Of a stretch of DNA of 64,000 nucleotides, positions 1-64,000 are shown in pieces (positions within the stretch are counted from its first letter, which is position 1; every line of letters begins with the position of its first letter). The notes under the pieces are model-generated. The model had not been told where the DNA came from, did not search any database, and worked only from the letters and a program-made list of their open reading frames with translations. Origin of the DNA: Thiocapsa marina 5811 (lineage in GTDB: Bacteria; Pseudomonadota; Gammaproteobacteria; Chromatiales; Chromatiaceae); contig NZ_AFWV01000006.1 in the NCBI RefSeq assembly GCF_000223985.1, forward strand, positions 124,001 through 188,000, given 5' to 3'. Both the position numbers and the translations under genes were made by a program.

Positions 1-2
1 TC

Positions 3-206
3 CTCATCAGCGGCGACGGCTCGCCCGATAAGGAAGATCAGGTCTTGATCAACCTCTCGAGCGAGGTCCCCGAGTTCTTCGGCCGCTTCGAGCGTCTCTG
101 CGAGCCCATCGACCACGACCCTGCCGCCCGCCTCGCAGGGCGCGAGCGCTTCCGCTACTACCGCGATCGCGGCTACCTCCTAGAGCATCACCAGATTCGG
201 CTCTGA
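3..206 (+). CDS. C-terminal fragment of an unrecognised protein (truncated by window edge)
   Basis: An open frame enters from the left edge and ends at a TGA at 204-206, giving about 67 residues of C-terminus. It is rich in charged and aromatic residues (EFFGRFERLCEP, ERFRYYRDRGY) and has no membrane segment. Codon use is strongly GC-ending like the rest of the window, which supports a real gene. I do not recognise the family. A short gap with a promoter separates it from the DsrC-family gene, so the two are probably separate transcripts. Confidence 0.5.
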   Translation, partial: LISGDGSPDKEDQVLINLSSEVPEFFGRFERLCEPIDHDPAARLAGRERFRYYRDRGYLLEHHQIRL

Positions 207-248
207 AGCCACCGATGCGCGAGCGGATCGCCAAAGTCAATCAGGGGG

Positions 249-276
249 TTGACGCGTCCGTAATTCTGACTATATT
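249..276 (+). promoter_or_regulatory. Candidate sigma-70 promoter of the DsrC-family gene, with overlapping palindromes
   Basis: TTGACG at 249-254 and TATATT at 271-276 are separated by 16 nt, close to a consensus -35/-10 pair. Two small palindromes overlap it: GACGCGTC (251-258) runs into the -35 box, and CTGAC-7-GTCAG (266-282) brackets the -10 box. Both are plausible operator half-sites. The promoter call is direct pattern recognition; regulation is inference. Confidence 0.5.
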
Positions 277-344
277 CGTCAGTGAGAGATAAGCTAATGT
301 CCTCATAAAAATAATTGATCCACCAAAGGCAAAGGGTAATCACG

Positions 345-689
345 ATGACTCAAACCGCCGTCCGCTCCCAGGCCCCGCACAAGCACCGCCCGCTTCCCGT
401 CGACGAGGACGGGTTCCTGATCGACCCGACGGATTGGAACGCCGGCATGGCCCGTGTCATGGCCGACCTCGACGAGATCGGGCCGCTCGGCCCCGACCAT
501 TGGTCGATCATTTACTATCTGCGCGAGCACCGCATGACCTACGGCGCCATCCCGCCGGTCTCGCAGATCTGCCGCACCCATGGCATGCAACGCGACGCGG
601 TGCGCCGACTCTTCGGCTCCTGCCGACAGGCATGGCGCATCGCAGGGTTGCCGCATCCGGGTGATGAAGCCTTGAGCTATATGAGCTAA
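345..689 (+). CDS. DsrC/TusE-family protein lacking both conserved cysteines (RspA-type)
   Basis: The 114-residue protein has the DsrC/TusE fold signature: DEDGFLIDPTDW near the N-terminus, then HWSIIYYLREH, a helix-turn-helix-like middle, and a C-terminal IAGLPHPG arm. In DsrC two cysteines on the arm carry persulfide/trisulfide, and TusE keeps the penultimate one. Here the upstream position is Trp (QAWRIAGLP) and the arm ends DEALSYMS with no Cys. The only cysteines are elsewhere, including one four residues before the CysB position. Homologues with neither Cys have been called RspA and are thought to be regulatory, so I would not call this TusE. The ATG at 345 follows an AAAGGG Shine-Dalgarno-like stretch. 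The TAA stop lies inside a repeat element. Confidence 0.8.
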   Translation: MTQTAVRSQAPHKHRPLPVDEDGFLIDPTDWNAGMARVMADLDEIGPLGPDHWSIIYYLREHRMTYGAIPPVSQICRTHGMQRDAVRRLFGSCRQAWRIAGLPHPGDEALSYMS

Positions 690-772
690 ACCCCGTCCGG
701 AGCAGAATGCATCGTCTTCGCACTGGATCGACGACGGCAGCAAGCATGAACGCCGCAGCGAACGCGGTTTAG
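686..772. repeat. Intergenic palindromic element (AACCGCG family), copy 1
   Basis: This ~87 bp element lies between the convergent DsrC-family gene and parC. It begins CTAAACCCCGTCC and ends AACGCGGTTTAG, so its ends are imperfect inverted repeats. The TAA at 687-689 is the stop codon of the upstream gene. It belongs to the same family as the elements near 26.7, 27.8, 52.8-53.1 and 56.7 kb. Confidence 0.7.
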
Positions 773-795
773 CGTTTAGGTTTCGCCGGGCCGAC

Positions 796-3057
796 CTACG
801 CCACCGACAGGCCTTCCACCCGCTGGAAGCCGCGCGGCAGCAGACGCCCGCGGCGTCCGCGCTCCCCTTGATAGACATCCAGATCGGCCGGCTTCAATGT
901 CAGCGTCCGTTTGCCCGAGAGCAGCACCAGGCTCCCGCCCTGCGGGACGACGGCGAGCGCGGTCACCAGCTCCTCGCGTGCCGCGACGCGGGCCGAGGGG
1001 ATGCCGATGATCTTGTTGCCCTTGCCCCGCGGCATCTCGGGCAGCTCCGACACCGGGAACAGGAGCAGATGCCCCGCCGTGGTGACGGCCGCGAGCCGGG
1101 CGCCCTCCAAGCCGCCTTCCTCTGCGCTCAGCGCAAGCGGCACCAAGACCTCGGCGCCTTTCGGCAGGCTCAGCACGGCCTTGCCGGCCTTGGCCTTGGC
1201 GAAGAGATCCTCCATTCGGGCGATAAATCCGTATCCGGCATCCGACGCCATCAGGACCCGGCACTCGGGCGCCTCGCCCAACACCGCCACAAAACGCGCA
1301 CCGGCGGGTGGATCCAGTCGCCCGGTCAAAGGCTCGCCCTGTCCCCGCGCCGACGGCAAGCTGTGGGCCGGCAAGGAATAGCTGCGCCCGGTCGAATCGA
1401 GAAAGACCACGCCTTGACTGCTGCGCACCCGCACCGCCATGAGGAAGCGATCCCCGGAGCGGTAGCTCAGCCCGGCCGGATCGACCTCGTGCCCCTTCGC
1501 CGCACGCACCCAACCCTTCTCGGACAGCACCACGGTCACCGGCTCGCTGGGCGCCAGATCGATCTCGTCGATAGCCGCCGCACTGGCCCGAGCGACCAGC
1601 GGCGAGCGCCGCGCATCGCCGTACTTCTCGGCATCCGAGGTGATCTCCTCCGAGATCAGCCGCTTGAGTGCCGACGGATCGCCCAGGATGGCTTGCAGCC
1701 CGTCGCGCTCCACGGCCAGCTCCGCCTGCTCGGCGCGGATCTTCATCTCTTCCAGACGCGCGAGCTGGCGCAACCGGGTGTTGAGCACATAGTCCGCCTG
1801 GGCCTCCGAGAGCGCGAACTGCGCCATGAGCACCGGCTTGGGCTCGTCCTCCCTGCGGACGATACGGATCACCTCGTCGATATTGAGAAAGGCGATCAGC
1901 AAGCCGTCCAAGAGGTGCAGACGCTCCAGGACCTTGTCCAGGCGATGCTGCGAGCGCCGCCGCACCGTCTCGGTGCGGTAGGCCAGCCACTCGACGAGGA
2001 TGTCGCGCAGTGTCATGACCCGCGGCCGACCGTTCAGCGCGATCAGGTTCATGTTGACCCGGTAGCTGCGCTCCAGATCGGTCGTGGCGAAGAGGTGCGA
2101 CATCATCCGGTCGACATCCACGCGGTTGGAGCGCGGCACGATCACCAATCGGGTCGGAAACTCATGATCGGACTCGTCGCGGAAGTCCTCGATCATCGGC
2201 AGCTTTTTGGCGTTGAACTGCTGCGCGATCTGCTCGAGCACACGGCTGCCCGAGACCTGATACGGCAAGGCGGTGATCACGATCTCGCCGCGCTCGACCT
2301 CGTAGACGGCGCGCTGCTTCAGACTCCCGCCGCCGGTCCGGTAGATCTTTTCGAGATCCTCGCGCGGTGTGACGATCTCGCCCGCGGTCGGAAAATCCGG
2401 CCCGGGTACGAAGCGCATCAGATCCTCGAGGGTCGCATCCGGATGATCGAGCAGATGGATGCAGGCGCGTGCGACCTCGCGCAGGTTGTGCGAGGGGATG
2501 TCGGTCGCCATGCCGACGGCGATCCCGGTTGCGCCGTTGAGCAAAAGGTTCGGTAGACGCGCGGGCAGCAGCTTGGGCTCATCGAGCGTCCCGTCGAAGT
2601 TCGGCTGCCAGTCGACCGTCCCCTGATCGACCTCGTCGAGCAGCAGACCCGCGTAGGGCGCAAGGCGCGACTCCGTGTAGCGCATCGCCGCAAACGACTT
2701 GGGATCATCGGGCGAGCCCCAGTTCCCCTGCCCGTCCACCAGCGGATAGCGATAGCTGAAGGATTGCGCCATCAACACCATCGCCTCGTAACAGGCTGAA
2801 TCCCCGTGCGGATGGAACTTACCCAGCACGTCGCCGACGGTGCGCGCGGATTTCTTGAACTTGGCCGCCGCCGAGAGCCCAAGCTCCGACATGGCATAGA
2901 GGATGCGCCGCTGCACCGGCTTGAGCCCGTCGCCCACATGGGGCAGCGCGCGGTCGAGGATGACGTACATGGAATAGTCCAGATACGCCTTTTCGGTGAA
3001 GTCCTTCAGCGGCAGGCGCTCGAGGCCCTCCGCGTTGTAGGTCATGGTTTCGGTCAT
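796..3057 (-). CDS. parC: DNA topoisomerase IV subunit A
   Basis: The 753-residue protein is the breakage-reunion subunit of topoisomerase IV, which decatenates daughter chromosomes together with ParE (not in this window). The catalytic tyrosine is Tyr127 in [10 protein letters not shown]. The quinolone-resistance-determining region reads [12 protein letters not shown], with the wild-type Ser and Glu, so no resistance substitution is visible there. [17 protein letters not shown] and the C-terminal beta-pinwheel repeats follow at the expected places, and the length matches proteobacterial ParC. I used the ATG at 3057; a second ATG four codons later is possible. The gene converges on the DsrC-family gene across a repeat element. 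Confidence 0.97.
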
Positions 3058-3355
3058 GCCGTCGTCTTGCGCTCACTGAATCCGCGGTCGCGCATGATGC
3101 GGCAAGATGCGGCTCGGGACAAACCCGAGCCGAGGGCTGGAGGGTGTGTCTTGTCGCCCGGGGCCCCTCGAGACCTTCGGCATCGCGCGCTTGTGGAAGC
3201 CGCGAAGGCCGGCACGTGGACTTGCCTCGCCCACGGGTACGCCGACTTGAGTCGGCTCTTCGCCGGTGCGCTCATCGGGGCCGGGAACAGCCTGCGGTTG
3301 GGCGAGGGCTGAACGTCGTTTCGAATACCGTTCCGGGATGATGCGTCGCCCATAC
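3058..3355. other. Intergenic region between parC and the GNAT gene, with a hairpin
   Basis: About 300 bp without a supported gene. The only structure I see is a perfect 9-bp stem, CGGCTCGGG (3110-3118) and CCCGAGCCG (3124-3132), with a five-base loop, 53 bp upstream of parC. It lacks a T-run and could be a terminator-like end for the MFS-GNAT transcript or a leader structure. Confidence 0.4.
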
Positions 3356-3865
3356 TCAAGCACTCGACCCGAGACGTTTTTCCATGAAGCGGTACTGGAC
3401 GGAGCACTCGCCCGCGCGACCGGCGCCGAAGCCCAGCGCGCGATAGAGCGCCTCGGCACGCGGATTGTCCTCGCGCACCTCGAGCGTGAGCTTGCAGCAA
3501 TCGCGACGCCTGGCCTCCGCCTCGATCTCGCCGATCAGCGCGGTGGCGATCCCCCGGCCCCGGTAGCTCGAGAGCACCGCCAGATCATGGATATTGAGCA
3601 GTGGCCGGGCGCGGAAGGTCGAAAACCCCTGGAAGCAAATCGCCAGCCCGACGGCGGCCTCGCCGTCGAAGGCCAAAAGCACGAGACGATCCGTCACCCG
3701 CCGTAGGGCCGGCACCAGACGTTGTCTGACGTCCTCCGGCAGAGACTCGCCTGCGCCCATGGCGTCCTCGGCATAGGCATTCAGCAAGGCCACGACGGCA
3801 TGCGCGTCGTCGGATCGGTCCAGATCGGCGGGCCGAATCCGGCCCGAAAAACGCTGTCGATGCAT
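3356..3865 (-). CDS. GNAT-family N-acetyltransferase
   Basis: The 169-residue protein has the GNAT core. The acetyl-CoA pyrophosphate loop reads YRGRGIATALI, followed by the strand-helix LTLEVREDNPRAEALYRALGFG. The closest general resemblance is to RimI/PhnO-like acetyltransferases, but nothing identifies the acceptor. It starts 24 bp after the stop of the MFS transporter on the same strand, so the two are probably co-transcribed. A transporter plus acetyltransferase pair suggests drug or metabolite detoxification; this is inference. Confidence 0.85.
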   Translation of the reverse strand: MHRQRFSGRIRPADLDRSDDAHAVVALLNAYAEDAMGAGESLPEDVRQRLVPALRRVTDRLVLLAFDGEAAVGLAICFQGFSTFRARPLLNIHDLAVLSSYRGRGIATALIGEIEAEARRRDCCKLTLEVREDNPRAEALYRALGFGAGRAGECSVQYRFMEKRLGSSA

Positions 3866-3889
3866 CTGTGATTCGCCACCGACGTAGGG

Positions 3890-5086
3890 TCAACCGGACC
3901 CCGTCGCCTCATTGGACGGGCAACAGAGGAGCCAATAGCTCCCGCCCGCCGCCAAGCCGCATACTGCCATGCCGAACAGCATCGGCGTCGCATCCCCGGT
4001 GTGCATCAAGCTGACCAGCGAGCCCATCACCGCGCCGAGCCCGAAGCGCGACGCCCCGGAAAAGGCCGAGGCCGTGCCCGCCATGCGCGCGAAGAGCGCC
4101 ATGAAACCGGCCATTGAATTGCCGAGCACGACCCCCGCCATACCCAGATAGAGCAAGGTCGCGCCGACGATGGCCCACAGAGGCGGCGTTCCCCAGATGG
4201 CCAGCACCATCAGAATCAGCGCCGAGATCACCTGTACCCCGAGTCCCCAACGCAGCAGCCGCTCCGCCCCCAAACGGACCACCAACCGGGCATTCTGGCT
4301 CGTCACCACCATCGCCAGGGCCACATTCGCCCCGAAGAAGACCCCGAACCAACCCACCGGTACACCATGCAGCTCGATATACACGAAGGGCGAGGTGACG
4401 ATGTAGGTCATCATGCCGCCGAAGGAGAAGGCCCCGGTCAGCAAATATCCCATGCCGACCCGATGCCGGAGCAAGCTCAGGTAATTGCGTAAGACCCGAG
4501 CCAACTCGGGCGGGTGGCGATCCGCGTGCAGAAGCGTCTCCGGGATCAGCCGAAAGAAGAGCCCGCTCGCGGTCAAGCCCAGGCCCAAGAGCGCGACGAA
4601 GACCCAATGCCACTCGAGATAGGAGACGATGGCCCCGCCGATGGAAGGTGCGAGCAAGGGCGCCAGCGCCGTCGTCAACATCACCAGGCTCATCACCCGC
4701 GCATAGTGATCGCGCTCGAAGAGGTCCCGCACCAGAGCGGGCACCGTCACCGCCACCGCGGCGCCGCCCAGCCCTTGAACGGCGCGCCCCAACAGCAGGG
4801 TCTCCATCCGCTCGGCCAACACACACATGAGCGCACCCAAACAAAAGAGCGCTAGGCCACCGCCGATGGTCGCCCGCCGTCCGAGCACGTCCGAGGCCGG
4901 ACCCAAAACCAATTGGGCCAAAGCAAAGACACCCAGGTACGCGGTCACGCTCAGCTGCGCCAGCTCGATCGTCGAGTCCAAGTCCCGCGCGATCGCGGGC
5001 AGGCTCGGCAGATACATGTCGATGGCAAAGGGCGTCAGGCCGGAGAGAAGACCAAGCGTGAGGAGCGTCGAGAGGCGAATCTGCAT
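3890..5086 (-). CDS. Bcr/CflA-family MFS drug-resistance transporter
   Basis: This is a 398-residue inner-membrane protein with about 12 hydrophobic segments. The major-facilitator motif A-like loop reads GPASDVLGRRATIGGG, after the Bcr/CflA-type N-terminus (LTPFAIDMYLPSLPAIARDL). It is expected to be a proton-driven effluxer of drugs or other small molecules. An open frame continues upstream, but I start at the ATG at 5086 because GGAGG lies six bases before it and the protein then begins at the first membrane helix as in relatives. It is first in an apparent two-gene operon with the GNAT gene. Confidence 0.88.
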   Translation of the reverse strand: MQIRLSTLLTLGLLSGLTPFAIDMYLPSLPAIARDLDSTIELAQLSVTAYLGVFALAQLVLGPASDVLGRRATIGGGLALFCLGALMCVLAERMETLLLGRAVQGLGGAAVAVTVPALVRDLFERDHYARVMSLVMLTTALAPLLAPSIGGAIVSYLEWHWVFVALLGLGLTASGLFFRLIPETLLHADRHPPELARVLRNYLSLLRHRVGMGYLLTGAFSFGGMMTYIVTSPFVYIELHGVPVGWFGVFFGANVALAMVVTSQNARLVVRLGAERLLRWGLGVQVISALILMVLAIWGTPPLWAIVGATLLYLGMAGVVLGNSMAGFMALFARMAGTASAFSGASRFGLGAVMGSLVSLMHTGDATPMLFGMAVCGLAAGGSYWLLCCPSNEATGSG

Positions 5087-5465
5087 GGGCCCTCCGGGCC
5101 GCGGTGGGCCCGCAGGCCACAGAGAAGAGGAAGAGAGGAGAAGAGTAACGAGCGGGGCGAACCCGTGCCAGCCCGTGGCACCGATCCCGTAACAACTTGC
5201 TTCGCCGACAGCACCTCGTTCGCGAAGACCTGCCGCCCCCGCAGGCTCGTGGCACCTATCATCGTAAAAGGCGAACGTATTCGTGTACCGGAGTCGACCG
5301 AGCCGGACGGTTGGATCACGGAATTCGGCGAGGACAGCACTCGAACCCAGTCCGCCGCACCCCGATGGCATCCAGGCAACGACGGTCCAACGCGAAAACC
5401 GCGCATCCGTCGGCGCGCGCGGTTTAACATGGGCCACCGACCAAGTACCGGGAAGCACCGCCTCC
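5087..5465. other. Divergent intergenic region (MFS / SNF2) with purine tract and short palindrome
   Basis: This ~380 bp region separates divergent genes and must hold both promoters. Visible structures are a purine-only run on the + strand around 5119-5147, and a 31-bp palindrome AACCGCGC...GCGCGGTTT at about 5395-5425. The palindrome resembles the termini of the AACCGCG repeat family without a normal core. I see no clear -35/-10 pair. Confidence 0.4.
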
Positions 5466-8400
5466 ATGCACGCCGGCCCAGACCAGACGCACGACCTCGA
5501 CCCCTTCACGCTCGATCAAGATCAGCTTCACGCCCTGGCGGCCGCCGATCTCGTGCGCGCCGGCTTGCGCCATTTCAAGGACAACCGCGTCGCCGAATTG
5601 GAGCTGGACGGTGCCTGTCTGCGTGCCGACGTCGAGGACGAGGAGGATGAAGAGATCGTCGCGCTCGAGCTGTCCTATGACAGCGACGGCAATCTGATCT
5701 GTTTATGCGACTGCGGGACGCCTTCGGACCAAGCCTGCGTCCATGCACTCGCCGCACTCTTTGCCCGCTCGGCACGCAGGGCAGCCGAGGGCGAGCTGCT
5801 CGGCGCAGTGGAAGGGGCGATCGACGAGCGCATCAAGCGCGGACGGACCGAGGTGCGGGTCGAGCACCTCACGGGCGACCCGGCCTACGGGGCCTGGACC
5901 GCGCGCTCGCTCATGTCATCGACCCATGTCCCGGTCAGCTACCGGGTGCACATCCGCTCGCTGGACCGGCGCGCCAACTATTGTACCTGCCCGGATTTCG
6001 CGACCAACCAGTTGGGAACCTGCAAGCACATCGAGGCGGTGCTGCACCGCATTGCCAAACGCCGCGACGCCAAGGGTCCCCAAGCACTCGGACCGCCATC
6101 GCCCTTTGTTTATCTGGACTGGGAGGGCGACCCTGCTCCCCAGATTCGGCTCCATCGGGCGATGCAACGCCCGGACAGACCGCTCGATTCCGAGCTGGTC
6201 GCGCTGCTGGATGCGCATTTCGACGACGCGGGCGCCTACCGTCGGCGTCTGCCCGAGGACTTTCTGCGCCTGGCCGATGCCTTGGCCGGGCGCGCGGACA
6301 TCGATCTCGGGGAAGATGCACTCGGCTACGCTCGTCGCTTGGCCGAGCAGGCCGCCCAGCGGCAGCGGGCACGCGACATCGGCGAGGCGATCCGCGCCTC
6401 GGGTGGGCGTCTGCCCGGCGTGACCGCGCGACTCTATCCCTACCAGGTCGAGGGCGTGGCCTTTTTGGCCGCCAACGGGCGCGCGCTGCTGGCCGACGAC
6501 ATGGGTCTCGGCAAGACGCTCCAAGCCATCGCGGCGGCGGCCTGGCTGCATGCGCATGCCGAGGTCGAGCGGATCCTGGTGATCTGTCCGGCCTCGCTCA
6601 AGCAACAGTGGGCTCGAGAGATCCGCAAGTTCACCGGACAGGAGGCGCGGGTGATCCAGGGGCCCGCAGCCGCGCGTGCCGCCCAGTATCGAGGTGCCGG
6701 CGGCTTCCTGGTCGTCAACTACGAGCTGATCCTGCGCGACGGCAGTGTCATCGCCGAGACCCTGCGCCCGGACCTGATGATCCTCGACGAAGCGCAGCGC
6801 ATCAAGAACTGGCGCACCAAGATCGCCGCGGCCGTCAAACGCATCCCCTCGCGCTACGCCTTCGTTCTGACCGGCACGCCGCTCGAGAACCGGCTCGAAG
6901 ATCTCTACAGCCTGATGCAGGTGATCGACCAGAAGGTGCTCGGACCGCTTTGGCGCTATCTGGTGGACTTCCACGTCACGGACGAGCGCGGCAAGGTGCT
7001 CGGCTACCGCAATCTCTCCGAGCTGCGACGTCGGCTCGCACCCGTCATGCTGCGACGCGACCGCCAACTGGTGCGCGATCAGCTCCCTGATCGCATCGAG
7101 AGCCGCCTGGACATCCCGCTCGACGCCTGCCAGAAAGAGCTGCACGACGCCGGCATCCAGGCCGCCGGCATCCTGGCGCAGATCGCCAAGCGTCGTCCGC
7201 TCACGCCGGGCGAATCGAACCGGCTTATGGCACATTTGCAGCAAGCGCGCATGGCCTGCGACGCCGCCGGTCTGGTCGACAAGGAGACCGAGGGGTCGCC
7301 CAAGCTCGACGAGCTGGCGAATTTGCTCGACGAGCTCTGTCTGCAATCGGGACTCAAGGCCGTGGTCTTCTCCCAATGGGAGCAGATGACCCGGATGGTC
7401 GAGCAGCGCGTGCGCGCGCTGGGACTCGGCTGCGTACGCTTGCACGGCGGTGTACCGACGTCCAAGCGCGGCGAGCTGATCGATCGCTTCAATGACGACG
7501 ACGCCTGTCAGGTCTTCATCTCCACCGATGCGGGCGGGGTCGGGCTCAATCTGCAGACGGCCTCGGTTCTGGTCAATCTGGATATCCCATGGAACCCGGC
7601 CGTGCTGGATCAGCGCATCGCCAGGGTGCACCGTCTGGGGCAGACCCGCACGGTTCAGATCGTCCTGCTGGTCGCCGCCGAGTCCTACGAGTGCCGCGTC
7701 CTGGAGCTGGTCCAGGGCAAGCGCAACCTCTTCGACAACGTGGTCGACCAAGACGCGACAGAAGATGTCGTCGGGATCTCGCGCAAGTTAGTGGAGGTGC
7801 TCGCGGAGGATCTCGCCGGGCTGCCGGGCGTCCCGAAAACAGCCAACGAGGCAACGGGCGAGCAGGTCGAGGAGGCCGCTTCCGAAGAGCCGGCATCCGA
7901 TCAGGCCGACGCCAACCTAAAGGCGAGTCCGGACATCGACTTGAGCGCCGGCGAGACGACGGCGATCGACGACGCGCAGACCGACGGCACACCGGTGGAG
8001 CGAGCAGAGCCCATTCCGCTCGCCGATGCAACGCGAGATGCCGAGATGGAAGCATCCATCCGCCATGCCATCGAAGCCGTCCAGAAAGCATTCGGCACAC
8101 GCATCGAGCGGATCCTCGGCTCCGGCGGAGGCCTGCTGGTGGTCCTGGATCGCGTGGATGCCGAGGCTGATCGGCTTGCCGCAGCGATCTCCGGTCAGGT
8201 TCCGGTTGCACTCATCGACCCACGGACGCTGAGCGGACTACAGCGGCTCGGGGACGCCTCTCCGATCGCGCGGGCTCGGCCGCTCGTCGAGGCAACGGAA
8301 GAGCAGCACAGCCCGCAAGAGCCCAGGCTCCTGTTCAAGGCGCGGGAGAAGCTCCGCGGCGCCGAGGTCCTGATCCAACAGGCGTGCCCTGCCCCCGCCA

Positions 8401-8669
8401 TGGACCTGCTGCTCGGCGCACTTCTCGCTTGCGCCGCCGTCCGTTCCGAACAAGAGACCCCGCCGACACCCCAACACGCCGGGATCTGGCTCTACAGCGA
8501 AGCCCTGCCGAAAGGCATTCTGACCCAAGAAGAAGCCGGTCTGCTCATGCGCGCGCTCGCCCTGTCGCAAGGCGCGGAGACGATCCCGGACGCGCTGCTC
8601 CGAGACCTCGCAGCGGATGTGGCCCGCTTCGTCTCCGACCAAACGCAGTCGTGGCCTCCATCAAGTTGA
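5466..8669 (+). CDS. SNF2-family helicase with two SWIM zinc-finger modules
   Basis: The 1,067-residue protein is a SWI2/SNF2 superfamily DNA translocase. Two SWIM-type metal sites precede the motor: C81-x-C83-x7-C91-x-H93 and C173-x-C175-x10-C186-x-H188. The motor has Walker A ADDMGLGKT (344-352), DEAQ (441-444), TGTPLENRLEDLYSL, and the C-terminal helicase motifs STDAGGVGLNLQ and QRIARVHRLGQ. A ~280-residue C-terminal extension follows, acidic at first and then mixed, with no domain I recognise. Such proteins remodel protein-DNA complexes, and the SWIM modules likely bind DNA or protein. The ATG at 5466 is the first sensible start, though the frame is open upstream. The stop overlaps the 3' end of the convergent PAS gene by 9 bp. 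Confidence 0.88.
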   Translation: MHAGPDQTHDLDPFTLDQDQLHALAAADLVRAGLRHFKDNRVAELELDGACLRADVEDEEDEEIVALELSYDSDGNLICLCDCGTPSDQACVHALAALFARSARRAAEGELLGAVEGAIDERIKRGRTEVRVEHLTGDPAYGAWTARSLMSSTHVPVSYRVHIRSLDRRANYCTCPDFATNQLGTCKHIEAVLHRIAKRRDAKGPQALGPPSPFVYLDWEGDPAPQIRLHRAMQRPDRPLDSELVALLDAHFDDAGAYRRRLPEDFLRLADALAGRADIDLGEDALGYARRLAEQAAQRQRARDIGEAIRASGGRLPGVTARLYPYQVEGVAFLAANGRALLADDMGLGKTLQAIAAAAWLHAHAEVERILVICPASLKQQWAREIRKFTGQEARVIQGPAAARAAQYRGAGGFLVVNYELILRDGSVIAETLRPDLMILDEAQRIKNWRTKIAAAVKRIPSRYAFVLTGTPLENRLEDLYSLMQVIDQKVLGPLWRYLVDFHVTDERGKVLGYRNLSELRRRLAPVMLRRDRQLVRDQLPDRIESRLDIPLDACQKELHDAGIQAAGILAQIAKRRPLTPGESNRLMAHLQQARMACDAAGLVDKETEGSPKLDELANLLDELCLQSGLKAVVFSQWEQMTRMVEQRVRALGLGCVRLHGGVPTSKRGELIDRFNDDDACQVFISTDAGGVGLNLQTASVLVNLDIPWNPAVLDQRIARVHRLGQTRTVQIVLLVAAESYECRVLELVQGKRNLFDNVVDQDATEDVVGISRKLVEVLAEDLAGLPGVPKTANEATGEQVEEAASEEPASDQADANLKASPDIDLSAGETTAIDDAQTDGTPVERAEPIPLADATRDAEMEASIRHAIEAVQKAFGTRIERILGSGGGLLVVLDRVDAEADRLAAAISGQVPVALIDPRTLSGLQRLGDASPIARARPLVEATEEQHSPQEPRLLFKAREKLRGAEVLIQQACPAPAMDLLLGALLACAAVRSEQETPPTPQHAGIWLYSEALPKGILTQEEAGLLMRALALSQGAETIPDALLRDLAADVARFVSDQTQSWPPSS

Positions 8670-11600
8670 CCTAACCCGCCTCGCCACCAAAGGGCCAGCC
8701 TGGCGCAAGAGCTTCGCCAAGGCGAAACCCGCTTCGCACAGCTCCACCAACTGTTTCTCCGAGCAGGGTTTGCGAAGATAGCGAAAGATGCCGCCGACGT
8801 TGATGCCCTCGGCGATGACCAGCGGGTCGTCGCACGCGGAGATCAAGACCCTAACCACTTCAGGGTGAGACTCGCGGGCACGGCTGAGCAGGTCGATGCC
8901 GTTCTCGCCCGGCAGTCTGTAATCGACAAGCAACAGGTGGAAATCGTCCTGTTCAAGCTGAGCATCCGCCTCCTCGGCGCCTGCCACCGAGGTCACTCGC
9001 CATCCGATCCGGCGAAAGTAGCGCACGAGCAACGCCTGCTGCACGGGGTCGTCCTCCACAACGAGCGCACGGCGGGCCAGCAACTCCTGAACCCGCACGC
9101 CGGCAATCGGCAGGGAACCCGTACGCAGCATCTCGGTAAGGTCGTCCGGCGGCATCGGCCTCCCGAGCAGGAAACCTTGGGCCAGGTCGCAACCCAGATT
9201 GGAGAGCTGCACGAGCTGATCCGCAGACTCGACACCCTCGCCCACGACCCGGATCCCGAGATGATGCGCCATGGAGATGGTCGAGCGCACGATCGCTGTG
9301 TCGTCCGATTCTTGCCCGAGGCCATTGATGAAGGAGCGGTCGATCTTGAGTGAATCGAAGTGAAAGCGCTTCAGATAGGCGAGGCTGGAATAGCCGGTTC
9401 CGAAGTCGTCGAGGACCACTGCGACCCCTAGGGCACGCACCGCGGCGATCTCGGCGCGGGCACGCTCGGGGTCGTTGATGAGCACGTTCTCGAGGACCTC
9501 GATCTCGAGCAGACGAGGATCGATCCCGTACGCCCGCGCAGCCCCGGCGATGGCGTCCGCCAACTGTCCGCTGCCGATCATCGCGCTGGAGATATTGACG
9601 GCGATCGGCACCGGGGTCACGCCATCCGCCTTCCAGAGGGCGATGATTCGGGCCGCCTCCTGGATGACCCGACGCCCGACCGGCCAGAGCAGATCGCCGC
9701 TCTCCACCAGCGGCATGAACTCCTGCGGGAGTCGCAGCTGGCCCTCCGAAGTCTGCCAGCGAATCAGTGCCTCGGCCCCCGCAGGCCTCCCGTTGGAGAG
9801 ATCCAGCTTGGGCTGGAGATACAAGACGAGCTCACCCTTCGCCAGGGCGCATCGCAGGTCCTGCGCCAAACGCAGGCGCTGGCCGGCAACCTCGGTCATC
9901 TCCGAACGGAAAAAAGAGCAAGTGCCGGGGCCCGCGGCTTTGGCGGTGTTCAAGGCCGAATCCGCGAATTGGATCATCTCGGCGGCATCGCAGGAATCCG
10001 AGGGACAAAGCGCGACGCCAACGCCGCTACCCATGTTGAGGTTGCCGACACCCTCGACGCGGATGTCCCGGAGCAGAACCGACTGGATGCGCGCCACGTG
10101 CTCGCTGACCGATTCCGCACCCGGCGGCGTCGCGATACCGATGACGAAGGTGTCTCCCCCGAGACGTGCCAGCATGGCATCGTTCGGGAGCGCGCCCTTC
10201 AGCGCACGCGCGGCCTCCACCAGCACCCCGTCGGCAAGCGCATGGCCGTAGGCGCTCACCACATGCTTGAAGCCGTCCAGATTGATGGCCATCACCGCGA
10301 CCTGTCGTCCGTCGGCGCGCGCCGTACGCATGGTCTGGTCCAGCCGCGCGCGAAACAGCGTGGCGTTGGGAAGATCGGTCAGCAGATCGTGGTGGGTAAG
10401 GTGCTCGATCTCCTCGGCGTAGCGCTGTGCCTTGGTGATGTCGCTGAAGATACCGATATAGCTCTGGATATGCCCGGCGGAGTTGCGAATGGCGCTGATG
10501 CTGAGCCACTCGGTGAACAACTCGCCGTTCTTGCGGCGGTTCCCGAGCTGCCCCTGCCAGTGGCCGGTCTCGATGAGCGCGTGCCACATCGCCCGGTAAA
10601 ACACCTGGTCCTGACGACCGGACTGCAGGAGGTTGGGACGGCGCCCGCGGACCTCGTCCTCGGCGTATCCTGTGATGGTCGTGAAGGCGGGGTTGACGGC
10701 GAGGATGCGGCCCTCCGGGTCGGTGATGAGGATGCCCTCGCTGGTCGCGGTAAACACCGTGGAGGCGCGTCGCTCCCAGTCCTCGGCCCGCAGCCGGTCC
10801 CGCAAGTCGTAGAGTGTGCCCAGCAGCACTTGTCGCCCCTCGAGCTCGATCGGGTTGAGGGTCACCTCCACCGGAACCCCGGACCCGTCACGCCTCAGGT
10901 GCTCCCATTCAAAGCGCTGAACGCCTCGCTCCCGGGCGCACCTGATCATCCGCTCCGCTTTGGCGGCGGATACCTCGCCGTCCGGCTGGAGCCGCGGAGA
11001 GAGCGCGGCGGGCGAGGCGCCGACGAGGGTTCCGGATCCCGGATAACCAAGCAGATCGTAGACCGCCTGATTCGCCGCGGCGATCAGGCCGTCGCCGTCG
11101 ATCAGGACCAAAGGCTGGGCCGCATGCTCGAAGAGGGTTCGATAGCGGGCCTCGCTAGCCGCCAGGGCCTGGCGAGCAAGGTGTTGCTCGGTCACGTCCT
11201 GGACAACCCCGTCGATGCGCACCGGGCGGCCCTGAGCGTCGCGGGTCAGCTCGCGGCGACTGGTCAGCCAGCGGATCTCGCCGTCCGGCCGCCGGATTCG
11301 GTAATCGAGCTCCACGCTGCCGGCCTCGCCGCTGCGCAAGGCGACCAGGGTCGCCTCGACGCGCCGCCGGTCGTCGGGTTGCACCATCGAGAGCAGAGCG
11401 TCGTCGCCGGGCAAGTCCCGGTCGGCATCCAAACCCAGTATCCGGTAGAAGTTGTCGGACCAATGGGCGCGACCCTTGGGTAAACCCAGATTCAGGCTGC
11501 CGACTCGGGCCAGCGTCTGCGCCCGCTCCAGCTCCTTGGTCTGCCAGTAGTACTCGGTGATGTCGCGACTGATCCCGAGCACCCCGAGGGTGTCGCTGCT

Positions 11601-13550
11601 CGGGCACAGGTAGGGGATCTTGAGCGTGTCGAACAGGAGCCGCCTGCCGTCCGAACGCGTGACCCACTCCTCGGCTCGAACAAGGGTATCGGCGGCCAGG
11701 GTCTCTCGATCCCCGGCTCGAAAGGGCTCGGCGACCTCCGGACTGAAGAGATCCAGGTCGGAGCACCCGATGACGGCCTTGCGGGATCGGCCGACGAATC
11801 CGCTGAAGGCCAGATTGCAATCCAGGTAGACCCCTTGGTGGTCCTTGAAGAAGATGGGATCCGGGATGCCGTCCATCAGCGCGCGCAGCTCCATCTCGCG
11901 GCGTTGCTGATGCGTGATGTCGACGAGATAACCGTGATAGGCCCGGATCGAGCCGTCGTCTGCACGAAGGATCCGCGTGAAGTCGTAACAGTGCAGCCAC
12001 TGGCCTTCGGGCCCGCGCAGGCGATACTGCTGCTCGAATTGCTCGGCCCCTTCACTGGTATACCGGGCCACCTCGGAACCGATCCGCTTACGGTCCTCCG
12101 GATGAACCAGATCGGCGAAAAGGATTCGGCCGCTGATCAGATCGGCGACGCTGACGCCAAGCAGTCGCGGGACATTCGGCGAGCACTCCACGACCGGCCA
12201 GCCCGCCTGCGGCAGCCAGCGAAAGACCATCGCCGGGCCCTCGGTGAAGAGGACATGCTCCTCGGCAAGTCGCGCATGGAGCGCGCCAAGCTCGGCCTCC
12301 CGTGCCTTCCGCGCGGAGATGTCGTCGATGGTCCAGATCACACCCCCGGCAAGATCCGCCGGCGAGACGGCGTCTACGGCCTGACCGGAGAGCAGACACC
12401 AGACGGCGCTGCCGTCGCGACGTCGCAGCTCGTACTCGATATGTCGATGCTGTCCGTGCCGCAGCGAGAGGTAGTACTGCTTGCCGAATGCGGCGAAGCG
12501 TTCCTCAGACAGGTGCAGCGCGCGCACGCTCAGTCCGCGCATGGATTCCGGGCCGTCGTAGCCCAGAATCTCGGCGAGGCGTCGATTGACGCGTTCGATG
12601 ATCCGATAGCCGGTGAGCAGCGCAATGCCCACGTTGGCATTGTCGAAGATGGCCTGGAGCTGCTCCTCGCTGTCGCGAAGTGCGCGGGCGGCGGCATGCG
12701 TCTCGGTGACATCCCGGTCGATTCCGCGATATCCGAGCAGGAGACCGTTGGGCGCCACGAGCGGCACCCCGCTGGTCGACATGATCCTAACGCTGCCGTC
12801 GCGGTGCAGACACTGGTTCTCGAGGTCCCGGAAGGGACGCGCAGCCGCCGCGATCGCCGCGAAGGCTTCACCGACTCGGCGCGCCTCCGCGGGCGGCATG
12901 AGGTCGAAGGCCGTGCGCCCGATGATCCATTCGGGCGCGTACCCCAAAACCTCGCGGACACGCCCGGCGACGAAGGTATAGCGTCCCTCGGCGTCCACCT
13001 CCCAGATCCAGTCGACGGTGGTCTCGAGGATGTCCCTGAGACGCCGCAGGTGTGTCTCGACGGTCTCGGCGCGCCCGGGATCGGGGAGATCCGCGGGGTC
13101 GGGGCGCCCGTCCCGATCCACGCGCGAGCCAAGGGCGGCAAGCAGCTCCGACCGAGACACCAGCCCCGTGAGGCTGCCCCCGGGTTCGGTCACCGCAAGG
13201 TAGCCGACCCCCGCAGCAGCCAGTTGGTCGGCCGCGAATTCCAGGGTCGATGCCTTGGGCAAGGCGATGAGGGGACGACGCATCAGCGCGGCGAGAGACG
13301 TGGCAGGATCCCCGGATCCCTCGACGAGCCATGGCAAGAGGTCGCGCGGTGTCAGGATACCCAGCGGTTTGTCGCCGTCGACGATCACCAAGGCGCAAAC
13401 CGCGGCGCCATCGGGCATCCTGTTCAGCAGTCGCACCGCCTCGCGCAGGGGCGTATCCGGCGCTGCGAGGAGCGGCGCACGCGTAGGAACATCGGCAAGG
13501 AGCCGCGGCCCCGGCATGTCCGCGGACGACTGTTCCGAAGTCTGATCCAT
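8661..13550 (-). CDS. Multi-sensor c-di-GMP protein: CBS pair, seven PAS domains, degenerate GGDEF, EAL, receiver
   Basis: This is a very large cytoplasmic signalling protein, about 1,630 residues. I read, in order: a CBS pair (~30-155, with GILTPRDLLPWL and GLVSRSELLAAL); about seven PAS/PAC units starting near residues 185, 310, 445, 570, 690, 815 and 945; a GGDEF domain whose signature is GGDTF (~1144); an EAL domain; and a C-terminal receiver (ALVVEDDP...LLVDYRLPGENG...LRKPCS). The EAL catalytic set looks intact: EALIRW, VNIS, DDFGTGYSSL, KIDRSF, GEGVE and QGFLLGRP. The protein is therefore probably a c-di-GMP phosphodiesterase with a non-catalytic GTP-sensing GGDEF. No transmembrane segment is visible. 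I prefer the ATG at 13550; another lies 13 codons upstream at 13589. Confidence 0.9.
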   Translation of the reverse strand: MDQTSEQSSADMPGPRLLADVPTRAPLLAAPDTPLREAVRLLNRMPDGAAVCALVIVDGDKPLGILTPRDLLPWLVEGSGDPATSLAALMRRPLIALPKASTLEFAADQLAAAGVGYLAVTEPGGSLTGLVSRSELLAALGSRVDRDGRPDPADLPDPGRAETVETHLRRLRDILETTVDWIWEVDAEGRYTFVAGRVREVLGYAPEWIIGRTAFDLMPPAEARRVGEAFAAIAAAARPFRDLENQCLHRDGSVRIMSTSGVPLVAPNGLLLGYRGIDRDVTETHAAARALRDSEEQLQAIFDNANVGIALLTGYRIIERVNRRLAEILGYDGPESMRGLSVRALHLSEERFAAFGKQYYLSLRHGQHRHIEYELRRRDGSAVWCLLSGQAVDAVSPADLAGGVIWTIDDISARKAREAELGALHARLAEEHVLFTEGPAMVFRWLPQAGWPVVECSPNVPRLLGVSVADLISGRILFADLVHPEDRKRIGSEVARYTSEGAEQFEQQYRLRGPEGQWLHCYDFTRILRADDGSIRAYHGYLVDITHQQRREMELRALMDGIPDPIFFKDHQGVYLDCNLAFSGFVGRSRKAVIGCSDLDLFSPEVAEPFRAGDRETLAADTLVRAEEWVTRSDGRRLLFDTLKIPYLCPSSDTLGVLGISRDITEYYWQTKELERAQTLARVGSLNLGLPKGRAHWSDNFYRILGLDADRDLPGDDALLSMVQPDDRRRVEATLVALRSGEAGSVELDYRIRRPDGEIRWLTSRRELTRDAQGRPVRIDGVVQDVTEQHLARQALAASEARYRTLFEHAAQPLVLIDGDGLIAAANQAVYDLLGYPGSGTLVGASPAALSPRLQPDGEVSAAKAERMIRCARERGVQRFEWEHLRRDGSGVPVEVTLNPIELEGRQVLLGTLYDLRDRLRAEDWERRASTVFTATSEGILITDPEGRILAVNPAFTTITGYAEDEVRGRRPNLLQSGRQDQVFYRAMWHALIETGHWQGQLGNRRKNGELFTEWLSISAIRNSAGHIQSYIGIFSDITKAQRYAEEIEHLTHHDLLTDLPNATLFRARLDQTMRTARADGRQVAVMAINLDGFKHVVSAYGHALADGVLVEAARALKGALPNDAMLARLGGDTFVIGIATPPGAESVSEHVARIQSVLLRDIRVEGVGNLNMGSGVGVALCPSDSCDAAEMIQFADSALNTAKAAGPGTCSFFRSEMTEVAGQRLRLAQDLRCALAKGELVLYLQPKLDLSNGRPAGAEALIRWQTSEGQLRLPQEFMPLVESGDLLWPVGRRVIQEAARIIALWKADGVTPVPIAVNISSAMIGSGQLADAIAGAARAYGIDPRLLEIEVLENVLINDPERARAEIAAVRALGVAVVLDDFGTGYSSLAYLKRFHFDSLKIDRSFINGLGQESDDTAIVRSTISMAHHLGIRVVGEGVESADQLVQLSNLGCDLAQGFLLGRPMPPDDLTEMLRTGSLPIAGVRVQELLARRALVVEDDPVQQALLVRYFRRIGWRVTSVAGAEEADAQLEQDDFHLLLVDYRLPGENGIDLLSRARESHPEVVRVLISACDDPLVIAEGINVGGIFRYLRKPCSEKQLVELCEAGFALAKLLRQAGPLVARRVRST

Positions 13551-14196
13551 GGGGCGAGCTGGCTTCCCGGTTTGGTAGCTCGATGCCAAAAAATCCTTAG
13601 TTCGGCGATGGACTGCAATGGTCGTGGGTGACGCCGAGGCGCGGGGCTCCTAAGGCGAGACCCCTGCCTCTCATGCCCGGCGCGTTACCATCGATCCGGA
13701 CCGATCCGCTTGGATGCCGATATCGCAGCGCTGCGCGACGGCAGCCCCGCCGAGGTCGCATCAACGAAATCGATTCCGATCCGGCCGAGCTCGCCGAACA
13801 GGCATCGACCACCCTGAGGCGTGCCCATGACGATACGGGTCTATCGGTAGATCAGTATAGACGGCCCTCAATATTGCACAACTTGGTAACGGCACAGCCG
13901 TTTTCCGACCGGCAACGCATCCGTCCGAGTCGCTCGCGGAGACCCGGCAGGGTTAAACCTTGAACTGGCTCCGCAGCTCAGCACCGACGTTGGGCACGAT
14001 CAGGTTGTTCACCTCAGTATCGCCGGCCTTCGCAAGGACCTCGCCGGCAACCTATTCGCTGCGTCGATCGGTGGCGGTCCGCTCGACGGCGAGCCAGTCG
14101 TCGAGCGAGAGAGGCGGTTGGGGTCCGACCTCCCGAGGATCCGGCAGCGCCGATCAGACTCGGCCCGGCGCACGCCGGACTGGACGCGGTCCGGTC
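13551..14196. other. Long intergenic region, no supported gene
   Basis: About 645 bp. It presumably holds the promoter of the PAS/EAL gene, but I find no convincing promoter or RNA. On the minus strand a 32-codon stretch between stops (14051 down to a TAA at 13953-13955) has gene-like composition (…NLIVPNVGAELRSQFKV) and might be the tail of a decayed gene. That is weak evidence. Confidence 0.3.
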
Positions 14197-15159
14197 TCAA
14201 TGAAAATGATGCACGAACCTCAGGTTGAACCTGGAGCCCTCGGGGCGATTCTCCGCCTCCGTCTCCCAGTAGGCGTTCACGAAGAGATGGTCGTGCTTGG
14301 AGACGTGGTAGACGAGCCCAGGCCCGATGCCGATGACCTGCTCCTCGCTGTCGCGCACACCTCGGCCGTCGATCTTGCTCTCGGTGAACTGCTTGAGAAA
14401 ATAGCCGTTGATGCCGATACGCAGACGATTCGGCAGCACCTCGTAGGCGCTCGCGAAGTTGGCATGGATGGCCTGACCGGCCTGTGTGTCGTTGGCCCCG
14501 AGCGGCTTGTAGGGATCGTCGTTCTCGGCGTTCCACAGATAATGCAGACGCCAGGAGGCCGTCCATTTCGGTGTCAGGAATGCCGTCGCGGCCCAATAGG
14601 GATTGAAGGAGAAATAATTGCTGCCGACATTCAGGGCATCGTTCGCATCGTAGGAGCCGGTCGGGAAGATCAGCTGAAATTCGACTCGCTGCACGAATCT
14701 CGGTCCGTTCGGACCCATGATGGGATCCCACTGAAGAAAGGGACCGATCAAGAGATCGCCGAGATTGCCGCCGTTTGCCGATAGCGCAAAGTTGTCCTTC
14801 GGATCCAGATCGAAGCCCGCATAGGGCAGCATGAGATTCATGCCCCATTTGCCGCCGAGCAGCAGGGGCTGATCCGATTGATAAACGAGCTGGGTCAAAC
14901 CGATGTTCGCATCGACCTGCGCCTTCTCGAGCCCGCGCGCGGTGGGCAGACGCAGGTCAGCGCCGCCGGCATCCTTGAGGCGCCCGTTGCGATAAAACTG
15001 CACATACTGCTGAGCGTACCACCCTGGCCCCGACGGCGGCGCACCGTCCAGAAAACTCGTAAACCCAAGATTCACGGCGGGCAGGTCGTACGCCTGCGCC
15101 AGCGTAGCCATCCCGAGCCCAACCGCCCCGACCAACAGTCTTGCACCCGCCTTCGTCAT
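14197..15159 (-). CDS. Outer-membrane beta-barrel, SphA / phenol-degradation MetA-pathway family
   Basis: The 320-residue protein has a clear signal peptide (cleavage after LAQA, about residue 23). Alternating aromatic/hydrophobic strands ending in NLRFVHHFH are typical of an outer-membrane barrel with a terminal aromatic. It resembles the 'MetA-pathway of phenol degradation' outer-membrane transporter family (Pfam PF13557), whose members are often annotated by default; the substrate is unknown. The ATG at 15159 was chosen because it gives an intact signal peptide and has an AGGGG-like ribosome site. It is divergent from trmO. Confidence 0.72.
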
Positions 15160-15328
15160 CGTCGCGCCCCTGATTGTGTTTGAGTTTGAGAACGAGGCAC
15201 GCCCCCTCGCGCCCGAAAAGCGCGTGAAGGATAAGGGAATGCGCGGGACGTGACAAAGCGGTGACAGCGCGGGGCACGAACTGCCGGATCTAGGATAATG
15301 GAACCCCCCAAAGACAGCAGGCCAGCGC

Positions 15329-16039
15329 ATGTCCTTCAGCTTCGCCCCCATCGGCCACATCCGCTCCCCCTACACCGACAAGTTCGGGATCCCGCGCCAA
15401 CCCGGATTGGTGACCGCCGCCGAGGCGCGTGTCGAGCTTCTACCCGAGTTCGCCCGAGAAGAGGCATTCAAAGGACTCGAAGGTTTCTCGCATGTCTGGA
15501 TCCTCTTCGTCTTTCACGAGGACTGCCTGACCGCCGGCTGGAGCCCGACAGTGCGCCCGCCGCGTCTCGGAGGCCGCGAGAGCGTCGGTGTCTTCGCAAG
15601 CCGCGCGCCGTATCGGCCGAACCCCATCGGGATCTCCGCGGTCGAGCAGCGGGGACTCATCAAAGATGCGCGCGGACTCGCGCTCGCGCTTCGGGGCGTC
15701 GATCTATTGGATGGCACGCCGGTCCTGGACATCAAGCCCTATGTGCCGTACGCGGACAGCCTCCCCGAGGCACGAAGCGGCTTTGCCACGGCGCCCGAGA
15801 TCGCCGCCGCCGATGTGACCTTCTCCGTGGAGGCGTTAAAGGGCATTGCCGAAGCCGATCCGACCGGGGTGCTCCGACTGCGCGCACTGATCGAGCAGGT
15901 CCTCGCCCAAGATCCGCGCCCGGGGTATATGAATCGGTACCCCGAGCGCCGAGAATTCGGCCTCCGGCTTTATGACCGCAATATCCGATGGCGGATCGAT
16001 GAGCGCGCGATGCACGTGGTCGCCGTCGAGCCTATCTGA
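15329..16039 (+). CDS. trmO: tRNA (t6A37) N6-methyltransferase TrmO
   Basis: The 236-residue protein matches the TsaA/YaeB beta-barrel family, which methylates N6-threonylcarbamoyladenosine at position 37 of threonine tRNAs using S-adenosylmethionine. Visible signatures are the N-terminal [11 protein letters not shown], the central [28 protein letters not shown] and [18 protein letters not shown]. Length matches E. coli TrmO. It stands alone, convergent with rlmB. Confidence 0.92.
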
Positions 16040-16255
16040 GACGTATACGATGTTTTGGGATGCTGGGACTCGGAAATCGCTTAAACGCCGGGCCTTGCTC
16101 GTAACTCCGTTGCGTGGCACATGGCGCAGAGCGCCAGGGGCATGCGTGACACCGCAGAGCGGGTGTCAAGAGCGAGTGATGTTTTCGGTGGTCGGTCTCA
16201 CGAGCGAGGCCAATCGCCGCATCGACGTCACCCGTAAAAACTCGGGTGACGATGC

Positions 16256-17050
16256 TCACCGACGCTGACGCAACGCCTCGTAAAGACAAACACCCGCGGC
16301 GACCGAGACGTTGAGACTCTCGACCGTCCCGCACATGGGTAGACGGACCAGACGGTCGCAGTGCTCGCGCGTGAGGCGGCGCAGGCCGGTGCCTTCGCTG
16401 CCCATGACCAGGCCGAGCGGCCCGGTGAGATCGGCTGTATAGAGCTCGGTGTCGGCGTCTCCGCTGGTTCCGGTGAGCCAGATCCCGCGCTCTTTGAGGT
16501 CGCCCATGGTCCGCGCCAAATTGGTGACCTGGACATAGGGCAAGGTCTCGGCCGCCCCGCTGGCAACCTTGCAGACGACCGGAGTGAGACCGACGGCGTT
16601 GTCCTTCGGGGCAATGACGGCATGCACGCCGGCGCCTTCCGCGGTGCGCAGACAGGCGCCGAGATTATGCGGATCCTGGACCTCGTCGAGCAGGAGCAGA
16701 AAGGGCGGACCCTCGATCCGCTCCAGGAGTGAATCGAGATCTTGCTCGGATCGGGCCGCCGGAACACGCACCCAGGCCAAGGCGCCTTGGTGATTGGTGC
16801 CCTCTGCCGCACGCTCGAGCTCGTCGCGCTCGACCTGGCGGACCTTTACGCCGGCCTGGCTCGCCAGATCGGCCAGCTCGGACAGGCGCCGATCGCGACG
16901 ACTGCGGTCGAGCCAAAGCTCGCCGACCCCTTCGCTCCCGAACTTGATCGCGGCCCGCGCACTGTGGATGCCGCCGACCGGGTGCAGCCCTGTCGCGGGG
17001 GGGCGCACCTCGTCACGCCGATCCACGACAGAACGTCGCGATGGCTTCAT
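16256..17050 (-). CDS. rlmB: 23S rRNA (guanosine-2251-2'-O)-methyltransferase RlmB
   Basis: The 264-residue SPOUT methyltransferase has an L30e-like substrate-binding N-terminus beginning GLHPVGGIHSARAAI. The three SPOUT motifs are LLLDEVQDPHNLGACLRTAE, LVMGSEGTGLRRL and LPMCGTVESLNVSVAAGVCLYEALRQR, with the knot-forming asparagine intact. The ATG at 17048-17050 lies two bases after the rnr stop, so the genes are co-transcribed and likely translationally coupled, as in many gammaproteobacteria. No strong Shine-Dalgarno precedes this ATG; a GTG eight codons downstream is an alternative. Confidence 0.95.
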   Translation of the reverse strand: MKPSRRSVVDRRDEVRPPATGLHPVGGIHSARAAIKFGSEGVGELWLDRSRRDRRLSELADLASQAGVKVRQVERDELERAAEGTNHQGALAWVRVPAARSEQDLDSLLERIEGPPFLLLLDEVQDPHNLGACLRTAEGAGVHAVIAPKDNAVGLTPVVCKVASGAAETLPYVQVTNLARTMGDLKERGIWLTGTSGDADTELYTADLTGPLGLVMGSEGTGLRRLTREHCDRLVRLPMCGTVESLNVSVAAGVCLYEALRQRR

Positions 17051-17052
17051 CG

Positions 17053-19455
17053 TCAGGAGGTCGGCGCAGCGCCGGCCGGTTTGCGTTTGCGCCGATTGCG
17101 CGAACGCGGCTTCTTGGCGCCTTCGGCAGGCTTGTCTGCCCCGGCCTTGGAGGACGCAGGTTTCTGTTGAGGCGATGCCGCGCCCTGGCCCGCTGCCTGA
17201 GCCGTCGGCTTGGGTTTCGACTGACGTCCGCCCTGCCCGTCCTTCCCTGCCTTGCCGCCCTTCCCGCTCGACTCGGCGAGCACGAAATCGATCTTGCGAT
17301 CGTCGAGATTCACGGCCGCAACCTGCACCCGCAGCGGATCGCCGAGACGGTAGACAGTGCCGGTGCGCTCGCCGTGCAGGCGATGGCCGATGGGGTCGAA
17401 ATGGTAGAAGTCGTTGTCGAGCGCGGTGATGTGCACCAGACCGTCGACGTGGACCTCGTCGAGCTCGACGAAGATGCCGAACGAATTGACGCTGGTGATG
17501 ATGCCGTCGAACTTCTCGCCGAGCTTGCCCTGCATGAACTCGCACTTGAGCCAGTCGTCGGCGTCGCGGGTCGCCTCGTCGGCACGCCGCTCGGTGCCCG
17601 AACAGTATTCGCCGATCTGCTGGAGCTCCATCTTGGAGTAATCCAGGTCGGCCGCGGTCCCGCCGCGCAGGATGTGCTTGATGATCCGATGGACGACGAG
17701 ATCCGGGTAGCGACGGATCGGGGAGGTAAAATGCGTGTACGCATCGTAGGCCAAACCGAAATGGCCGACGTTGTCCGAGCTGTACATCGCCTGCTGCATG
17801 GAGCGCAGCAACACGGTCTGGATCAAACCACGATCCGGACGGTCTTTGACCATCTCGAGCAGCTCTGCATAATCCTTGGCGGTCGGCTTCTCGCCGCCCG
17901 GAAGCTTGAGCGCGAGCTGTCCCAGGAACTCGCGCAGGTCGCTCAGCTTCTCCGCATTCGGTAGGTCATGGATGCGGTAGAGCGCCGGCATCTTCTTGCG
18001 CTCGAAGAGACGCGCCGCAGCGACGTTCGCGGCGAGCATGCATTCCTCGATGATCTTGTGCGCCTCGTTGCGCACCAGCGGCACCACGGCGGCGATGCGC
18101 CCCTGCTCGTTGAAGACGAACTTGGTTTCGACGGTGTCGAAGTCGATCGCACCGCGCTCGGCGCGCGCTTGGTGCAATGTCTGGTAAAGGGCGTAGAGCT
18201 CATGCAGGTGCGGCAGCAGGTCCGCGTGCTTCTCGCACAGATCGGCATCGCCGTCGATGATCATGGCGGCGACCTGATCGTAGGTCAGCCGCGCATGCGA
18301 GCGCATGACACCCTCGAAGAAGCGCGTCCGCGTGACCTTGCCCTCGGCGTTGATGTAGAGCTCGGCGGTCATGCAGAGCCGATCGACATGCGGGTTGAGC
18401 GAGCAGAGCCCGTTGGAGAGCACCTCCGGCAGCATCGGGACGACACGGTCCGGGAAGTAGACCGAGTTGCCGCGTGAATAGCCCTCGGTATCCAGCGCCG
18501 TACCCGGCACCACATAGCTCGAGACGTCGGCGATGCAGACCAGCAGCTTCCAGCCCTTGGGCTTGCGCTCGCAATAGACGGCGTCGTCGAAGTCGCGCGC
18601 ATCGGCCCCGTCGATCGTGACCAGGGGGAGCTTGCGCAGATCGGTCCTGCCCTCCTTCGCCGCCTCCGGGACCTCGCTGCCGAGCCCGGCGATCTCGGTC
18701 TCAACCTCCTCCGGCCAGTCGATCGGTAGATCGTGTGCACGGATCGCGATGTCCGTTTCCATCCCGGGCGCCATGTGATCGCCGAGGACCTCGAGGATCC
18801 GGCCGATCGGCTGGGTGCGCTGGGTGGGCTGATCCGTGATCTCGGCGACGACGATCTGGCCTTGCTCGGCGCCCGCGATGCGGTCGCTCGGGATGATGAT
18901 GTCGTGGGTCAGTCGCTTGTTGTCCGGCGCGACGAAGCCGACACCGCTTTCTTTATAGAGCCGCCCGACGACGGTCCGGGTCTTGCGCTCCAGGATCTCG
19001 ACGACCGCACCCTCGAGCCGACCCCGTCGATCGCGCCCTGCGACACGCACGACGACACGATCGCCGTGAAACAGCGCACGCATCTCTTTCGGGTAGAGGT
19101 AGAGGTCGTCGCCACCCTCGTCCGGGCGCACGAACCCGAAACCGTCCGCATGTCCGATGACACGACCGGCGATCAGATCGCGTCGGTTGACCAGACAGAA
19201 GGCCTGGTTGCGATTGCGTACCAGCTGACCGTCTCGCACCATGGCCCCGAGTCGCCGCTCGAGGGCGATCAGATCCTGCTCGTCGGTGAGATTGAGCTCG
19301 CGGGCGACCTCGTCGGCACCGGCCGGTGCGCCCAGATTGGTGAGTGTTTCGAGGATGAATTCGCGACTGGGGATGGGGTTGGCGTACTTTTTCGCCTCGC
19401 GCTGGCGATGGGGATCCGCTTCTTTGGCGGCTGTCGGATTTCGGCGTCTTGTCAC
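17053..19455 (-). CDS. rnr: Ribonuclease R
   Basis: This is an 800-residue processive 3'-5' exoribonuclease of the RNB family. An N-terminal winged-helix/OB region is followed by cold-shock-like domains. The RNB domain has the catalytic acidic cluster ADARDFDDAVYCE, then HFTSPIRRYPDLVVHR and the S1 domain (FDGIITSVNSFGIFVELDEVHVDGLVHIT). A lysine/arginine-rich, low-complexity C-terminal tail is typical of RNase R. The open frame continues upstream into the tRNA-Leu gene on the other strand, so I start at the GTG at 19455 (protein TRRRNPTAAKEA after the initiator). The start is less certain than the gene. Confidence 0.95.
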   Translation of the reverse strand: MTRRRNPTAAKEADPHRQREAKKYANPIPSREFILETLTNLGAPAGADEVARELNLTDEQDLIALERRLGAMVRDGQLVRNRNQAFCLVNRRDLIAGRVIGHADGFGFVRPDEGGDDLYLYPKEMRALFHGDRVVVRVAGRDRRGRLEGAVVEILERKTRTVVGRLYKESGVGFVAPDNKRLTHDIIIPSDRIAGAEQGQIVVAEITDQPTQRTQPIGRILEVLGDHMAPGMETDIAIRAHDLPIDWPEEVETEIAGLGSEVPEAAKEGRTDLRKLPLVTIDGADARDFDDAVYCERKPKGWKLLVCIADVSSYVVPGTALDTEGYSRGNSVYFPDRVVPMLPEVLSNGLCSLNPHVDRLCMTAELYINAEGKVTRTRFFEGVMRSHARLTYDQVAAMIIDGDADLCEKHADLLPHLHELYALYQTLHQARAERGAIDFDTVETKFVFNEQGRIAAVVPLVRNEAHKIIEECMLAANVAAARLFERKKMPALYRIHDLPNAEKLSDLREFLGQLALKLPGGEKPTAKDYAELLEMVKDRPDRGLIQTVLLRSMQQAMYSSDNVGHFGLAYDAYTHFTSPIRRYPDLVVHRIIKHILRGGTAADLDYSKMELQQIGEYCSGTERRADEATRDADDWLKCEFMQGKLGEKFDGIITSVNSFGIFVELDEVHVDGLVHITALDNDFYHFDPIGHRLHGERTGTVYRLGDPLRVQVAAVNLDDRKIDFVLAESSGKGGKAGKDGQGGRQSKPKPTAQAAGQGAASPQQKPASSKAGADKPAEGAKKPRSRNRRKRKPAGAAPTS

Positions 19456-19492
19456 TTGGGCTCGTTCTTGTCCGGAAAAGGTTAGTGTAGCC

Positions 19493-19521
19493 TTGACACC
19501 CTTCGGTTGTCTCACTAATAT
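19493..19521 (+). promoter_or_regulatory. Near-consensus sigma-70 promoter of tRNA-Leu
   Basis: TTGACA (19493-19498) and TAATAT (19516-19521) are separated by exactly 17 nt. The expected start near 19528 is about 45 nt upstream of the mature tRNA. It sits between the divergent rnr and tRNA genes and is the strongest-looking promoter in the window. Confidence 0.85.
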
Positions 19522-19572
19522 TCGCGCCTTGCCACGGGGGCGGCCTTCTTCAAGACATCCCCGGAACCTCAT

Positions 19573-19659
19573 GCCGAGGTGGCGGAACTGGTAGACGCGC
19601 ATGGTTCAGGTCCATGTGGGCGAAAGCTCGTGGAGGTTCGAGTCCTCTCCTCGGCACCA
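19573..19659 (+). tRNA. tRNA-Leu (anticodon CAG)
   Basis: This is an 87-nt class II tRNA with encoded CCA. The acceptor stem is GCCGAGG / CCTCGGC. The anticodon stem CATGG/CCATG encloses the loop TTCAGGT, giving anticodon CAG, which reads the CUG leucine codon that dominates this GC-rich coding sequence. A long variable arm (GGGC-GAAA-GCTC) and a T-loop GGTTCGAGTCC are present, as expected for leucine tRNAs. Confidence 0.97.
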
Positions 19660-19801
19660 TTTCATATCGAATTTCGAATCAGGCTCACCCCGAATGACGG
19701 GAGCCCGAGCCAGCACCCGCATCTGAATCGATCGCCGCAAGGCCGACGCTCCGCCTCCCGCATTCCCCGGACGCGGTAGCGAGACACCATGGTGTTTTCG
19801 G

Positions 19802-20113
19802 ATGACCGACTTCCTCTCCTTCGACACCATGATCAGCCGCCATGCGCTGCTGGTGTTCTACTATCTGGGCGCCGTCGTCATGCCCCTCGCAGCCTGGCTC
19901 ATGGCGCTGTTCTTAATGCGCCGCTTCGAGCCGGTGGGCGACGCATATCGAGCCGGGATGGGGCTTCTAACCGCGACGGTGCGCCTGCGTTGGCGCGTGC
20001 TCGGAATCCTGCTGTTCGTCGCTGCGTTCCTCTTCATGGAGCTGATGTGGCGCATCATGTTCGAGTATCTGATCGCCTTTATGCAGATGCGAGACGCCTT
20101 GGTCCGAAATTGA
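19802..20113 (+). CDS. Small DUF4282-like membrane protein
   Basis: The 103-residue protein has two membrane-spanning stretches (about residues 17-40 and 66-90). The N-terminus FLSFDTMISRHALLVFYYLGAVVMPLAAW resembles DUF4282 domain proteins, small bacterial membrane proteins of unknown role. It starts with an ATG overlapping a GGATG context and ends just before the convergent mtnC. I infer nothing about function from its position after tRNA-Leu. Confidence 0.65.
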   Translation: MTDFLSFDTMISRHALLVFYYLGAVVMPLAAWLMALFLMRRFEPVGDAYRAGMGLLTATVRLRWRVLGILLFVAAFLFMELMWRIMFEYLIAFMQMRDALVRN

Positions 20114-20122
20114 GGCCGCCGC

Positions 20123-20806
20123 TCAATCCTCGATCGGCCGAACCCCATCGAAATCATCGGCGACCGGGTGCTCCCCGAAGGGCCCGGTCACGCCTTCGCG
20201 GCGCAGCGCAGTCGTCGCCATCCCTGCATCGCGCGCGGCATCGAGCTCCTCGCGAATGTCCGAGAGGAAAAGAATCTCTGCGGGCGACAGACCGACCTCG
20301 GAGACAATGGCACGGTAGGCGTCGCGCTCGCGCTTGCCGCCGATGCGCGTATCGAAAAAGCCGGAGAAGATCGGCGTGAGGTCGCCGTACTCGGTGTGCC
20401 CGAACAACAGCTTCTGGGCATGCACCGAGCCGGAGGAATAGACATAGAGCCGCAAACCGGCACCGTGCCAGTCGCGCAGGCGGCGGGCGGCATCCTCGTA
20501 GATGTGGCCGCGAAAATCGCCGCGGGCGTAACCCTCCTCCCAGATCAATCCCTGCAGGGCCTTGAGCGGGGTGATCTTGCGGTCGGTCGCGATCCACTCG
20601 AGCAGCTGCGCGATCAGCGCCTCGTCGTCGCCGGATCCACCCGCGACGGCGCGTGCATCGTCGAGCAACTGCGCCACCTGCGGTTCGTCGCGATGCGCCC
20701 GCACGAAGTCAGGCAGATGCTCCGCGGCGTAGGGAAAGAGCACGTCCTTGACGAACGAGAGGCTCGATGTGGTGCCCTCGATGTCGGTGAGGATGGCCTT
20801 GATCAT
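20123..20806 (-). CDS. mtnC: Enolase-phosphatase E1 of methionine salvage
   Basis: The 227-residue HAD-superfamily enzyme converts 2,3-diketo-5-methylthiopentyl-1-phosphate to the acireductone, with enolase and phosphatase activities in one protein. HAD motif I appears as LTDIEGTTSSLSFV (the family-specific EGTT), motif II as YSSGSVHAQKLLFG and motif IV as FLSDIREELDAARDAG. It is the last gene of an mtnB-mtnD-mtnC operon, 9 bp after mtnD. Confidence 0.96.
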   Translation of the reverse strand: MIKAILTDIEGTTSSLSFVKDVLFPYAAEHLPDFVRAHRDEPQVAQLLDDARAVAGGSGDDEALIAQLLEWIATDRKITPLKALQGLIWEEGYARGDFRGHIYEDAARRLRDWHGAGLRLYVYSSGSVHAQKLLFGHTEYGDLTPIFSGFFDTRIGGKRERDAYRAIVSEVGLSPAEILFLSDIREELDAARDAGMATTALRREGVTGPFGEHPVADDFDGVRPIED

Positions 20807-20815
20807 GAGGACGGA

Positions 20816-21355
20816 TTACTCGAAGCGGGGAAAGCGCGACGCGATGTCGCTGCCGGTGAAGTTGGCGACCCAGCCCTCGGGGTTCGTGAAGAGGCGGATC
20901 GCGGTGAAGTGCGGGCGCGGACCCATGTCGAACCAATGGGTCGTACCGTCGGGGACACTGATGAGATCGCCCTGCTCGCAGATCACGGCATAGACCCTGC
21001 CATTGGTGTGCAGATAGAACAGACCGCTGCCCTCGACGAAGAAGCGCACCTCGAACTCGCTGTGGGTGTGCTCGTTGAGAAACTTCGCGCGCAGGGCCTC
21101 GCGATCGGGGTGGTCCGGCGTCATGCGCAGGACATCCACCGAGCCGAAGCCGTAGTCGGTCATCAAGCGATCGATATCATTGCGATAGGCGGCGATGACG
21201 TCCTCGGGCGTCGCATCCGACGCCAGGACGCGATCGGCCTGCCAGCGCTCGAAGTTGACGCCGAGGGCGCCCAGCTCACGCCGGATGTCGACGAAGTCGG
21301 TGAAGACCGCCTCGGGTGCAGCGCGGTCTTCGGCGTGGATGCGCAGCTCGCTCAT
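20816..21355 (-). CDS. mtnD: Acireductone dioxygenase
   Basis: The 179-residue cupin enzyme oxidises the acireductone of the methionine salvage pathway. With Fe2+ it yields the methionine precursor; with Ni2+ it yields an off-pathway product. The metal site is visible as HTHSEFEVRFFVEG (two His and a Glu) plus the downstream His in PDGTTHWFD. The ATG at 21355 overlaps the mtnB stop codon in an ATGA arrangement, indicating translational coupling. Confidence 0.96.
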   Translation of the reverse strand: MSELRIHAEDRAAPEAVFTDFVDIRRELGALGVNFERWQADRVLASDATPEDVIAAYRNDIDRLMTDYGFGSVDVLRMTPDHPDREALRAKFLNEHTHSEFEVRFFVEGSGLFYLHTNGRVYAVICEQGDLISVPDGTTHWFDMGPRPHFTAIRLFTNPEGWVANFTGSDIASRFPRFE

Positions 21356-21969
21356 CGGGTGATGCTCCTCATGAGGGTTTCGCATTCGAGCAGGAACTCG
21401 AATGCCTCGATCCGCCGACGCGCGTCGGCAACGTTGCTGCCCCAGGTATAGAGGCCGTGACCGGCAATCAAGTAGCCCGGCAGATCCGGCGTGCGCTCCA
21501 GTATCCGCTCGACCTCGAGCGCCAGACGGGCGATGTCCTGGTCGTTGGCAAAGACGGGCAGCGCGAGCCGAGTCGCGTGCGTCTCGATCCCGGGCAACGC
21601 CTTCAAGACCTCGTAGTCGGAGAGTATCAAGGCGTCGCCGGCCAGGCGCGAGAGCACGGTGGCGTTGACCGAGTGGGTGTGGAGCACGGCGCCGATGGTC
21701 GGGTCGCGGCGATACAGCATCAGATGAAGCTCGGTCTCGGCGGACGGCCGACAGTCGGCGCTCAGGACGGTGCCGTCGACGTCCATCGCCATAATGCCGC
21801 TCGCGTCGAGCTCGCCCTTGTGACGGCCCGACACGGTGATGGCGATCCGGTTCGCATCCAGACGCGCGGAGAGGTTGCCGGAGGTCGCCGGCAACCAGCC
21901 GCGTGAAAAACAAAAGTGACCGACGCCGATCAACTCGGCGGCGCGCTGTTTGAAGACCTCGGGATCCAC
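21352..21969 (-). CDS. mtnB: Methylthioribulose-1-phosphate dehydratase
   Basis: This class II aldolase-family zinc enzyme of methionine salvage dehydrates methylthioribulose-1-phosphate. GWLPATSGNLSAR, the zinc-ligand stretch AVLHTHSVNATVL and the C-terminal GHGLYTWG are diagnostic. I favour the GTG at 21969 (about 205 residues, matching family length); a TTG ten codons upstream at 21999 is an alternative. It is the first gene of the operon. No mtnA, mtnK, mtnN or mtnP is nearby, so the earlier steps must be encoded elsewhere. Confidence 0.94.
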   Translation of the reverse strand: MDPEVFKQRAAELIGVGHFCFSRGWLPATSGNLSARLDANRIAITVSGRHKGELDASGIMAMDVDGTVLSADCRPSAETELHLMLYRRDPTIGAVLHTHSVNATVLSRLAGDALILSDYEVLKALPGIETHATRLALPVFANDQDIARLALEVERILERTPDLPGYLIAGHGLYTWGSNVADARRRIEAFEFLLECETLMRSITR

Positions 21970-22151
21970 GATCTCGGTTCCGCCGGATAAAACGCGCAAT
22001 CTAAGGCAGAATCGGGATGAGGTCCAACGGTGGAGGCACGACCGACCCCACGAAGGAACACCTTTGCCACGGTCGTCGTTGTCGTTGTCGATTACGACAA
22101 CGACAACGACAACGCTTGGATTCCGTGCTCAACCTGGTTCCGAGACGTGAC

Positions 22152-22922
22152 TCATTTCACCAAATCGCGGTAGGCATGCCAGGTCGCATGCCCGAGCAGC
22201 GGAAAGACGACGACCATGCCGACGAGGAAGGTCGCAAAGCCCATACCGGCGAGGATCACGATCAGAGCGGCCCACAGGATCATCGCCGGCAGATCGGCAA
22301 GCGTGACACGGATACTCGTGCGTACGGCGGTCGGCGAATCCACGTGACGGTCGATGATGAGCGGGACCGCGACGACCGATCGCGCAAAGACGACGCATGC
22401 GAGAAGGCCGCCGACCACGGCGTAGGAGATCATCTGCGCCTCGGTCAACTGCTCGAGCACGCCACCCCACATCGTCGCCTCGATGCCCGGACCGGCGCTT
22501 CCCAAGGCCAGATGCAGCATCAGGGTAGAGGCCGCAAACCAGATCGCACCGATCGCCAACAGCTCGGCCGAAAAACGAAGCAGGGCCTTGCGATGATCGG
22601 CAAGAACCGAGAGCGATGTCTCGAAATCGGCGGGCTCCCCGGCGGCGCGGCGACGGGACAACTCGCACAATCCCGCCGCGAAGAGCGGGCCGACGAGCAG
22701 GAAACCCGAGACGGCCGCGGCGATGAAATACGGGTGCCGCCAAAAACCGAGGATCACCGCACCCAGCACGGAGACGAGCAAACCGTAGGCAAGACTGGCG
22801 CGAGGGGTCCGGCGAAGATCCTCCCATCCCCTGCTCAGCCAGATGAAGGGTCTTACCAAGGACACGTGCATGACAGGCAATGCGGGGCCGCCATGCCCGC
22901 TGAGGTGGGTCACGAGACTCAT
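22152..22922 (-). CDS. DUF2189 integral membrane protein
   Basis: The 256-residue protein has about six hydrophobic segments and the DUF2189 signature: RTPRASLAYGLLVS near the N-terminus, then FLLVGPLFAAGLCELSRRRAAGEP. Function is unknown; relatives are polytopic inner-membrane proteins sometimes near respiratory genes. The ATG at 22922 is well supported by GGGAGGA seven bases upstream. Confidence 0.8.
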   Translation of the reverse strand: MSLVTHLSGHGGPALPVMHVSLVRPFIWLSRGWEDLRRTPRASLAYGLLVSVLGAVILGFWRHPYFIAAAVSGFLLVGPLFAAGLCELSRRRAAGEPADFETSLSVLADHRKALLRFSAELLAIGAIWFAASTLMLHLALGSAGPGIEATMWGGVLEQLTEAQMISYAVVGGLLACVVFARSVVAVPLIIDRHVDSPTAVRTSIRVTLADLPAMILWAALIVILAGMGFATFLVGMVVVFPLLGHATWHAYRDLVK

Positions 22923-23300
22923 GATTCTTCCTCCCGACGGTTGTCGTGTTCTACCGACGGGGTTGCCGGAACGGCGACGAGATCCCTCGCCGCATCGCGA
23001 AACGATGCTGTATGAGGTGGCTCGCTGGTCTGGACGATATCCGTTGCACTGCCTCCCGGATCCCCGATCGGCGCGGACTTCAAAACCAACTTTTACGCTT
23101 GGTCTTCAGAGATAGACTAGTCGCGGCAGGGCGGATTCGCAAGTGATGTCGATGACGTCGGTCGATAGACAGGCACGGCAGCGGCCGGCCGAGGACCCGA
23201 GGCGACAGCGCTGGACACCTGCATCCGGCGGGGCTGCTGCGCAGAGGCGCCGCGGACGCGCGGCCGGGGCGCGGCGGGAATCCCTTCCCGTCGTGCGCGG
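22923..23300. other. Intergenic region, nothing identified
   Basis: About 380 bp between the DegP-type protease (3' end) and the DUF2189 gene (5' end), both on the minus strand. It should contain the DUF2189 promoter. I find no convincing small gene, hairpin or repeat. Confidence 0.4.
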
Positions 23301-24773
23301 CTACCAGCTCAGGACGACGAAGCGCTGCATAGCGTCTTTGCGCACCAGCAGCAAGACGCGCCCGGCATCGCGCCCGGCCTTCACCGCTTGCTGAAAGTCC
23401 GCGACGCTCTTCACCCACTCACGGTTGACCTGCAGGATCAGCGTTCCCGGCTCGATGCCTGCCGCGGCGGCGATCGAGTCGGGCTTCACCTCCGTGACCA
23501 GGACACCCTCGCCGGGCTGACCGCCGAACTGCTCGGCAAGCTGCGGCGTGAGGTTCTGTAGGGTAAGTCCCAGCTCCTCGCTGGTCTGGGTCGGGGACGC
23601 GGAGGCGAGCGCATCGGCGTTCAGCGTCCCGATGGTGACCTGCAGGGTCTGCCGTTGCCCCTCGCGCACGATCGTGAGCTCCTGATTGCTCCCCGGCGGC
23701 GTGAGCGCGACCCGGTTGCGGAAATTCCCGACATCGGTCACGGGCTCGCCGCGATAGGCAACGATCACGTCGCCCTGACGCAGACCGGCCTGACCCGCCG
23801 GGCTGTCTTCCGTGACCTGTGCGATCAGAATCCCCTCGCCCTGCTCCATCCCGAAGGACTCGGCCAGGTCCGCGGTCAGCGGCTGGATCACGATACCCAG
23901 GAATCCGCGCGTCACCTCGCCCTGCTCGATCAACTGATTCGCGATGGCGTTGGCGAGATTGATCGGGATAGCGAAACCCACACCCATGTAGCCGCCGCTG
24001 CGACTGAAGATGGCGGTGTTCATGCCAACCACGGCGCCGTCGAGATTCACGAGCGGCCCGCCGGAGTTCCCCGGGTTGATGGCGGCATCCGTCTGGATGA
24101 AATCCTCGTAGTCGTTGATGCCCAAGCTGGTGCGCCCGGTGGCGCTGACCACGCCGACCGTCAGGGTGTGGCTCAACCCGAAAGGATTGCCGATCGCGAC
24201 CACCCATTCGCCGACCTCGAGCTTCGCCGAGTCGCCCAGAGCGAGTGCCGGCAGGCCGCCGGTCTTGATCTCGATGACGGCCACGTCGGATTGCGGGTCG
24301 CGACCGGTCACCTCGGCATCGAATTCACGCCCGTCCTGAAAGGTGACGCGGATCCGATCGGCGCCCTCGACGACATGATTGTTGGTCATGATGTAGGTCT
24401 TGTCGGCGAGCAGCCCCGTCTCTGCGGCGAACACGAATCCGGAGCCCTGCCCCATGGAGCGCGGCTCCCCGGGCGGGGCTTGGGGTGCTTGGCCGCGCGG
24501 GAGACCCGGAAAGCCCTCGCCGAAGAAGCGCTTGAAAAACTCCTCCCCGAACGGGAGCTCATCGCCGAAGGGCAGCCCGAGGGGGGCCTGTGCAGTTGTG
24601 GTCCTCTGGCCTTCGACCTGGATGAAGACGACCGAAGGAGAGACTGCCCGACCGACCGATGCGAACGCCTTGCCGGTCTCGCGCAGGCTCTCGACACCGC
24701 CGTCCAACGCCTGCGCGGGGACGGCGAGTACCGCGGCCGAAAGCATCGCTAGAATTAAAAAATGCCTTTTCAT
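23301..24773 (-). CDS. Do-family periplasmic serine protease (DegP/MucD type)
   Basis: The 490-residue HtrA protease has a signal peptide (cleavage after AQA, residue ~22) and a trypsin-like domain with catalytic triad His133 (TNNHVVEG), Asp163 (QSDVAVIE) and Ser237 (NPGNSGGP). Two PDZ domains follow (~265-355 and ~390-480). It degrades or refolds misfolded envelope proteins. Two PDZ domains and this length fit DegP/MucD rather than DegS. The ATG at 24773 has a perfect GGAGG five bases upstream. A 15-bp palindrome lies just before it and may be an operator. The YdcF-family gene lies upstream on the same strand. Confidence 0.94.
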   Translation of the reverse strand: MKRHFLILAMLSAAVLAVPAQALDGGVESLRETGKAFASVGRAVSPSVVFIQVEGQRTTTAQAPLGLPFGDELPFGEEFFKRFFGEGFPGLPRGQAPQAPPGEPRSMGQGSGFVFAAETGLLADKTYIMTNNHVVEGADRIRVTFQDGREFDAEVTGRDPQSDVAVIEIKTGGLPALALGDSAKLEVGEWVVAIGNPFGLSHTLTVGVVSATGRTSLGINDYEDFIQTDAAINPGNSGGPLVNLDGAVVGMNTAIFSRSGGYMGVGFAIPINLANAIANQLIEQGEVTRGFLGIVIQPLTADLAESFGMEQGEGILIAQVTEDSPAGQAGLRQGDVIVAYRGEPVTDVGNFRNRVALTPPGSNQELTIVREGQRQTLQVTIGTLNADALASASPTQTSEELGLTLQNLTPQLAEQFGGQPGEGVLVTEVKPDSIAAAAGIEPGTLILQVNREWVKSVADFQQAVKAGRDAGRVLLLVRKDAMQRFVVLSW

Positions 24774-24788
24774 CGTTACCTCCAATGA

Positions 24789-24803
24789 ATTGACCTGGTC
24801 AAT
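24789..24803. promoter_or_regulatory. 15-bp palindrome upstream of the DegP-type gene
   Basis: ATTGACCTGGTCAAT is a perfect palindrome with 7-bp arms and a one-base centre, 16 bp upstream of the protease start codon and very close to its ribosome site. It is a candidate operator for a dimeric regulator; the regulator is unknown. Confidence 0.4.
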
Positions 24804-24894
24804 CGAATTCGCTCGGTCGATCTCACGTGTCCGGGTTTCGCTTGCACCGGCGTCACCGGCCTCGGGTCGTTCGATCGCCGATGGCCGATGGCGA

Positions 24895-24915
24895 CGATCG
24901 GCGATCGGCGATCGG
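24895..24915. repeat. Three tandem copies of CGATCGG
   Basis: CGATCGG occurs three times head to tail (24895, 24902, 24909), just past the 3' end of the YdcF-family gene. Related CGATGGC/CGATCGC units lie immediately before it. It is a small simple repeat with no function evident. Confidence 0.6.
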
Positions 24916-24920
24916 CCACC

Positions 24921-25697
24921 TCAGAGCTCGGCCCAGCCGCGCCAACTGTAGACCCACCATCCGACATACTCTTTCAGGGCACGCGTACTGTCGGACAAGG
25001 CCTCGGCGTCCGGCAACCAGCGCATGAGATGCGCCGGCTCGGGCATCACCTCGAAGTCGGTCGCCGCCGGCACGGCATTGATCCCCGCCGACCGAAAGGT
25101 TGCCAGTGCACGCGGCATGTGCAGGGCCGAGGTCACCAGCAGGACGCGATCGATACCCTCGGCGCTCAGGATCTCGGCGGTATAGAGCGCGTTCTCGCGT
25201 GTGTTTCGGCTGCGCCCCTCCAACAGGATCGCATCGGGCGGCACGCCCAGATCGGTGAGAAAACGCAGCATCCCGTCGGCCTCGCTGCGGCGCTCGCCCG
25301 CCCACGGCATTGCGCCCCCCGAGACGATGACGCGTGCGGCCTTTCCCCCATGATAGATCCGCGCCGCATGCCAAACGCGGTCCGACGCCCGCCCGAGATC
25401 CGGGTCCGGCCAATCCGGCGGGCCTCCTCGGATACCGCCGCCGAGGACCACGACGGCATCCGCTGCCGGCAAGGCGCCGACCGGCTGATGCGCGAACCGG
25501 CCCTCCAGCGACAGTCGCAAACCATCCGAGACGATCGGTATCGACCAAAGGGCGAGCCAAAGGATCCCGGCCGACAGGGCCAAGAGTCCCGAGCGACGCC
25601 AGCCCGCGATCAGGAGCACGAGCGCCAGCGACGCCAGGACAATGGAGAACCCGAGCGGATAGGCGAGTTGGCTGAGCAGCTTGTCGAGGTAGAGCAT
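24921..25697 (-). CDS. YdcF/ElyC-family (DUF218) membrane protein
   Basis: The 258-residue protein has two N-terminal membrane helices followed by the DUF218 domain: ADAVVVLGGGIRGG, ARVIVSGGAMPW, LEGRSRNTRENALYTAEIL and LLVTSALHMPRALATFRSAG. ElyC and SanA relatives affect envelope integrity and peptidoglycan metabolism; the biochemical activity is not settled. It lies upstream of the DegP-type protease on the same strand with a 147-bp gap, so co-transcription is possible but not shown. Confidence 0.85.
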   Translation of the reverse strand: MLYLDKLLSQLAYPLGFSIVLASLALVLLIAGWRRSGLLALSAGILWLALWSIPIVSDGLRLSLEGRFAHQPVGALPAADAVVVLGGGIRGGPPDWPDPDLGRASDRVWHAARIYHGGKAARVIVSGGAMPWAGERRSEADGMLRFLTDLGVPPDAILLEGRSRNTRENALYTAEILSAEGIDRVLLVTSALHMPRALATFRSAGINAVPAATDFEVMPEPAHLMRWLPDAEALSDSTRALKEYVGWWVYSWRGWAEL

Positions 25698-25754
25698 GGG
25701 ATCGATGACTCCGAGCGGCCGGATCTTCGGGCCGACCGAAGCCGTGCTCAGACG

Positions 25755-26657
25755 CTAACCCAGATAAGCCGGCACCACGGCATCGACATCGGTCGCCGCG
25801 ATGCCGAGCCGACCGAGTCCATCCTCGCGACAGATGCTGTCGATCTGCAGGGACAGATAGTTATCCGTGCTGAAGGGCTTACCCGGAAGCTTCTCGAAGA
25901 GGCGCGCCTGGAGTCGCGCGAGACGATCGCTCAGCGCGACCACCCGGACCTTGCGCCCGATGCGGCTGCCCGTATAGGTCAGGATATCGCGCAGCGCAAA
26001 GGTACGCGGTCCGCACAGCTCGTAGATCTGTCCTCGGCTCGCCGGATCTCGGAGCGTGCGCAGCATCGCGGCGGCGACATCGCCGACATAGACCGGGGCG
26101 AATCGCGCGTCGGCACAGGCCAGCGGGAATGGCCCCGGCAGCAAACGCAGCAGCGATGCGAAACGATTGAAGAGTCCGTCGCCCGGCCCGAAGATGACGG
26201 ACGGTCGAAACACCGTCACCGCCAATCCCTGCTCGGCCGCGGCCGACGCGACCGCCTCGCCCCTGCCTTTGCTGCGCAGATAGTCGCTCGGACCGGCCGG
26301 GTCCGCATTCAGGGCACTCATATGAAGGTAGGCGCCGACACCGGCGGCGAGCGCCCCGCGCACCGTCGACTCGACCATCCCGACGTGGGACTGCTCGAAG
26401 GTGCGCCCGCCCCCCTCGTTGAGGATGCCGACCAGATTCACCACGGCGTCGCATCCGACCATCAGATCAGCCAAACCGGCTTCGTCCCATTGCTCGAGCT
26501 GCACCAGCTCGCAGCCCGGAACGAGCCGCAGATCGCGATAGCGATGGGGATGGCGCGTCGGCACACGGGTCCGATACCCGGCGCCGGACAGGATATTCAA
26601 GAGGTGTCGACCGACGAAGCCGGTTCCCCCGATGACACAAATGCACGGATGTCTCAT
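25755..26657 (-). CDS. NDUFA9-like NAD(P)-binding oxidoreductase (atypical SDR)
   Basis: The 300-residue protein has an N-terminal Rossmann motif CVIGGTGFVGRHLLN and the extended atypical SDR layout (VVNLVGILNEGG, HMSALNADPAGPSDYLRSKGRGE, VTVFRPSVIFGPGDGLFNRFA). This is the 'complex I NDUFA9 subunit family' of NAD(P)H-binding proteins. The catalytic Tyr-x3-Lys pattern is present as YLRSK. The bacterial role is undefined. I start at the ATG at 26657, which places the Rossmann motif at the N-terminus. Confidence 0.85.
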   Translation of the reverse strand: MRHPCICVIGGTGFVGRHLLNILSGAGYRTRVPTRHPHRYRDLRLVPGCELVQLEQWDEAGLADLMVGCDAVVNLVGILNEGGGRTFEQSHVGMVESTVRGALAAGVGAYLHMSALNADPAGPSDYLRSKGRGEAVASAAAEQGLAVTVFRPSVIFGPGDGLFNRFASLLRLLPGPFPLACADARFAPVYVGDVAAAMLRTLRDPASRGQIYELCGPRTFALRDILTYTGSRIGRKVRVVALSDRLARLQARLFEKLPGKPFSTDNYLSLQIDSICREDGLGRLGIAATDVDAVVPAYLG

Positions 26658-27029
26658 GATGTCGTCGTGACTCGTCTGGGGCGTCTCGGCGCCCGTGGCC
26701 AGACTAAACCGCGTCCAGGTGTGCTTTTTCGCTCCGAGGATCGCGCGACCTCGCCGCAACGTGCGACGATGGCGAGACGCGGTTTAGGAAATTCAAAACA
26801 TCCCTGAAGCTCACTGAAGTCCATGACGTTCACTGGTCTCGTGGATGGGCTCCGCCGCGACCCCGGCGAGTCCGCTCGCAGGATGCGATTGAACCCGACC
26901 GGACGACATTGGCACAAGTCATGGCGCACGCGCAATGTGCGATTCAATCATTCGTCGCGGATCCGTTTCAAAGCCCGCCGCGGCCACCTATCGCCCATCG
27001 GGGCCTTCGATCGTTCAGGACCGAATCCA
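26658..27029. other. Divergent intergenic region containing one AACCGCG element
   Basis: This ~370 bp region separates the divergent oxidoreductase and TauE genes. It contains the complete repeat element at 26704-26787 and otherwise no recognisable promoter or gene. The open frame leading into the TauE gene from about 26823 has no family support. Confidence 0.4.
26704..26787. repeat. Intergenic palindromic element (AACCGCG family), copy 2
   Basis: An 84-bp element begins CTAAACCGCGTCC and ends GACGCGGTTTAG, so the terminal 11-12 bp are inverted repeats. The core is not obviously self-complementary. Here it lies upstream of two divergent genes rather than at a stop codon. Confidence 0.8.
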
Positions 27030-27815
27030 GTGCTCGAGCTTCTAGCCTATCTCGCCATCGGCGCCGCCTCCGGGCTGCTGGCCGGTCTCTTCGGTGTCGG
27101 CGGCGGCGTGATCGTCGTGCCGGCGCTGATCCTGCTCTTCGCACAGATCGGCATGGGGTCCGAGTGGATCCCGCATGTCGCCGTCGGAAGCTCGCTGGCC
27201 GCCATCGTCGGGACTGGGGCGGCGTCGACCTATGCCCATCACGGGCGCGGCGCGGTGCGCTGGGATCTGGTCGCCCGACTGGCACCCGGCATCGTCATCG
27301 GCGCTTGGCTCGGGGCCGCCTTGGCCGGGTTTATCCCCGAGCTGTGGCTGACCCGTCTCTTTGCCGCCTTTCTCGCCTATGTCGGGCTGCGCATGCTGAT
27401 TCCGCGGCAGATCCATCAGGATCGCACCCTGCCCGGCCCCAGGGGGATGTGGACCGCCGGCGGAGGCATCGGGACACTCTCCGCACTGGTCGGGATCGGC
27501 GGCGGCACCCTGACGGTGCCGTTCCTGAGCAACCGGGGCATCGACATGCGCAAGGCCGTGGGCACCTCGGCCGCCTGCGGTTTGCCGATCGCAGTTGCAG
27601 GCGCCATCGGCTTCATGGTCGTCGGCTGGGGGCGCGAGGGATTGCCCGATGTGAGCACGGGCTTCGTGTACTGGCCTGCCGTCGGAGCCATCCTGCTCGC
27701 CAGCATGCCCACCGCGCCCCTCGGCGCGAAACTGGCGTATCAGTTGCCGGTTGGACTTCTCAAGAGGCTGTTCGGGGTGTTTCTGCTCTTGATTGCCCTG
27801 CGCCTGGCCTATTGA
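27030..27815 (+). CDS. TauE/SafE-family sulfite/sulfonate exporter
   Basis: The 261-residue polytopic membrane protein has the duplicated TauE/SafE signature: ASGLLAGLFGVGGGVIVVPAL in the first half and TLSALVGIGGGTLTVPFLS in the second. The family exports sulfite, sulfoacetate or related sulfur anions, which fits a sulfur-oxidising host, but the substrate is not shown here. I start at the GTG at 27030, where the first membrane helix begins; the frame is open further upstream. The TGA stop is the first triplet of a repeat element. Confidence 0.85.
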   Translation: MLELLAYLAIGAASGLLAGLFGVGGGVIVVPALILLFAQIGMGSEWIPHVAVGSSLAAIVGTGAASTYAHHGRGAVRWDLVARLAPGIVIGAWLGAALAGFIPELWLTRLFAAFLAYVGLRMLIPRQIHQDRTLPGPRGMWTAGGGIGTLSALVGIGGGTLTVPFLSNRGIDMRKAVGTSAACGLPIAVAGAIGFMVVGWGREGLPDVSTGFVYWPAVGAILLASMPTAPLGAKLAYQLPVGLLKRLFGVFLLLIALRLAY

Positions 27816-27900
27816 ACCGCGTTCGGGTGTCCGATATGCAAGGCTCGCCGGCTGGGCTTACGTCGGATCGATCCGCAAAGGTCGGAGTCGACCCGGTTCA
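27813..27900. repeat. Intergenic palindromic element (AACCGCG family), copy 3
   Basis: An 88-bp element begins TGAACCGCGTTC, with the TGA serving as the TauE-family stop codon, and ends ACCCGGTTCA. It contains the family's internal ATATGCAA after the terminus. It is followed by a T-run (27905-27911) and then directly by copy 4. Confidence 0.65.
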
Positions 27901-27920
27901 AGAGTTTTTTTGGATTGACT

Positions 27921-28005
27921 CTGAACCGCGTCTTGGCGAGGCTCTTGACATCCTCGACATCGCTTCCGACGAAGACAACGCGGATATGCTCAGGACGCGG
28001 TTCAG
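27921..28005. repeat. Intergenic palindromic element (AACCGCG family), copy 4
   Basis: An 85-bp element begins CTGAACCGCGTC and ends GACGCGGTTCAG. Read on the minus strand, its TGA (28002-28004) is the stop codon of the secreted-protein gene to the right. Copies 3 and 4 thus fill the gap between two convergent genes, each giving one stop codon. Confidence 0.75.
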
Positions 28006-28625
28006 CCGCCCTCGAGGACGAGACGGCGATAGAGATAGATCTGGCCCTGACGGTCGCGCAAGACCAAGCGGCCCTGATCCAAGGCGTACTCGAACTCCTG
28101 ACTAAAGCCCTCGCGCCGATTGGTCAGCTCGACCCGATCTCCGGTGATGCGCATATCGCCGTCGATGTAGCCGCTGAAAGGTGCGTAGATGCGGTAGCGT
28201 CCGCCCTGCACGATCAGGAGTCCATCGTCGCTGCCCTCCCAGATCCCCTCCAGCGGACTCGCTGTCCAAGGCATCGCACCGGTCATGGCACTGCCCGGAT
28301 TGAAGCGCTCCAACATCTGGCCCATCTGGCCCATCTGAGCCGTCGGATCCATCTGCGAGGAACCGGGGAAAGGCATCGTGCCTGCGCCCGGGACGCCCGG
28401 CATGGCCCCGAACCCGGACGGCCATCCGGACATGCCCATTGGATTCGGTACGCCCGGCGAACCGCCGGACATGGCTCCCCCTGCGGTACCGAAGAGACCC
28501 ATCGCCTCCATCATGCGCACCATGGCATCGGCCATGGCCGAGCGCGTATCGGCGAGCGCGGGCGGGGCCGCCAGCGAGAGCCAAATCGCGATACAGGCAA
28601 GAGAAATGCGGACGACGGTCGACAT
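28002..28625 (-). CDS. Secreted Gly/Met/Pro-rich protein of unknown function
   Basis: The 207-residue protein has a signal peptide (cleavage after ALA, residue ~25). A Gly-Met-Pro-rich segment (~60-125, including QMGQMGQM) is followed by a compact beta-rich C-terminal half (GIWEGSDDGLLIVQGGRYRIYAPFSGYIDGDM). I recognise no family. It begins 12 bp after the stop of the lytic transglycosylase on the same strand, so the two may form an operon with an envelope role. The start codon lacks a strong ribosome site. Confidence 0.7.
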   Translation of the reverse strand: MSTVVRISLACIAIWLSLAAPPALADTRSAMADAMVRMMEAMGLFGTAGGAMSGGSPGVPNPMGMSGWPSGFGAMPGVPGAGTMPFPGSSQMDPTAQMGQMGQMLERFNPGSAMTGAMPWTASPLEGIWEGSDDGLLIVQGGRYRIYAPFSGYIDGDMRITGDRVELTNRREGFSQEFEYALDQGRLVLRDRQGQIYLYRRLVLEGG

Positions 28626-28636
28626 CAGTGTTTCAT

Positions 28637-30601
28637 TCAGGACTCGAAAAAATCCGCGCCGGGCACGGGGGGGAGCCAATCGGACAGGCGTGTCGGCGGA
28701 AGCCCCAAACGCTCGCCGTAGATCACCCGATAAGCGAGGACACGCTCGACATACCGACGCGTCTCGAGGAAGGGGATCGACAGGATCCAAAGATCGGCCT
28801 CGAGACAGGCGTCCGGCAGCCAGCGTGCGACACGCGCCGGCCCGGCATTATAGGCCGCCGTGGCCAACGCGGCGTGACCAAAACGATCGCGCATGCGTGT
28901 GAGGTACGCACTGCCCAACGCGATGTTCACGGAAGGGTCGAGCAGATCCCACCGCGACGGCGGATCCAGATCGAGCGTCTGCGCGACCTCTCGGGCCGTG
29001 GTAGGCAGGAGCTGCATCAGACCGACCGCACCCGCGTGGGAGGCCAGGGTGCCGGCAAAGACGCTCTCTTGTCGAATCACGGCGAGGATCCAGTCCGGCT
29101 CCACGCTCCGCTGCCAGGCCTGCTCCTCGACCAAGGCGCGATAAGGGGTCGGGAAACGCAACTCCATGTCGTCCCAGTAGCCGGACCGTGCCGATGCCTG
29201 AATGGCCTGGTCGTGCCAGCGCATGACGTCGGCCACGTAGGCGGCCGCCAGCAGATCCGGGCCGTCCAGATGCTCCATCAGCTCGCGCCACTCGCGCCGC
29301 ATGTCGGTCTCTCGGCCGAGTCGGCTCAGCTCGCGCATGCGTGCGAAGGTGGGGCCGCTCGCCAAGGCGCGGATCCGCTCGGGCTCCGCGGGCGTCCCGG
29401 CATGATCGAGCCGATAGGGCAGCCCCAACCGGTCCGCAGCCAGAAAGGCCCAGAGACTGCGCCCCTCGGCTGCCCGCTTCAGGGTGGCGTGCGCTGCCGC
29501 GTCGCGCCCGAGCTCGGCCTCGGCACGCCCTTGCCAGTAGAGCCAGCGGTCGCGCTTGACGGCACCCTCGGGCATTCGAGCCACCCACTGCGAGACCCGC
29601 TCCCAGGCCCGCAGGGCGACCGCCGCACGCAGGCGAGCCTCTTGCTCGGTCATTGTCCGCTCGGTCGCGCGCACGCCATCCCAGACGGCGAGCCCGCGCG
29701 GATCCCCGGCGCGTGTCAACGCCTGTCCTATCGCCGCATGGGCGCGATCGGAGGCCGCGCCATCCGTGCTCAAAACGTCCGCGAGAGACGCCAGCGCGTC
29801 GGCGGTTGTCTCGGGCGAGCCAGGCGCCAAACGGGCCAGCCCGTGCGCGAGGATCGCAGCGCGTTGCGGATGGCCGTCCTCGACGGACCCCGGATCCAGA
29901 ACCAGCGCCGGATCGGCGTCGACCGCGCGCCATGCTGCGTAGCGATGCTTCTGCGCATCCGGGAGGAGCCCGCCCAGATAGCCGGCGACACCGCGCTCGC
30001 CCGCCTCCATCGCCAATCGGACGCGCTGCAGGATGCGCTCGGTCGTGAGCCCACCGGCATCGCGCCACGCCGCGAACACAGGATCGCAGGCATCCGGCTG
30101 CGAGCGGGCCGACAACCAAAGAGGCTCCACCCCGGCGAGCGCCTCGTCGCGCCGCCCGGTCTCGATGAGTGAACGAAGATAGAGACAGCGCCGCTCGGTC
30201 GCGCGGTCCGGCCGATAGATCCGCGCATAGTCCGACCAGCGCTCGGCCGCCGCGAGGCGTGCCAGATAGGCCAGACGCAGACGGGTCGCAAGTTGGGTCT
30301 GCGGGTAATCGCCGAGAAAGCGCTCGATATCGGCATCCGAGGTCGCCTCGAGGTCCCGGGTCAGGAAGGCGAAGCGCAGGTAGGGATACAGCGGATAATC
30401 GGCGAGACCCGCGGAGAGACGATCGAAGGTCTCGATGTCGTTTGCCTCGAGCGCCCGCTCGGCAGCCAGAAACGCGGGGCGATCGTTCGCGCAGGGTTGA
30501 CCGAAAAAGGCGCACAAGACGAAGCACAGGGCCGTCGAAGCACGACCTCGGACTCGCAAGACGCCCGACAGGGCCCGCAGAGGCGGTGGACTGGCGAACA
30601 T
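28637..30601 (-). CDS. slt: Soluble lytic murein transglycosylase
   Basis: The 654-residue periplasmic enzyme cleaves the MurNAc-GlcNAc bond of peptidoglycan, forming 1,6-anhydromuramic acid. An N-terminal signal sequence (ALCFVLCAFFGQPCA) and a long alpha-superhelical TPR-like region lead to the SLT domain. The catalytic glutamate is about Glu512 in AVIRQESVF, followed by GAVGLMQLLPTTA and AAYNAGPARVARW. Length and layout match Slt70. The ATG at 30601 gives the signal peptide; the open frame extends far upstream without homology. Confidence 0.92.
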   Translation of the reverse strand: MFASPPPLRALSGVLRVRGRASTALCFVLCAFFGQPCANDRPAFLAAERALEANDIETFDRLSAGLADYPLYPYLRFAFLTRDLEATSDADIERFLGDYPQTQLATRLRLAYLARLAAAERWSDYARIYRPDRATERRCLYLRSLIETGRRDEALAGVEPLWLSARSQPDACDPVFAAWRDAGGLTTERILQRVRLAMEAGERGVAGYLGGLLPDAQKHRYAAWRAVDADPALVLDPGSVEDGHPQRAAILAHGLARLAPGSPETTADALASLADVLSTDGAASDRAHAAIGQALTRAGDPRGLAVWDGVRATERTMTEQEARLRAAVALRAWERVSQWVARMPEGAVKRDRWLYWQGRAEAELGRDAAAHATLKRAAEGRSLWAFLAADRLGLPYRLDHAGTPAEPERIRALASGPTFARMRELSRLGRETDMRREWRELMEHLDGPDLLAAAYVADVMRWHDQAIQASARSGYWDDMELRFPTPYRALVEEQAWQRSVEPDWILAVIRQESVFAGTLASHAGAVGLMQLLPTTAREVAQTLDLDPPSRWDLLDPSVNIALGSAYLTRMRDRFGHAALATAAYNAGPARVARWLPDACLEADLWILSIPFLETRRYVERVLAYRVIYGERLGLPPTRLSDWLPPVPGADFFES

Positions 30602-30730
30602 GGATGTAAGGAAAGTCCTGATGGGGAAAGATCCCGATACGCTTGCCGGCACCCGCCGAGTCGGCGACACTTCGAGTCCGGATCCGCTCGTATTGCGGTC
30701 GCCGCCGACCCAGTGGATAGAATAACGCCG

Positions 30731-31156
30731 ATGCACCTTCGACACCGCTACTTCAGCCTCACGGGCATGACCGTCGCCCTCCTGGGCTTTGCAATCGCCT
30801 GCGTAGCTGCCGACGCACCGAAGCTCCAAGGCATCTATTCCAATATGGAGCCGTCGGTGGAGCAAGGAGAGCTGATCGGCATGGAGGTCTTCATCCTGCC
30901 TCATGTTCGGGATGACGAGGTCGCTTACGTCGCCTTGGTCCAGTTCTCCGATGGCCTGCCGACGCGACCTCAGCTCGTCGACCTGGCGATTCGGGACGAC
31001 GGCATGTCCTTCACGGCCGTCCATCCTACCGAAGGGGAGATCGGATTCGAAGGGACCATCGACGCGGACGGGCTGACCGGACGCTTCGACGCCCTGGGCG
31101 AGGTCTCCCTGCCGCGCGGGGAGAGCATCTGGCAATGGGGCGCGAGCGGGCGCTGA
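30731..31156 (+). CDS. Small secreted protein of unknown function
   Basis: The 141-residue protein starts with a signal peptide (LTGMTVALLGFAIACVAAD). The mature part is beta-rich and acidic with no motif I recognise (LQGIYSNMEPSVEQGELIGMEVFIL...). It is divergent from slt and is followed after 54 bp by another small membrane protein. Signal peptide and codon use support a real gene; function is unknown. Confidence 0.7.
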   Translation: MHLRHRYFSLTGMTVALLGFAIACVAADAPKLQGIYSNMEPSVEQGELIGMEVFILPHVRDDEVAYVALVQFSDGLPTRPQLVDLAIRDDGMSFTAVHPTEGEIGFEGTIDADGLTGRFDALGEVSLPRGESIWQWGASGR

Positions 31157-31210
31157 CACGACGGCGCCATCCGCGGCCTCCGACACTCCATTTCTCATAG
31201 AGAGATATCC

Positions 31211-31570
31211 ATGAAGACATTCATCCTCGCCCTGATCTTTCTCTTGATCGGAAGCGCAGTCGGAGGTTTCCTCGCACTCGGCTTCGGTGCCGGATTGGGT
31301 GCCGCGAGCGGGCTGGTGATCGGATCCCAGGCCGGTGCCTGCCTGGCGGTCGAGACCGCCGAAGAGAGCGGTCTGGTGACCGATCCCGCTCAGATCGACG
31401 CGCTGATCGCCACCACGATCGCGAAGATCCGCGAGAAAAGCGGTGCTGTGCCGGCCGAGGCCGGGCTGCAATGGATCAGCAACGCCGCCGAGTGCCGGGA
31501 CATCGTCCGCCAATTGGTCGAAGGCCCCGAAGCTGTCGCTCAGGCGCCGGCCGCCCCGCGACCGGAGTGA
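31211..31570 (+). CDS. Small Gly/Ala-rich membrane-anchored protein, unknown
   Basis: The 119-residue protein has one long N-terminal hydrophobic, glycine-rich segment (~residues 5-45, LIGSAVGGFLALGFGAGLGAASGLVIG), possibly a hairpin of two helices. A soluble helical tail ends in Ala/Pro-rich sequence. An AGAGAGA ribosome site precedes the ATG. It may be co-transcribed with the secreted protein upstream. I recognise no family. Confidence 0.65.
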   Translation: MKTFILALIFLLIGSAVGGFLALGFGAGLGAASGLVIGSQAGACLAVETAEESGLVTDPAQIDALIATTIAKIREKSGAVPAEAGLQWISNAAECRDIVRQLVEGPEAVAQAPAAPRPE

Positions 31571-31596
31571 GCCGAGCCCGGACGTTTAAGGCCGAC

Positions 31597-31962
31597 TCAC
31601 ACCGCCTCGCCTCTTTCGTCCTCCGGTCGATCCGGTGTCACGACCGCCCCGCCCCGCGCGTCCGCGACGCGGGTCTTCCCGCTCTGCGGCTCCACCACCA
31701 GCCGTTTTCCGCTGATCAGGGCGTCCGTCACCTTGCGCCGCGCCTGCGCGAGTGTTCTCGACAAGGTGGTCCGCGAGATGCCCATCCGCACGGCACACTC
31801 CTCTTGATATAAGCCTTCGAGGTCCGCGAGACGTAAGGCTTCAAGCTCATCGGCGCGCAGCGTTACGGTCTCCAGGCCTCGTCCCGGTCGTCCGCAGGGT
31901 TTGAAACAGAGAAAGCCCGGATCGAAACCGATACATCGGGCGCGCCGCTTTCGACCCTGCAT
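31597..31962 (-). CDS. DUF134 helix-turn-helix regulator
   Basis: The 121-residue protein has the DUF134 signature: RADELEALRLADLEGLYQEECAVRMGISRTTLSRTLAQARRKVTDALISGKRL. This is a sigma-factor-like helix-turn-helix followed by the conserved GK-(R/T)-L. Cysteines near the N-terminus (residues 10, 19, 23) could bind metal or sense redox. DUF134 genes commonly neighbour NifX/NifB-type cofactor-binding proteins, exactly as here: the cluster begins 239 bp away on the opposite strand. It is the likely local regulator; this is inference. Confidence 0.85.
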   Translation of the reverse strand: MQGRKRRARCIGFDPGFLCFKPCGRPGRGLETVTLRADELEALRLADLEGLYQEECAVRMGISRTTLSRTLAQARRKVTDALISGKRLVVEPQSGKTRVADARGGAVVTPDRPEDERGEAV

Positions 31963-32201
31963 CAGGCCTCCTCAAGTGAAGTGTTCCGATTCGCGGGATC
32001 AGTAAAACGCACATATGTCCGGTTCACATTGACGGATATCAGGGTCTTGGCCCGCGAGAACGGAGGAAAATGCCGATCACTCAAGTCGGAATACGACTTT
32101 CAACCCAGCGACGTGGAGCCCCGCCCGGCATCGGCTCGGCACGGGACGCACCCGTCCGCAGACACACCTCCATGAGCGAGCACGACAGGAGAACACCCCC
32201 G

Positions 32202-32573
32202 ATGAACGTCGCCATCTCGATCGCCGGCCAAACCCCGGACGCGCCTTTCGATGCCCGCTTCGGTCGCGCGGAGTCCTTCTGCGTCGTGGACACGGACACC
32301 GGCGCTTGGACGTTCCACGCCAACCCGGCCTTGTCCGCGTCGGGCGGAGCAGGCGTGCTCGCCGCGCAGTTCATCGCGCGCCTGGGCGCGCAGGCGGTCG
32401 TCAGCGGGGCTTACGGCCCCAAGGCGCATCGCACCCTGTCCGCGGCACGCATCGAGTGCTTCCTTGCCCCGGGAAACGAGGCGCGCAGCGCCGCCGAGAT
32501 TCTGGACGCCTTCAACTCGGGACGCTTGACCCCGGCAGATGACGCCACGCATGGCGGCCACCACGGAGACTGA
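32202..32573 (+). CDS. NifX/NifB-type (dinitrogenase Fe-Mo cofactor family) protein, first copy
   Basis: The 123-residue single-domain protein of the NifB/NifX/ORP superfamily (Pfam PF02579) starts MNVAISIAGQTPDAPFDARFGRAESFCVVD and contains the family's GAQAVVSGAYGPKA. It ends in a histidine-containing tail (HGGHHGD). Relatives bind FeMo-co precursors or, in Desulfovibrio ORP, a Mo-Cu-S cluster. AGGAG precedes the ATG at 32202. It begins a tight four-gene set, 6 bp before the first ATPase. Confidence 0.85.
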   Translation: MNVAISIAGQTPDAPFDARFGRAESFCVVDTDTGAWTFHANPALSASGGAGVLAAQFIARLGAQAVVSGAYGPKAHRTLSAARIECFLAPGNEARSAAEILDAFNSGRLTPADDATHGGHHGD

Positions 32574-32579
32574 ACCGGG

Positions 32580-33458
32580 ATGCGCATCGTTGTAGCCAGC
32601 GGCAAGGGCGGCACCGGCAAGACCACCGTCGCCACCAGTCTCGCGCAGGTGGCGGCCGAGCGGGATGCGGTGCGTTTTCTCGATTGCGACGTGGAAACAC
32701 CGAACGCCGCACTGTTCTTGCATCCGCGTCTGGATGTCCACCGCGACGTCGGGATCCGCGTGCCGCGGGTGGATCCGCAAACCTGCAACGCCTGCGGCAC
32801 CTGCGCCGAGATCTGCCGATTCAATGCGATCGCGGTGGTCGGCGAAACGACGCTGGTGTTCGACGACCTCTGTCACGGCTGCGGCAGCTGCACCTGGATG
32901 TGCCCGGAGCAGGCCATCACCGAACATCTGCTCGTAACAGGCTCGATCGATAGCGGGACCACGCCGGACGGGATCGCCTTTGCACGGGGCATGATGAACG
33001 TCGGCCAGGCGATGGGCATGCCGATCCTGCGGGAGCTGAAGAAATCCTCCCCGGCGCTGTCGCCGACAATGACCGTCCCGCCGCGGCGCACCCTGGAGAT
33101 TCGCGATGCCCCGCCCGGCGCCTCCTGCCCGGTGGTGGAGACGATGCGCGGGGCGGACTTCGTGTTGTTCGTGACCGAGCCGACCCCCTTCGGCCTGCAT
33201 GATCTGAAACAGGTCGCCGCCATCGCCCGCGAGTTGGGCCTCCCGGCCGGCGTGGTGATCAATCGCGACGGGATCGGCGATGCCGCCGTCGATGCCTATT
33301 GTGTCGAGAGCGATCTGCCGATCTTGCTGCGCATCCCGATGGACCGACGCATCGCCGAGGCGATCGCCGCCGGCAGTACCCTCGTGGAGGCCAACCTCGA
33401 CGATCGACACCGATTCCGGGCCCTGCTCGAGCGCATCCTCGCCGAGGTGACCGTATGA
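32580..33458 (+). CDS. MinD/Mrp-type ATPase with inserted 2[4Fe-4S] ferredoxin domain, first copy
   Basis: The 292-residue SIMIBI-class P-loop protein has a deviant Walker A SGKGGTGKTTVA at residues ~6-17. Two CxxCxxCxxxC/P clusters form a ferredoxin domain (CNACGTCAEIC at ~64 and CHGCGSCTWMCP at ~98). Such proteins assemble or deliver Fe-S or Mo-S clusters and occur in ORP and nitrogenase-like cofactor loci. The stop overlaps the start of the second ATPase (ATGA). Sequence similarity to the second copy suggests a duplicated heterodimer. Confidence 0.9.
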   Translation: MRIVVASGKGGTGKTTVATSLAQVAAERDAVRFLDCDVETPNAALFLHPRLDVHRDVGIRVPRVDPQTCNACGTCAEICRFNAIAVVGETTLVFDDLCHGCGSCTWMCPEQAITEHLLVTGSIDSGTTPDGIAFARGMMNVGQAMGMPILRELKKSSPALSPTMTVPPRRTLEIRDAPPGASCPVVETMRGADFVLFVTEPTPFGLHDLKQVAAIARELGLPAGVVINRDGIGDAAVDAYCVESDLPILLRIPMDRRIAEAIAAGSTLVEANLDDRHRFRALLERILAEVTV

Positions 33459-34408
33459 AACAGCTCGTCATCCTCAGCGGCAAAGGCGGCACCGGGAAAA
33501 CCAGTGTCGTCGCGGCCTTCGCCCATCTGGCCTCCGCGGGTCCCTTTGCCGGTCAGGTTATCCTCGCCGACGCGGATGTGGACGCGGCGAATCTCGAGTT
33601 GGTGCTCCACCCGAAGCGATTGGACACCGAGCCCTTTCGCGGCGGAGAGGTAGCTGTCATCGACGAAGACCAATGCGTGCAGTGCGGCGACTGCGAGTCG
33701 ATCTGTCGTTTCGACGCGATCGTCGAGACCGATGCCGGTTGGATCGTCGATCCCGTTGCCTGCGAAGGCTGCGCCGCCTGCGTCCATCAATGCCCCACGG
33801 CGAGCATCGCCATGCAGGAGCAGACCGTCGGGGAATACGCCTATTCCGACAGCCTCTACGGACCGCTCCACCATGCCCACCTGTATCCCGGGCAGGAGAG
33901 CTCCGGAAAGCTGGTCACGGAAGTGCGACAGCGCGCCTGTCGGCAGGCCCTGGATGAGCAACGTCCGCTGGTCCTCATCGATGGACCGCCCGGCATAGGC
34001 TGTCCGGTCATCGCCGCCGTCTCGGGGGCGGACTTGGCGCTGCTGGTGACCGAGCCGACAGTGGCCGGCCTACAGGATCTGCGCCGCGCCCTGCAAACCC
34101 TCCGACACTTCGGGGTACCGGCACTGGTCTGCATCAACAAGGCCGATGTCTATCCCGTCGGCGCGCAGGGGATCGACGCCTATTGCCGCGCGAACGGGAT
34201 CGACACCGTCGCCCGCGTGCCCTTCGATCCCTCGGTTCCCGGCGCCATGGTCGCGGGCGCGGCCGTCACCGCCTATCGCCCGGACGCCCCCGCCAGCCTC
34301 GCCCTGTCCGCCGTGTGGCAGCAGGTTGTGGCTGTCCTCGCGAAGGACCTGCCGGGCGCCGCACCAGCCGCAACGGTCGGGGACGCCGCGCGCAACAACC
34401 CCGATTAG
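33455..34408 (+). CDS. MinD/Mrp-type ATPase with inserted 2[4Fe-4S] ferredoxin domain, second copy
   Basis: This 317-residue paralogue of the preceding protein keeps the deviant Walker A (LSGKGGTGKTSVV), both four-cysteine clusters (CVQCGDCESIC and CEGCAACVHQCP) and the IDGPPGIGCPVIAAVSGADLALLVTEPT core. It has an Ala-rich C-terminal extension. The start overlaps the preceding stop by four bases, indicating coupled translation, as expected for a 1:1 complex. A role in Fe-S/Mo-S cluster assembly is inferred from the family. Confidence 0.9.
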   Translation: MKQLVILSGKGGTGKTSVVAAFAHLASAGPFAGQVILADADVDAANLELVLHPKRLDTEPFRGGEVAVIDEDQCVQCGDCESICRFDAIVETDAGWIVDPVACEGCAACVHQCPTASIAMQEQTVGEYAYSDSLYGPLHHAHLYPGQESSGKLVTEVRQRACRQALDEQRPLVLIDGPPGIGCPVIAAVSGADLALLVTEPTVAGLQDLRRALQTLRHFGVPALVCINKADVYPVGAQGIDAYCRANGIDTVARVPFDPSVPGAMVAGAAVTAYRPDAPASLALSAVWQQVVAVLAKDLPGAAPAATVGDAARNNPD

Positions 34409-34455
34409 CCCCCATTGAACACCCATTGAACACCCGATCAATCAGGAGATTGAAG

Positions 34456-34827
34456 ATGAAGATCGCCATTAGCGCCGAATCCGACCAGGGTCTCGACAGT
34501 CAGGTCGCCCAGCATTTCGGCCATGCCCCCTACTTTATTATCGTGAACATCGAGAACGGCGCGATCACCGCGACACTGGACATCGCCAACCCCTTCGCCG
34601 AAGCGCATCAGCCGGGACAGATCCCGGACTTCATCAAGCAACAGGGGGTCGACGTGATGTTGAGCGGTGGCATGGGCGGTCGCGCCATCGAGTTTTTTAG
34701 ACAGGCAGGCATCATGACCGCGACCGGGGCGAGCGGTACGGTGCGCGCGTCGCTGGACAGCTATCTGGCCGGCACGCTCGCCGCCGCGGCGCCCTGTGCC
34801 GAAAGCGTGGAGCACGGGCACGGTTGA
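34456..34827 (+). CDS. NifX/NifB-type (dinitrogenase Fe-Mo cofactor family) protein, second copy
   Basis: The 123-residue protein of the same superfamily as the first cluster gene reads KIAISAESDQGLDSQVAQHFGHAPYFIIVN, then GVDVMLSGGMGGRAIEFFRQAGI. It has one cysteine near the end (AAPCAESVEHGHG) and a His-containing tail. A good AGGAG site precedes the ATG. As the closest match to archaeal and ORP-type proteins, it is the best candidate for the cofactor carrier. Confidence 0.85.
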   Translation: MKIAISAESDQGLDSQVAQHFGHAPYFIIVNIENGAITATLDIANPFAEAHQPGQIPDFIKQQGVDVMLSGGMGGRAIEFFRQAGIMTATGASGTVRASLDSYLAGTLAAAAPCAESVEHGHG

Positions 34828-34957
34828 GGGTGCTCGGGGTGATCGGCGTCGTCACGACGTACTGCACCGAAGACGCCGGAGCCGCCGGTGATGCGGCGTC
34901 TCGGCATACCTTCGGCGCAGCCTGTCCCGATGGGGGTGTCGGCCCGGAGATCGGTGC

Positions 34958-35644
34958 ATGATCGGTGATCCGTGGCAGCGCCAACGTCTTCTCGACACCT
35001 TCCCGTTTCTGCACGAGACACCGGAGGCGTTCCGCGCCGAGCTGTTCGCTCGGGTCACCTTGGTCCGGCTGCCGGTCGGTCAGCTGATCTGTCACGACGG
35101 CGACCAATGCACGCAGCTCCCCTTGGTCCTGACCGGAACCGGTCGTGTCTACAAGCTCGGTGAAAACGGTCGGGAGATCACCCTGTATCGCGTTCATCCG
35201 GGCGAGAGCTGCGTGGTCACCACCTCCTGCATCCTCAGCGGGCGGGCCTTTCCGGCCTTCGCCGTGTGCGAGAGCGCGGTGGAGGCGGTCGTCGTGCGAC
35301 CGGCCGAGGTCCGCCGCTGGATGGCCACGTCGGAGCGGTGGCGTGAATACGTCTTCGGCTTGATCGCGGGACGCTTGCAGGAGGTCTTCGGCGTCCTCGA
35401 TGCGGTGCTCTTCCAGCGGTTGGATCAACGCCTGATCGTCTATCTCCTGGGCCTGAGCGAAACCGGCTCGGAGCGAGAGATCCACATGACGCATCAGGCC
35501 CTCGCGGTAGAGCTCGGATCCTCGCGCGAGGTCATCAGCCGGGTTCTCAAAGGCTTGGAGTCGCAGGGACTGCTGCGCACGACACGCGGCGTCATCGAGC
35601 TGCTGGACATTCCGGCGCTCGAGCTGCGGGCACGGGAGGTCTGA
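34958..35644 (+). CDS. Crp/Fnr-family transcriptional regulator
   Basis: The 228-residue regulator has an N-terminal cyclic-nucleotide-binding-type beta-roll (LVLTGTGRVYKLGENGREITLYRVHPGESCVVTTSCIL) and a C-terminal winged helix with ALAVELGSSREVISRVLKGLESQGLL. There is no FNR-type N-terminal cysteine cluster, though several cysteines (ICHDGDQC, SCVVTTSC) could be redox-active. It follows the cofactor cluster by 130 bp on the same strand and precedes a DUF2892 gene whose upstream region has a palindrome that it might bind. Confidence 0.88.
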   Translation: MIGDPWQRQRLLDTFPFLHETPEAFRAELFARVTLVRLPVGQLICHDGDQCTQLPLVLTGTGRVYKLGENGREITLYRVHPGESCVVTTSCILSGRAFPAFAVCESAVEAVVVRPAEVRRWMATSERWREYVFGLIAGRLQEVFGVLDAVLFQRLDQRLIVYLLGLSETGSEREIHMTHQALAVELGSSREVISRVLKGLESQGLLRTTRGVIELLDIPALELRAREV

Positions 35645-35667
35645 GCCGGCGCGCAATCCGTCGCTTG

Positions 35668-35680
35668 GTGACAAAGTCAC
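35668..35680. promoter_or_regulatory. GTGAC-AAA-GTCAC palindrome upstream of the DUF2892 gene
   Basis: A perfect 5-bp inverted repeat with a 3-bp spacer lies 24 bp after the Crp/Fnr gene and 91 bp before the DUF2892 start. The half-site resembles CRP-type TGTGA, but the spacing is one base short of the CRP consensus. It is a candidate site for the adjacent regulator. Confidence 0.4.
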
Positions 35681-35770
35681 TGAAGCGCCGGATCCCTCCG
35701 ATTATTCTTGTATGACATCCTCACCCGATCGGCCGAACGCGCCGGTCTCCACAACAGCAGAGATCATCCT

Positions 35771-35950
35771 ATGACCCCGAATGTCGGAACACTCGACCGC
35801 ACCCTCCGTATCATCGCCGGCGTCGCCATCGTCGGCTGGGGCGTCTATGCCCAGAATTGGCTCGGCGCGATCGGGCTGGTGCCCCTGGCCACCGGACTCT
35901 TGCGCTGGTGCCCCGTCTATCTGCCGCTCAAGCTGAACACCGGCAAATAG
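35771..35950 (+). CDS. DUF2892 (YgaP-like) small membrane protein
   Basis: The 59-residue protein begins with VGTLDRTLRIIAGVAIVGWGVY and has two membrane helices and the conserved LLRWCPVYLPL. This is the DUF2892 family, found alone or fused to rhodanese as in YgaP, where it anchors sulfurtransferase activity. The cysteine before PVY is typical. In a sulfur-oxidising host a thiol or sulfur role is plausible but unproven. The start at 35771 follows a weak ribosome site. Confidence 0.82.
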   Translation: MTPNVGTLDRTLRIIAGVAIVGWGVYAQNWLGAIGLVPLATGLLRWCPVYLPLKLNTGK

Positions 35951-36359
35951 ACTCGCCTCTCGAGACAAGCGCCGAAACGACCCGCACGGTCGCCAAGCCA
36001 CGCGGCTCGTCGACGGGCGCACAATACCCGTCCGAATGAAGGTCGGCGACGCGACAGAAGGCTGCTCCGGTTCCGGAGCAGCCTTTTTTCTTATCGGAAA
36101 TTCGGCAATCGGAACCGTAACAGCGCAAAGGACGCACCACTGCTGTTGTCGTGGTTTGTGAGCCAGGCTTTGCCCATCTTGGGTCTTTGTCATGCAGGCA
36201 AAGAAGGTTGACGGTATCCTAAGACGCGTGAGACCAATCCCATACGGTCAAGCACGGCGGGGCCGCGATGTTGAGCCGATCTGCACCCTCCAGCGCTGGC
36301 GCAACAGGTTGTTCGGCTCTTTGTTCCGCGCTTTGTTCGGCTTAGGCCAGGTAAGCCCG
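35951..36359. other. Intergenic region with terminator; possible leader of the sensor-kinase gene
   Basis: About 410 bp with no supported gene. The intrinsic terminator at 36058-36089 ends the upstream block. The remaining ~270 bp is open in the kinase frame from 36192, but that part is Arg-rich with no homology and precedes a clear signal peptide, so I read it as untranslated leader. Confidence 0.45.
36058..36089 (+). terminator. Strong intrinsic terminator
   Basis: A perfect inverted repeat AAGGCTGCTCCGG / CCGGAGCAGCCTT with almost no loop is followed by a T-run (36082-36089). It lies about 110 bp after the DUF2892 stop and closes the regulator/DUF2892 transcript. Confidence 0.92.
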
Positions 36360-38246
36360 ATGCGGATCGCTGCACTCTTCGCTCTTTTGTTCATTTCCCC
36401 CGCGCTGCCGGCCCAAGATCGCGGCGAGCCCTACCGGGTGCTCGTGTTGCATTCGCACGGAAGCAGCCTGCCCGCGAACACGGACTGGCACAACGGTATC
36501 CTGCGGGGATTTGCCTCGGCGCCTGACATGCAAGTCCAAATCGATGTCGAAGCGCCTGATCTGACGCGCGTCGACGACGCAGACTACGTCGTTGAGCTGC
36601 GCCGCAGCTATGCCCTTAAGTATCGCGACTACCGGCCTGATCTGGTCATCGCAACCTACACGCCGGCATTCCTGTTTCTGTTGAAAGACGGAGAGGAGCT
36701 GTTTTCTGGTGTGCCGATCGTGTTCTGCGACGCGGATGGCCGCATCGTGGGCGCGCACAAACTGCCGGAGACCATGACCGGCGTCACTTTCAATGCCGAC
36801 ATCGCAGGCACGCTGGAATTGGCATTGGCGCTGCATCCCGACACCGAGCGGGTGGCCGTAATCGTCGGGACCGGTGCGTATGGCCAATGGTACGAGCGCC
36901 TTGCAGAACAGGCATTTCAATCACTGAAGACCCGCCCTGACCTTGTCTGGTTGAAGGGTCTGCCGTTGAACGAGCTCTTGGAGGCGGTCAGTCGGCTGCC
37001 GGCCCGAACGGTGATCCTCTACCTGGTTCAATATCAGGACCGAGCCGGCAATGCCTACACGCCGCATAGCATCCTTCGCGATGTCGTCGATGTGGCCAGC
37101 GTGCCAACCTATGGCCTCTGGGATACCCTGATCGGTACCGGTATCGTCGGCGGTCGCATGATTACTCTGGAGGACGACGGATTTCGCGCGGCACAGATGG
37201 GCGTGCGCATCCTTCGGGGCGAAGCGCCGCACGCGATACCTGTGGTCAACCGGCTGCACAACCCGGCGATCTTCGACGCCCCGGCGCTTGCGCGTTGGCG
37301 GATCGACGACGACCGATTGCCCGCGGGCAGCCGCATCCGCAACCGCCAACCCTCGCTGCTGCAGGAACATCCGGGCGCGATCGCTACCGGGGCCCTCGTC
37401 ATCGCCTTGCAGGGGATGCTGATCGCGGCCTTGTTCGTGAATTGGAGACGCTTGCAGCGAACCGAGCGCGCACTGCGCGACGAGAACGCCCGGCGCAAGC
37501 AGACCATGAGCGACATGATCGCACTGCGCGCAACACTCGCCCGATACGGCAAGCAGCGCAGCCTCGGCGCGATGGCCACGGCCATTGCTCATGAGATCAA
37601 TCAGCCGCTGATCGCGATCCAGAACTACGCCCAGGCGGCGAAACGGCGCCTGGGCAGCGGCAACGATCAAACCTCCAAGCTGCAAGCCTTGTTCGAGAAG
37701 ATCGAGGGCCAAGCGACGCGGGCGGGTGACATCACCCACAAGGTGCGGGCATTCATCAGTACCAAGCAGGTCGCCCTGGAACCGCTGCCGCTCTGCGCGA
37801 CCTTGCAAGAGGCGGTCGGGATGATGGAGCTGGAGACCGAGCGGCGTGGCTGCCTCATCGACTGCACGTCCGCCGGAGAGCTCCCCGCCGTCCTTGCCGA
37901 CGGCCTTCAGGTCCAATTGGTGTTGGTCAACCTGCTGCAGAACGCGATTCAGTCGGTCTGCGGTGACGAAGCGAGCGATCGCCGTGTGCGCGTCCACGCC
38001 GAAAGGATCGACGGCGACGTCCAGGTCTGCGTCTCGGACCGGGGACCCGGGGTACCATCGGCGCAGGTCGAGGCCATCTTCGAACCGCTGCATTCCACTA
38101 AGAGCGGCGGCATGGGCATGGGCCTGTCGATTTGCCAAGAGATCATTGAAGCCCACGGCGGACGACTTTGGTACGAGCCCAACCCCGCTGGCGGTGCGAT
38201 GTTCTGCTTTACGCTGCGCGTAGCGAGCCATGACAACAACAGCTAA
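36360..38246 (+). CDS. Sensor histidine kinase with periplasmic ABC-substrate-binding-like domain
   Basis: The 628-residue protein starts with a signal/anchor (RIAALFALLFISPALPAQ). A ~300-residue periplasmic domain resembling ABC sugar/solute-binding proteins follows (RVLVLHSHGSSLPANTDWHNGILRGF, DLVIATYTPAFLFLL). Then come one membrane helix (~339-361), a HisKA domain with phospho-accepting His411 (AIAHEINQPL) and an HATPase with NLLQNAIQSV, DRGPGVP and GGMGMGLSICQEI. It is expected to sense a periplasmic ligand directly. The 3' end overlaps the response-regulator gene by 17 bp, defining its partner. The ATG at 36360 was chosen for the signal sequence. Confidence 0.92.
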   Translation: MRIAALFALLFISPALPAQDRGEPYRVLVLHSHGSSLPANTDWHNGILRGFASAPDMQVQIDVEAPDLTRVDDADYVVELRRSYALKYRDYRPDLVIATYTPAFLFLLKDGEELFSGVPIVFCDADGRIVGAHKLPETMTGVTFNADIAGTLELALALHPDTERVAVIVGTGAYGQWYERLAEQAFQSLKTRPDLVWLKGLPLNELLEAVSRLPARTVILYLVQYQDRAGNAYTPHSILRDVVDVASVPTYGLWDTLIGTGIVGGRMITLEDDGFRAAQMGVRILRGEAPHAIPVVNRLHNPAIFDAPALARWRIDDDRLPAGSRIRNRQPSLLQEHPGAIATGALVIALQGMLIAALFVNWRRLQRTERALRDENARRKQTMSDMIALRATLARYGKQRSLGAMATAIAHEINQPLIAIQNYAQAAKRRLGSGNDQTSKLQALFEKIEGQATRAGDITHKVRAFISTKQVALEPLPLCATLQEAVGMMELETERRGCLIDCTSAGELPAVLADGLQVQLVLVNLLQNAIQSVCGDEASDRRVRVHAERIDGDVQVCVSDRGPGVPSAQVEAIFEPLHSTKSGGMGMGLSICQEIIEAHGGRLWYEPNPAGGAMFCFTLRVASHDNNS

Positions 38247-38850
38247 GCAAACGGTGTTCATCGTCGATGACGACGATGCGGTGCGCGACTCCATACAGGA
38301 ATTGCTCGAGTCCGTCGGTCTGCGCGCCGAGGGCCATGCCTCCGGTCAGGCGTTCCTGAACGCATTCGAGCCGGAACGCCCGGGATGCCTGATCCTCGAT
38401 GTGCGGATGGCGGGCATCAGCGGTCTGGCGGTGCAAGAACGACTCAACGCGCTGGGTACGACCCTGCCGATCATCATGCTCACCGCCCATGGCGACGTCC
38501 CCATAGCGGTCCAGGCCATGCAGGCCGGGGCCGTCGATTTCCTGCAGAAGCCCTACCGGGACCAGGCCTTGTTGGATAGCGTCAATCGGGCGTTGGGGCT
38601 GGACCTTGGCGCGCGACGATCAGGCACCGGGGACGGCGATCTCGCCCAGGGTCTCAGCTTGTTGACGCAGCGCGAACGCGAGGTGTTCGACTACTTGCTC
38701 AAGGGCGGCACCAGCAAAGAGATCGCCCGCGAACTGGATGTCAGCCATCGCACTATCGAGGCCCATCGCCAGAATCTGCTGCGAAAGCTGGGCGTGAGCT
38801 CCGTCAAGGAGTTGCTTGCGTTGGCGCTGGCGTCGCGGCGGGAACGCTAG
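38230..38850 (+). CDS. FixJ/NarL-type response regulator
   Basis: The 206-residue protein has a receiver domain (acidic pocket IVDDDDAVRD, phospho-acceptor Asp57 in LILDVRM, conserved Lys in FLQKPYRD) and a LuxR-type helix-turn-helix (LTQREREVFDYLLKGGTSKEIARELDVSHRTIEAHRQNLLRKLG). Its start overlaps the kinase 3' end. It likely controls neighbouring genes; two identical TACGTACGTA palindromes lie upstream of the next two genes and are candidate sites. Confidence 0.94.
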   Translation: MTTTAKQTVFIVDDDDAVRDSIQELLESVGLRAEGHASGQAFLNAFEPERPGCLILDVRMAGISGLAVQERLNALGTTLPIIMLTAHGDVPIAVQAMQAGAVDFLQKPYRDQALLDSVNRALGLDLGARRSGTGDGDLAQGLSLLTQREREVFDYLLKGGTSKEIARELDVSHRTIEAHRQNLLRKLGVSSVKELLALALASRRER

Positions 38851-39274
38851 GCGGACAGAGCGCGCGCAAACCTGGTTTCGTGCCCTGAACCGATCCGCAC
38901 GGGTTCGCTCAGCGCGTTGTCCGTGGCTGTTTCTCCCGGTGACTACGTACGTAGGACGCGTAGTCAATCGTATGTCCCTACTGCCTACGCTCCTCTATCG
39001 TCAACCCAGACAAGAATTCCGAGCGCGGTGCTGCCAACGCGGTAAGGCCGGCCTGCCAATCAAAAAGCGCGCTATTGGCGAAGGGTTGTTTCATCGCCGC
39101 TGCAGGAGTGATCTAGACCCGTCGCAGATGGGTTTTCGGGAAAGCGAGGTGCGTCCCTCGTGCCCGAGAGCAAGGCACACCGACGAGTCATAGCCGCCCT
39201 ATGGCGAGGAGGTGTAACGCAGCTATCGGGTGCGAGGGGCGTGCATCGCGGCCGAAAATTCATTTGTGACGGGT
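38851..39274. other. Intergenic region with palindromic TACGTACGTA site
   Basis: About 420 bp, noticeably less GC-biased than the flanking genes and with no supported gene. The main feature is the palindrome at 38941-38965. The region presumably contains the promoter of the orphan receiver gene. Confidence 0.4.
38941..38965. promoter_or_regulatory. Nested palindrome with TACGTACGTA core, site 1
   Basis: CTACGTACGTAG (38943-38954) is a perfect 12-bp palindrome nested in a longer inverted repeat GACTACG...CGTAGTC (38941-38947 / 38959-38965). The same TACGTACGTA decamer recurs at 39651-39660. Both lie within 350 bp upstream of genes next to the FixJ-type regulator, so they are candidate operators. 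Confidence 0.5.
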
Positions 39275-39661
39275 ATGAGCCCCATGCCAACAGTGACGGT
39301 GTCTGTGGTCAGCGCTGACCCCGCCATGCGCGCCTATCTCGCTGATTTGCTGCGCTCCGCGAGCCTGCGCAGCAAGGCGTTCACCGATCTGCAGGCTTGC
39401 CTCGATCATGTCGGCTCAGACCGGATCGGCTGTCTGCTTGTCGATATGCCGGCCAATGATTCCGGTGGCTCCGAGCCGAGCCAGCTCGCCGCCGCCTGCG
39501 TCCGAATGCCGACGCTGGTCATCGTCGATCGCGGCGACGTCCCGCAGGCAGTCAGCGCCTTGAAGGCCGGCGGGTTGGTCATCCTGGAGAGGCCGGTCAC
39601 ACGCGCCGACCTGTTGGCTGGCATCCGAAGGGCAGGGTCCGACGAGCGGTTACGTACGTAG
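39275..39661 (+). CDS. Orphan degenerate receiver-domain protein
   Basis: The 128-residue stand-alone receiver is related to FixJ-type regulators: VSVVSADPAMRAYLADLLRSASL, GCLLVDMPAND, and alternation of strands and helices to the end. The phospho-acceptor position is Asp57, but the acidic pair at strand 1 is reduced to S-A-D and the conserved lysine is Arg (ILERPVTRADLL). Phosphorylation is therefore doubtful. There is no output domain. It could sequester or modulate the kinase/regulator pair upstream. Starts at 39284 or 39230 are also possible. Confidence 0.7.
   Translation: MSPMPTVTVSVVSADPAMRAYLADLLRSASLRSKAFTDLQACLDHVGSDRIGCLLVDMPANDSGGSEPSQLAAACVRMPTLVIVDRGDVPQAVSALKAGGLVILERPVTRADLLAGIRRAGSDERLRT
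39651..39660. promoter_or_regulatory. TACGTACGTA palindrome, site 2
   Basis: A perfect 10-bp palindrome, identical to the core of site 1, overlaps the last codons of the orphan receiver gene and lies ~195 bp upstream of the LysM-sulfatase start. It is a candidate binding site for the adjacent FixJ/NarL-type regulator. Confidence 0.45.
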
Positions 39662-39854
39662 TCTAGGTGGAACGGCCAATGGGAATGTCGGCAGGCGTGG
39701 GGTCAAATCACTTCGCGCCGGGGTCGTCGCAACGGCTGTATGCCACGGTGTCAGTGGCAGCGATCCCGCAATCGAAGACGTACCGCGAACCGATGCCCGT
39801 ACCGCGTTTGAAGGCGGAACAATCAGCTTTATCAGTGAATTGGAGCATACTGCG

Positions 39855-41816
39855 ATGATTGAAAATCCTGAGCCAACGGCGCGTCTGCGCGCCAAGGTTC
39901 TTGCCGCAACAGTGGCCGCTATGTTGTTTGGCGCTAGCGTGGCTGTGGCGGCAGAAACCGACCCCATCGCCGGCGCCAGAGGCGACTACGACGCTGCCGC
40001 AGGCACGTACACCGTCGGCGCGGGCGATAACCTCAGCGCCATCGCAAAGCGCTTCGGCACGAGCGTCGGCGAGCTGGAGACGGCCAACGACTTGCGCTCC
40101 GACGACCTCGCCGTGGGCCAAGAGCTGAAGGTGGCTGCCGCGGACGCAGGGGACCGCGACAGCCAAGCAAGCACCGCCGAAGCGACCGGTGACAAGCCCA
40201 ACATCTTGTTCATCATGGGCGATGACATCGGCATCATGAACGTGGGTGCCTACCATCAGGGGCTCATGGTCGGCGAGACGCCCAACCTCGACCGCATCGC
40301 GAATGAAGGTGCGCGGTTCATGACCTACTACGCCGAGCAGAGCTGCACGGCAGGTCGCACCGCCTTCTTCACCGGCATGCATCCGCTGCGCGCCGGCATG
40401 GTCATGCCGCAGCTTCCGGGCGCCACCAGCTCGCTGTTGCCGGGCACGCCCGCGCTTGCCAAGTTCCTGCTGGATCTCGGCTACAACACCGGCGAGTTCG
40501 GCAAGAACCATCTCGGCGACAAATCGGCCTCGCTGCCCACGGCACATGGCTTCCAGGAGTTCTGGGGCTACCTGTACCACCTCGACGCCATGCAGGGGGT
40601 GAGCTTCCCGGATATCAACAGCACCTCGACCGATCAGACCGTTGTTCCGCCCTGTAAGAACACCCCGGTCAAGGGTCTGGCAGAGGTTCCCGGTGCCGTG
40701 GACCCGAAGACCGCGCTCTGCATGACCCCGCCGCGGCCGGTCATCCACTGTACGTCTTCGGACGGCACCGAAGAGAACCAGAGCTGCAAGGACGAAGGGC
40801 CGCTGACGCTGGAACGTTCCAAGACCGTGGACGAGGAGATCTCCGCCCAGCTCATCGACTTCCTCGAGCGCAACGACCCCGAGAAGACCGGCAAGCCGTT
40901 CTTCGTCTGGTACAACCCGGCGCGCATGCACGTCACGACCATGCTCTCGGAAAAGTATGAGGACATGCTGGGCCAGAAGGGCGGCAAGGACTGGGGCATC
41001 AACGAAGCCGGCATGAAGCAGATGGACGACAACATCGGCTACGTGCTGAAAAAGCTCGAAGACATGGGCGAGCTCGACAACACCATCGTCGTCTTCACCA
41101 CCGACAACGGCGCCGAGACGATCACCTACCCGGACGGCGGTGTCACGCCCTTCAGAGGCGGCAAGCTCACCACCTGGGAAGGCGGCATGCGGGCGCCGAT
41201 GCTCGTGCGCTGGCCGGGACACGTCGAGGCCGGATCGAATCCGGACCAGATCTTCTCGTCGCTGGACTGGGTGCCCACCTTCGTCAATATCGCCGGGGGG
41301 CCTTCGGGCGATGGGCTGAAGAAGCAGATCGAGGCCGGCGAGTATCCCGGCATCGTCAAGACCACGCTGGACGGCTTCGACCAGCGCGATTACCTCGAAG
41401 GCAAGTCGGATTCGGCACGCGACACCTTCTTCTACTACACCGGTAAAGATCCTTCGGCGGTGCGCTACAAGAACTGGAAGTTCTACTACACGATGATCTC
41501 GTCCAATGCGACGGAAGCGTTCGACCCCCCAACCACCTATCACTGGACCTATGTCAGCAACCTCAAGCGTGATCCCTTCGAGCGCTCGGTCGCGTCGGTT
41601 GATGGGACCCTCTTGGGCTACGGCGGCGCCTTGGCTGCTCCAAGCACGGCGTACATCTATGACTGGAACCTGCTGCCTATCGGACAGCTGCTATGGCTGA
41701 AGGAGCTCGAGACCTACCGGGACTTCCCCTCGCTGCAGATGCCGGCGAGCTACAACCTGGATCAAGTGATCGAGGCGATGCAGTCAGCGAAACACATCAG
41801 CCACGCGGGTGAGTAA
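39855..41816 (+). CDS. LysM-sulfatase fusion (arylsulfatase-type alkaline phosphatase superfamily)
   Basis: The 653-residue exported protein has a signal peptide (ending VAVAAE, ~33) and a LysM domain (~50-93, TYTVGAGDNLSAIAKRFGTSVGELETAND). A type I sulfatase domain follows: metal-binding NILFIMGDDIG (Asp123-Asp124), formylglycine site Cys164 in CTAGR, GKNHLGD, and the distal TTDNGAE. The Cys must be oxidised by a formylglycine-generating enzyme, none of which is encoded here. LysM usually binds peptidoglycan, so the enzyme is probably wall-tethered. GGAG lies nine bases before the ATG. Substrate unknown; phosphonate-ester hydrolase activity cannot be excluded. Confidence 0.9.
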   Translation: MIENPEPTARLRAKVLAATVAAMLFGASVAVAAETDPIAGARGDYDAAAGTYTVGAGDNLSAIAKRFGTSVGELETANDLRSDDLAVGQELKVAAADAGDRDSQASTAEATGDKPNILFIMGDDIGIMNVGAYHQGLMVGETPNLDRIANEGARFMTYYAEQSCTAGRTAFFTGMHPLRAGMVMPQLPGATSSLLPGTPALAKFLLDLGYNTGEFGKNHLGDKSASLPTAHGFQEFWGYLYHLDAMQGVSFPDINSTSTDQTVVPPCKNTPVKGLAEVPGAVDPKTALCMTPPRPVIHCTSSDGTEENQSCKDEGPLTLERSKTVDEEISAQLIDFLERNDPEKTGKPFFVWYNPARMHVTTMLSEKYEDMLGQKGGKDWGINEAGMKQMDDNIGYVLKKLEDMGELDNTIVVFTTDNGAETITYPDGGVTPFRGGKLTTWEGGMRAPMLVRWPGHVEAGSNPDQIFSSLDWVPTFVNIAGGPSGDGLKKQIEAGEYPGIVKTTLDGFDQRDYLEGKSDSARDTFFYYTGKDPSAVRYKNWKFYYTMISSNATEAFDPPTTYHWTYVSNLKRDPFERSVASVDGTLLGYGGALAAPSTAYIYDWNLLPIGQLLWLKELETYRDFPSLQMPASYNLDQVIEAMQSAKHISHAGE

Positions 41817-41845
41817 CGGCGCGAAGCGTCGCTGATGTGATGGAC

Positions 41846-41869
41846 CGGGCGGCCCGCACGGGCCGCCCG
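41846..41869 (+). terminator. GC-rich hairpin downstream of the LysM-sulfatase gene
   Basis: A perfect 10-bp stem CGGGCGGCCC / GGGCCGCCCG with a GCAC tetraloop lies 30 bp after the sulfatase stop. No T-run follows, so it may protect the 3' end or act with Rho rather than terminate on its own. Confidence 0.5.
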
Positions 41870-41889
41870 CATCATCGGGAGGAAATCCT

Positions 41890-41975
41890 GTGGGCTGGGT
41901 TGAGCTTGCGAGACCCGGCCCTTTTCTTGTTTGCAATACCGCCGTTGCCGGGTTTCGTACCTCAACCCAGCCTAC
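41890..41975. repeat. 86-bp palindromic repeat (GGCTGGGTTGAGC type), copy 1
   Basis: The element begins GTGGGCTGGGTTGAGCTTGC and ends GGTTTCGTACCTCAACCCAG plus CCTAC, so the ends are inverted repeats. It matches a second 86-bp element at 49763-49848 at about 71 of 86 positions by eye. Both copies lie just downstream of the two sulfatase genes. Confidence 0.85.
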
Positions 41976-42052
41976 ACCGACGACGGCATCTTCCGGAATG
42001 GGCGTGTTTTTTGACCCATGATGGCTGCATGCGATACAGAAGGTATCCACTC

Positions 42053-43369
42053 ATGAAGACCCCCTCAATCCTGAGGCAACCCTTCACCACGCGGTTTCAG
42101 GCCGCCTGCTCGGTACTGGCGCTCACCGCCTGTCTGGCCTTCGGCAGCGCCCAGGCCGCCGACCAGGGGGCTCGCCACCACGCCAAGGGCGAATACGACA
42201 CCGTTACCGCCATCTATGAGGTGGTCGAGGGTGATGAGCTGATTGTGATCGGCGAACGCTTCGAGGTTCCGCTGGACAGCCTGAAGGCAGAAAACGACCT
42301 CAGCTCGGACGTCATCAAGCCTGGTCAGAAGCTGACCATCACGACGGGCGCGCCGACCGTCTCAGCCCCTGTAACAGCCCCTTTATCAGCTCAGGAAAAA
42401 CAACCGGCGCTCGCAGCCGCTGAACCGCTGTCCTCTTGGAACGACGGGCCGGCTAAGCAGGCGATTATGGCCTTCGTGAAGGAGACCACGACGGAGGGAA
42501 GCCCGCAGTTCGTGCCGCCGGCAGAGCGCATCGCGACCTTTGACCAGGACGGCACACTGTGGGTCGAGCACCCCATGTACAGCCAGGTCGTCTACTGCCT
42601 GGACCGGGTTCCGGCGGTGGTCAAGGCAAAACCTGAGCTGGCGCAGGTGGAGCCTTTCAAGACCGTGCTGTTCGGCGACCGTGAGGCCATCGCCAAACTC
42701 TCCACAGACGACCTGTTCAAGATCCTCGCCGCCACGCTGACCGGCATGGATGTCGATGAGTTCAAGGCCGAGGCGGAGAAGTGGCTCGCAACCGCCAAGA
42801 ACGCGCGCTGGGATCGGCCCTACACGGATCTCACCTACCTGCCGATGCAGGAGGTGCTGGAGTACCTGCGCGCCAACGGCTACAAGACCTACATCGTCAC
42901 CGGCGGCGGTCAGGACTTCGTTCGGGTGTATTCCGCGCCCGTTTACGGGATCCCGCCGGAGCAGGTGGTCGGCAGCGCCGGGGAGACCAAGTACGGCTAT
43001 CGCAAGGATGGCCAGCCGTTTCTCACCAAGGAACCGAAACTGCTCCTGGACAACAACGATGCCGGCAAGCCCGAGGGCATCCATCTGATGATCGGGCGTC
43101 GGCCCCATGCCGCCTTCGGAAACTCGACCGGCGACCGTCAGATGCTGGAATACACCAAGGCCGGTGACGGCGCGAGGTTGTCGATGATTCTGCTGCACGA
43201 CGACGCCGAGCGCGAGTACGCGTACGGACCGGCGCAGGGGCTGCCCGACACCCGAGTCGGCACCTTCACCCAGGCGCTGTACGACGAGGCACAGAAGCAG
43301 GGCTGGATCGTGATCAGCATGAAGACCGACTGGAATCGGATTTTTGCGTTCGACGAAAGTCAGAACTGA
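42053..43369 (+). CDS. LysM-HAD phosphatase fusion
   Basis: The 438-residue exported protein has a signal peptide (ending SAQAAD, ~37) and a LysM domain (~54-97, IYEVVEGDELIVIGERFEVPLDSLKAEND). A spacer leads to a HAD-superfamily hydrolase with motif I TFDQDGTLW (Asp164, Asp166), motif II YIVTGGG and motif IV FGNSTGDRQM. It resembles secreted phosphatases of the phosphoserine/phosphocholine type; the substrate is unknown. It shares with the upstream sulfatase the unusual N-terminal LysM. I use the ATG at 42053, preceded by GAAGG; an ATG eight codons upstream is possible. Confidence 0.88.
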   Translation: MKTPSILRQPFTTRFQAACSVLALTACLAFGSAQAADQGARHHAKGEYDTVTAIYEVVEGDELIVIGERFEVPLDSLKAENDLSSDVIKPGQKLTITTGAPTVSAPVTAPLSAQEKQPALAAAEPLSSWNDGPAKQAIMAFVKETTTEGSPQFVPPAERIATFDQDGTLWVEHPMYSQVVYCLDRVPAVVKAKPELAQVEPFKTVLFGDREAIAKLSTDDLFKILAATLTGMDVDEFKAEAEKWLATAKNARWDRPYTDLTYLPMQEVLEYLRANGYKTYIVTGGGQDFVRVYSAPVYGIPPEQVVGSAGETKYGYRKDGQPFLTKEPKLLLDNNDAGKPEGIHLMIGRRPHAAFGNSTGDRQMLEYTKAGDGARLSMILLHDDAEREYAYGPAQGLPDTRVGTFTQALYDEAQKQGWIVISMKTDWNRIFAFDESQN

Positions 43370-43454
43370 GCAGGCCGGCTCCGTCGTTCCTTACGAACAA
43401 TGCCCGACTCCTTCTTGCCGAGGCACCCATTGCCTCTACCCGAAGACTGAACTC

Positions 43455-43739
43455 ATGAACAAATCATTCAATCCATGGCGTTCGCTGGTCTGGGCTTTGG
43501 CCATCACATGGCTGGGATGCGCGCCCGCGATGGCCGAAATGAGCGCAACGGAGCTCGCCAAGCTCGCTCAGAACCCGGTCGGCAATCTCATCAGCGTGCC
43601 GTTTCAGAACAACACCAATCTGAACTATGGGCCGGAACGGGGCACGCAGAACATCCTCAATATCCAGCCGGTGATCCCGATCTCGATCAACAAAGTTTCC
43701 CAAATAGGTACTCGACGGCTTGGAGGTGGGCACGATTAG
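43455..43739 (+). pseudogene. Truncated outer-membrane transporter remnant
   Basis: The frame starts with a good signal peptide (RSLVWALAITWLGCAPAMAE). The N-terminal sequence typical of a family of ~300-residue barrel 'transporter' proteins follows (LAKLAQNPVGNLISVPFQNN, NYGPERGTQNILNIQPVIPIS). After about 80 residues it switches abruptly to unrelated residues and stops at 94. The rest of the barrel is not found in any frame downstream before the next gene. I read it as a deletion-truncated pseudogene; expression of a short secreted peptide cannot be excluded. Confidence 0.7.
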
Positions 43740-43881
43740 AAAGATCTGAATCCAAATTCATCCCGTAGCCACCGGGATGCCGGAACAACGCGTTCTTCAA
43801 GCGAGAAGACGAATGGGTGGGTCCTTGACCTACACGGCAGTCTTCAACCGATTCAATAACCTTTGAGCAAAGAGTAAAACA

Positions 43882-44334
43882 ATGTTGTATTCCTATTCCA
43901 AAATGATCGGCGCGGTTGCCATGACCGCCATGATGCTTTTCGGCAGTCTGGCCGTCGCCGAGGACGCCAAACAGCCCGCTGGCACGATCACCATTCAAGA
44001 AAAAGAGCTCGGATTCATCCTTGGCGGCAGCAAGGGCAGCGGGACCTTGACATTCCAGGGCGAAGAGTACCCATTCAAGCTCAGGGGAATCAGTGTCGGG
44101 GCCAATGTCGGCATCTCCAAAATGAGTGCCTCCGGCGAGGTCTACGATCTAACCAGCGTTTCGGATTTCCCGGGAACCTTCACCAAGCTCGACGCCGGCG
44201 TCGCCTTGGGCGGTGGCATGGGCGGACTGCGCTTGAAGAACCAGAATGGCGTGATCTTGGTGCTGCGCTCACGCACCCAGGGCGTCGATCTCAATCTCGG
44301 AAGCATGAGCGGAATGACTGTCACGATGGAGTAG
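43882..44334 (+). CDS. Small secreted glycine-rich beta protein, unknown
   Basis: The 150-residue protein has a signal peptide (MTAMMLFGSLAVAED) and a glycine-rich, beta-predicted mature part (ELGFILGGSKGSGTLTFQGEEYPFKLRG, DFPGTFTKLDAGVALGGGMGG). Similar proteins may exist as conserved hypotheticals, but I cannot name the family. It resembles no cysteine-containing or enzymatic motif. Position suggests it belongs to the sulfatase/HAD envelope block. Confidence 0.65.
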   Translation: MLYSYSKMIGAVAMTAMMLFGSLAVAEDAKQPAGTITIQEKELGFILGGSKGSGTLTFQGEEYPFKLRGISVGANVGISKMSASGEVYDLTSVSDFPGTFTKLDAGVALGGGMGGLRLKNQNGVILVLRSRTQGVDLNLGSMSGMTVTME

Positions 44335-44371
44335 TGACCGCTCCCCGCAAGCTGTCTTCCATCTGACTGTC

Positions 44372-44424
44372 TGCCGCTTGCCCGTCCACGCATGCAACCG
44401 GGGAATGCAATCGGGCAAGCGGCA
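44372..44424 (+). terminator. Long inverted repeat between two secreted-protein genes
   Basis: A perfect 13-bp inverted repeat, TGCCGCTTGCCCG (44372-44384) and CGGGCAAGCGGCA (44412-44424), encloses a 27-base loop that itself contains a small GCAT/ATGC stem. It lies in the 116-bp gap before the SYLF-like gene. A short TCGTTT follows, so it may be a partial terminator or an mRNA-stability hairpin. Confidence 0.55.
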
Positions 44425-44450
44425 TCGTTTGAACCGTGCGAGGAGAACCG

Positions 44451-45284
44451 ATGCCCGATCACCTGTCCGCCGGCCGGCGCCCCGCCACCCGCCCGTTGCC
44501 GACAATGTTGTCTGCCACCCGGAGCCTGGCCCCGGTTGTGATCTTGGCCTTGGGCCTCGGCGCGCTCGGTGCGACCGCTGAGGCGCGCGCCGATTCACTG
44601 TTCGGCGACCTCAAGGCTAAGGCCGCCGCCGCTGCGCAGAAGGCGGGCGAGGCGGCCGGCGATGCGGCGCACAAAGCCGGCACGGTCGCTGGCGATGTCG
44701 CGCACAAGGCCGGGGAGATCGGCGCCAAAGCGGTGGAGCACGTCGAAGCCACCACCGAGGAGGCCGTGCAGGATCTCAGCGACGGCGACACCCCGGACGG
44801 CACCCGCGCCAAGCTGGACCTGATGGCGGCACAAACGCTGGACCGGCTGCTTACCGAACGCCCCGACGTGGCGCCGCTGCTGGCGGCCAGCGACGGCTAT
44901 GCCGTGTTCGACACCCGCCAGATGCAGCTCGGGCTCGCGGGCGGCTACGGGCGCGGCGTCGCGGTGGAGAGCGACTCGGGCGCGCGCACCTACATGCGTA
45001 TGGGCAGTGCGGGCGTCGGTATCGGGTATGGCTTCGGCGGTTTCGATACCCAGCTCGTAATCCTGCTGCAGACGCCCTTCGCCTATCACAAGTTCGTCAC
45101 CCAGGGGCTCGATGCCACCGCGGAGGCGGGCAGCATGGCGGGTGACGAGCAAGAGCGCCTGGCGCTCGGGTTCGAGGACGGTCGCGCCGTGTTCGTGCTC
45201 ACCAACAAGGGTTGGAAGATCTCCGCCAAGCTCACCGGCACCAAGTACTGGCCGGACGAGGCACTCAATGCACCCAACAGCTAG
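44451..45284 (+). CDS. SYLF/YSC84-domain secreted lipid-binding-type protein
   Basis: The 277-residue protein has a signal peptide (VVILALGLGALGATAEARAD). An amphipathic Ala/Lys-rich helical segment with repeated KAGEAAGDAAHKAG units (~60-110) is followed by a domain resembling SYLF/YSC84: LLAASDGYAVFDTRQMQLGLAGGYGRGVAV, MGSAGVGIGYGFGGFDTQLVILL, GWKISAKLTGTKYW. SYLF domains bind lipids in eukaryotes; bacterial roles are unclear. AGGAG lies six bases before the ATG. The 3' end overlaps the cytochrome gene start by 17 bp, so the two are co-expressed. Confidence 0.75.
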   Translation: MPDHLSAGRRPATRPLPTMLSATRSLAPVVILALGLGALGATAEARADSLFGDLKAKAAAAAQKAGEAAGDAAHKAGTVAGDVAHKAGEIGAKAVEHVEATTEEAVQDLSDGDTPDGTRAKLDLMAAQTLDRLLTERPDVAPLLAASDGYAVFDTRQMQLGLAGGYGRGVAVESDSGARTYMRMGSAGVGIGYGFGGFDTQLVILLQTPFAYHKFVTQGLDATAEAGSMAGDEQERLALGFEDGRAVFVLTNKGWKISAKLTGTKYWPDEALNAPNS

Positions 45285-47631
45285 ACCGACCCGGCGGCAG
45301 ATGCCGCACGTCATCGCGGCAGTCCTGGGCCTCCTGTCGCTGTCCGGTGTGCCGGCGCTCGCGGTCGACGAGGTCGCCGCCGACGGCTATGTCGGCAGCG
45401 CGCGCTGCGGCAGCTGCCACGCCGCCGAGCTCACCGCCTGGCGCGGCTCCCATCACGACCTAGCCATGGCCGAGGCGACGCCGGAGAACGTCCTCGGCGA
45501 CTTCGACGATACCGAATTCACCGCCCACGGCGTCACCACGCGCTTCCACCGTGACGGCGATGAATTCCGGGTGGACACCGACGGCCCGGACGGCAAACCT
45601 GCGAGCTATGCCATCGCCTATACCTTCGGCTGGACGCCGTTGCAGCAATACCTGATCCGCTTCCCCGACGGGCGGCTGCAGGCGTTGGGCATTGCATGGG
45701 ATTCACGCCCGGCGGACCAGGGCGGCCAGCGCTGGTTCCACCTCTACCCGGACGACGCGGACTACGGCCCCGATCACCCGCTGCACTGGACCAACCGCGA
45801 CCAGACCTGGAACTACCAGTGCGCCGAGTGCCACTCCACCGGCCTGCACAAGGGCTACGACCTGAGCACGGACGCCTACACCACCACCTGGGCCGAGATC
45901 GACGTCGCCTGCGAGGCCTGCCACGGCCCCGGCGCCGCGCACACAGCGCAGGCCGAGGCCGCCGCGGCGGGCAATGCCGATGCCTGGGACGCCCACAAGG
46001 GCCTGGCGCCGGACCTCGCCGACCGCGACAACGCCACCTGGGTGCAAGACCCGGAGACCGGCCTGCCGCACCGCGAGCCGGCCCGCGTCAGTCATGCCGA
46101 AGTCAACACCTGCGCCCGTTGCCACGCCCGCCGCGGCCAGCTCCACGTCCCCTACACCCCGGACGCACCGCTGGAGGACACCCATCGGCTGGCCTTGCTC
46201 GGAGATGGCCTCTACTACGCCGACGGGCAGATCCAAGACGAGGTCTTCGTGCACGGCTCCTTCATCCAGAGCCGCATGTTCCACCAGGGCGTCACCTGCA
46301 GCGACTGCCACGACCCGCACTCGCTGCAACTGCGCGCGCCCGGCAACGCCGTCTGCGCCCGCTGTCATGCACCCGCGCGCTATGACAGCGCCGAGCACCA
46401 TCATCACCCGATGACCGCTGCCTCCGGCGCCAAGGGCAGCGGCACCGCCTGCGTCGACTGCCACATGCCCGAGCGCAACTACATGGTCATCGACGCGCGC
46501 GCCGACCACAGCCTGCGCGTCCCGCGCCCGGACCTCGCCGCGGCCCTGGGCACCCCCGACGCCTGCACCGGCTGCCACACCGAGCTGACCCCGGCACAGG
46601 CGGCGGCGCAGGTGCAGACCTGGTACGGCACACCGAAGCGCCCGGCGCACTTCGCCACCGCGCTGCACGCCGGCCGCAGCGGAGCACCGGGCGCCGCGGC
46701 AAAGCTCGCCGAGCTGGCCGTGGATACCGAGGCGCCCATGATCGCCCGGGCGACGGCTCTCGACCTGCTCGCCGAGCTGTCACAGCCCGTTGATCCTGCC
46801 CTATTGCAAGCACTCGCCGAGTCCGATTCCCCGCTGCTGCGCTCCGCCGTCGCCGGCGCCCTGGAGCGCCTGCCGCCGCAGGACGCGCTGAGCATGGGGC
46901 TTGATCTGCTGAACGACCCGACGCGCCTGGTGCGTGTCGACACGGCACGCTCGCTGGCCGCCTTCGCGCGGCTGGAGGCAAACGTCCCCGGCCGCGAGTC
47001 CCCGCTGCGCAAGGCCCTCGCACCGGCGCTGGCGGAGTACCGCGAGTCCCAGCTCACCAGCGCCGAGCGCCCCGAGTCTTGGCTCAACCTCGGCGTGCTC
47101 GACAGCCTGCTGGGCGATTCCGATGCCGCGGAGCGCGACTACCGCCAGGCACTGGCGCTCGACCCCGAATTCACCCCGACCTACGCGAACCTTGCGGACC
47201 TGTACCGCGCCCTCGGTCGCGACGCCGACGGTCGCGCCGTGCTGGAACAAGGGCTGGAACAGGCAGCGGACGACGCCGACCTGCTGCACGCCCTCGGCCT
47301 GTTGGAGATCCGCACCAAGCACCTTCCCGCCGCGGTGGACCTGCTTGGCCGCGCCGCCGAGCAGGCCCCGGATCAGTCGCGCTACGCCTATGTCCACGCC
47401 TTGGCGCAGGAAGCCGCCGGCGACCCGCGCGCGGCCATCGCCACCCTCACGGCGGCCACCGACCGCCACCCCAACGACGCCGACATCGCGCTCGCGCTGG
47501 TGAGCCTCAACGCCAAGGCCGGTGACCGGGACGCCACCATCGCCTGGGCGGAGCGTTACCTCGCCCGCTTCCCGGACCCGTCGGGGCAGGTCGGCGCGTT
47601 GCTGGCGCAGCTCAGGGGCGGTGCGGAGTAG
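45268..47631 (+). CDS. Octaheme c-type cytochrome with C-terminal HEAT/TPR region
   Basis: The 787-residue periplasmic protein has a signal sequence (VIAAVLGLLSLSGVPALA) and eight CxxCH haem-binding motifs with first cysteines at about residues 47, 185, 215, 282, 344, 363, 395 and 433. An all-helical half follows, with HEAT-like (LLRSAVAGALERLPPQDALSMG) and TPR repeats (PESWLNLGVLDSLLGDSDAAERDYRQALALDPEF). It resembles the cytochrome c554/multihaem family fused to TPRs. It needs the c-type cytochrome maturation system, not in this window. The start at 45268 overlaps the SYLF gene; an ATG at 45301 is an alternative. Electron donor and acceptor are unknown. Confidence 0.9.
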   Translation: MHPTARPTRRQMPHVIAAVLGLLSLSGVPALAVDEVAADGYVGSARCGSCHAAELTAWRGSHHDLAMAEATPENVLGDFDDTEFTAHGVTTRFHRDGDEFRVDTDGPDGKPASYAIAYTFGWTPLQQYLIRFPDGRLQALGIAWDSRPADQGGQRWFHLYPDDADYGPDHPLHWTNRDQTWNYQCAECHSTGLHKGYDLSTDAYTTTWAEIDVACEACHGPGAAHTAQAEAAAAGNADAWDAHKGLAPDLADRDNATWVQDPETGLPHREPARVSHAEVNTCARCHARRGQLHVPYTPDAPLEDTHRLALLGDGLYYADGQIQDEVFVHGSFIQSRMFHQGVTCSDCHDPHSLQLRAPGNAVCARCHAPARYDSAEHHHHPMTAASGAKGSGTACVDCHMPERNYMVIDARADHSLRVPRPDLAAALGTPDACTGCHTELTPAQAAAQVQTWYGTPKRPAHFATALHAGRSGAPGAAAKLAELAVDTEAPMIARATALDLLAELSQPVDPALLQALAESDSPLLRSAVAGALERLPPQDALSMGLDLLNDPTRLVRVDTARSLAAFARLEANVPGRESPLRKALAPALAEYRESQLTSAERPESWLNLGVLDSLLGDSDAAERDYRQALALDPEFTPTYANLADLYRALGRDADGRAVLEQGLEQAADDADLLHALGLLEIRTKHLPAAVDLLGRAAEQAPDQSRYAYVHALAQEAAGDPRAAIATLTAATDRHPNDADIALALVSLNAKAGDRDATIAWAERYLARFPDPSGQVGALLAQLRGGAE

Positions 47632-48010
47632 CGTTCTTAGGAACGGTTCACTAATAACCTGCACAACTCTATCTATTGGTGGGCGGAGCGCAATCGGGGT
47701 CGCTATCGGAATCGGAATCGGAAAGGCACTGCTCGATCGTATTGTGGCCAAGCTGACGAAGCTCGGACAGCGTCGCTACGCGGTCCGCGAGGAGCTTGGC
47801 GAATACCGGAGCAGTCAGTTCGATACCATACCGATACCGATACCGATACCGATACCGATACCGATACCGATACCGATACCGATTAGATGGCTAGCGACAC
47901 CCAAGTCGATAAGCTGTTTAACTTAATTCTTGCAACCTTACTCAGCGGCCGCCACCAATTCCCACGGCGGCTCCGTAATCACCTGCTCGTATCGTGAACT
48001 AGGAGAAATG
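47632..48010. other. Intergenic region with hexamer repeats before the second sulfatase
   Basis: About 380 bp between the cytochrome and the second sulfatase. It is less GC-rich than the flanking genes, and I see no supported gene. It contains a short ATCGGA array (47705-47721) and, 110 bp later, the reverse-complement-like CCGATA array. The end carries the AGGAGAA ribosome site of the sulfatase. Confidence 0.5.
47831..47884. repeat. CCGATA hexamer tandem array
   Basis: Eight perfect CCGATA units (47831-47878) are followed by one CCGATT. Degenerate units precede it (47821-47830). Upstream at 47705-47721 lies ATCGGAATCGGAATCGG, close to the reverse complement, so the two arrays could pair. 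It is a simple-sequence repeat likely to vary in length by slippage. Confidence 0.95.
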
Positions 48011-49633
48011 ATGAGGAAGACCCTGCTGAAACTCGTTCCACTGATGGCGTTGTCGGCCTGGATGCCCGGCGCAATGGCGGCCGCCGAAAGGCCCAACATC
48101 CTCGTTATCTTCGGCGACGATATCGGCATGTGGAATGTCGGCGCCTATACCCACGGCATGATGGGCCACACGCCGAACATCGACCGCATCGCCAAAGAGG
48201 GCATGCTGTTTACCGACCACTACGCGCACCCAAGCTGCACCGCCGGACGGGCCGCGTTTATCACTGGGCAACTGCCGGTGCGCACCGGCATGACGACCAT
48301 CGGCATCCCCGGCTCGAAGCAGGGCCTGCAGAAGGAAGACCCGACACTGGCCGAGGTCCTCAAACCCCTTGGCTATGCGACCGGGCAGTTCGGCAAGAAC
48401 CACCTGGGCGACCGCAACGAGTTCCTGCCGACCGTGCACGGGTTTGACGAGTTCTACGGCAACCTCTATCACCTCAACGCCGAGGAAGAGCCCGAGCAGC
48501 TCGACTACCCGGGGGTGAAGAATCCCGAGTTCAAAGAGAAGTTTGGCCCGCGCGGCGTCCTGCATTGCTGGGCGACGGACACCGACGACCCCACCGATGA
48601 CCCCAAGTTCGGCCCCATGGGCAAGCAGCGCTGCGAGGACACCGGTGCGCTCACGCGCGAGCGCATGAAGACCGTGGACGGCGAGTTCCTGAAGGCGGCC
48701 GAGACCTTCATCGAGAGCAGCGTCAAGGAAGACAAGCCATTCTTCGTCTGGTTCAACCCCACCCGGATGCACATCTGGACCCATGTACCCACGGAGTACA
48801 TGCAGAAGGCCGTCGACGAGGGACGCCCCGAGAACGATGTCTACCGCGCCGGCATGATCCAGCACGACGAAGAAATTGGCCAGTTGCTGAAGACGCTCGA
48901 CGACCTGGGGGTTGCCGACAACACCATCGTGATCTACTCGACGGATAACGGCTACGAGCTGATGTTTTGGCCGGACGGCGGCTACTCGCCCTTCCGGGGC
49001 GAGAAGGGCACGACCTGGGAAGGTGGCGTGCGGGTGCCGATGATGGTCCGCTGGCCCGGCAAGATCCCTTCGGGGAGCGTCTCGAACGCCATCCAGAGCC
49101 ATGAAGACCTGTTCGTCACGCTGGCCGCGGCCGCGGGCGAGCCGGACCTCAAGGACAAGCTGCTCCAGGGCGCGGAGATGGGCGGCATGACCTACAAGGT
49201 GCACCTGGACGGCTACGACAATCTCGATCTATGGACCGGCAAGACGGACACATCCGGCCGTAAGGACTACTTCTATTACGACGAGGCGACCCTCACCGGC
49301 GTGCGCGTGGGCGATTGGAAGATGCTGTTCGGGGTCAAGGAGAATGGGCTGTGGTGGGACCCGATCGTTTATCCGTCGGCGCCCTATCTCTTCAACCTGC
49401 GCATGGACCCCATGGAGCGCTTCGACCCCCTTTCCCACGAATGGGGCTATATCGGCCGCAAGTTCTTAGCCCAGAAGATGTGGACCCTGGTGCCGGCACA
49501 AGGGATTCTCGCCGAGCACATGCAGAGCTTGCAGGAATGGCCGCCGCGCCAACGGGCCGAGTCGCTGAGCCTGCAGAAGGCGACGGAGGCGGTGATGCGG
49601 CAGCTCGAGAACAACCCCGGCCAGGTCTGGTAA
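48011..49633 (+). CDS. Sulfatase (arylsulfatase type), second copy, no LysM
   Basis: The 540-residue exported sulfatase has a signal peptide (ending GAMAAAE, ~25), metal site NILVIFGDDIG, formylglycine Cys76 in CTAGR, GKNHLGDRNEFLPTVHGFDEF, and the distal YSTDNGYE. It is a paralogue of the LysM-sulfatase: the shared 'CTAGR…TG…R(A/T)GM' and 'GKNHLGD' stretches are nearly identical, but this copy lacks LysM and would be freely periplasmic. Two ATGs are adjacent (48008, 48011); AGGAG spacing favours 48011. It needs a formylglycine-generating enzyme from elsewhere. Confidence 0.9.
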   Translation: MRKTLLKLVPLMALSAWMPGAMAAAERPNILVIFGDDIGMWNVGAYTHGMMGHTPNIDRIAKEGMLFTDHYAHPSCTAGRAAFITGQLPVRTGMTTIGIPGSKQGLQKEDPTLAEVLKPLGYATGQFGKNHLGDRNEFLPTVHGFDEFYGNLYHLNAEEEPEQLDYPGVKNPEFKEKFGPRGVLHCWATDTDDPTDDPKFGPMGKQRCEDTGALTRERMKTVDGEFLKAAETFIESSVKEDKPFFVWFNPTRMHIWTHVPTEYMQKAVDEGRPENDVYRAGMIQHDEEIGQLLKTLDDLGVADNTIVIYSTDNGYELMFWPDGGYSPFRGEKGTTWEGGVRVPMMVRWPGKIPSGSVSNAIQSHEDLFVTLAAAAGEPDLKDKLLQGAEMGGMTYKVHLDGYDNLDLWTGKTDTSGRKDYFYYDEATLTGVRVGDWKMLFGVKENGLWWDPIVYPSAPYLFNLRMDPMERFDPLSHEWGYIGRKFLAQKMWTLVPAQGILAEHMQSLQEWPPRQRAESLSLQKATEAVMRQLENNPGQVW

Positions 49634-49762
49634 ACCGATCCCAGCGGGTCCGATTGCCGGCGGGGAGTCCGGCAGTCGGGCCGGGATCATGTGTTTGCGG
49701 CACCTCGTTCAAGCGAGCGCAACCCGATCCGGGCAGGGCTCTGCCGGGCGCTTGAGCAGTTC

Positions 49763-49848
49763 GTAGGCTGGGTTGAGCTTGCGAAACCCAGCATTTCCGG
49801 GGCTTACGATACCGCCGATGCTGGGTTTCGTACCTCAACCCAGCCTAC
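49763..49848. repeat. 86-bp palindromic repeat (GGCTGGGTTGAGC type), copy 2
   Basis: The element begins GTAGGCTGGGTTGAGCTTGC and ends with CTCAACCCAGCCTAC, the reverse complement of its start. It is the same length as copy 1 at 41890-41975 and lies 130 bp after the second sulfatase and ~100 bp before the AraC gene. Confidence 0.88.
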
Positions 49849-49949
49849 GAGCGATCTTGCACACGCGATCTGCGCTCCGGCTTCGGCGCCGAAAGAGTTC
49901 CTGATACTGCCACCGTCATTTGAGTCCCCGTGATTATCGATCTGCGGGG

Positions 49950-51041
49950 ATGGCCCCCGTTCGTGCTCATCACGGAGACAGCGACCTGAATATCCCCGTC
50001 GTACGCGCGCAGCATCTGATCGACTATATCGGAGTCCTCCGAGACCTTGGTGTGCCGGTCGAGCGCGAGTTGGAGCGCTCGCGACTCCCTGTTGCGATTG
50101 AGGAAACGCCCAACGACTACGTCAGCCTGCCACGCGCCCTCGACTGGCTTTGGAGGTCGAGGCGTGAGTTTGGGGTCATGGAGCTTGGCTTCCTCGCGGG
50201 CCGCGCGGCTTCGCTTCGTTCGCTCCATCCCGATGTACAACGTGCAGTGACGCGGGCTTCTACTGGACTTTCCCGCATCACGGTCCTGTCCGACCGGGTG
50301 CACCAGGAGAGCAACGCCGTCAGGATCGGCATCCGCCGTGAAGGCATCGATCGACGCGTGGTTTGCGAAATACAGGGCTTTCGCAACAGTCCCCTTGTCG
50401 GGTTCGCCGAGTGGAAGGCGATCGCGGGAATCATCGGCGTGATGCGCAGTGCGGCAGGACCCGATTGGTGTCCGACCGAGATCACCTTCGTCTCGCGCGA
50501 GCGGCCCTCGGGGGCCGCGCTGGAGGCCTACGGCAAACCCCGCATCCTGACCGGTCAGCGGTACTGTTCGGTACTCGTCGCGGCGGCAGATCTTGCGCGG
50601 ACCTGCATCGACCGCCGGTCAAGCTCCGATGGCGCCAAGGATCCGACGACTCCCTCGCGACCACCATCCGGCTTGAGCGACGCCTGGGACTTCCTGACCG
50701 GCCTGCGCGCGCTCATCCGTCCCTATCTCGCGCAGGGTCATCCGCCCCTGTCGTTGGCGGCCGAGATCGTTGGTATGAGCGAGCGCAGCTTGCAGCGTCG
50801 GCTGGCGCAACGCCGGACGACCTATTCCGCAATTGTCCAAGAGGCGCGTTTCTTGATCGCATCGGACCTGATGGCTGATTCCGACCTGAACATCGCCGAC
50901 ATCGCTTTTGCAGCAGGCTACGAGAACGCGTCGCATTTTTGCAGGGCATTCAAGCGGCTCACCGGCATGACGCCTCGCGACTACCGCTGCGCCGCGTGGA
51001 ATAGAGTCACGGACGGTGTTGGTCATAAGACCGCCCGGTAG
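49950..51041 (+). CDS. AraC-family regulator with Arabinose_bd/OruR-type N-terminus
   Basis: The 363-residue regulator has an N-terminal domain like the OruR/ArgR group (HLIDYIGVLRDLGVPVERELERSRLP, then ALDWLWRSRREFGVMELGFLAG). A C-terminal pair of helix-turn-helix motifs ends in SLAAEIVGMSERSLQRRL and IADIAFAAGYENASHFCRAFKRLTGMTPRDYR. It probably responds to a small ligand and may control the sulfatase block upstream; this is inference. The frame extends to 49920 with PRDYR-like residues, but I start at the ATG at 49950. Its TAG stop is inside a palindromic repeat. Confidence 0.88.
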   Translation: MAPVRAHHGDSDLNIPVVRAQHLIDYIGVLRDLGVPVERELERSRLPVAIEETPNDYVSLPRALDWLWRSRREFGVMELGFLAGRAASLRSLHPDVQRAVTRASTGLSRITVLSDRVHQESNAVRIGIRREGIDRRVVCEIQGFRNSPLVGFAEWKAIAGIIGVMRSAAGPDWCPTEITFVSRERPSGAALEAYGKPRILTGQRYCSVLVAAADLARTCIDRRSSSDGAKDPTTPSRPPSGLSDAWDFLTGLRALIRPYLAQGHPPLSLAAEIVGMSERSLQRRLAQRRTTYSAIVQEARFLIASDLMADSDLNIADIAFAAGYENASHFCRAFKRLTGMTPRDYRCAAWNRVTDGVGHKTAR

Positions 51042-51116
51042 GGTGGACGAGCGCGAGCGAAGTCCACCGAACCCCGCGCCGGCGCTGGTGGACTGCGCTG
51101 CGCTTGTCCACCCTAC
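51038..51116. repeat. 79-bp palindromic repeat (GTAGGGTGGAC type)
   Basis: It begins GTAGGGTGGACGAGCGCGAG and ends GCGCTTGTCCACCCTAC, so the ends are inverted repeats enclosing GTCCACCG...TGGTGGAC. The first TAG is the stop codon of the AraC-family gene. Elements of this general sequence are common between genes in many proteobacteria. Confidence 0.85.
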
Positions 51117-51297
51117 AACCCAAAGTCATCGCAGTGGCCGGCGTTATGAGCATGGCCGTCACGGACGATACCCCTTCACCCCAAAAAGAGAGGTTGAACC
51201 GCTTTGTGTTCTTTGCGGCTCAACTGCTCTCGGAGCGGGCGCATCTGCCAGTCACGGGGTCTCGCCGGTTCGCTCCGAGACATCGTCAGGGACCACC
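51117..51297. other. Short convergent intergenic stretch
   Basis: About 180 bp between the convergent AraC-family and sbcB genes, after the palindromic repeat. I find no gene, promoter or clear terminator. Confidence 0.4.
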
Positions 51298-52752
51298 TCA
51301 AGCCTCCGCGTCGAGCACCCGCTCGGCCCATTCGGCGAGGTCTTCGAGGATCGCAAGCTTGGCGGGATCACCGGCGTGCTGCTCGGCCAACGCGCTCAGG
51401 CACTGCTCGAATTGATCGATGACGATGCTGCCGCCCGCGGCGGGATCGGTGAGCCGGGCGAGGCGGAACAGGTCCCAGTCCTCGCGCTCTTCGGGCGTGA
51501 GGGTCTCCGGCCAGTTTCGGGCGCGGTAGCGCAACAGCATCTCGCCGAGACGCGGGTCTTGAAAGCTCGGCGCGTGATCGCCCAATTCGGCGGGGTCGAG
51601 TCTGTGGATTCCGTCCATGGCGCGGCGGTCGGCGTCCGAAAAGAATCCGCCCGAGTAGATCATCAAGTCGGGGTCGGTCTCTGTCGGTCCATCCGGGGCG
51701 CTATGCACCTCGCGAACCTTCATCTCGATCGCCGCGGCGCACTCGCGTAACCGACGCGCATGAGCGGCGACTGCCCCCGGATCGATCGACCAGCGGGCCG
51801 CCGCATCGGGCTCGAGGGTCTTCATCGGGGCCAGAACCGGCGCGCGGTTGACGTGAATCGTCTTCAGCGGGATCCGTTCGACGCCCTCGGGGAGTGACTT
51901 CGCAGGGCTAAAGAGTCGCGTCCGCAGCTCGTCCGCGGAGAGATCGATCAACAACTCGGGGGGTGCGCGCAGATCGACGCAGATTACCCCGTTGCCGTTG
52001 AGCGGATGCGCGCAGAGCGGCAGGACCGGCGCAATACAGCCTTGGGCGGCCGGATAACGCGCCGAGGCATGCAGGAGCGGCACACCCCGATCGAGCAGCT
52101 CGCGCACGCGCCGCTTATCCCGCAAGGTGAGGGCGTAGTCGAAGAGCTTGGGCTGGGCATGCCGTAGGCGGCGCGCCAGCGCGATGGTCGCGCGCACGTC
52201 CGCGAGCGCGTCGTGGGCCTGGCCGTGGTCGATCCCGTTGGCGGCGGTGAGATGCTCGAGCTTGAACGACGTGGTGCCGTCCTCGCGGGTCGGCCATTCC
52301 AAACCGCCCGGGCGCAGGGCGTGGGCAAGGCGCAGGGCATCGATCAGGTCCCAGCGCGAATTGCCGTTGCGCCACTCGCGCGCATAGGGATCGAGCAGGT
52401 TGCGATACAGCAGATTGCGCGTGATCTCGTCGTCGAATCGGATGCTGTTGTATCCGACCCCGCAGGTGCCGGGGACGCTCAGCTGCGCATTGACGGCGGC
52501 TGCGAACTCGGCTTCGATCAGCCCCGTGCGCTCGGCGAGCTGGGGTGTGATGCCGGTGATGAGACAGGCCTCGGGGTGCGGGAGGAGATCGGTCGAGGGA
52601 CAGCAAAAGAACATGCTCGGCTCGCCGATCTCGTTGAGATCGGCGTCCGTGCGGACAGCGGCGAACTGGCACGGCCGGTCGCGACGCGGATCCGAGCCCC
52701 AGGTCTCGTAGTCGTGCCAGAGAAAGGTCGGCGCGTTCGGGCGACCGGCCAC
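51298..52752 (-). CDS. sbcB: Exodeoxyribonuclease I
   Basis: The 484-residue 3'-5' single-strand DNA exonuclease of recombination and mismatch repair has the DEDDh active site: Exo I TFLWHDYETWG, Exo II GYNSIRFDDEITRNLLYRN and Exo III AHDALADVRATIALARRL. The SH3-like and C-terminal helical regions specific to ExoI follow (SGGFFSDADRRAMDGIH; RARNWPETLTPEERE). Length matches the family (~475). Upstream lies a dense array of palindromic repeats. Confidence 0.95.
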   Translation of the reverse strand: MAGRPNAPTFLWHDYETWGSDPRRDRPCQFAAVRTDADLNEIGEPSMFFCCPSTDLLPHPEACLITGITPQLAERTGLIEAEFAAAVNAQLSVPGTCGVGYNSIRFDDEITRNLLYRNLLDPYAREWRNGNSRWDLIDALRLAHALRPGGLEWPTREDGTTSFKLEHLTAANGIDHGQAHDALADVRATIALARRLRHAQPKLFDYALTLRDKRRVRELLDRGVPLLHASARYPAAQGCIAPVLPLCAHPLNGNGVICVDLRAPPELLIDLSADELRTRLFSPAKSLPEGVERIPLKTIHVNRAPVLAPMKTLEPDAAARWSIDPGAVAAHARRLRECAAAIEMKVREVHSAPDGPTETDPDLMIYSGGFFSDADRRAMDGIHRLDPAELGDHAPSFQDPRLGEMLLRYRARNWPETLTPEEREDWDLFRLARLTDPAAGGSIVIDQFEQCLSALAEQHAGDPAKLAILEDLAEWAERVLDAEA

Positions 52753-52823
52753 GCGCCTTAAACCGCGTCCAGCGTGAAATGCGTCATTTTCATGTTGTGT
52801 CGGGCTCGAGGATTTTTCCGACC

Positions 52824-52910
52824 TTAAACCGCGCCCAGTGCGGTATGCGATGTTATTGGATGGGATCGGCCTCGGCGGACTTCACGGCCGCTGAAGCCGG
52901 CGCGGTTTAA
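52824..52910. repeat. Intergenic palindromic element (AACCGCG family), copy 5
   Basis: An 87-bp element begins TTAAACCGCGCCC and ends GGCGCGGTTTAA. It matches the element at 56700-56786 along its full length (about 72 of 87 positions by eye), including the cores, unlike most copies. A solo terminus TTAAACCGCGTCC lies just before it at 52758. Confidence 0.88.
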
Positions 52911-52933
52911 GGCATTAAATGTATTCTATTATT

Positions 52934-53019
52934 TTAAACCGCGTCCCCGCTGAGGATCGTGGATGCACCAAGCGTCGGGCTCACTCGAAAGTGAGCATCT
53001 CGCTCTGGACGCGGTTTAG
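52934..53019. repeat. Intergenic palindromic element (AACCGCG family), copy 6
   Basis: An 86-bp element begins TTAAACCGCGTCC and ends GGACGCGGTTTAG. A solo end GGGGACGCGGTTTAAA follows directly (53021-53036). The core contains GCTCACTC-GAAA-GTGAGC, a small perfect hairpin. Confidence 0.85.
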
Positions 53020-53053
53020 TGGGGACGCGGTTTAAAATTTAAGAATTTAATAC

Positions 53054-53142
53054 TTTAAACCACACCAGCTCCGACGGTTATCGGAGCTGGCGTGGCCAAA
53101 TCAATCCAACAAACGATGCATACCACACCGGGCGCGGTTTAA
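53054..53142. repeat. Intergenic palindromic element (AACCGCG family), copy 7
   Basis: An ~89-bp element runs from TTTAAACCACACC to GGGCGCGGTTTAA. On the minus strand it begins TAAACCGCGCCC, and that TAA (53139-53141) is the rplS stop codon. It includes the hairpin at 53065-53090. Confidence 0.78.
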
Positions 53143-53483
53143 ATCTTCTCGCGGATACGCGCGCTCTTGCCGGTGCGGCCTCGAAGGTAGTAGAGCTTGG
53201 CGCGACGCACGTCGCCCTTGCGCTTGACTTCGATTCCGGCAATGACCGGGCTATGGGTCTGGAAGACGCGCTCGACCCCTTCGCCGTGGGACATCTTACG
53301 AACCGTGAAGGCCGAGTTCAGGCCGCGGTTGCGGATCGCAATCACCACGCCCTCGAAGGCCTGCAGACGCTCGCGGGCGCCTTCCTTCACGCGGACCTGC
53401 ACGACGATGGTATCGCCCGGTGCAAACTCGGGGACTTCGGTCTTCATTTGCTCTGCTTCGAGCTGGAGAATGATGTTGCTCAT
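53139..53483 (-). CDS. rplS: 50S ribosomal protein L19
   Basis: The 114-residue L19 is full length: [46 protein letters not shown], then [20 protein letters not shown] and [16 protein letters not shown]. It lies at the 30S-50S interface. It is the last gene of the rpsP-rimM-trmD-rplS operon. Its TAA stop is provided by a repeat element. Confidence 0.99.
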
Positions 53484-53504
53484 GGTTTCCTTCGGCTCCT
53501 GTTC

Positions 53505-54254
53505 TCAACCGGCCTCATCGTCGTGACGGGACCGGACAAATTCATCGAGCAGCGCCTGCTCATGCTGATTCAAGCCGCGCCGTTCCAAAAGATCGGGGCG
53601 ACGCCGGTAGGTTTGTCCGAGGGCCTGCTGCAACCTCCAGCGCGCGATCGCGGCGTGATCGCCGCCGATCAAGACCTCGGGCACCCTGCGCCCGTCGATC
53701 TCGGGCGGTCGGGTGTAATGCGGGCAATCCAGCAGCCCGTCGGTGTGCGAATCCTGGGCCGCCGAATCGGCGTGCCCGAGTGCACCGGGCAGCAGTCGAG
53801 TGACTGCATCCATCACCACCATGGCCGCCAACTCTCCGCCGCTCAGGACATAATCGCCGATCGACCATTCCTCATCGACGTGGCCCTCGATCAAGCGCTC
53901 GTCGACGCCTTCGTAACGCCCGGCGACCAGGATCCAACCGGGCCGGCGCGACAGCTCGACCATCGCCGCCTGGTCCAATACCCTGCCCTGCGGCGAGAGG
54001 TAAGCGACCCGGCTTTGCGGCGCCTGTGCGCGTGCGGCAGCGATGGCGTCTCGCAACGGCTCGACCTTCATCAACATCCCCGGGCCGCCCCCGTAGGGCC
54101 GGTCGTCGACGGTGCGATGCCGATCCCGCGTGAAATCGCGCGGGTTCCAGAGGTGCAGCTCGGCCACACCGCGGATCAACGCTCGCCCCGTGACCCCCTG
54201 ATCGAGCAGGACATCGAAGAGCGCCGGGAACAGGGTCACGACATCGAAACGCAT
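53505..54254 (-). CDS. trmD: tRNA (guanine-37-N1)-methyltransferase
   Basis: The 249-residue SPOUT methyltransferase makes m1G37 in tRNAs and prevents frameshifting. Signatures: [51 protein letters not shown]-type [13 protein letters not shown], and [16 protein letters not shown]. One difference from the usual form is Ala in place of Cys before GRYEG. It is 21 bp upstream of rplS in the operon. Confidence 0.97.
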
Positions 54255-54373
54255 CGGGGATACCGGGACCGTCGTCGAGACAATAGCCTAAACAGGCACA
54301 GCTCCGAACCAAACCTCCCGTTCGAGACAACGCTCATTCGGGCTCATTCGACGGAGTCGGGACGGGGGACGCG

Positions 54374-54883
54374 CTAAAACGACGGATCCCAGTCCACCAG
54401 CATCCGTCGCTGCTCGAAATCGACATCCTTGACCACATCGCCCCAAACGAAGGGCAAAAGACGTTCTCGATCACCCTTGACGACAATGACATCATTTGCG
54501 CCGGTCGCGAAGAGATGATCGATCGAGCCAAGTGCGACACCCTCGGTCGTCTCGACCGAGAGCCCCTCGAGATCCACCCAGTAAAACTCATCGGGCGACG
54601 GCGGCGGAAGCTGATCACGGACGACGGCGATGTCTTGCCCGACGAGTGAAGCCGCTCGGTCGCGGTCGTCACAGCCACGCAGGCTAACGACGAGGCCCTT
54701 GCCGTGCCGCTTGCCTTCGCTCACGGCCCAGGTCGCCGCATCGGCGCCGAGCAGCCATGGCGAATAGCTCAGGATGCCCTCCGGCGGATCCGTCTCCGAC
54801 ATCACCTTCAGCCATCCGCGCACGCCGTACACACCGGCGATGTGTCCGACGACGATACGCGTCGAATCCGGTTGTCCGGGCAT
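54374..54883 (-). CDS. rimM: Ribosome maturation factor RimM
   Basis: The 169-residue 16S processing factor binds S19 during 30S maturation. Visible are the N-terminal VVGHIAGVYGVRGWLKV and the PRC-barrel half (DEFYWVDLEGLSVETTEGVALGSIDHLFATGANDVIVV and ERLLPFVWGDVVKDVDFEQRRMLVDWDPSF). Length and position between rpsP and trmD are standard. Confidence 0.96.
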   Translation of the reverse strand: MPGQPDSTRIVVGHIAGVYGVRGWLKVMSETDPPEGILSYSPWLLGADAATWAVSEGKRHGKGLVVSLRGCDDRDRAASLVGQDIAVVRDQLPPPSPDEFYWVDLEGLSVETTEGVALGSIDHLFATGANDVIVVKGDRERLLPFVWGDVVKDVDFEQRRMLVDWDPSF

Positions 54884-54929
54884 CGATCGGGGCGTTTCGA
54901 GTCGGCTGCGCGAGGTGCGATCGTTCGGA

Positions 54930-55199
54930 CTAGGCAGCGACTGCGGTTGCCGACTCTTCGCGAGCGGCTTGCTTCAGAAGCTGCTTGACGCGGTCGGTCG
55001 GCTGCGCACCGCGCTCGACCCAATACTGCGCACGCTGACGATCGATACGCAGCTCGACCTCGCCGCCGCGGGCGAGCGGATTGAAAAATCCGAGGCGCTC
55101 GATGTAGCGTCCGTCACGCTTGGCGCGGATGTCGGCGACAACGATCTGATAAAAAGGGTTCTTCTTGGAGCCACCCCGAGACAAACGAATCGTAACCAT
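54930..55199 (-). CDS. rpsP: 30S ribosomal protein S16
   Basis: The 89-residue S16 begins [23 protein letters not shown] and contains [16 protein letters not shown], with a C-terminal Ala-rich tail. It is the first gene of the operon; ffh is not adjacent. The ATG at 55199 is fixed by the invariant N-terminus. Confidence 0.98.
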
Positions 55200-55471
55200 G
55201 TGCTGTCCTGGACCCAGACGATTTGACGTTGCGGGAATGGCCCCGCAGGTAAACGCGCAAATATACAGAATCCGGTGAAAAATGGAAGCGCTTATCACGC
55301 ATCCGGGCCGGAATCGCATCACCGAGACCGGCAAGGCGAGGTCTGATCTCCCGAACGTGGCCTTCGATGTCGCCGACATCGATCCGAACGCCGCGGGAGG
55401 GCACCGAGACAAGGTGCTCGACAGACTCCACCATGATTCATTCGATGGTCCGTTCCGTCCGCCCGCGGGCT
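55200..55471 (-). promoter_or_regulatory. Upstream region of the rpsP operon with a candidate promoter
   Basis: This 272-bp gap contains no supported gene. On the minus strand a TATATT box (complement of 55260-55265) lies ~60 bp before rpsP, with a weak TTCCAT 16 bp further upstream. The AT-rich patch around it is the only one in the region, so this is the likely operon promoter. Confidence 0.4.
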
Positions 55472-56680
55472 CTATCCATCGGACCGGCGCGCGCTCGCGG
55501 AGGTCAGGGTGCGACGCAGATCGGCCTCGAGACGCTCGAGCTCTTGGCTGGCGACGGCGCGGGCGCGTTTGCCCTCGTCGGCGATCGCCAAGCTCTCCTC
55601 GATCGTCTCGATCAGCGTTTGGTTGGCGTGCTTGACCACCTCGATGTCGAAGACGCCGCGCTCGATCTGGCGGCGGGCCTCGGCGTTCGCCGATTTGAGA
55701 TTGTCGGCATTGGCTCGCAACAGGTCGTTGGTGAGATCGGTGGCCGCCCGGATGGTGTCGGCCGCCTCGCCGGAACGGTAAATGGTGACGGCTTGGGCCA
55801 ACTGTTGGCGCCATAGGGGAACGGTGTTGACCAGGGTCGAATTGATCTTGTTGATGAGACCCTTGTCGTTTTCCTGGACCATGCGGATGCTCGGTAGGCC
55901 CTGCATGGTGACCTGGCGGGTGAGCTTCAGATCATGGACGCGTCGCTCCAGGTCGTCGCGGGCGCCGCGCAGATCCTTCAAACGCTGGACCTCGACCATG
56001 TCTTTGCTGGTCTCGACCTGCGCGGCCAAGCCGGGGATGGCCGACTCGTCGAGCTCGGCCAGTTTCGCCTCCCCTGCCGCGATGTACTGCTCCAAGGTTC
56101 TGAAATAGTCCAAATTGGCGGCATAGAGCCGGTCGAGCGCGGTCACGTCGGTCAGAAGCTTGGTCTTGTGCCGCTCCAATTGCCCGGAGATGGTCTCGAT
56201 CTGATCGCGTACCGCCTCGTATTCCTGCAGGAACTTGACGACCGGCCGACCTTTCCCCGTCAGACGCGCCAAAAAACCGGGTTTGCGGTTCGGATTGAGA
56301 TCATCGACACGAAAGCCCTTGAGCGTCGTCACCATGTCGCTCAGCGCGGCCCCGGCGGGACCCACGTCCTTGGCCCGCACGCCTTCGAGCATTTGGTCCG
56401 AGACCTCGGTGAGGCGCTCTTGGGCCTTGGAGCCGAAGAAGAGGATGGAATGGGTGTCGTTCAGATCGAGCTCCTGCAGCAGGCGCCCGAGCTGCGCCTC
56501 GTCGATCTGCGGCAACTGAGCCTCCTCGGCAACCATGAGCGGCCGTTCATCCGCACGCGGCGGTTCGGCGCGGGCGATCTCCGCGACGGGCTCGGCTGTC
56601 GGCGCAGGCCGCGCACCCGTCGCTTGCCCCTGCGCGTGAGGATCCATCGCTGCAGCATCGCCTCGGTCTTGCTCGCTCAC
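55472..56680 (-). CDS. TelA/KlaA-family toxic-anion resistance protein
   Basis: The 402-residue soluble protein has the TelA signature: long helical segments with [48 protein letters not shown], then [36 protein letters not shown]. The family was named from tellurite resistance, but its molecular role is unsettled. It is the last gene of an operon with an XpaC-family protein and two small membrane proteins, a pairing widespread in bacteria. Two repeat elements separate it from XpaC. Confidence 0.93.
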
Positions 56681-56699
56681 TCAATCTCTCCCGATGGAT

Positions 56700-56786
56700 T
56701 TAAACCGCGCCCGACGCGGTATGCGTTGTTCTTGGATGGGATCGGCCCCGGCAAACTTGACGACCGTTTGGGCCGGCGCGGCTTAA
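56700..56786. repeat. Intergenic palindromic element (AACCGCG family), copy 8
   Basis: An 87-bp element begins TTAAACCGCGCCC and ends GGCGCGGCTTAA. It is the close relative of copy 5 at 52824, including the shared internal GCGGTATGCG and TTGGATGGGATCGGCC. It lies 20 bp upstream of the TelA start. Confidence 0.88.
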
Positions 56787-56806
56787 GATTCTAAAAATAA
56801 ATTATT

Positions 56807-56891
56807 CTAAACCGCGCCCCGCCGAGGCCGTTATTCACCGCAACGGAAGACCGACGCGGAGACGTTGCATGTCACACACGGCGCGGTTTAG
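56807..56891. repeat. Intergenic palindromic element (AACCGCG family), copy 9
   Basis: An 85-bp element begins CTAAACCGCGCCC and ends GGCGCGGTTTAG, immediately adjacent to the XpaC-family stop codon at 56892-56894. An A/T-rich 20-bp spacer separates it from copy 8. Confidence 0.85.
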
Positions 56892-57812
56892 TCACTGAAT
56901 GCCTTCGCGCTCGAGCTGCTTCTTCAGCACCTCGATCTGGATATCGAGGTCCATCACGTCGGTCTTCAGCAGGCGCTGGTGCTGCTCGTCGAACACCTGC
57001 TCGACCGTCACCAGGACATTACGAAAATTCTGCTCCAACTCGCGCGAATCCGCCAGACGGTGCGTCCGCGCGTAACCGTCGGCGACCTGTTGGACACCGT
57101 CGAGATAGACGCTTAAGAACTTGCGTGCACGAAACAGGTCGGTGGGCCGATCCGCGATCTGCTCGAGGATCGAGCGACCCTGCGAGCCGATGCGTTGCAG
57201 GCGAATCTTCAGCTCCGGATTGGCGATGCCCTTTGCCGCGCGCTCCAGGTCGATCAGCTTGCGCTCGGCTTCCGCCAAGGCCGCAGCGATCTTGCGCGAG
57301 CGCTCGTCGTCGGTCGCGAATGCGCGTGGACGACCCAGCGGCTCGAATCCGTAAAGAAGATGGAACCCGAGCATGGCGACCGCGGCATAGGCAAGGCCGA
57401 GACCGAGCCCCTGATCGACCGAGATCACCGCGGCAAGACCGGTTGCCAAACCCGTAAGTAGCCCTCCGATGGTCTTCAGAGGAATCCGCTGCAGACGGGT
57501 GAAACGAAGAATCTGTTGCGCGTACTCCGCCTTCAAGCCGCGTCGGGTCAGCTCTGCCGCCCCCATGAAGAGTGCGAAGATCCCGCCGTCGGCGAGCACG
57601 ACATCCAACCGCCCTGCCACGAGCCCGACCAATGCGCCGATGAAGAGCGGTATCGGCAGGACATACAGCAGGGTTCCGGTCGCGCGTGGCCCTCTCGCAC
57701 CGCGCACGCCCTGCCCCGAACCGCCCGCCTGACCGGGCTTCACGCCCAGAATCAGCTCGGCGAGCCCGAGGGTACGACGTTGCTCGGGAGGTGTTCCCGT
57801 CGGATCGACCAT
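56892..57812 (-). CDS. XpaC-family membrane protein
   Basis: This ~306-residue protein has two hydrophobic regions (~50-100 and ~125-160) and a helical C-terminal half ending VTVEQVFDEQHQRLLKTDVMDLDIQIEVLKKQLEREG. That ending is typical of the XpaC ('5-bromo-4-chloroindolyl phosphate hydrolysis') family, the usual partner of TelA. The enzymatic name is historical. I start at the ATG at 57812, which overlaps the stop of the small upstream gene as TGATG; the frame is open a further 27 codons. Confidence 0.8.
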   Translation of the reverse strand: MVDPTGTPPEQRRTLGLAELILGVKPGQAGGSGQGVRGARGPRATGTLLYVLPIPLFIGALVGLVAGRLDVVLADGGIFALFMGAAELTRRGLKAEYAQQILRFTRLQRIPLKTIGGLLTGLATGLAAVISVDQGLGLGLAYAAVAMLGFHLLYGFEPLGRPRAFATDDERSRKIAAALAEAERKLIDLERAAKGIANPELKIRLQRIGSQGRSILEQIADRPTDLFRARKFLSVYLDGVQQVADGYARTHRLADSRELEQNFRNVLVTVEQVFDEQHQRLLKTDVMDLDIQIEVLKKQLEREGIQ

Positions 57813-57940
57813 CAGAGGATCCACATCGCCTGGCACGAGACCAAACCCACGCTGAAGGTCAGCAAAACGCCGCCGAGCAACCGGATGCCCCACGGCGGTC
57901 GCGTCGGTGTCTGCGGTGCGATTTGTGTTTTCTCGGGCAT
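57812..57940 (-). CDS. Small single-span membrane protein upstream of the XpaC-family gene
   Basis: A 42-residue frame begins MPEKTQIAPQ, with a hydrophobic segment IRLLGGVLLTFSVGLVSC and a short end. Its TGA shares one base with the ATG of the XpaC gene, so translational coupling is likely. It has no strong ribosome site and I recognise no family. The gene is plausible because of position and membrane character. Confidence 0.45.
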   Translation of the reverse strand: MPEKTQIAPQTPTRPPWGIRLLGGVLLTFSVGLVSCQAMWIL

Positions 57941-57957
57941 CGTTCGAATGCTCGCGC

Positions 57958-58239
57958 TCAGAGCAGCTTCACCAGCGCCGCCATCGCACCGACCTGTGCA
58001 AACAGCAGCGGAATCAGCCACATCAGCAAGATATTCCGGCTGCGCTCGATCTCGGTCTTGACCTCGCCACGCAGCTGCTGCCGGGTCACCAGATCCGGCA
58101 GATGGAGGTAACGCTCGAAGGCGGAGGCAATGACACGCGCACGCGCTCGGTCATCGGGCGCGCTGGCCAATGCCTCGTATAACTCGACAACCGAGCCCAC
58201 GGGATTCCATCCGTTGCCTGTGTTCGGCGAGGTGCTCAC
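57958..58239 (-). CDS. Small C-terminally anchored protein of the XpaC/TelA operon
   Basis: The 93-residue protein has a soluble helical N-terminal part (VVELYEALASAPDDRARARVIASAFERYLHLPDLVTRQQLRGEVKTEIERSRN) and a C-terminal membrane helix (ILLMWLIPLLFAQVGAMAALVKLL). The start is GTG with a GAGA site. It appears to be the first gene of the XpaC/TelA operon, 56 bp after ppc on the same strand. I do not recognise the family. Confidence 0.68.
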   Translation of the reverse strand: MSTSPNTGNGWNPVGSVVELYEALASAPDDRARARVIASAFERYLHLPDLVTRQQLRGEVKTEIERSRNILLMWLIPLLFAQVGAMAALVKLL

Positions 58240-58295
58240 AGTCTATCTCAGATCCAAAATCTCGGTTGATCCGCAGGCTCGCGACAGGGCCTGCT

Positions 58296-61088
58296 TCAGC
58301 CCGTGTTTCGCATCCCCGCAGCGATCGCATTGATCGAGCGCAGCAGAGGGTCCAGCCATTCTTCGCGTTTCTCTTCCTCGCGCTCGTTACGATAACGCTC
58401 CAGAAGCGAGACCTGGATATGGTTCAACGGGTCCAGATAGATATTGCGACGCGCCAGGGAACGCTGAAGATCCGGCGTCTCCTCCATCAGACCGCGCAGG
58501 CCGGCGACGTTCAAGACTTGGACCAAGGTGCGCTCGTACTCGGCCTCGATGATGCCGTAGATCGCCTCGGCCTGCTCCCGGTTCTCGGCGAGACGGGCGT
58601 AGGCCCGCGCGATATGCATCTCGGCCTTGAAGAGCGACATCTGGGTATTGGACAAGAGCGCGCGGAAATAGGGCCATTCCTGGTACATCTTCTGGAGCTT
58701 CACGAGACGCTCGAGATCGTTGCCGCGGTAGCGCTCGATGGCATAGCCGATGCCGAACCAGGCGGGCAAGGTCTGACGCGACTGGGCCCATCCGAAGACC
58801 CAGGGGATGGCGCGGATGGACTTCAAGGAGCGATCCGCCTTTTTGCGATGTGACGGGCGCGAGCCGATGTTCAACAGGGCGATCCCGTCGAGCGGGGTGC
58901 ACTCGTAGAAATAATCGAGAAAGCCCTCGGTCTCCTGCGTGAGCTTCCGATAGGCCTCCTCGCCGTAGCGGGCGAGTTCGTCCATGACGCCGAGATAATC
59001 CTTGCGGTCCTCGGGCGGAGGCTCGATCAGACAGCGACTGGCCTTGATGAGCCCGCTGATGCCCAGCGTCAGCTCGTAACGCGCGGTCTCGGGATTCGCA
59101 TAGCGGTAGGAGAGCACCTCGCCCTGCTCGGTGAGCTTGATCTGTCCATGCACCGTATCGGTGGGCTGAGCGAGGATGGCCTCGTGGGTCGGCCCGCCGC
59201 CGCGCCCCACCGTACCGCCGCGTCCGTGGAAGAGTCGGCAGGAGACGCCCTCGTCGTCGGCAAGCTGGATCACCCGGCGCTGCGCCTCGTAGAGACGCCA
59301 GCTCGAGGCCAGAATACCGCCGTCTTTGCAGGAATCCGAATACCCGAGCATGACCTCTTGCTGATTACCCGAAGCCTTCAGCAGCGCGCTGTAGGTCGGA
59401 TCCTTGAACAGCCGCCCCATCACCTCCCCGATGCGGTTTAGATCGTCGATGGTCTCGAACAGGGGCGAGACCTGGATCTTGCAGAACCAATCCCGGCAAT
59501 CCTTCCCGGCGAGTCCGGCAAGCCGCGCCAACAGCATCACCTCCATGACATGACTGGCGTAATGGGTCATGGAGATGACGTACTGCCCGAACAGACTCTC
59601 GCTGATCTCGGCACGCATTCGCGCCATCACCTCGAAGACCTCCAGCGTCTCGCGGGTCTCCGGGGTCAAGGTCGCCTTGTCGATCACGAAGGGGTGCGGA
59701 TGGGCGATCGCCTCCGCCAGGGCCATCAGGCGCTGCTCTTCGTCGAATGCCTGATAAAAGGGCGCGCCGGCTTGACGCGCAAACAGCTCGGTCACGGCCT
59801 CGGTGTGGCGAATCGACTCCTGCCGGATGTCGAGATGCACGAGGTGGAAGCCGAAGGTCTCGGCGAGCCGGATGAGATCCTGCAGCGGGCCGGCCGCGGC
59901 GTTGGCATCGCCATGGTGATGCAGCGAGTCGCGGATCAAGTACAGATCGGCGAGGAAGTCGCGCTCGCTCGCGTACCCGGCCGGCTGGGTCGGATCGTAC
60001 CGCCCCGCCATGCGCGCCCGAATCCGCTTCAGATTCGCGCCGAGACGATGATCCATCATCGCCAGCTTGCGCCGATAGGGCTCATGGACATAACGGCGCA
60101 GGCTCTGCCCCATGGTGTCGACCCAATAGTCCTCGTCCGCATCCAAGCTGTCCATGAAGGCCGGCGACGGCTGGCAGATGGAGCTGGCGTGGCTGAGCAT
60201 GCGATGCAGCTTGCGGATACGCTCGAGGTAGAGCTCGAGGACCAGCTCGCCGTGCATGCGAACGGCGAGCTCCGTGGTCTCGGGCTTGACGAAGGGGTTG
60301 CCGTCGCGGTCCCCGCCGATCCACGACCCGAACCGGATGAAGCTCGGGACCCTGATCCCGGACTGCGCCCCGTAAACCCGGCGCACTGCCTTCTCCAGAA
60401 AGCGATAGACCCGGGGCACCGCCTCGAAGAGAGACTCGCGAAAAAAATAGAGCCCCTGACGGACCTCGTCGGTGACCTGAGGCTTGTGGATCCGGACCTC
60501 GTCGGTCTTCCAGAGGATCTGGATCTGAGTGAGGATGTCCTGAAGTCGGTCCTCGAGCTCCTCGTCGTTGAGCTTGCTGCGATGCAGATCCTGGCCGACC
60601 AGAAAGATCCGGCGGAAGGTCTCCAGGGTCGTCCGTCGCTTGGCCTCGGTGGGATGCGCGGTGAAGACCGGAAGATAGATCAGATGTTCGAGCAGGCTTT
60701 GGAAGTTCTCCGGGCTCACCCCGTCGTCCTTGAAGCGGCGCGCCATCTCGTCGAAGGAGCCGACCCAGAGCCGTTGGCCGGCGGAGATCAGATCCATGCG
60801 TGCAAGATAGGCGTTCAACTCCTCGGCCGTGTTGACCAGCCCGAAATAGATGTTGAAGGCGCGGATGACCTCCGAAAGGGTCTGAGCATCCAAACCCTCG
60901 ATCCGCTTCATCAGCTTCTCGCGCAGCTCGGGGTCGTCGCCTTCGCGCAGCTGCATGAAACCTTCGCGCAGACGCTCGACGATCACCAGCACGCGTTTAC
61001 GGCTGTGCTCGCGCAGCACCTCGCCGAGCAGTGCGGTGAAGAGCTGAACGTCGCGCTCCAGGGCCTGGTCTTGCGGAACATCGTTCAT
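58296..61088 (-). CDS. ppc: Phosphoenolpyruvate carboxylase
   Basis: The 930-residue enzyme carboxylates PEP to oxaloacetate and replenishes the TCA cycle. Active-site motifs are intact: VFTAHPTEAKRRT, IGGDRDGNPFVKPETT, MLGYSDSCKDGGILAS, LFHGRGGTVGRGGGP and GIGYAIER. The C-terminus ends MRNTG as in bacterial enzymes. Length is normal. The gene is divergent from a small secreted protein. Confidence 0.98.
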   Translation of the reverse strand: MNDVPQDQALERDVQLFTALLGEVLREHSRKRVLVIVERLREGFMQLREGDDPELREKLMKRIEGLDAQTLSEVIRAFNIYFGLVNTAEELNAYLARMDLISAGQRLWVGSFDEMARRFKDDGVSPENFQSLLEHLIYLPVFTAHPTEAKRRTTLETFRRIFLVGQDLHRSKLNDEELEDRLQDILTQIQILWKTDEVRIHKPQVTDEVRQGLYFFRESLFEAVPRVYRFLEKAVRRVYGAQSGIRVPSFIRFGSWIGGDRDGNPFVKPETTELAVRMHGELVLELYLERIRKLHRMLSHASSICQPSPAFMDSLDADEDYWVDTMGQSLRRYVHEPYRRKLAMMDHRLGANLKRIRARMAGRYDPTQPAGYASERDFLADLYLIRDSLHHHGDANAAAGPLQDLIRLAETFGFHLVHLDIRQESIRHTEAVTELFARQAGAPFYQAFDEEQRLMALAEAIAHPHPFVIDKATLTPETRETLEVFEVMARMRAEISESLFGQYVISMTHYASHVMEVMLLARLAGLAGKDCRDWFCKIQVSPLFETIDDLNRIGEVMGRLFKDPTYSALLKASGNQQEVMLGYSDSCKDGGILASSWRLYEAQRRVIQLADDEGVSCRLFHGRGGTVGRGGGPTHEAILAQPTDTVHGQIKLTEQGEVLSYRYANPETARYELTLGISGLIKASRCLIEPPPEDRKDYLGVMDELARYGEEAYRKLTQETEGFLDYFYECTPLDGIALLNIGSRPSHRKKADRSLKSIRAIPWVFGWAQSRQTLPAWFGIGYAIERYRGNDLERLVKLQKMYQEWPYFRALLSNTQMSLFKAEMHIARAYARLAENREQAEAIYGIIEAEYERTLVQVLNVAGLRGLMEETPDLQRSLARRNIYLDPLNHIQVSLLERYRNEREEEKREEWLDPLLRSINAIAAGMRNTG

Positions 61089-61592
61089 CGGGCGTTACTC
61101 TGTGCGGACGGCCTCGATAGGGACCGTCACGAAGAAGGGGCGATTCGAGAGCCGGATACTACCTTGCCCGAGCCCGGCCGACAAAAGCCCAGACGAAAAT
61201 CGTGGACATTGTGCGCATGACTCGGGACTGCATTCGACCGGCGTGATCGGGGCGGCGGTGCGCCACTCGCCGCCGGACACGGAAATCGCTCAACACAACC
61301 TCCTCCTGCATCGTCTGCCGCATGATCCGGGGGCTGTGCCGAGCTTGACGGGGGAAGGTGCGCCGGTGCTGCCGGGCTAGGGCATCGATCGCGCCGGAAT
61401 GCAGGGCATCCACCGGATCCTCGACCCGACGATCGCGGCTGCGCGCAAGATACCTGATTTCGCCTCTCATCATGATATTCTTGGCCCGTGTCGCATGCCT
61501 CGACACATCCTGGCGGACACATTTGGTTGATCGTGTATTCGCACCCGACAACACCTGAAGTTATTCCCAATCATCACTCGGAGACATCTCAA
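61089..61592. other. Divergent intergenic region, nothing identified
   Basis: About 500 bp between ppc and the small helical secreted protein. Open frames here lack homology or membrane character, and I see no clear promoter, hairpin or repeat. It must hold the ppc promoter. Confidence 0.4.
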
Positions 61593-61841
61593 ATGACCAT
61601 GAAACAGTCTGTCGTCCTGACTGCAGCCGCCCTCGCCTTGGTCCTGTCGGCCGGAGCCATCGCCGAATCGGCGGCCAAACTGGAAAAGGCGCACGAGAAA
61701 GCGGAAGCCGATCTGACGCTCTCCCCGGAGCATGCGAAGGCCGAGGCCGATCTCAAGAGCATGGACGCGAAGGAGAAGTCGAAGATGGAAGCAGCCGAGG
61801 AGAAGGCCGAGAGTGATCTGAAGAAGATGGAAGCAAAATAA
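61593..61841 (+). CDS. Small secreted helical protein with KAEADL repeats
   Basis: The 82-residue protein has a signal peptide (TAAALALVLSAGAIAES). The highly charged, helical mature part carries repeated K-A-E-(A/S)-D-L units (about five), likely a coiled coil or extended helix. A GGAG site lies nine bases before the ATG. There is no cysteine, so it is not a lipoprotein. It is probably an envelope structural or stress protein; the family is not recognised. Confidence 0.7.
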   Translation: MTMKQSVVLTAAALALVLSAGAIAESAAKLEKAHEKAEADLTLSPEHAKAEADLKSMDAKEKSKMEAAEEKAESDLKKMEAK

Positions 61842-61880
61842 AAGGTCTCGATCGCGATTGATCGCGCCCGATGCGGCAAC

Positions 61881-61911
61881 CCCGCCCGCCCGGCTCGCGC
61901 CGGCGGGCGGG
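61881..61911 (+). terminator. GC-rich hairpin after the small helical protein gene
   Basis: A perfect 10-bp stem CCCGCCCGCC / GGCGGGCGGG with an 11-base loop lies 40 bp after the stop. No T-run follows; it may be a 3' stabilising or Rho-assisted terminator structure. Confidence 0.5.
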
Positions 61912-61979
61912 AATCACATGCAACCCCGGGCCCTGACCCCGGCCGGATAAGCATCCAAACAGCATATAAGGAGACAACG

Positions 61980-62585
61980 ATGAACAAACTCGCCCGATTG
62001 ACCTTGGCGGGCACGCTCGCGCTATGCCCCCTTCTGCTCTCGGCACAGACCGCGACCGACAACGTCCCGGTGGCCGCGGGGGCGACGGTGAAGGAAGTCG
62101 AAGGCACGGTCGTGGTGGTCAACACCGAGACCCGCATGCTGACCATCCGCAAACCGGACGGCGTCTTTCAGGTCATCCATGTCCCGGCCGAGGTGACACG
62201 ACTCGATGAAGTGAGGATCAACGACACGCTGACGATCGCCTATATGGAGGCCGTCGCGATCGATCTTCAAAAGGGAGATGCCGCGGCCGGCGCACCCTCG
62301 GCCACCGCCACGATGGATGTCGACCGTGCAGCGGGGCGTCTGCCCGCCGGCAGCATGGAGGAGACCGTCCGGATCGTCGGTATCGTCGAAGGCGTTAATC
62401 GCGCCAACTCGACGGCCACCATCCGAGGCCCCGAGAACACGGTCACGGTCAACGTGCGTGATCCCGCCATGCTCGAAGGCGTTCGCGCAGGAGACAGCGT
62501 CACCGTCACCTACATCAGCGCGGTCGCGGCCCGGGTTGATCGGAGCAGCAGCGCAACTCGACCGATGCGGCCGGGCTCGCAGTGA
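61980..62585 (+). CDS. Secreted protein with two tandem beta repeats, unknown
   Basis: The 201-residue protein has a signal peptide (LTLAGTLALCPLLLSAQ). Two copies of a ~65-residue beta-rich unit follow: VEGTVVVVNTETRMLTIRKP...VRINDTLTIAYMEAVAI and IVGIVEGVNRANSTATIRGP...VRAGDSVTVTYISAVAA. The pattern suggests small beta-barrel modules. AAGGAGA precedes the ATG. I do not recognise the family. Confidence 0.75.
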   Translation: MNKLARLTLAGTLALCPLLLSAQTATDNVPVAAGATVKEVEGTVVVVNTETRMLTIRKPDGVFQVIHVPAEVTRLDEVRINDTLTIAYMEAVAIDLQKGDAAAGAPSATATMDVDRAAGRLPAGSMEETVRIVGIVEGVNRANSTATIRGPENTVTVNVRDPAMLEGVRAGDSVTVTYISAVAARVDRSSSATRPMRPGSQ

Positions 62586-62604
62586 TCGCCAGCCGATGAA
62601 ATAC

Positions 62605-62631
62605 GGCCCGGCGTGATCGCGACGCCGGGCC
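62605..62631 (+). terminator. Hairpin after the beta-repeat protein gene
   Basis: A perfect 9-bp stem GGCCCGGCG / CGCCGGGCC with a nine-base loop lies 20 bp after the stop. There is no T-run. It separates the gene from the ClC pseudogene. Confidence 0.5.
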
Positions 62632-62685
62632 TGGGGAGACCGCACGGCGCATCGGCACCGGTCAGCGCCGCCCAGCGAGCCAGTT

Positions 62686-63418
62686 GTGGACCTATTGTTG
62701 CCGAACCCGGGCGTGATCCGGCCTGTCGTTCGCGACGTGCGCCGCCCTGTGACCGACTGGATCAAGATCCTCTGGCCGCTCTATCTCGCTGCAGCCCTGG
62801 TCGGGGCGCTGGCCGGACTTGCCGGGGACGCCTTCCACGCCGTCCTCGACCAAGCCGACCAGGGTCCCGAGGTCTTGACGGCGTGCCTGGACTCGGCGCC
62901 GGTTCCGGGCTGGCTCGCTCTGGTCGTCGCGGGTGCGCTCGTCCTGGTTGCTGCACTCTGGATCGTGCGTCGCGTCGCCCCCGAGACCGCCGGCAGCGGC
63001 GTCCAGGAGGTCGAGGTGATCCTCGCCGGACAACGCAAACTGCGTTGGCGGCGGGTTCTCCCCGTCAAATTCGTCGCGTGGACCCTGGCGGTGGGCTGCG
63101 GCCTGGTCCCGGGGTGCGAGGGTCCGACGAGCCACATGGGCGCCGCCCTCGGTCAGATGGCGTCAGAGCGGATGGCGCAGAACAATGGTCATGGGCGCGC
63201 TCTTCGCCGCCGTGCGCGCACCCTTGACCGGGATCATCCTCGTGATCCAGCTGACCGGCGCGGAAGCGATGGCGCTGCCGATTATTCTCACATGCCTCAC
63301 GGCGACCTTCACCGCCGAGGCCATGGGTGGCCACCCGATATCTACAGTCGCCTGCTTGGCCTTGGTGATCGCCCCGCGCCGCGGGCCCCGGGACGCAGAA
63401 TCCCGGCCTTCGGTATGA
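62686..63418 (+). pseudogene. ClC-family chloride channel/transporter, decayed (internal deletion and frameshift)
   Basis: Residues 1-165 of the first frame match the N-terminal part of ClC proteins, with [11 protein letters not shown] (selectivity-filter GSGIP region) and [33 protein letters not shown] (GREGP gating-glutamate region; Glu kept, Arg replaced by Cys). At about 63178 the similarity stops. In another frame from about 63188 it resumes at the far C-terminal motif [38 protein letters not shown]. Roughly 200 or more residues in between are missing. This is a pseudogene from an internal deletion. Confidence 0.82.
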
Positions 63419-64000
63419 TTCTCGCCGCGATGGTGGCGGCGGATCGCCTGTATGTCTCACGGAAGACCGTGGATGGCGCGGCACTCCCGCCAACCACCGA
63501 CCCCGGTCAGGGGCTCTCCCGGCATCGACGCCGGATGACGAGGGCACGCCGACTGTGACGGCTTCGAACCAAGCGCAAGACGTGACGGGCACCGGGATGG
63601 AGGCGCCGGCACCCGTCGCCGAGCACTCTGCCCCGGCGCCCGCTCCGGTCGTCGACCGGGCCCGTTCCAGCATCCAGCTCATCAGCTTGCGAAAAGCATC
63701 GAGCATGGCTCCCTTCGTACGGCGCGAAGGAGTCCTCGATCAACCGCGCACACTGGACGCTGATAGAAGTCGTTCAAGCTGGTATCCAGTCTGGATCGGG
63801 GACTTCGAAAGCCGCGACGAGACCGCGCTCGCGCGGATGCCCGATCGGCTCCGCGAACTCAAGCCCTTGATCCGTCGCCTATCGCCCGAGGAGAATTTAG
63901 CGCCCCTTCGATGACACGTCGTGCGCAACCGGCCGCAACGTCCGGCTGCGCGGTCGTGAACGAGCCGCGCCCTCCGGCACGTCCGGCGGAACCCTCGACC
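63419..64000. other. Window end with no supported gene
   Basis: About 580 bp. A 119-codon frame at 63555-63914 (+) starts with GTG and is Ala/Pro/Val-rich, then Arg-rich, without any family resemblance. Antisense frames overlap it. Given the adjacent pseudogene, this may be decayed sequence, possibly the remnant of the deleted ClC 3' region or a neighbouring gene. Confidence 0.3.

Follow-up and report, generated by a model that had tools for sequence, protein, structure and literature searches.

The region at 36360-51041 of the window, as we call the whole 64,000-nucleotide stretch of DNA analysed here, carries the gene set that a first, sequence-only reading had claimed for it, with all genes on the + strand (Table 1). 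The kinase, FixJ-type regulator and lone receiver of the proposed two-component system were recovered by Pfam matches; the ABC_sub_bind match of the kinase sensor is weak (27.1 bits, cut-off 25.9), the FixJ model scores best for the regulator yet below its cut-off, and the receiver, which was not predicted by the gene caller, is 100% identical in the genus relative G004 over 387 bp (39280-39666). Both sulfatases pass PF00884 (152 and 182 bits, cut-off 25), carry the C-x-[PA]-x-R motif and are members of the S1 family, with a predicted hydrolysis of sulfate esters. The HAD hydrolase is a predicted phosphatase by its family match to 4ovy and by its DxDGT motif (D46, D48, G49 and T50 invariant in eight sequences), and within the locus it is the HAD family alone that points to stripping of phosphate esters. 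The suspected barrel remnant was borne out by comparison, as 64 residues match (91%) an intact 248-aa copy in G004 (L036:15486-16232), relative to which about 570 bp are missing inside the gene. A secreted protein is indeed present where an SYLF-like one had been read, but the label itself is weak (NCBIfam 32.6 bits, cut-off 200), and no Pfam match was obtained at E ≤ 0.001. The EipA-like protein had been absent from the earlier gene list. Export of the locus proteins was assigned by eye from their N-termini.

Table 1. Features of the sulfatase block (window coordinates)
Feature	Position	Strand	Basis
Sensor histidine kinase with ABC_sub_bind-like periplasmic sensor	36360..38246	+	Pfam HisKA, HATPase_c; 94% identical in G004
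FixJ-type response regulator	~38230..38850	+	PF00072 (Response_reg), PF00196 (GerE)
Stand-alone receiver domain	39230..39661	+	PF00072, 32.9 bits (cut-off 30.2)
LysM-tagged S1 sulfatase, motif CTAGR	39855..41816	+	PF00884, LysM
LysM-tagged HAD hydrolase, 4ovy type	42053..43369	+	PF12710, LysM; 4ovy profile E 1.4e-141
Remnant of outer-membrane-barrel-like gene (5' part, internal deletion)	43452..43739	+	Comparison with G004
EipA-like exported protein	43882..44334	+	PF06577, 29.1 bits (cut-off 30.8); 93% in G004
SYLF-like exported protein	44451..45284	+	Weak NCBIfam match
Octaheme c-type cytochrome, HEAT- and TPR-containing; candidate factor for sulfatase maturation	45301..47631	+	8 CXXCH; HEAT/TPR
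CGATAC hexamer array, 10.7 copies	47821..47883		Between cytochrome and second sulfatase
Second exported S1 sulfatase, motif CTAGR, without LysM	48011..49633	+	PF00884; 98% in G004
AraC-family regulator	49950..51041	+	QhpR model best, below cut-off; 91% over 314 aa in G004

The cytochrome was confirmed as an octaheme protein with eight CXXCH motifs at positions 36-422, followed by HEAT and TPR repeats, and its N-terminus is hydrophobic by eye and qualifies as a signal peptide. Profile matches over the heme-binding stretches were obtained with 6i5b (E 2.3e-15) and 6qvm ('multiheme cytochrome cf', E 1.1e-9), most of the others being TPR proteins. Modelling of the full-length protein (mean pLDDT 71.7) gave a good TPR part and a poor heme part; a separate N-terminal model was likewise poor (pLDDT 53.4), and the heme domain yields no active site. 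Fold searches returned mostly TPR proteins or nothing significant, and the absence of an HAO-like fold among the matches listed is, with a heme part of such low confidence, uninformative on fold kinship. The part modelled best is the TPR superhelix, with similarity to peptide- or partner-binding TPR proteins.

Conservation of the sulfatase-HAD core

Synteny of the cluster is almost complete in G004, which belongs to the window genus (that of Thiocapsa sp. KS1), and core gene pairs recur across phyla; the arrangement is therefore beyond chance. The SYLF-like gene was not found in the G004 cluster. Loci of the HAD family were surveyed as the best 80 of 584 confirmed matches, and a sulfatase lies nearby in 54 of these 80 named loci. 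The sulfatase-HAD core is thus a real and widely conserved module that reaches outside the genus; of the 11 genomes inside it, four (G000, G001, G004 and G008) showed the HAD gene in the parts covered. The octaheme gene and a gene for the formylglycine-generating enzyme (FGE) each occur inside the HAD locus in 11 of the best 80 of 584.

The proposed co-occurrence of all parts therefore held for sulfatase with HAD and failed for SYLF, which was rejected as a core part (1 of the best 80 of 584 HAD loci by tblastn at chosen score limits), as was EipA (none of the same 80 under the same limits). The LysM tag was counted at three of these best 80 loci by tblastn and at four after a LysM had been found before the HAD of L103, all in purple sulfur bacteria; being so rare, it is not core either. 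Matches to the kinase sensor and to the regulator were present at seven and eight, respectively, of the best 80 of 584. Three Rhizobium/Ensifer plasmid loci (Rhizobiaceae) have the sulfatase, HAD and octaheme genes next to those for the kinase, the regulator and a single receiver, which are transcribed divergently; their kinases match that of the window distantly (24-27% over the sensor). The exported sulfatase block of the sequence-only reading is therefore conserved, and part of it is accompanied by two-component genes. We describe it as a putatively inducible module of exported S1 sulfatases, presumably regulated by the kinase/regulator pair.

Distribution of sulfatase maturation systems

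S1 sulfatases require conversion of an active-site cysteine or serine to formylglycine for full activity, and to our knowledge the enzymes known to form it are FGE and anSME. The window genome has ten PF00884 matches, and the eight sulfatases read all carry an active-site Cys motif. A search with one authentic FGE as query gave no match in this genome at E ≤ 1e-20, and a profile built from 10 sequences, together with inspection of motifs, likewise showed no canonical FGE. The FGE domain (PF03781) itself has 27 matches, and in the stretches covering them the GSxLCxxxxC-type cysteine pair, which has a role in FGE function, was not found, while four control loci have it. A search for anSME (TIGR03942) gave zero matches at E ≤ 0.001. 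The window genome is thus without canonical FGE and anSME at the thresholds used, and genomes of the genus keep Cys-type sulfatases without either enzyme above threshold. One truncated anSME match was seen in the genus, in genome G007.

Among 61 genomes, namely 50 with the HAD family from outside the genus and all 11 of the window genus, 19 had FGE only, 31 the octaheme protein only, seven both and four, all of them MAGs, neither (Fisher p 1e-6), and the octaheme protein was present in 31 of the 35 genomes lacking FGE; this and the following p-values are optimistic, the species being related. The 50 genomes, which alone gave p 7.5e-5, comprise 11 with the octaheme gene in the HAD locus, 11 with FGE there and 28 hand-picked with a preference for isolates from the remainder of the best 80 of 584 HAD loci. 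Two assignments weaken the pattern: G312, classed as having both, holds a fragment with the cysteine pair (L215), and G309, classed as having no octaheme protein, shows a distant match (29%, E 5e-48). In the 28 genomes without local selection, the octaheme protein was present in four and absent from nine of those with FGE, and present in 12 and absent from three of those without (p 0.02). The corresponding numbers for the 40 of 50 genomes with a sulfatase in the HAD flanks were 7 and 17 with FGE and 12 and 4 without (p 0.009), and the ten with no sulfatase in the fetched flanks had either FGE only (two) or the octaheme protein only (eight), so that the complementarity may be independent of sulfatases near HAD. 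A switch was also observed within Microvirga, with FGE in M. lupini and M. aerophila and the octaheme protein in M. alba, and within Hyphomicrobium, with FGE in Hyphomicrobium sp. NDB2Meth4 and the octaheme protein in H. facile. None of the best 80 of 584 HAD loci contained both genes, which is not significant (P 0.15). Sulfatases with a Tat signal or no export signal were found at 7 of 23 loci in genomes with FGE versus 0 of 15 in those without (p 0.03; classes assigned by eye, loci without a recovered motif left out).

In a sample of 274 Gammaproteobacteria, the octaheme protein occurred in 12 of the 25 genomes with this sulfatase type versus 9 of the 249 others (p 3e-9), where at most three octaheme, five sulfatase and eight FGE candidates were scored per genome and octaheme proteins may be missed. 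FGE was found in five of the 25, and nine were without the octaheme protein, FGE and anSME at the thresholds used. In G155, one of these nine, the signal peptide is missing from a CTAGR sulfatase. Conversely, nine of the 21 octaheme genomes of this sample had no strong match to this sulfatase type, and a sulfatase was present in the fetched flanks at 2 of 19 octaheme places, a third having a fragment, so that the scattering of homologues which the sequence-only reading had named as contrary evidence holds in part for the octaheme gene. On plasmids, a sulfatase was found within 7 kb of the octaheme gene at 14 of the 15 places read, which were chosen for genus variety from 146 records and include one nearly identical pair (L266 and L279). 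These adjacent genes occur in Rhizobium, Methylosinus, Pseudoalteromonas and Vibrio, and the sulfatases near the octaheme genes belong to several subfamilies, the motifs recovered being CTAGR, CTPGR, CSPTR and one SSPTR. The sulfatase gene of Methylosinus and Methylocystis lies immediately upstream of the octaheme gene, and HAD is absent there; an Aureibacter plasmid has sulfatase, cytochrome b, Rieske and octaheme genes in a row, and the sulfatase adjoining the octaheme gene of L278 has a twin-arginine-like start.

A candidate role for the octaheme protein

The octaheme protein occurs chiefly in genomes that lack the usual enzyme of sulfatase activation, which suggests a third route to active sulfatases. 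We therefore propose, with a probability of roughly 0.4, that the octaheme-HEAT-TPR cytochrome of this inducible module is a periplasmic factor that activates exported sulfatases. Role and chemistry alike are read from co-distribution. The sulfatases would be exported by Sec with the active-site cysteine (CTAGR here) unmodified and would be held in the periplasm by the TPR superhelix; the octaheme part might then draw electrons from the cysteine to give formylglycine, the electrons leaving via periplasmic carriers, while processing and entry of the substrate would fall to HAD and the barrel. Oxidation of a peptide cysteine by eight hemes would be a hypothetical chemistry. Evidence against the proposal comes from the nine Gammaproteobacteria genomes with none of the three systems, the octaheme genes without this sulfatase type in the genome or a sulfatase in the flanks, the genomes having both systems or neither, the complementarity where no sulfatase was seen near HAD, the truncated anSME match in G007 and the twin-arginine-like start at L278. 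A bolder version, in which the octaheme-HEAT-TPR protein is itself a heme-based periplasmic formylglycine-generating enzyme, independent of FGE and radical SAM enzymes, and would mature several Sec-exported sulfatase subfamilies after their export, its gene being carried by Proteobacteria and by one or more plasmids of Bacteroidota, is more tentative.

The same distribution could arise if bacteria with FGE and those with the octaheme protein merely differed in habitat or lineage, both keeping sulfatases, and the cytochrome served respiration or another purpose. The window genus and several other octaheme carriers are purple bacteria, the fetched flanks of most octaheme genes in the Gammaproteobacteria sample are devoid of a sulfatase and the complement extends to the ten genomes without a sulfatase near HAD, all as expected from such confounding; the switches within two genera, the plasmid adjacency in four and the rarity of anSME matches above the cut-off (4 of 61 genomes) argue against it, and we consider it unlikely. 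The octaheme-TPR protein might instead assist exported sulfatases in the periplasm as a partner or chaperone, acting in folding, docking or redox protection of the cysteine, with another enzyme making formylglycine. The likeness of its superhelix to peptide- or partner-binding proteins and its closeness to sulfatases on plasmids agree with this, but the near-complementarity with FGE is most readily accounted for by a shared function, which makes such a role rather improbable as well. Maturation by a diverged protein that has the FGE domain but not the cysteine pair, for which the 27 PF03781 matches would supply candidates, is very unlikely, as the stretches covering them lack the pair and FGE-type domains occur outside sulfatase maturation too. 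Little credence is also due to the original view that sulfate and phosphate esters are stripped at the wall with electrons passing through the cytochrome: exported sulfatase, HAD and cytochrome do share one block, but LysM is not core, and coupling to electron transfer is probably a wrong reading of the cytochrome and was set aside because ester hydrolysis is redox-neutral, releasing no electrons, and FGE replaces the cytochrome, nearly complementarily, in other genomes.

In its distribution the octaheme protein fills much of the gap left by FGE and anSME in genomes with Cys-type sulfatases. If it is indeed a maturation factor, orphan sulfatases would be accounted for, protein modification would join the tasks of c-type multiheme proteins, and a tool for aldehyde tags made after export would be at hand. 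In the openly accessible papers listed by our literature searches, no title or abstract opening ties sulfatases to a TPR protein of the multiheme or octaheme kind, and in passages of PMC5573963, PMC6646835 and PMC12285233 multiheme and sulfatase terms are present but mutually unrelated.

Several parts of the module resemble known systems. TtrSR and FixLJ likewise combine a kinase having a substrate-binding-like sensor with a FixJ-type regulator, but the window proteins score below the curated cut-offs. The HAD belongs to the same family as 4ovy of the Protein Data Bank and differs in its LysM tag. HAO, ONR, OTR and MccA are multiheme enzymes or conduits; the heme-binding stretches of the window protein are alike to those of 6i5b and 6qvm, from which it is set apart by a tail of HEAT and TPR repeats and by an insert rich in beta structure that separates hemes 1 and 2. 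For E. coli, the sulfatase-maturation machinery is called elusive in PMC6189696, where Benjdia 2007 is cited for an unidentified third maturation system; it shares with our case maturation without a known enzyme, and identity with the octaheme protein is not claimed. The radical SAM enzyme anSME (TIGR03942) is unrelated to the octaheme protein. It oxidises Cys or Ser without O2, and bacterial FGE is cytosolic and depends on O2 and copper. FGE (SUMF1-type, PF03781), also an unrelated protein and without CXXCH, takes the place of the octaheme cytochrome in the same sulfatase-HAD module at 11 of the best 80 of 584 loci, where it adjoins CTAGR or CTPGR sulfatases.

Gene content and conservation of the block

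Every gene that the sequence-only reading had listed was found, and Pfam/NCBIfam searches backed all labels except SYLF, for which the match was weak. The barrel gene is indeed a remnant: the sister genome of the same genus (G004) has it intact (248 aa), and about 570 bp of its interior are missing from the window. G004 contains the same cluster in the same gene order, except that the SYLF gene is absent and additional genes precede each sulfatase.

Features in and next to the block, with identity to the sister genome G004
Feature	Window position	Identity	Remarks
ATPase/NifX-like group	32202-35644		just upstream of block; two MinD/ferredoxin-like ATPases with a NifX-like protein on either side, then a Crp/Fnr-type regulator (labels by eye from ORF sequences)
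Whole block	36360-51041		all genes on + strand
Kinase		94%	
Regulator		97%	
Stretch over receiver gene	39280-39666	100%	387 bp; adjoining stretches 96% and 80%
Sulfatase 1 (LysM-sulfatase)	39855-41816	70%	
LysM-HAD	42053-43369	92%	
EipA-like		93%	
Octaheme cytochrome	45301-47631	95%	eight CXXCH motifs, then HEAT and TPR repeats
CGATAC hexamer array	47821-47883		10.7 copies, ending 128 bp ahead of sulfatase 2 start; possible phase-variable spacer
Sulfatase 2	48011-49633	98%	
AraC		91%	

A search of one genome per species (84,980 species) with the HAD profile led to at least 584 confirmed matches, the best 80 of which were kept as loci and their neighbours scored by tblastn in the fetched flanks. 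An S1 sulfatase was detected at 54 of these best 80 (background density: 10 PF00884 hits in the 5.6 Mb window genome), the octaheme protein at 12, the formylglycine-generating enzyme (FGE, PF03781) at 11, a related barrel at 9, a DUF1254 protein and the regulator at 8 each and the kinase sensor at 7. Thiorhodococcus mannitoliphagus carries, in order, kinase, regulator, sulfatase, barrel, LysM-HAD, cytochrome and sulfatase 2, its first sulfatase being 90% identical to sulfatase 1 but without LysM. Plasmids from Rhizobium ruizarguesonis, R. beringeri and Ensifer canadensis have a kinase, a regulator and a single receiver next to sulfatase-HAD-octaheme genes, transcribed in the opposite direction. 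The module is thus accompanied by the two-component set in two proteobacterial classes.

The LysM N-terminus is an addition. It was present in 4 of the best 80 HAD loci (Thiorhodococcus, Thiocapsa, Thiodictyon, Thiocystis), and a paralogous block on another contig of the window genome (L034: octaheme cytochrome, CTAGR sulfatase, HAD, DUF3300, DUF2950) has it on neither sulfatase nor HAD. Within the genus, LysM is fused to a CTAGR sulfatase, the HAD, DUF1254/DUF1214 and HdeA proteins and large sulfatases with a CSPTR motif. A single type of N-terminus, a signal peptide followed by LysM, is shared by these otherwise unrelated exported proteins (loci L030, L031, L037, L038, L041, L044-L046), as if a common tag for wall anchoring had spread across one functional network. 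Near sulfatase-HAD or FGE genes, DUF3300 and DUF2950 proteins turn up repeatedly (L034, L120, L164, L283).

Sulfatase maturases and the octaheme protein

S1 sulfatases require formylglycine. All eight sulfatases examined in the window genome have Cys motifs (CTAGR in four, CSPTR in two, CTPTR and CGPSR in one each); among its ten PF00884 hits, two are parts of a single gene and another resembles LtaS (by eye). A single FGE as query gave no match there at E<=1e-20, and the best profile hit (2.2e-23) stayed far from authentic FGEs, which reach 3.2e-70 or better. The FGE cysteine pair, visible in four control loci, was absent from the regions read, which span every one of the 27 FGE-domain hits; these hits lie on contigs C24, C25, C31, C42, C43, C57, C58, C59, C61 and C62. 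The radical SAM maturase anSME was without a match in the window genome (E<=0.001), and across the 11 genomes of the genus no hit passed its cut-off; one of them (G007) has a truncated match (2.2e-44).

FGE, octaheme protein and anSME were searched in 61 genomes, 50 carrying the HAD family and 11 of the window genus. FGE alone was found in 19, the octaheme protein alone in 31 (11 from the window genus), both in 7 and neither in 4, with anSME above cut-off in 4. This complement gave Fisher p values, optimistic because of species kinship, of 1e-6 (61 genomes), 7.5e-5 (the 50 HAD genomes) and 0.02 (the 28 genomes whose selection did not depend on an FGE or octaheme gene in the locus). Where the fetched HAD flanks contained a sulfatase (40 of the 50 genomes), the counts were 17 FGE only, 12 octaheme only, 7 both and 4 neither (p 0.009); the other 10 had FGE only (2) or octaheme only (8). 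Related species switch between the two: in Microvirga, M. lupini and M. aerophila carry FGE and lack the octaheme protein and M. alba shows the opposite state, and Hyphomicrobium sp. NDB2Meth4 has FGE and H. facile the octaheme protein. In Rhizobium tumorigenes FGE lies directly before HAD.

Among 274 Gammaproteobacteria (E<=1e-35 for this sulfatase type, 1e-40 for octaheme and FGE, 1e-60 for anSME), carriers numbered 25, 21, 14 and 4 respectively. The octaheme protein occurred in 12 of the 25 sulfatase genomes versus 9 of 249 others (p 3e-9), and FGE in 5 of the 25. None of the three systems was found in 9 of the 25 (at most three octaheme candidates scored per genome), which counts against a simple rule. 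A strong match to this sulfatase type was missing in 9 of the 21 octaheme genomes, and 19 fetched octaheme flanks showed a sulfatase in two and, in a third, a sulfatase fragment beside DUF1254 and EipA-like genes. In four FGE-bearing genomes examined, FGE was near a sulfatase.

Matches to the octaheme protein were detected in 146 of 72,556 PLSDB records. At 15 plasmid places examined, a sulfatase lay no more than 7 kb away in every case but Qingshengfaniella (14 of 15); L278, counted among the 14, is unannotated and its sulfatase was called by tblastn. The order sulfatase-HAD-octaheme recurs in Sinorhizobium medicae, R. ruizarguesonis, R. beringeri, Ensifer and Rhodobacteraceae SC52, and in Methylosinus and Methylocystis the sulfatase gene lies directly 5' of the octaheme gene, with a four-base overlap in Methylosinus. 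As several motifs (CTAGR, CTPGR, CSPTR and one SSPTR, in Aureibacter) occur beside it, the octaheme protein seems to go with sulfatases as a group rather than with a particular substrate.

A possible role in sulfatase maturation

From its company with sulfatases and its complement with FGE, we tentatively read the octaheme protein as a sulfatase-maturation factor (probability about 0.4). That it is itself the formylglycine-forming enzyme, and would oxidise the sulfatase Cys, is somewhat less likely. As c-type cytochromes work outside the cytoplasm, it could serve exported sulfatases only. Of 23 loci in FGE genomes, 7 had a twin-arginine or signal-less sulfatase, versus 0 of 15 in FGE-less ones (p 0.03, by eye); outside this count, genome G155, with neither system found, has an unexported sulfatase, and the sulfatase next to the octaheme gene at L278 begins with a twin-arginine-like sequence. 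On Aureibacter tunicatorum plasmid pAT1, a sulfatase gene (whose annotation is split into two overlapping parts) stands in a row with those for cytochrome b, a Rieske protein and the octaheme protein, which suggests electron exchange with the quinone pool. A protein with a chaperone-like role would likewise be expected near sulfatases, but it accounts less well for the complementary pattern with FGE.

The sequence-only reading, ester stripping at the wall coupled to electron transfer, described a real block, whose interest lies in the cytochrome and not in wall chemistry. Nothing in the literature searched evidently reports a link between the octaheme protein and sulfatase maturation. Compared with known proteins, the conserved beta-rich stretch between hemes 1 and 2 gave no significant match, the heme part, itself modelled poorly, has profile matches to multiheme chains 6i5b and 6qvm, and the TPR superhelix, the best-modelled part of the predicted structure, resembles peptide- and partner-binding proteins.
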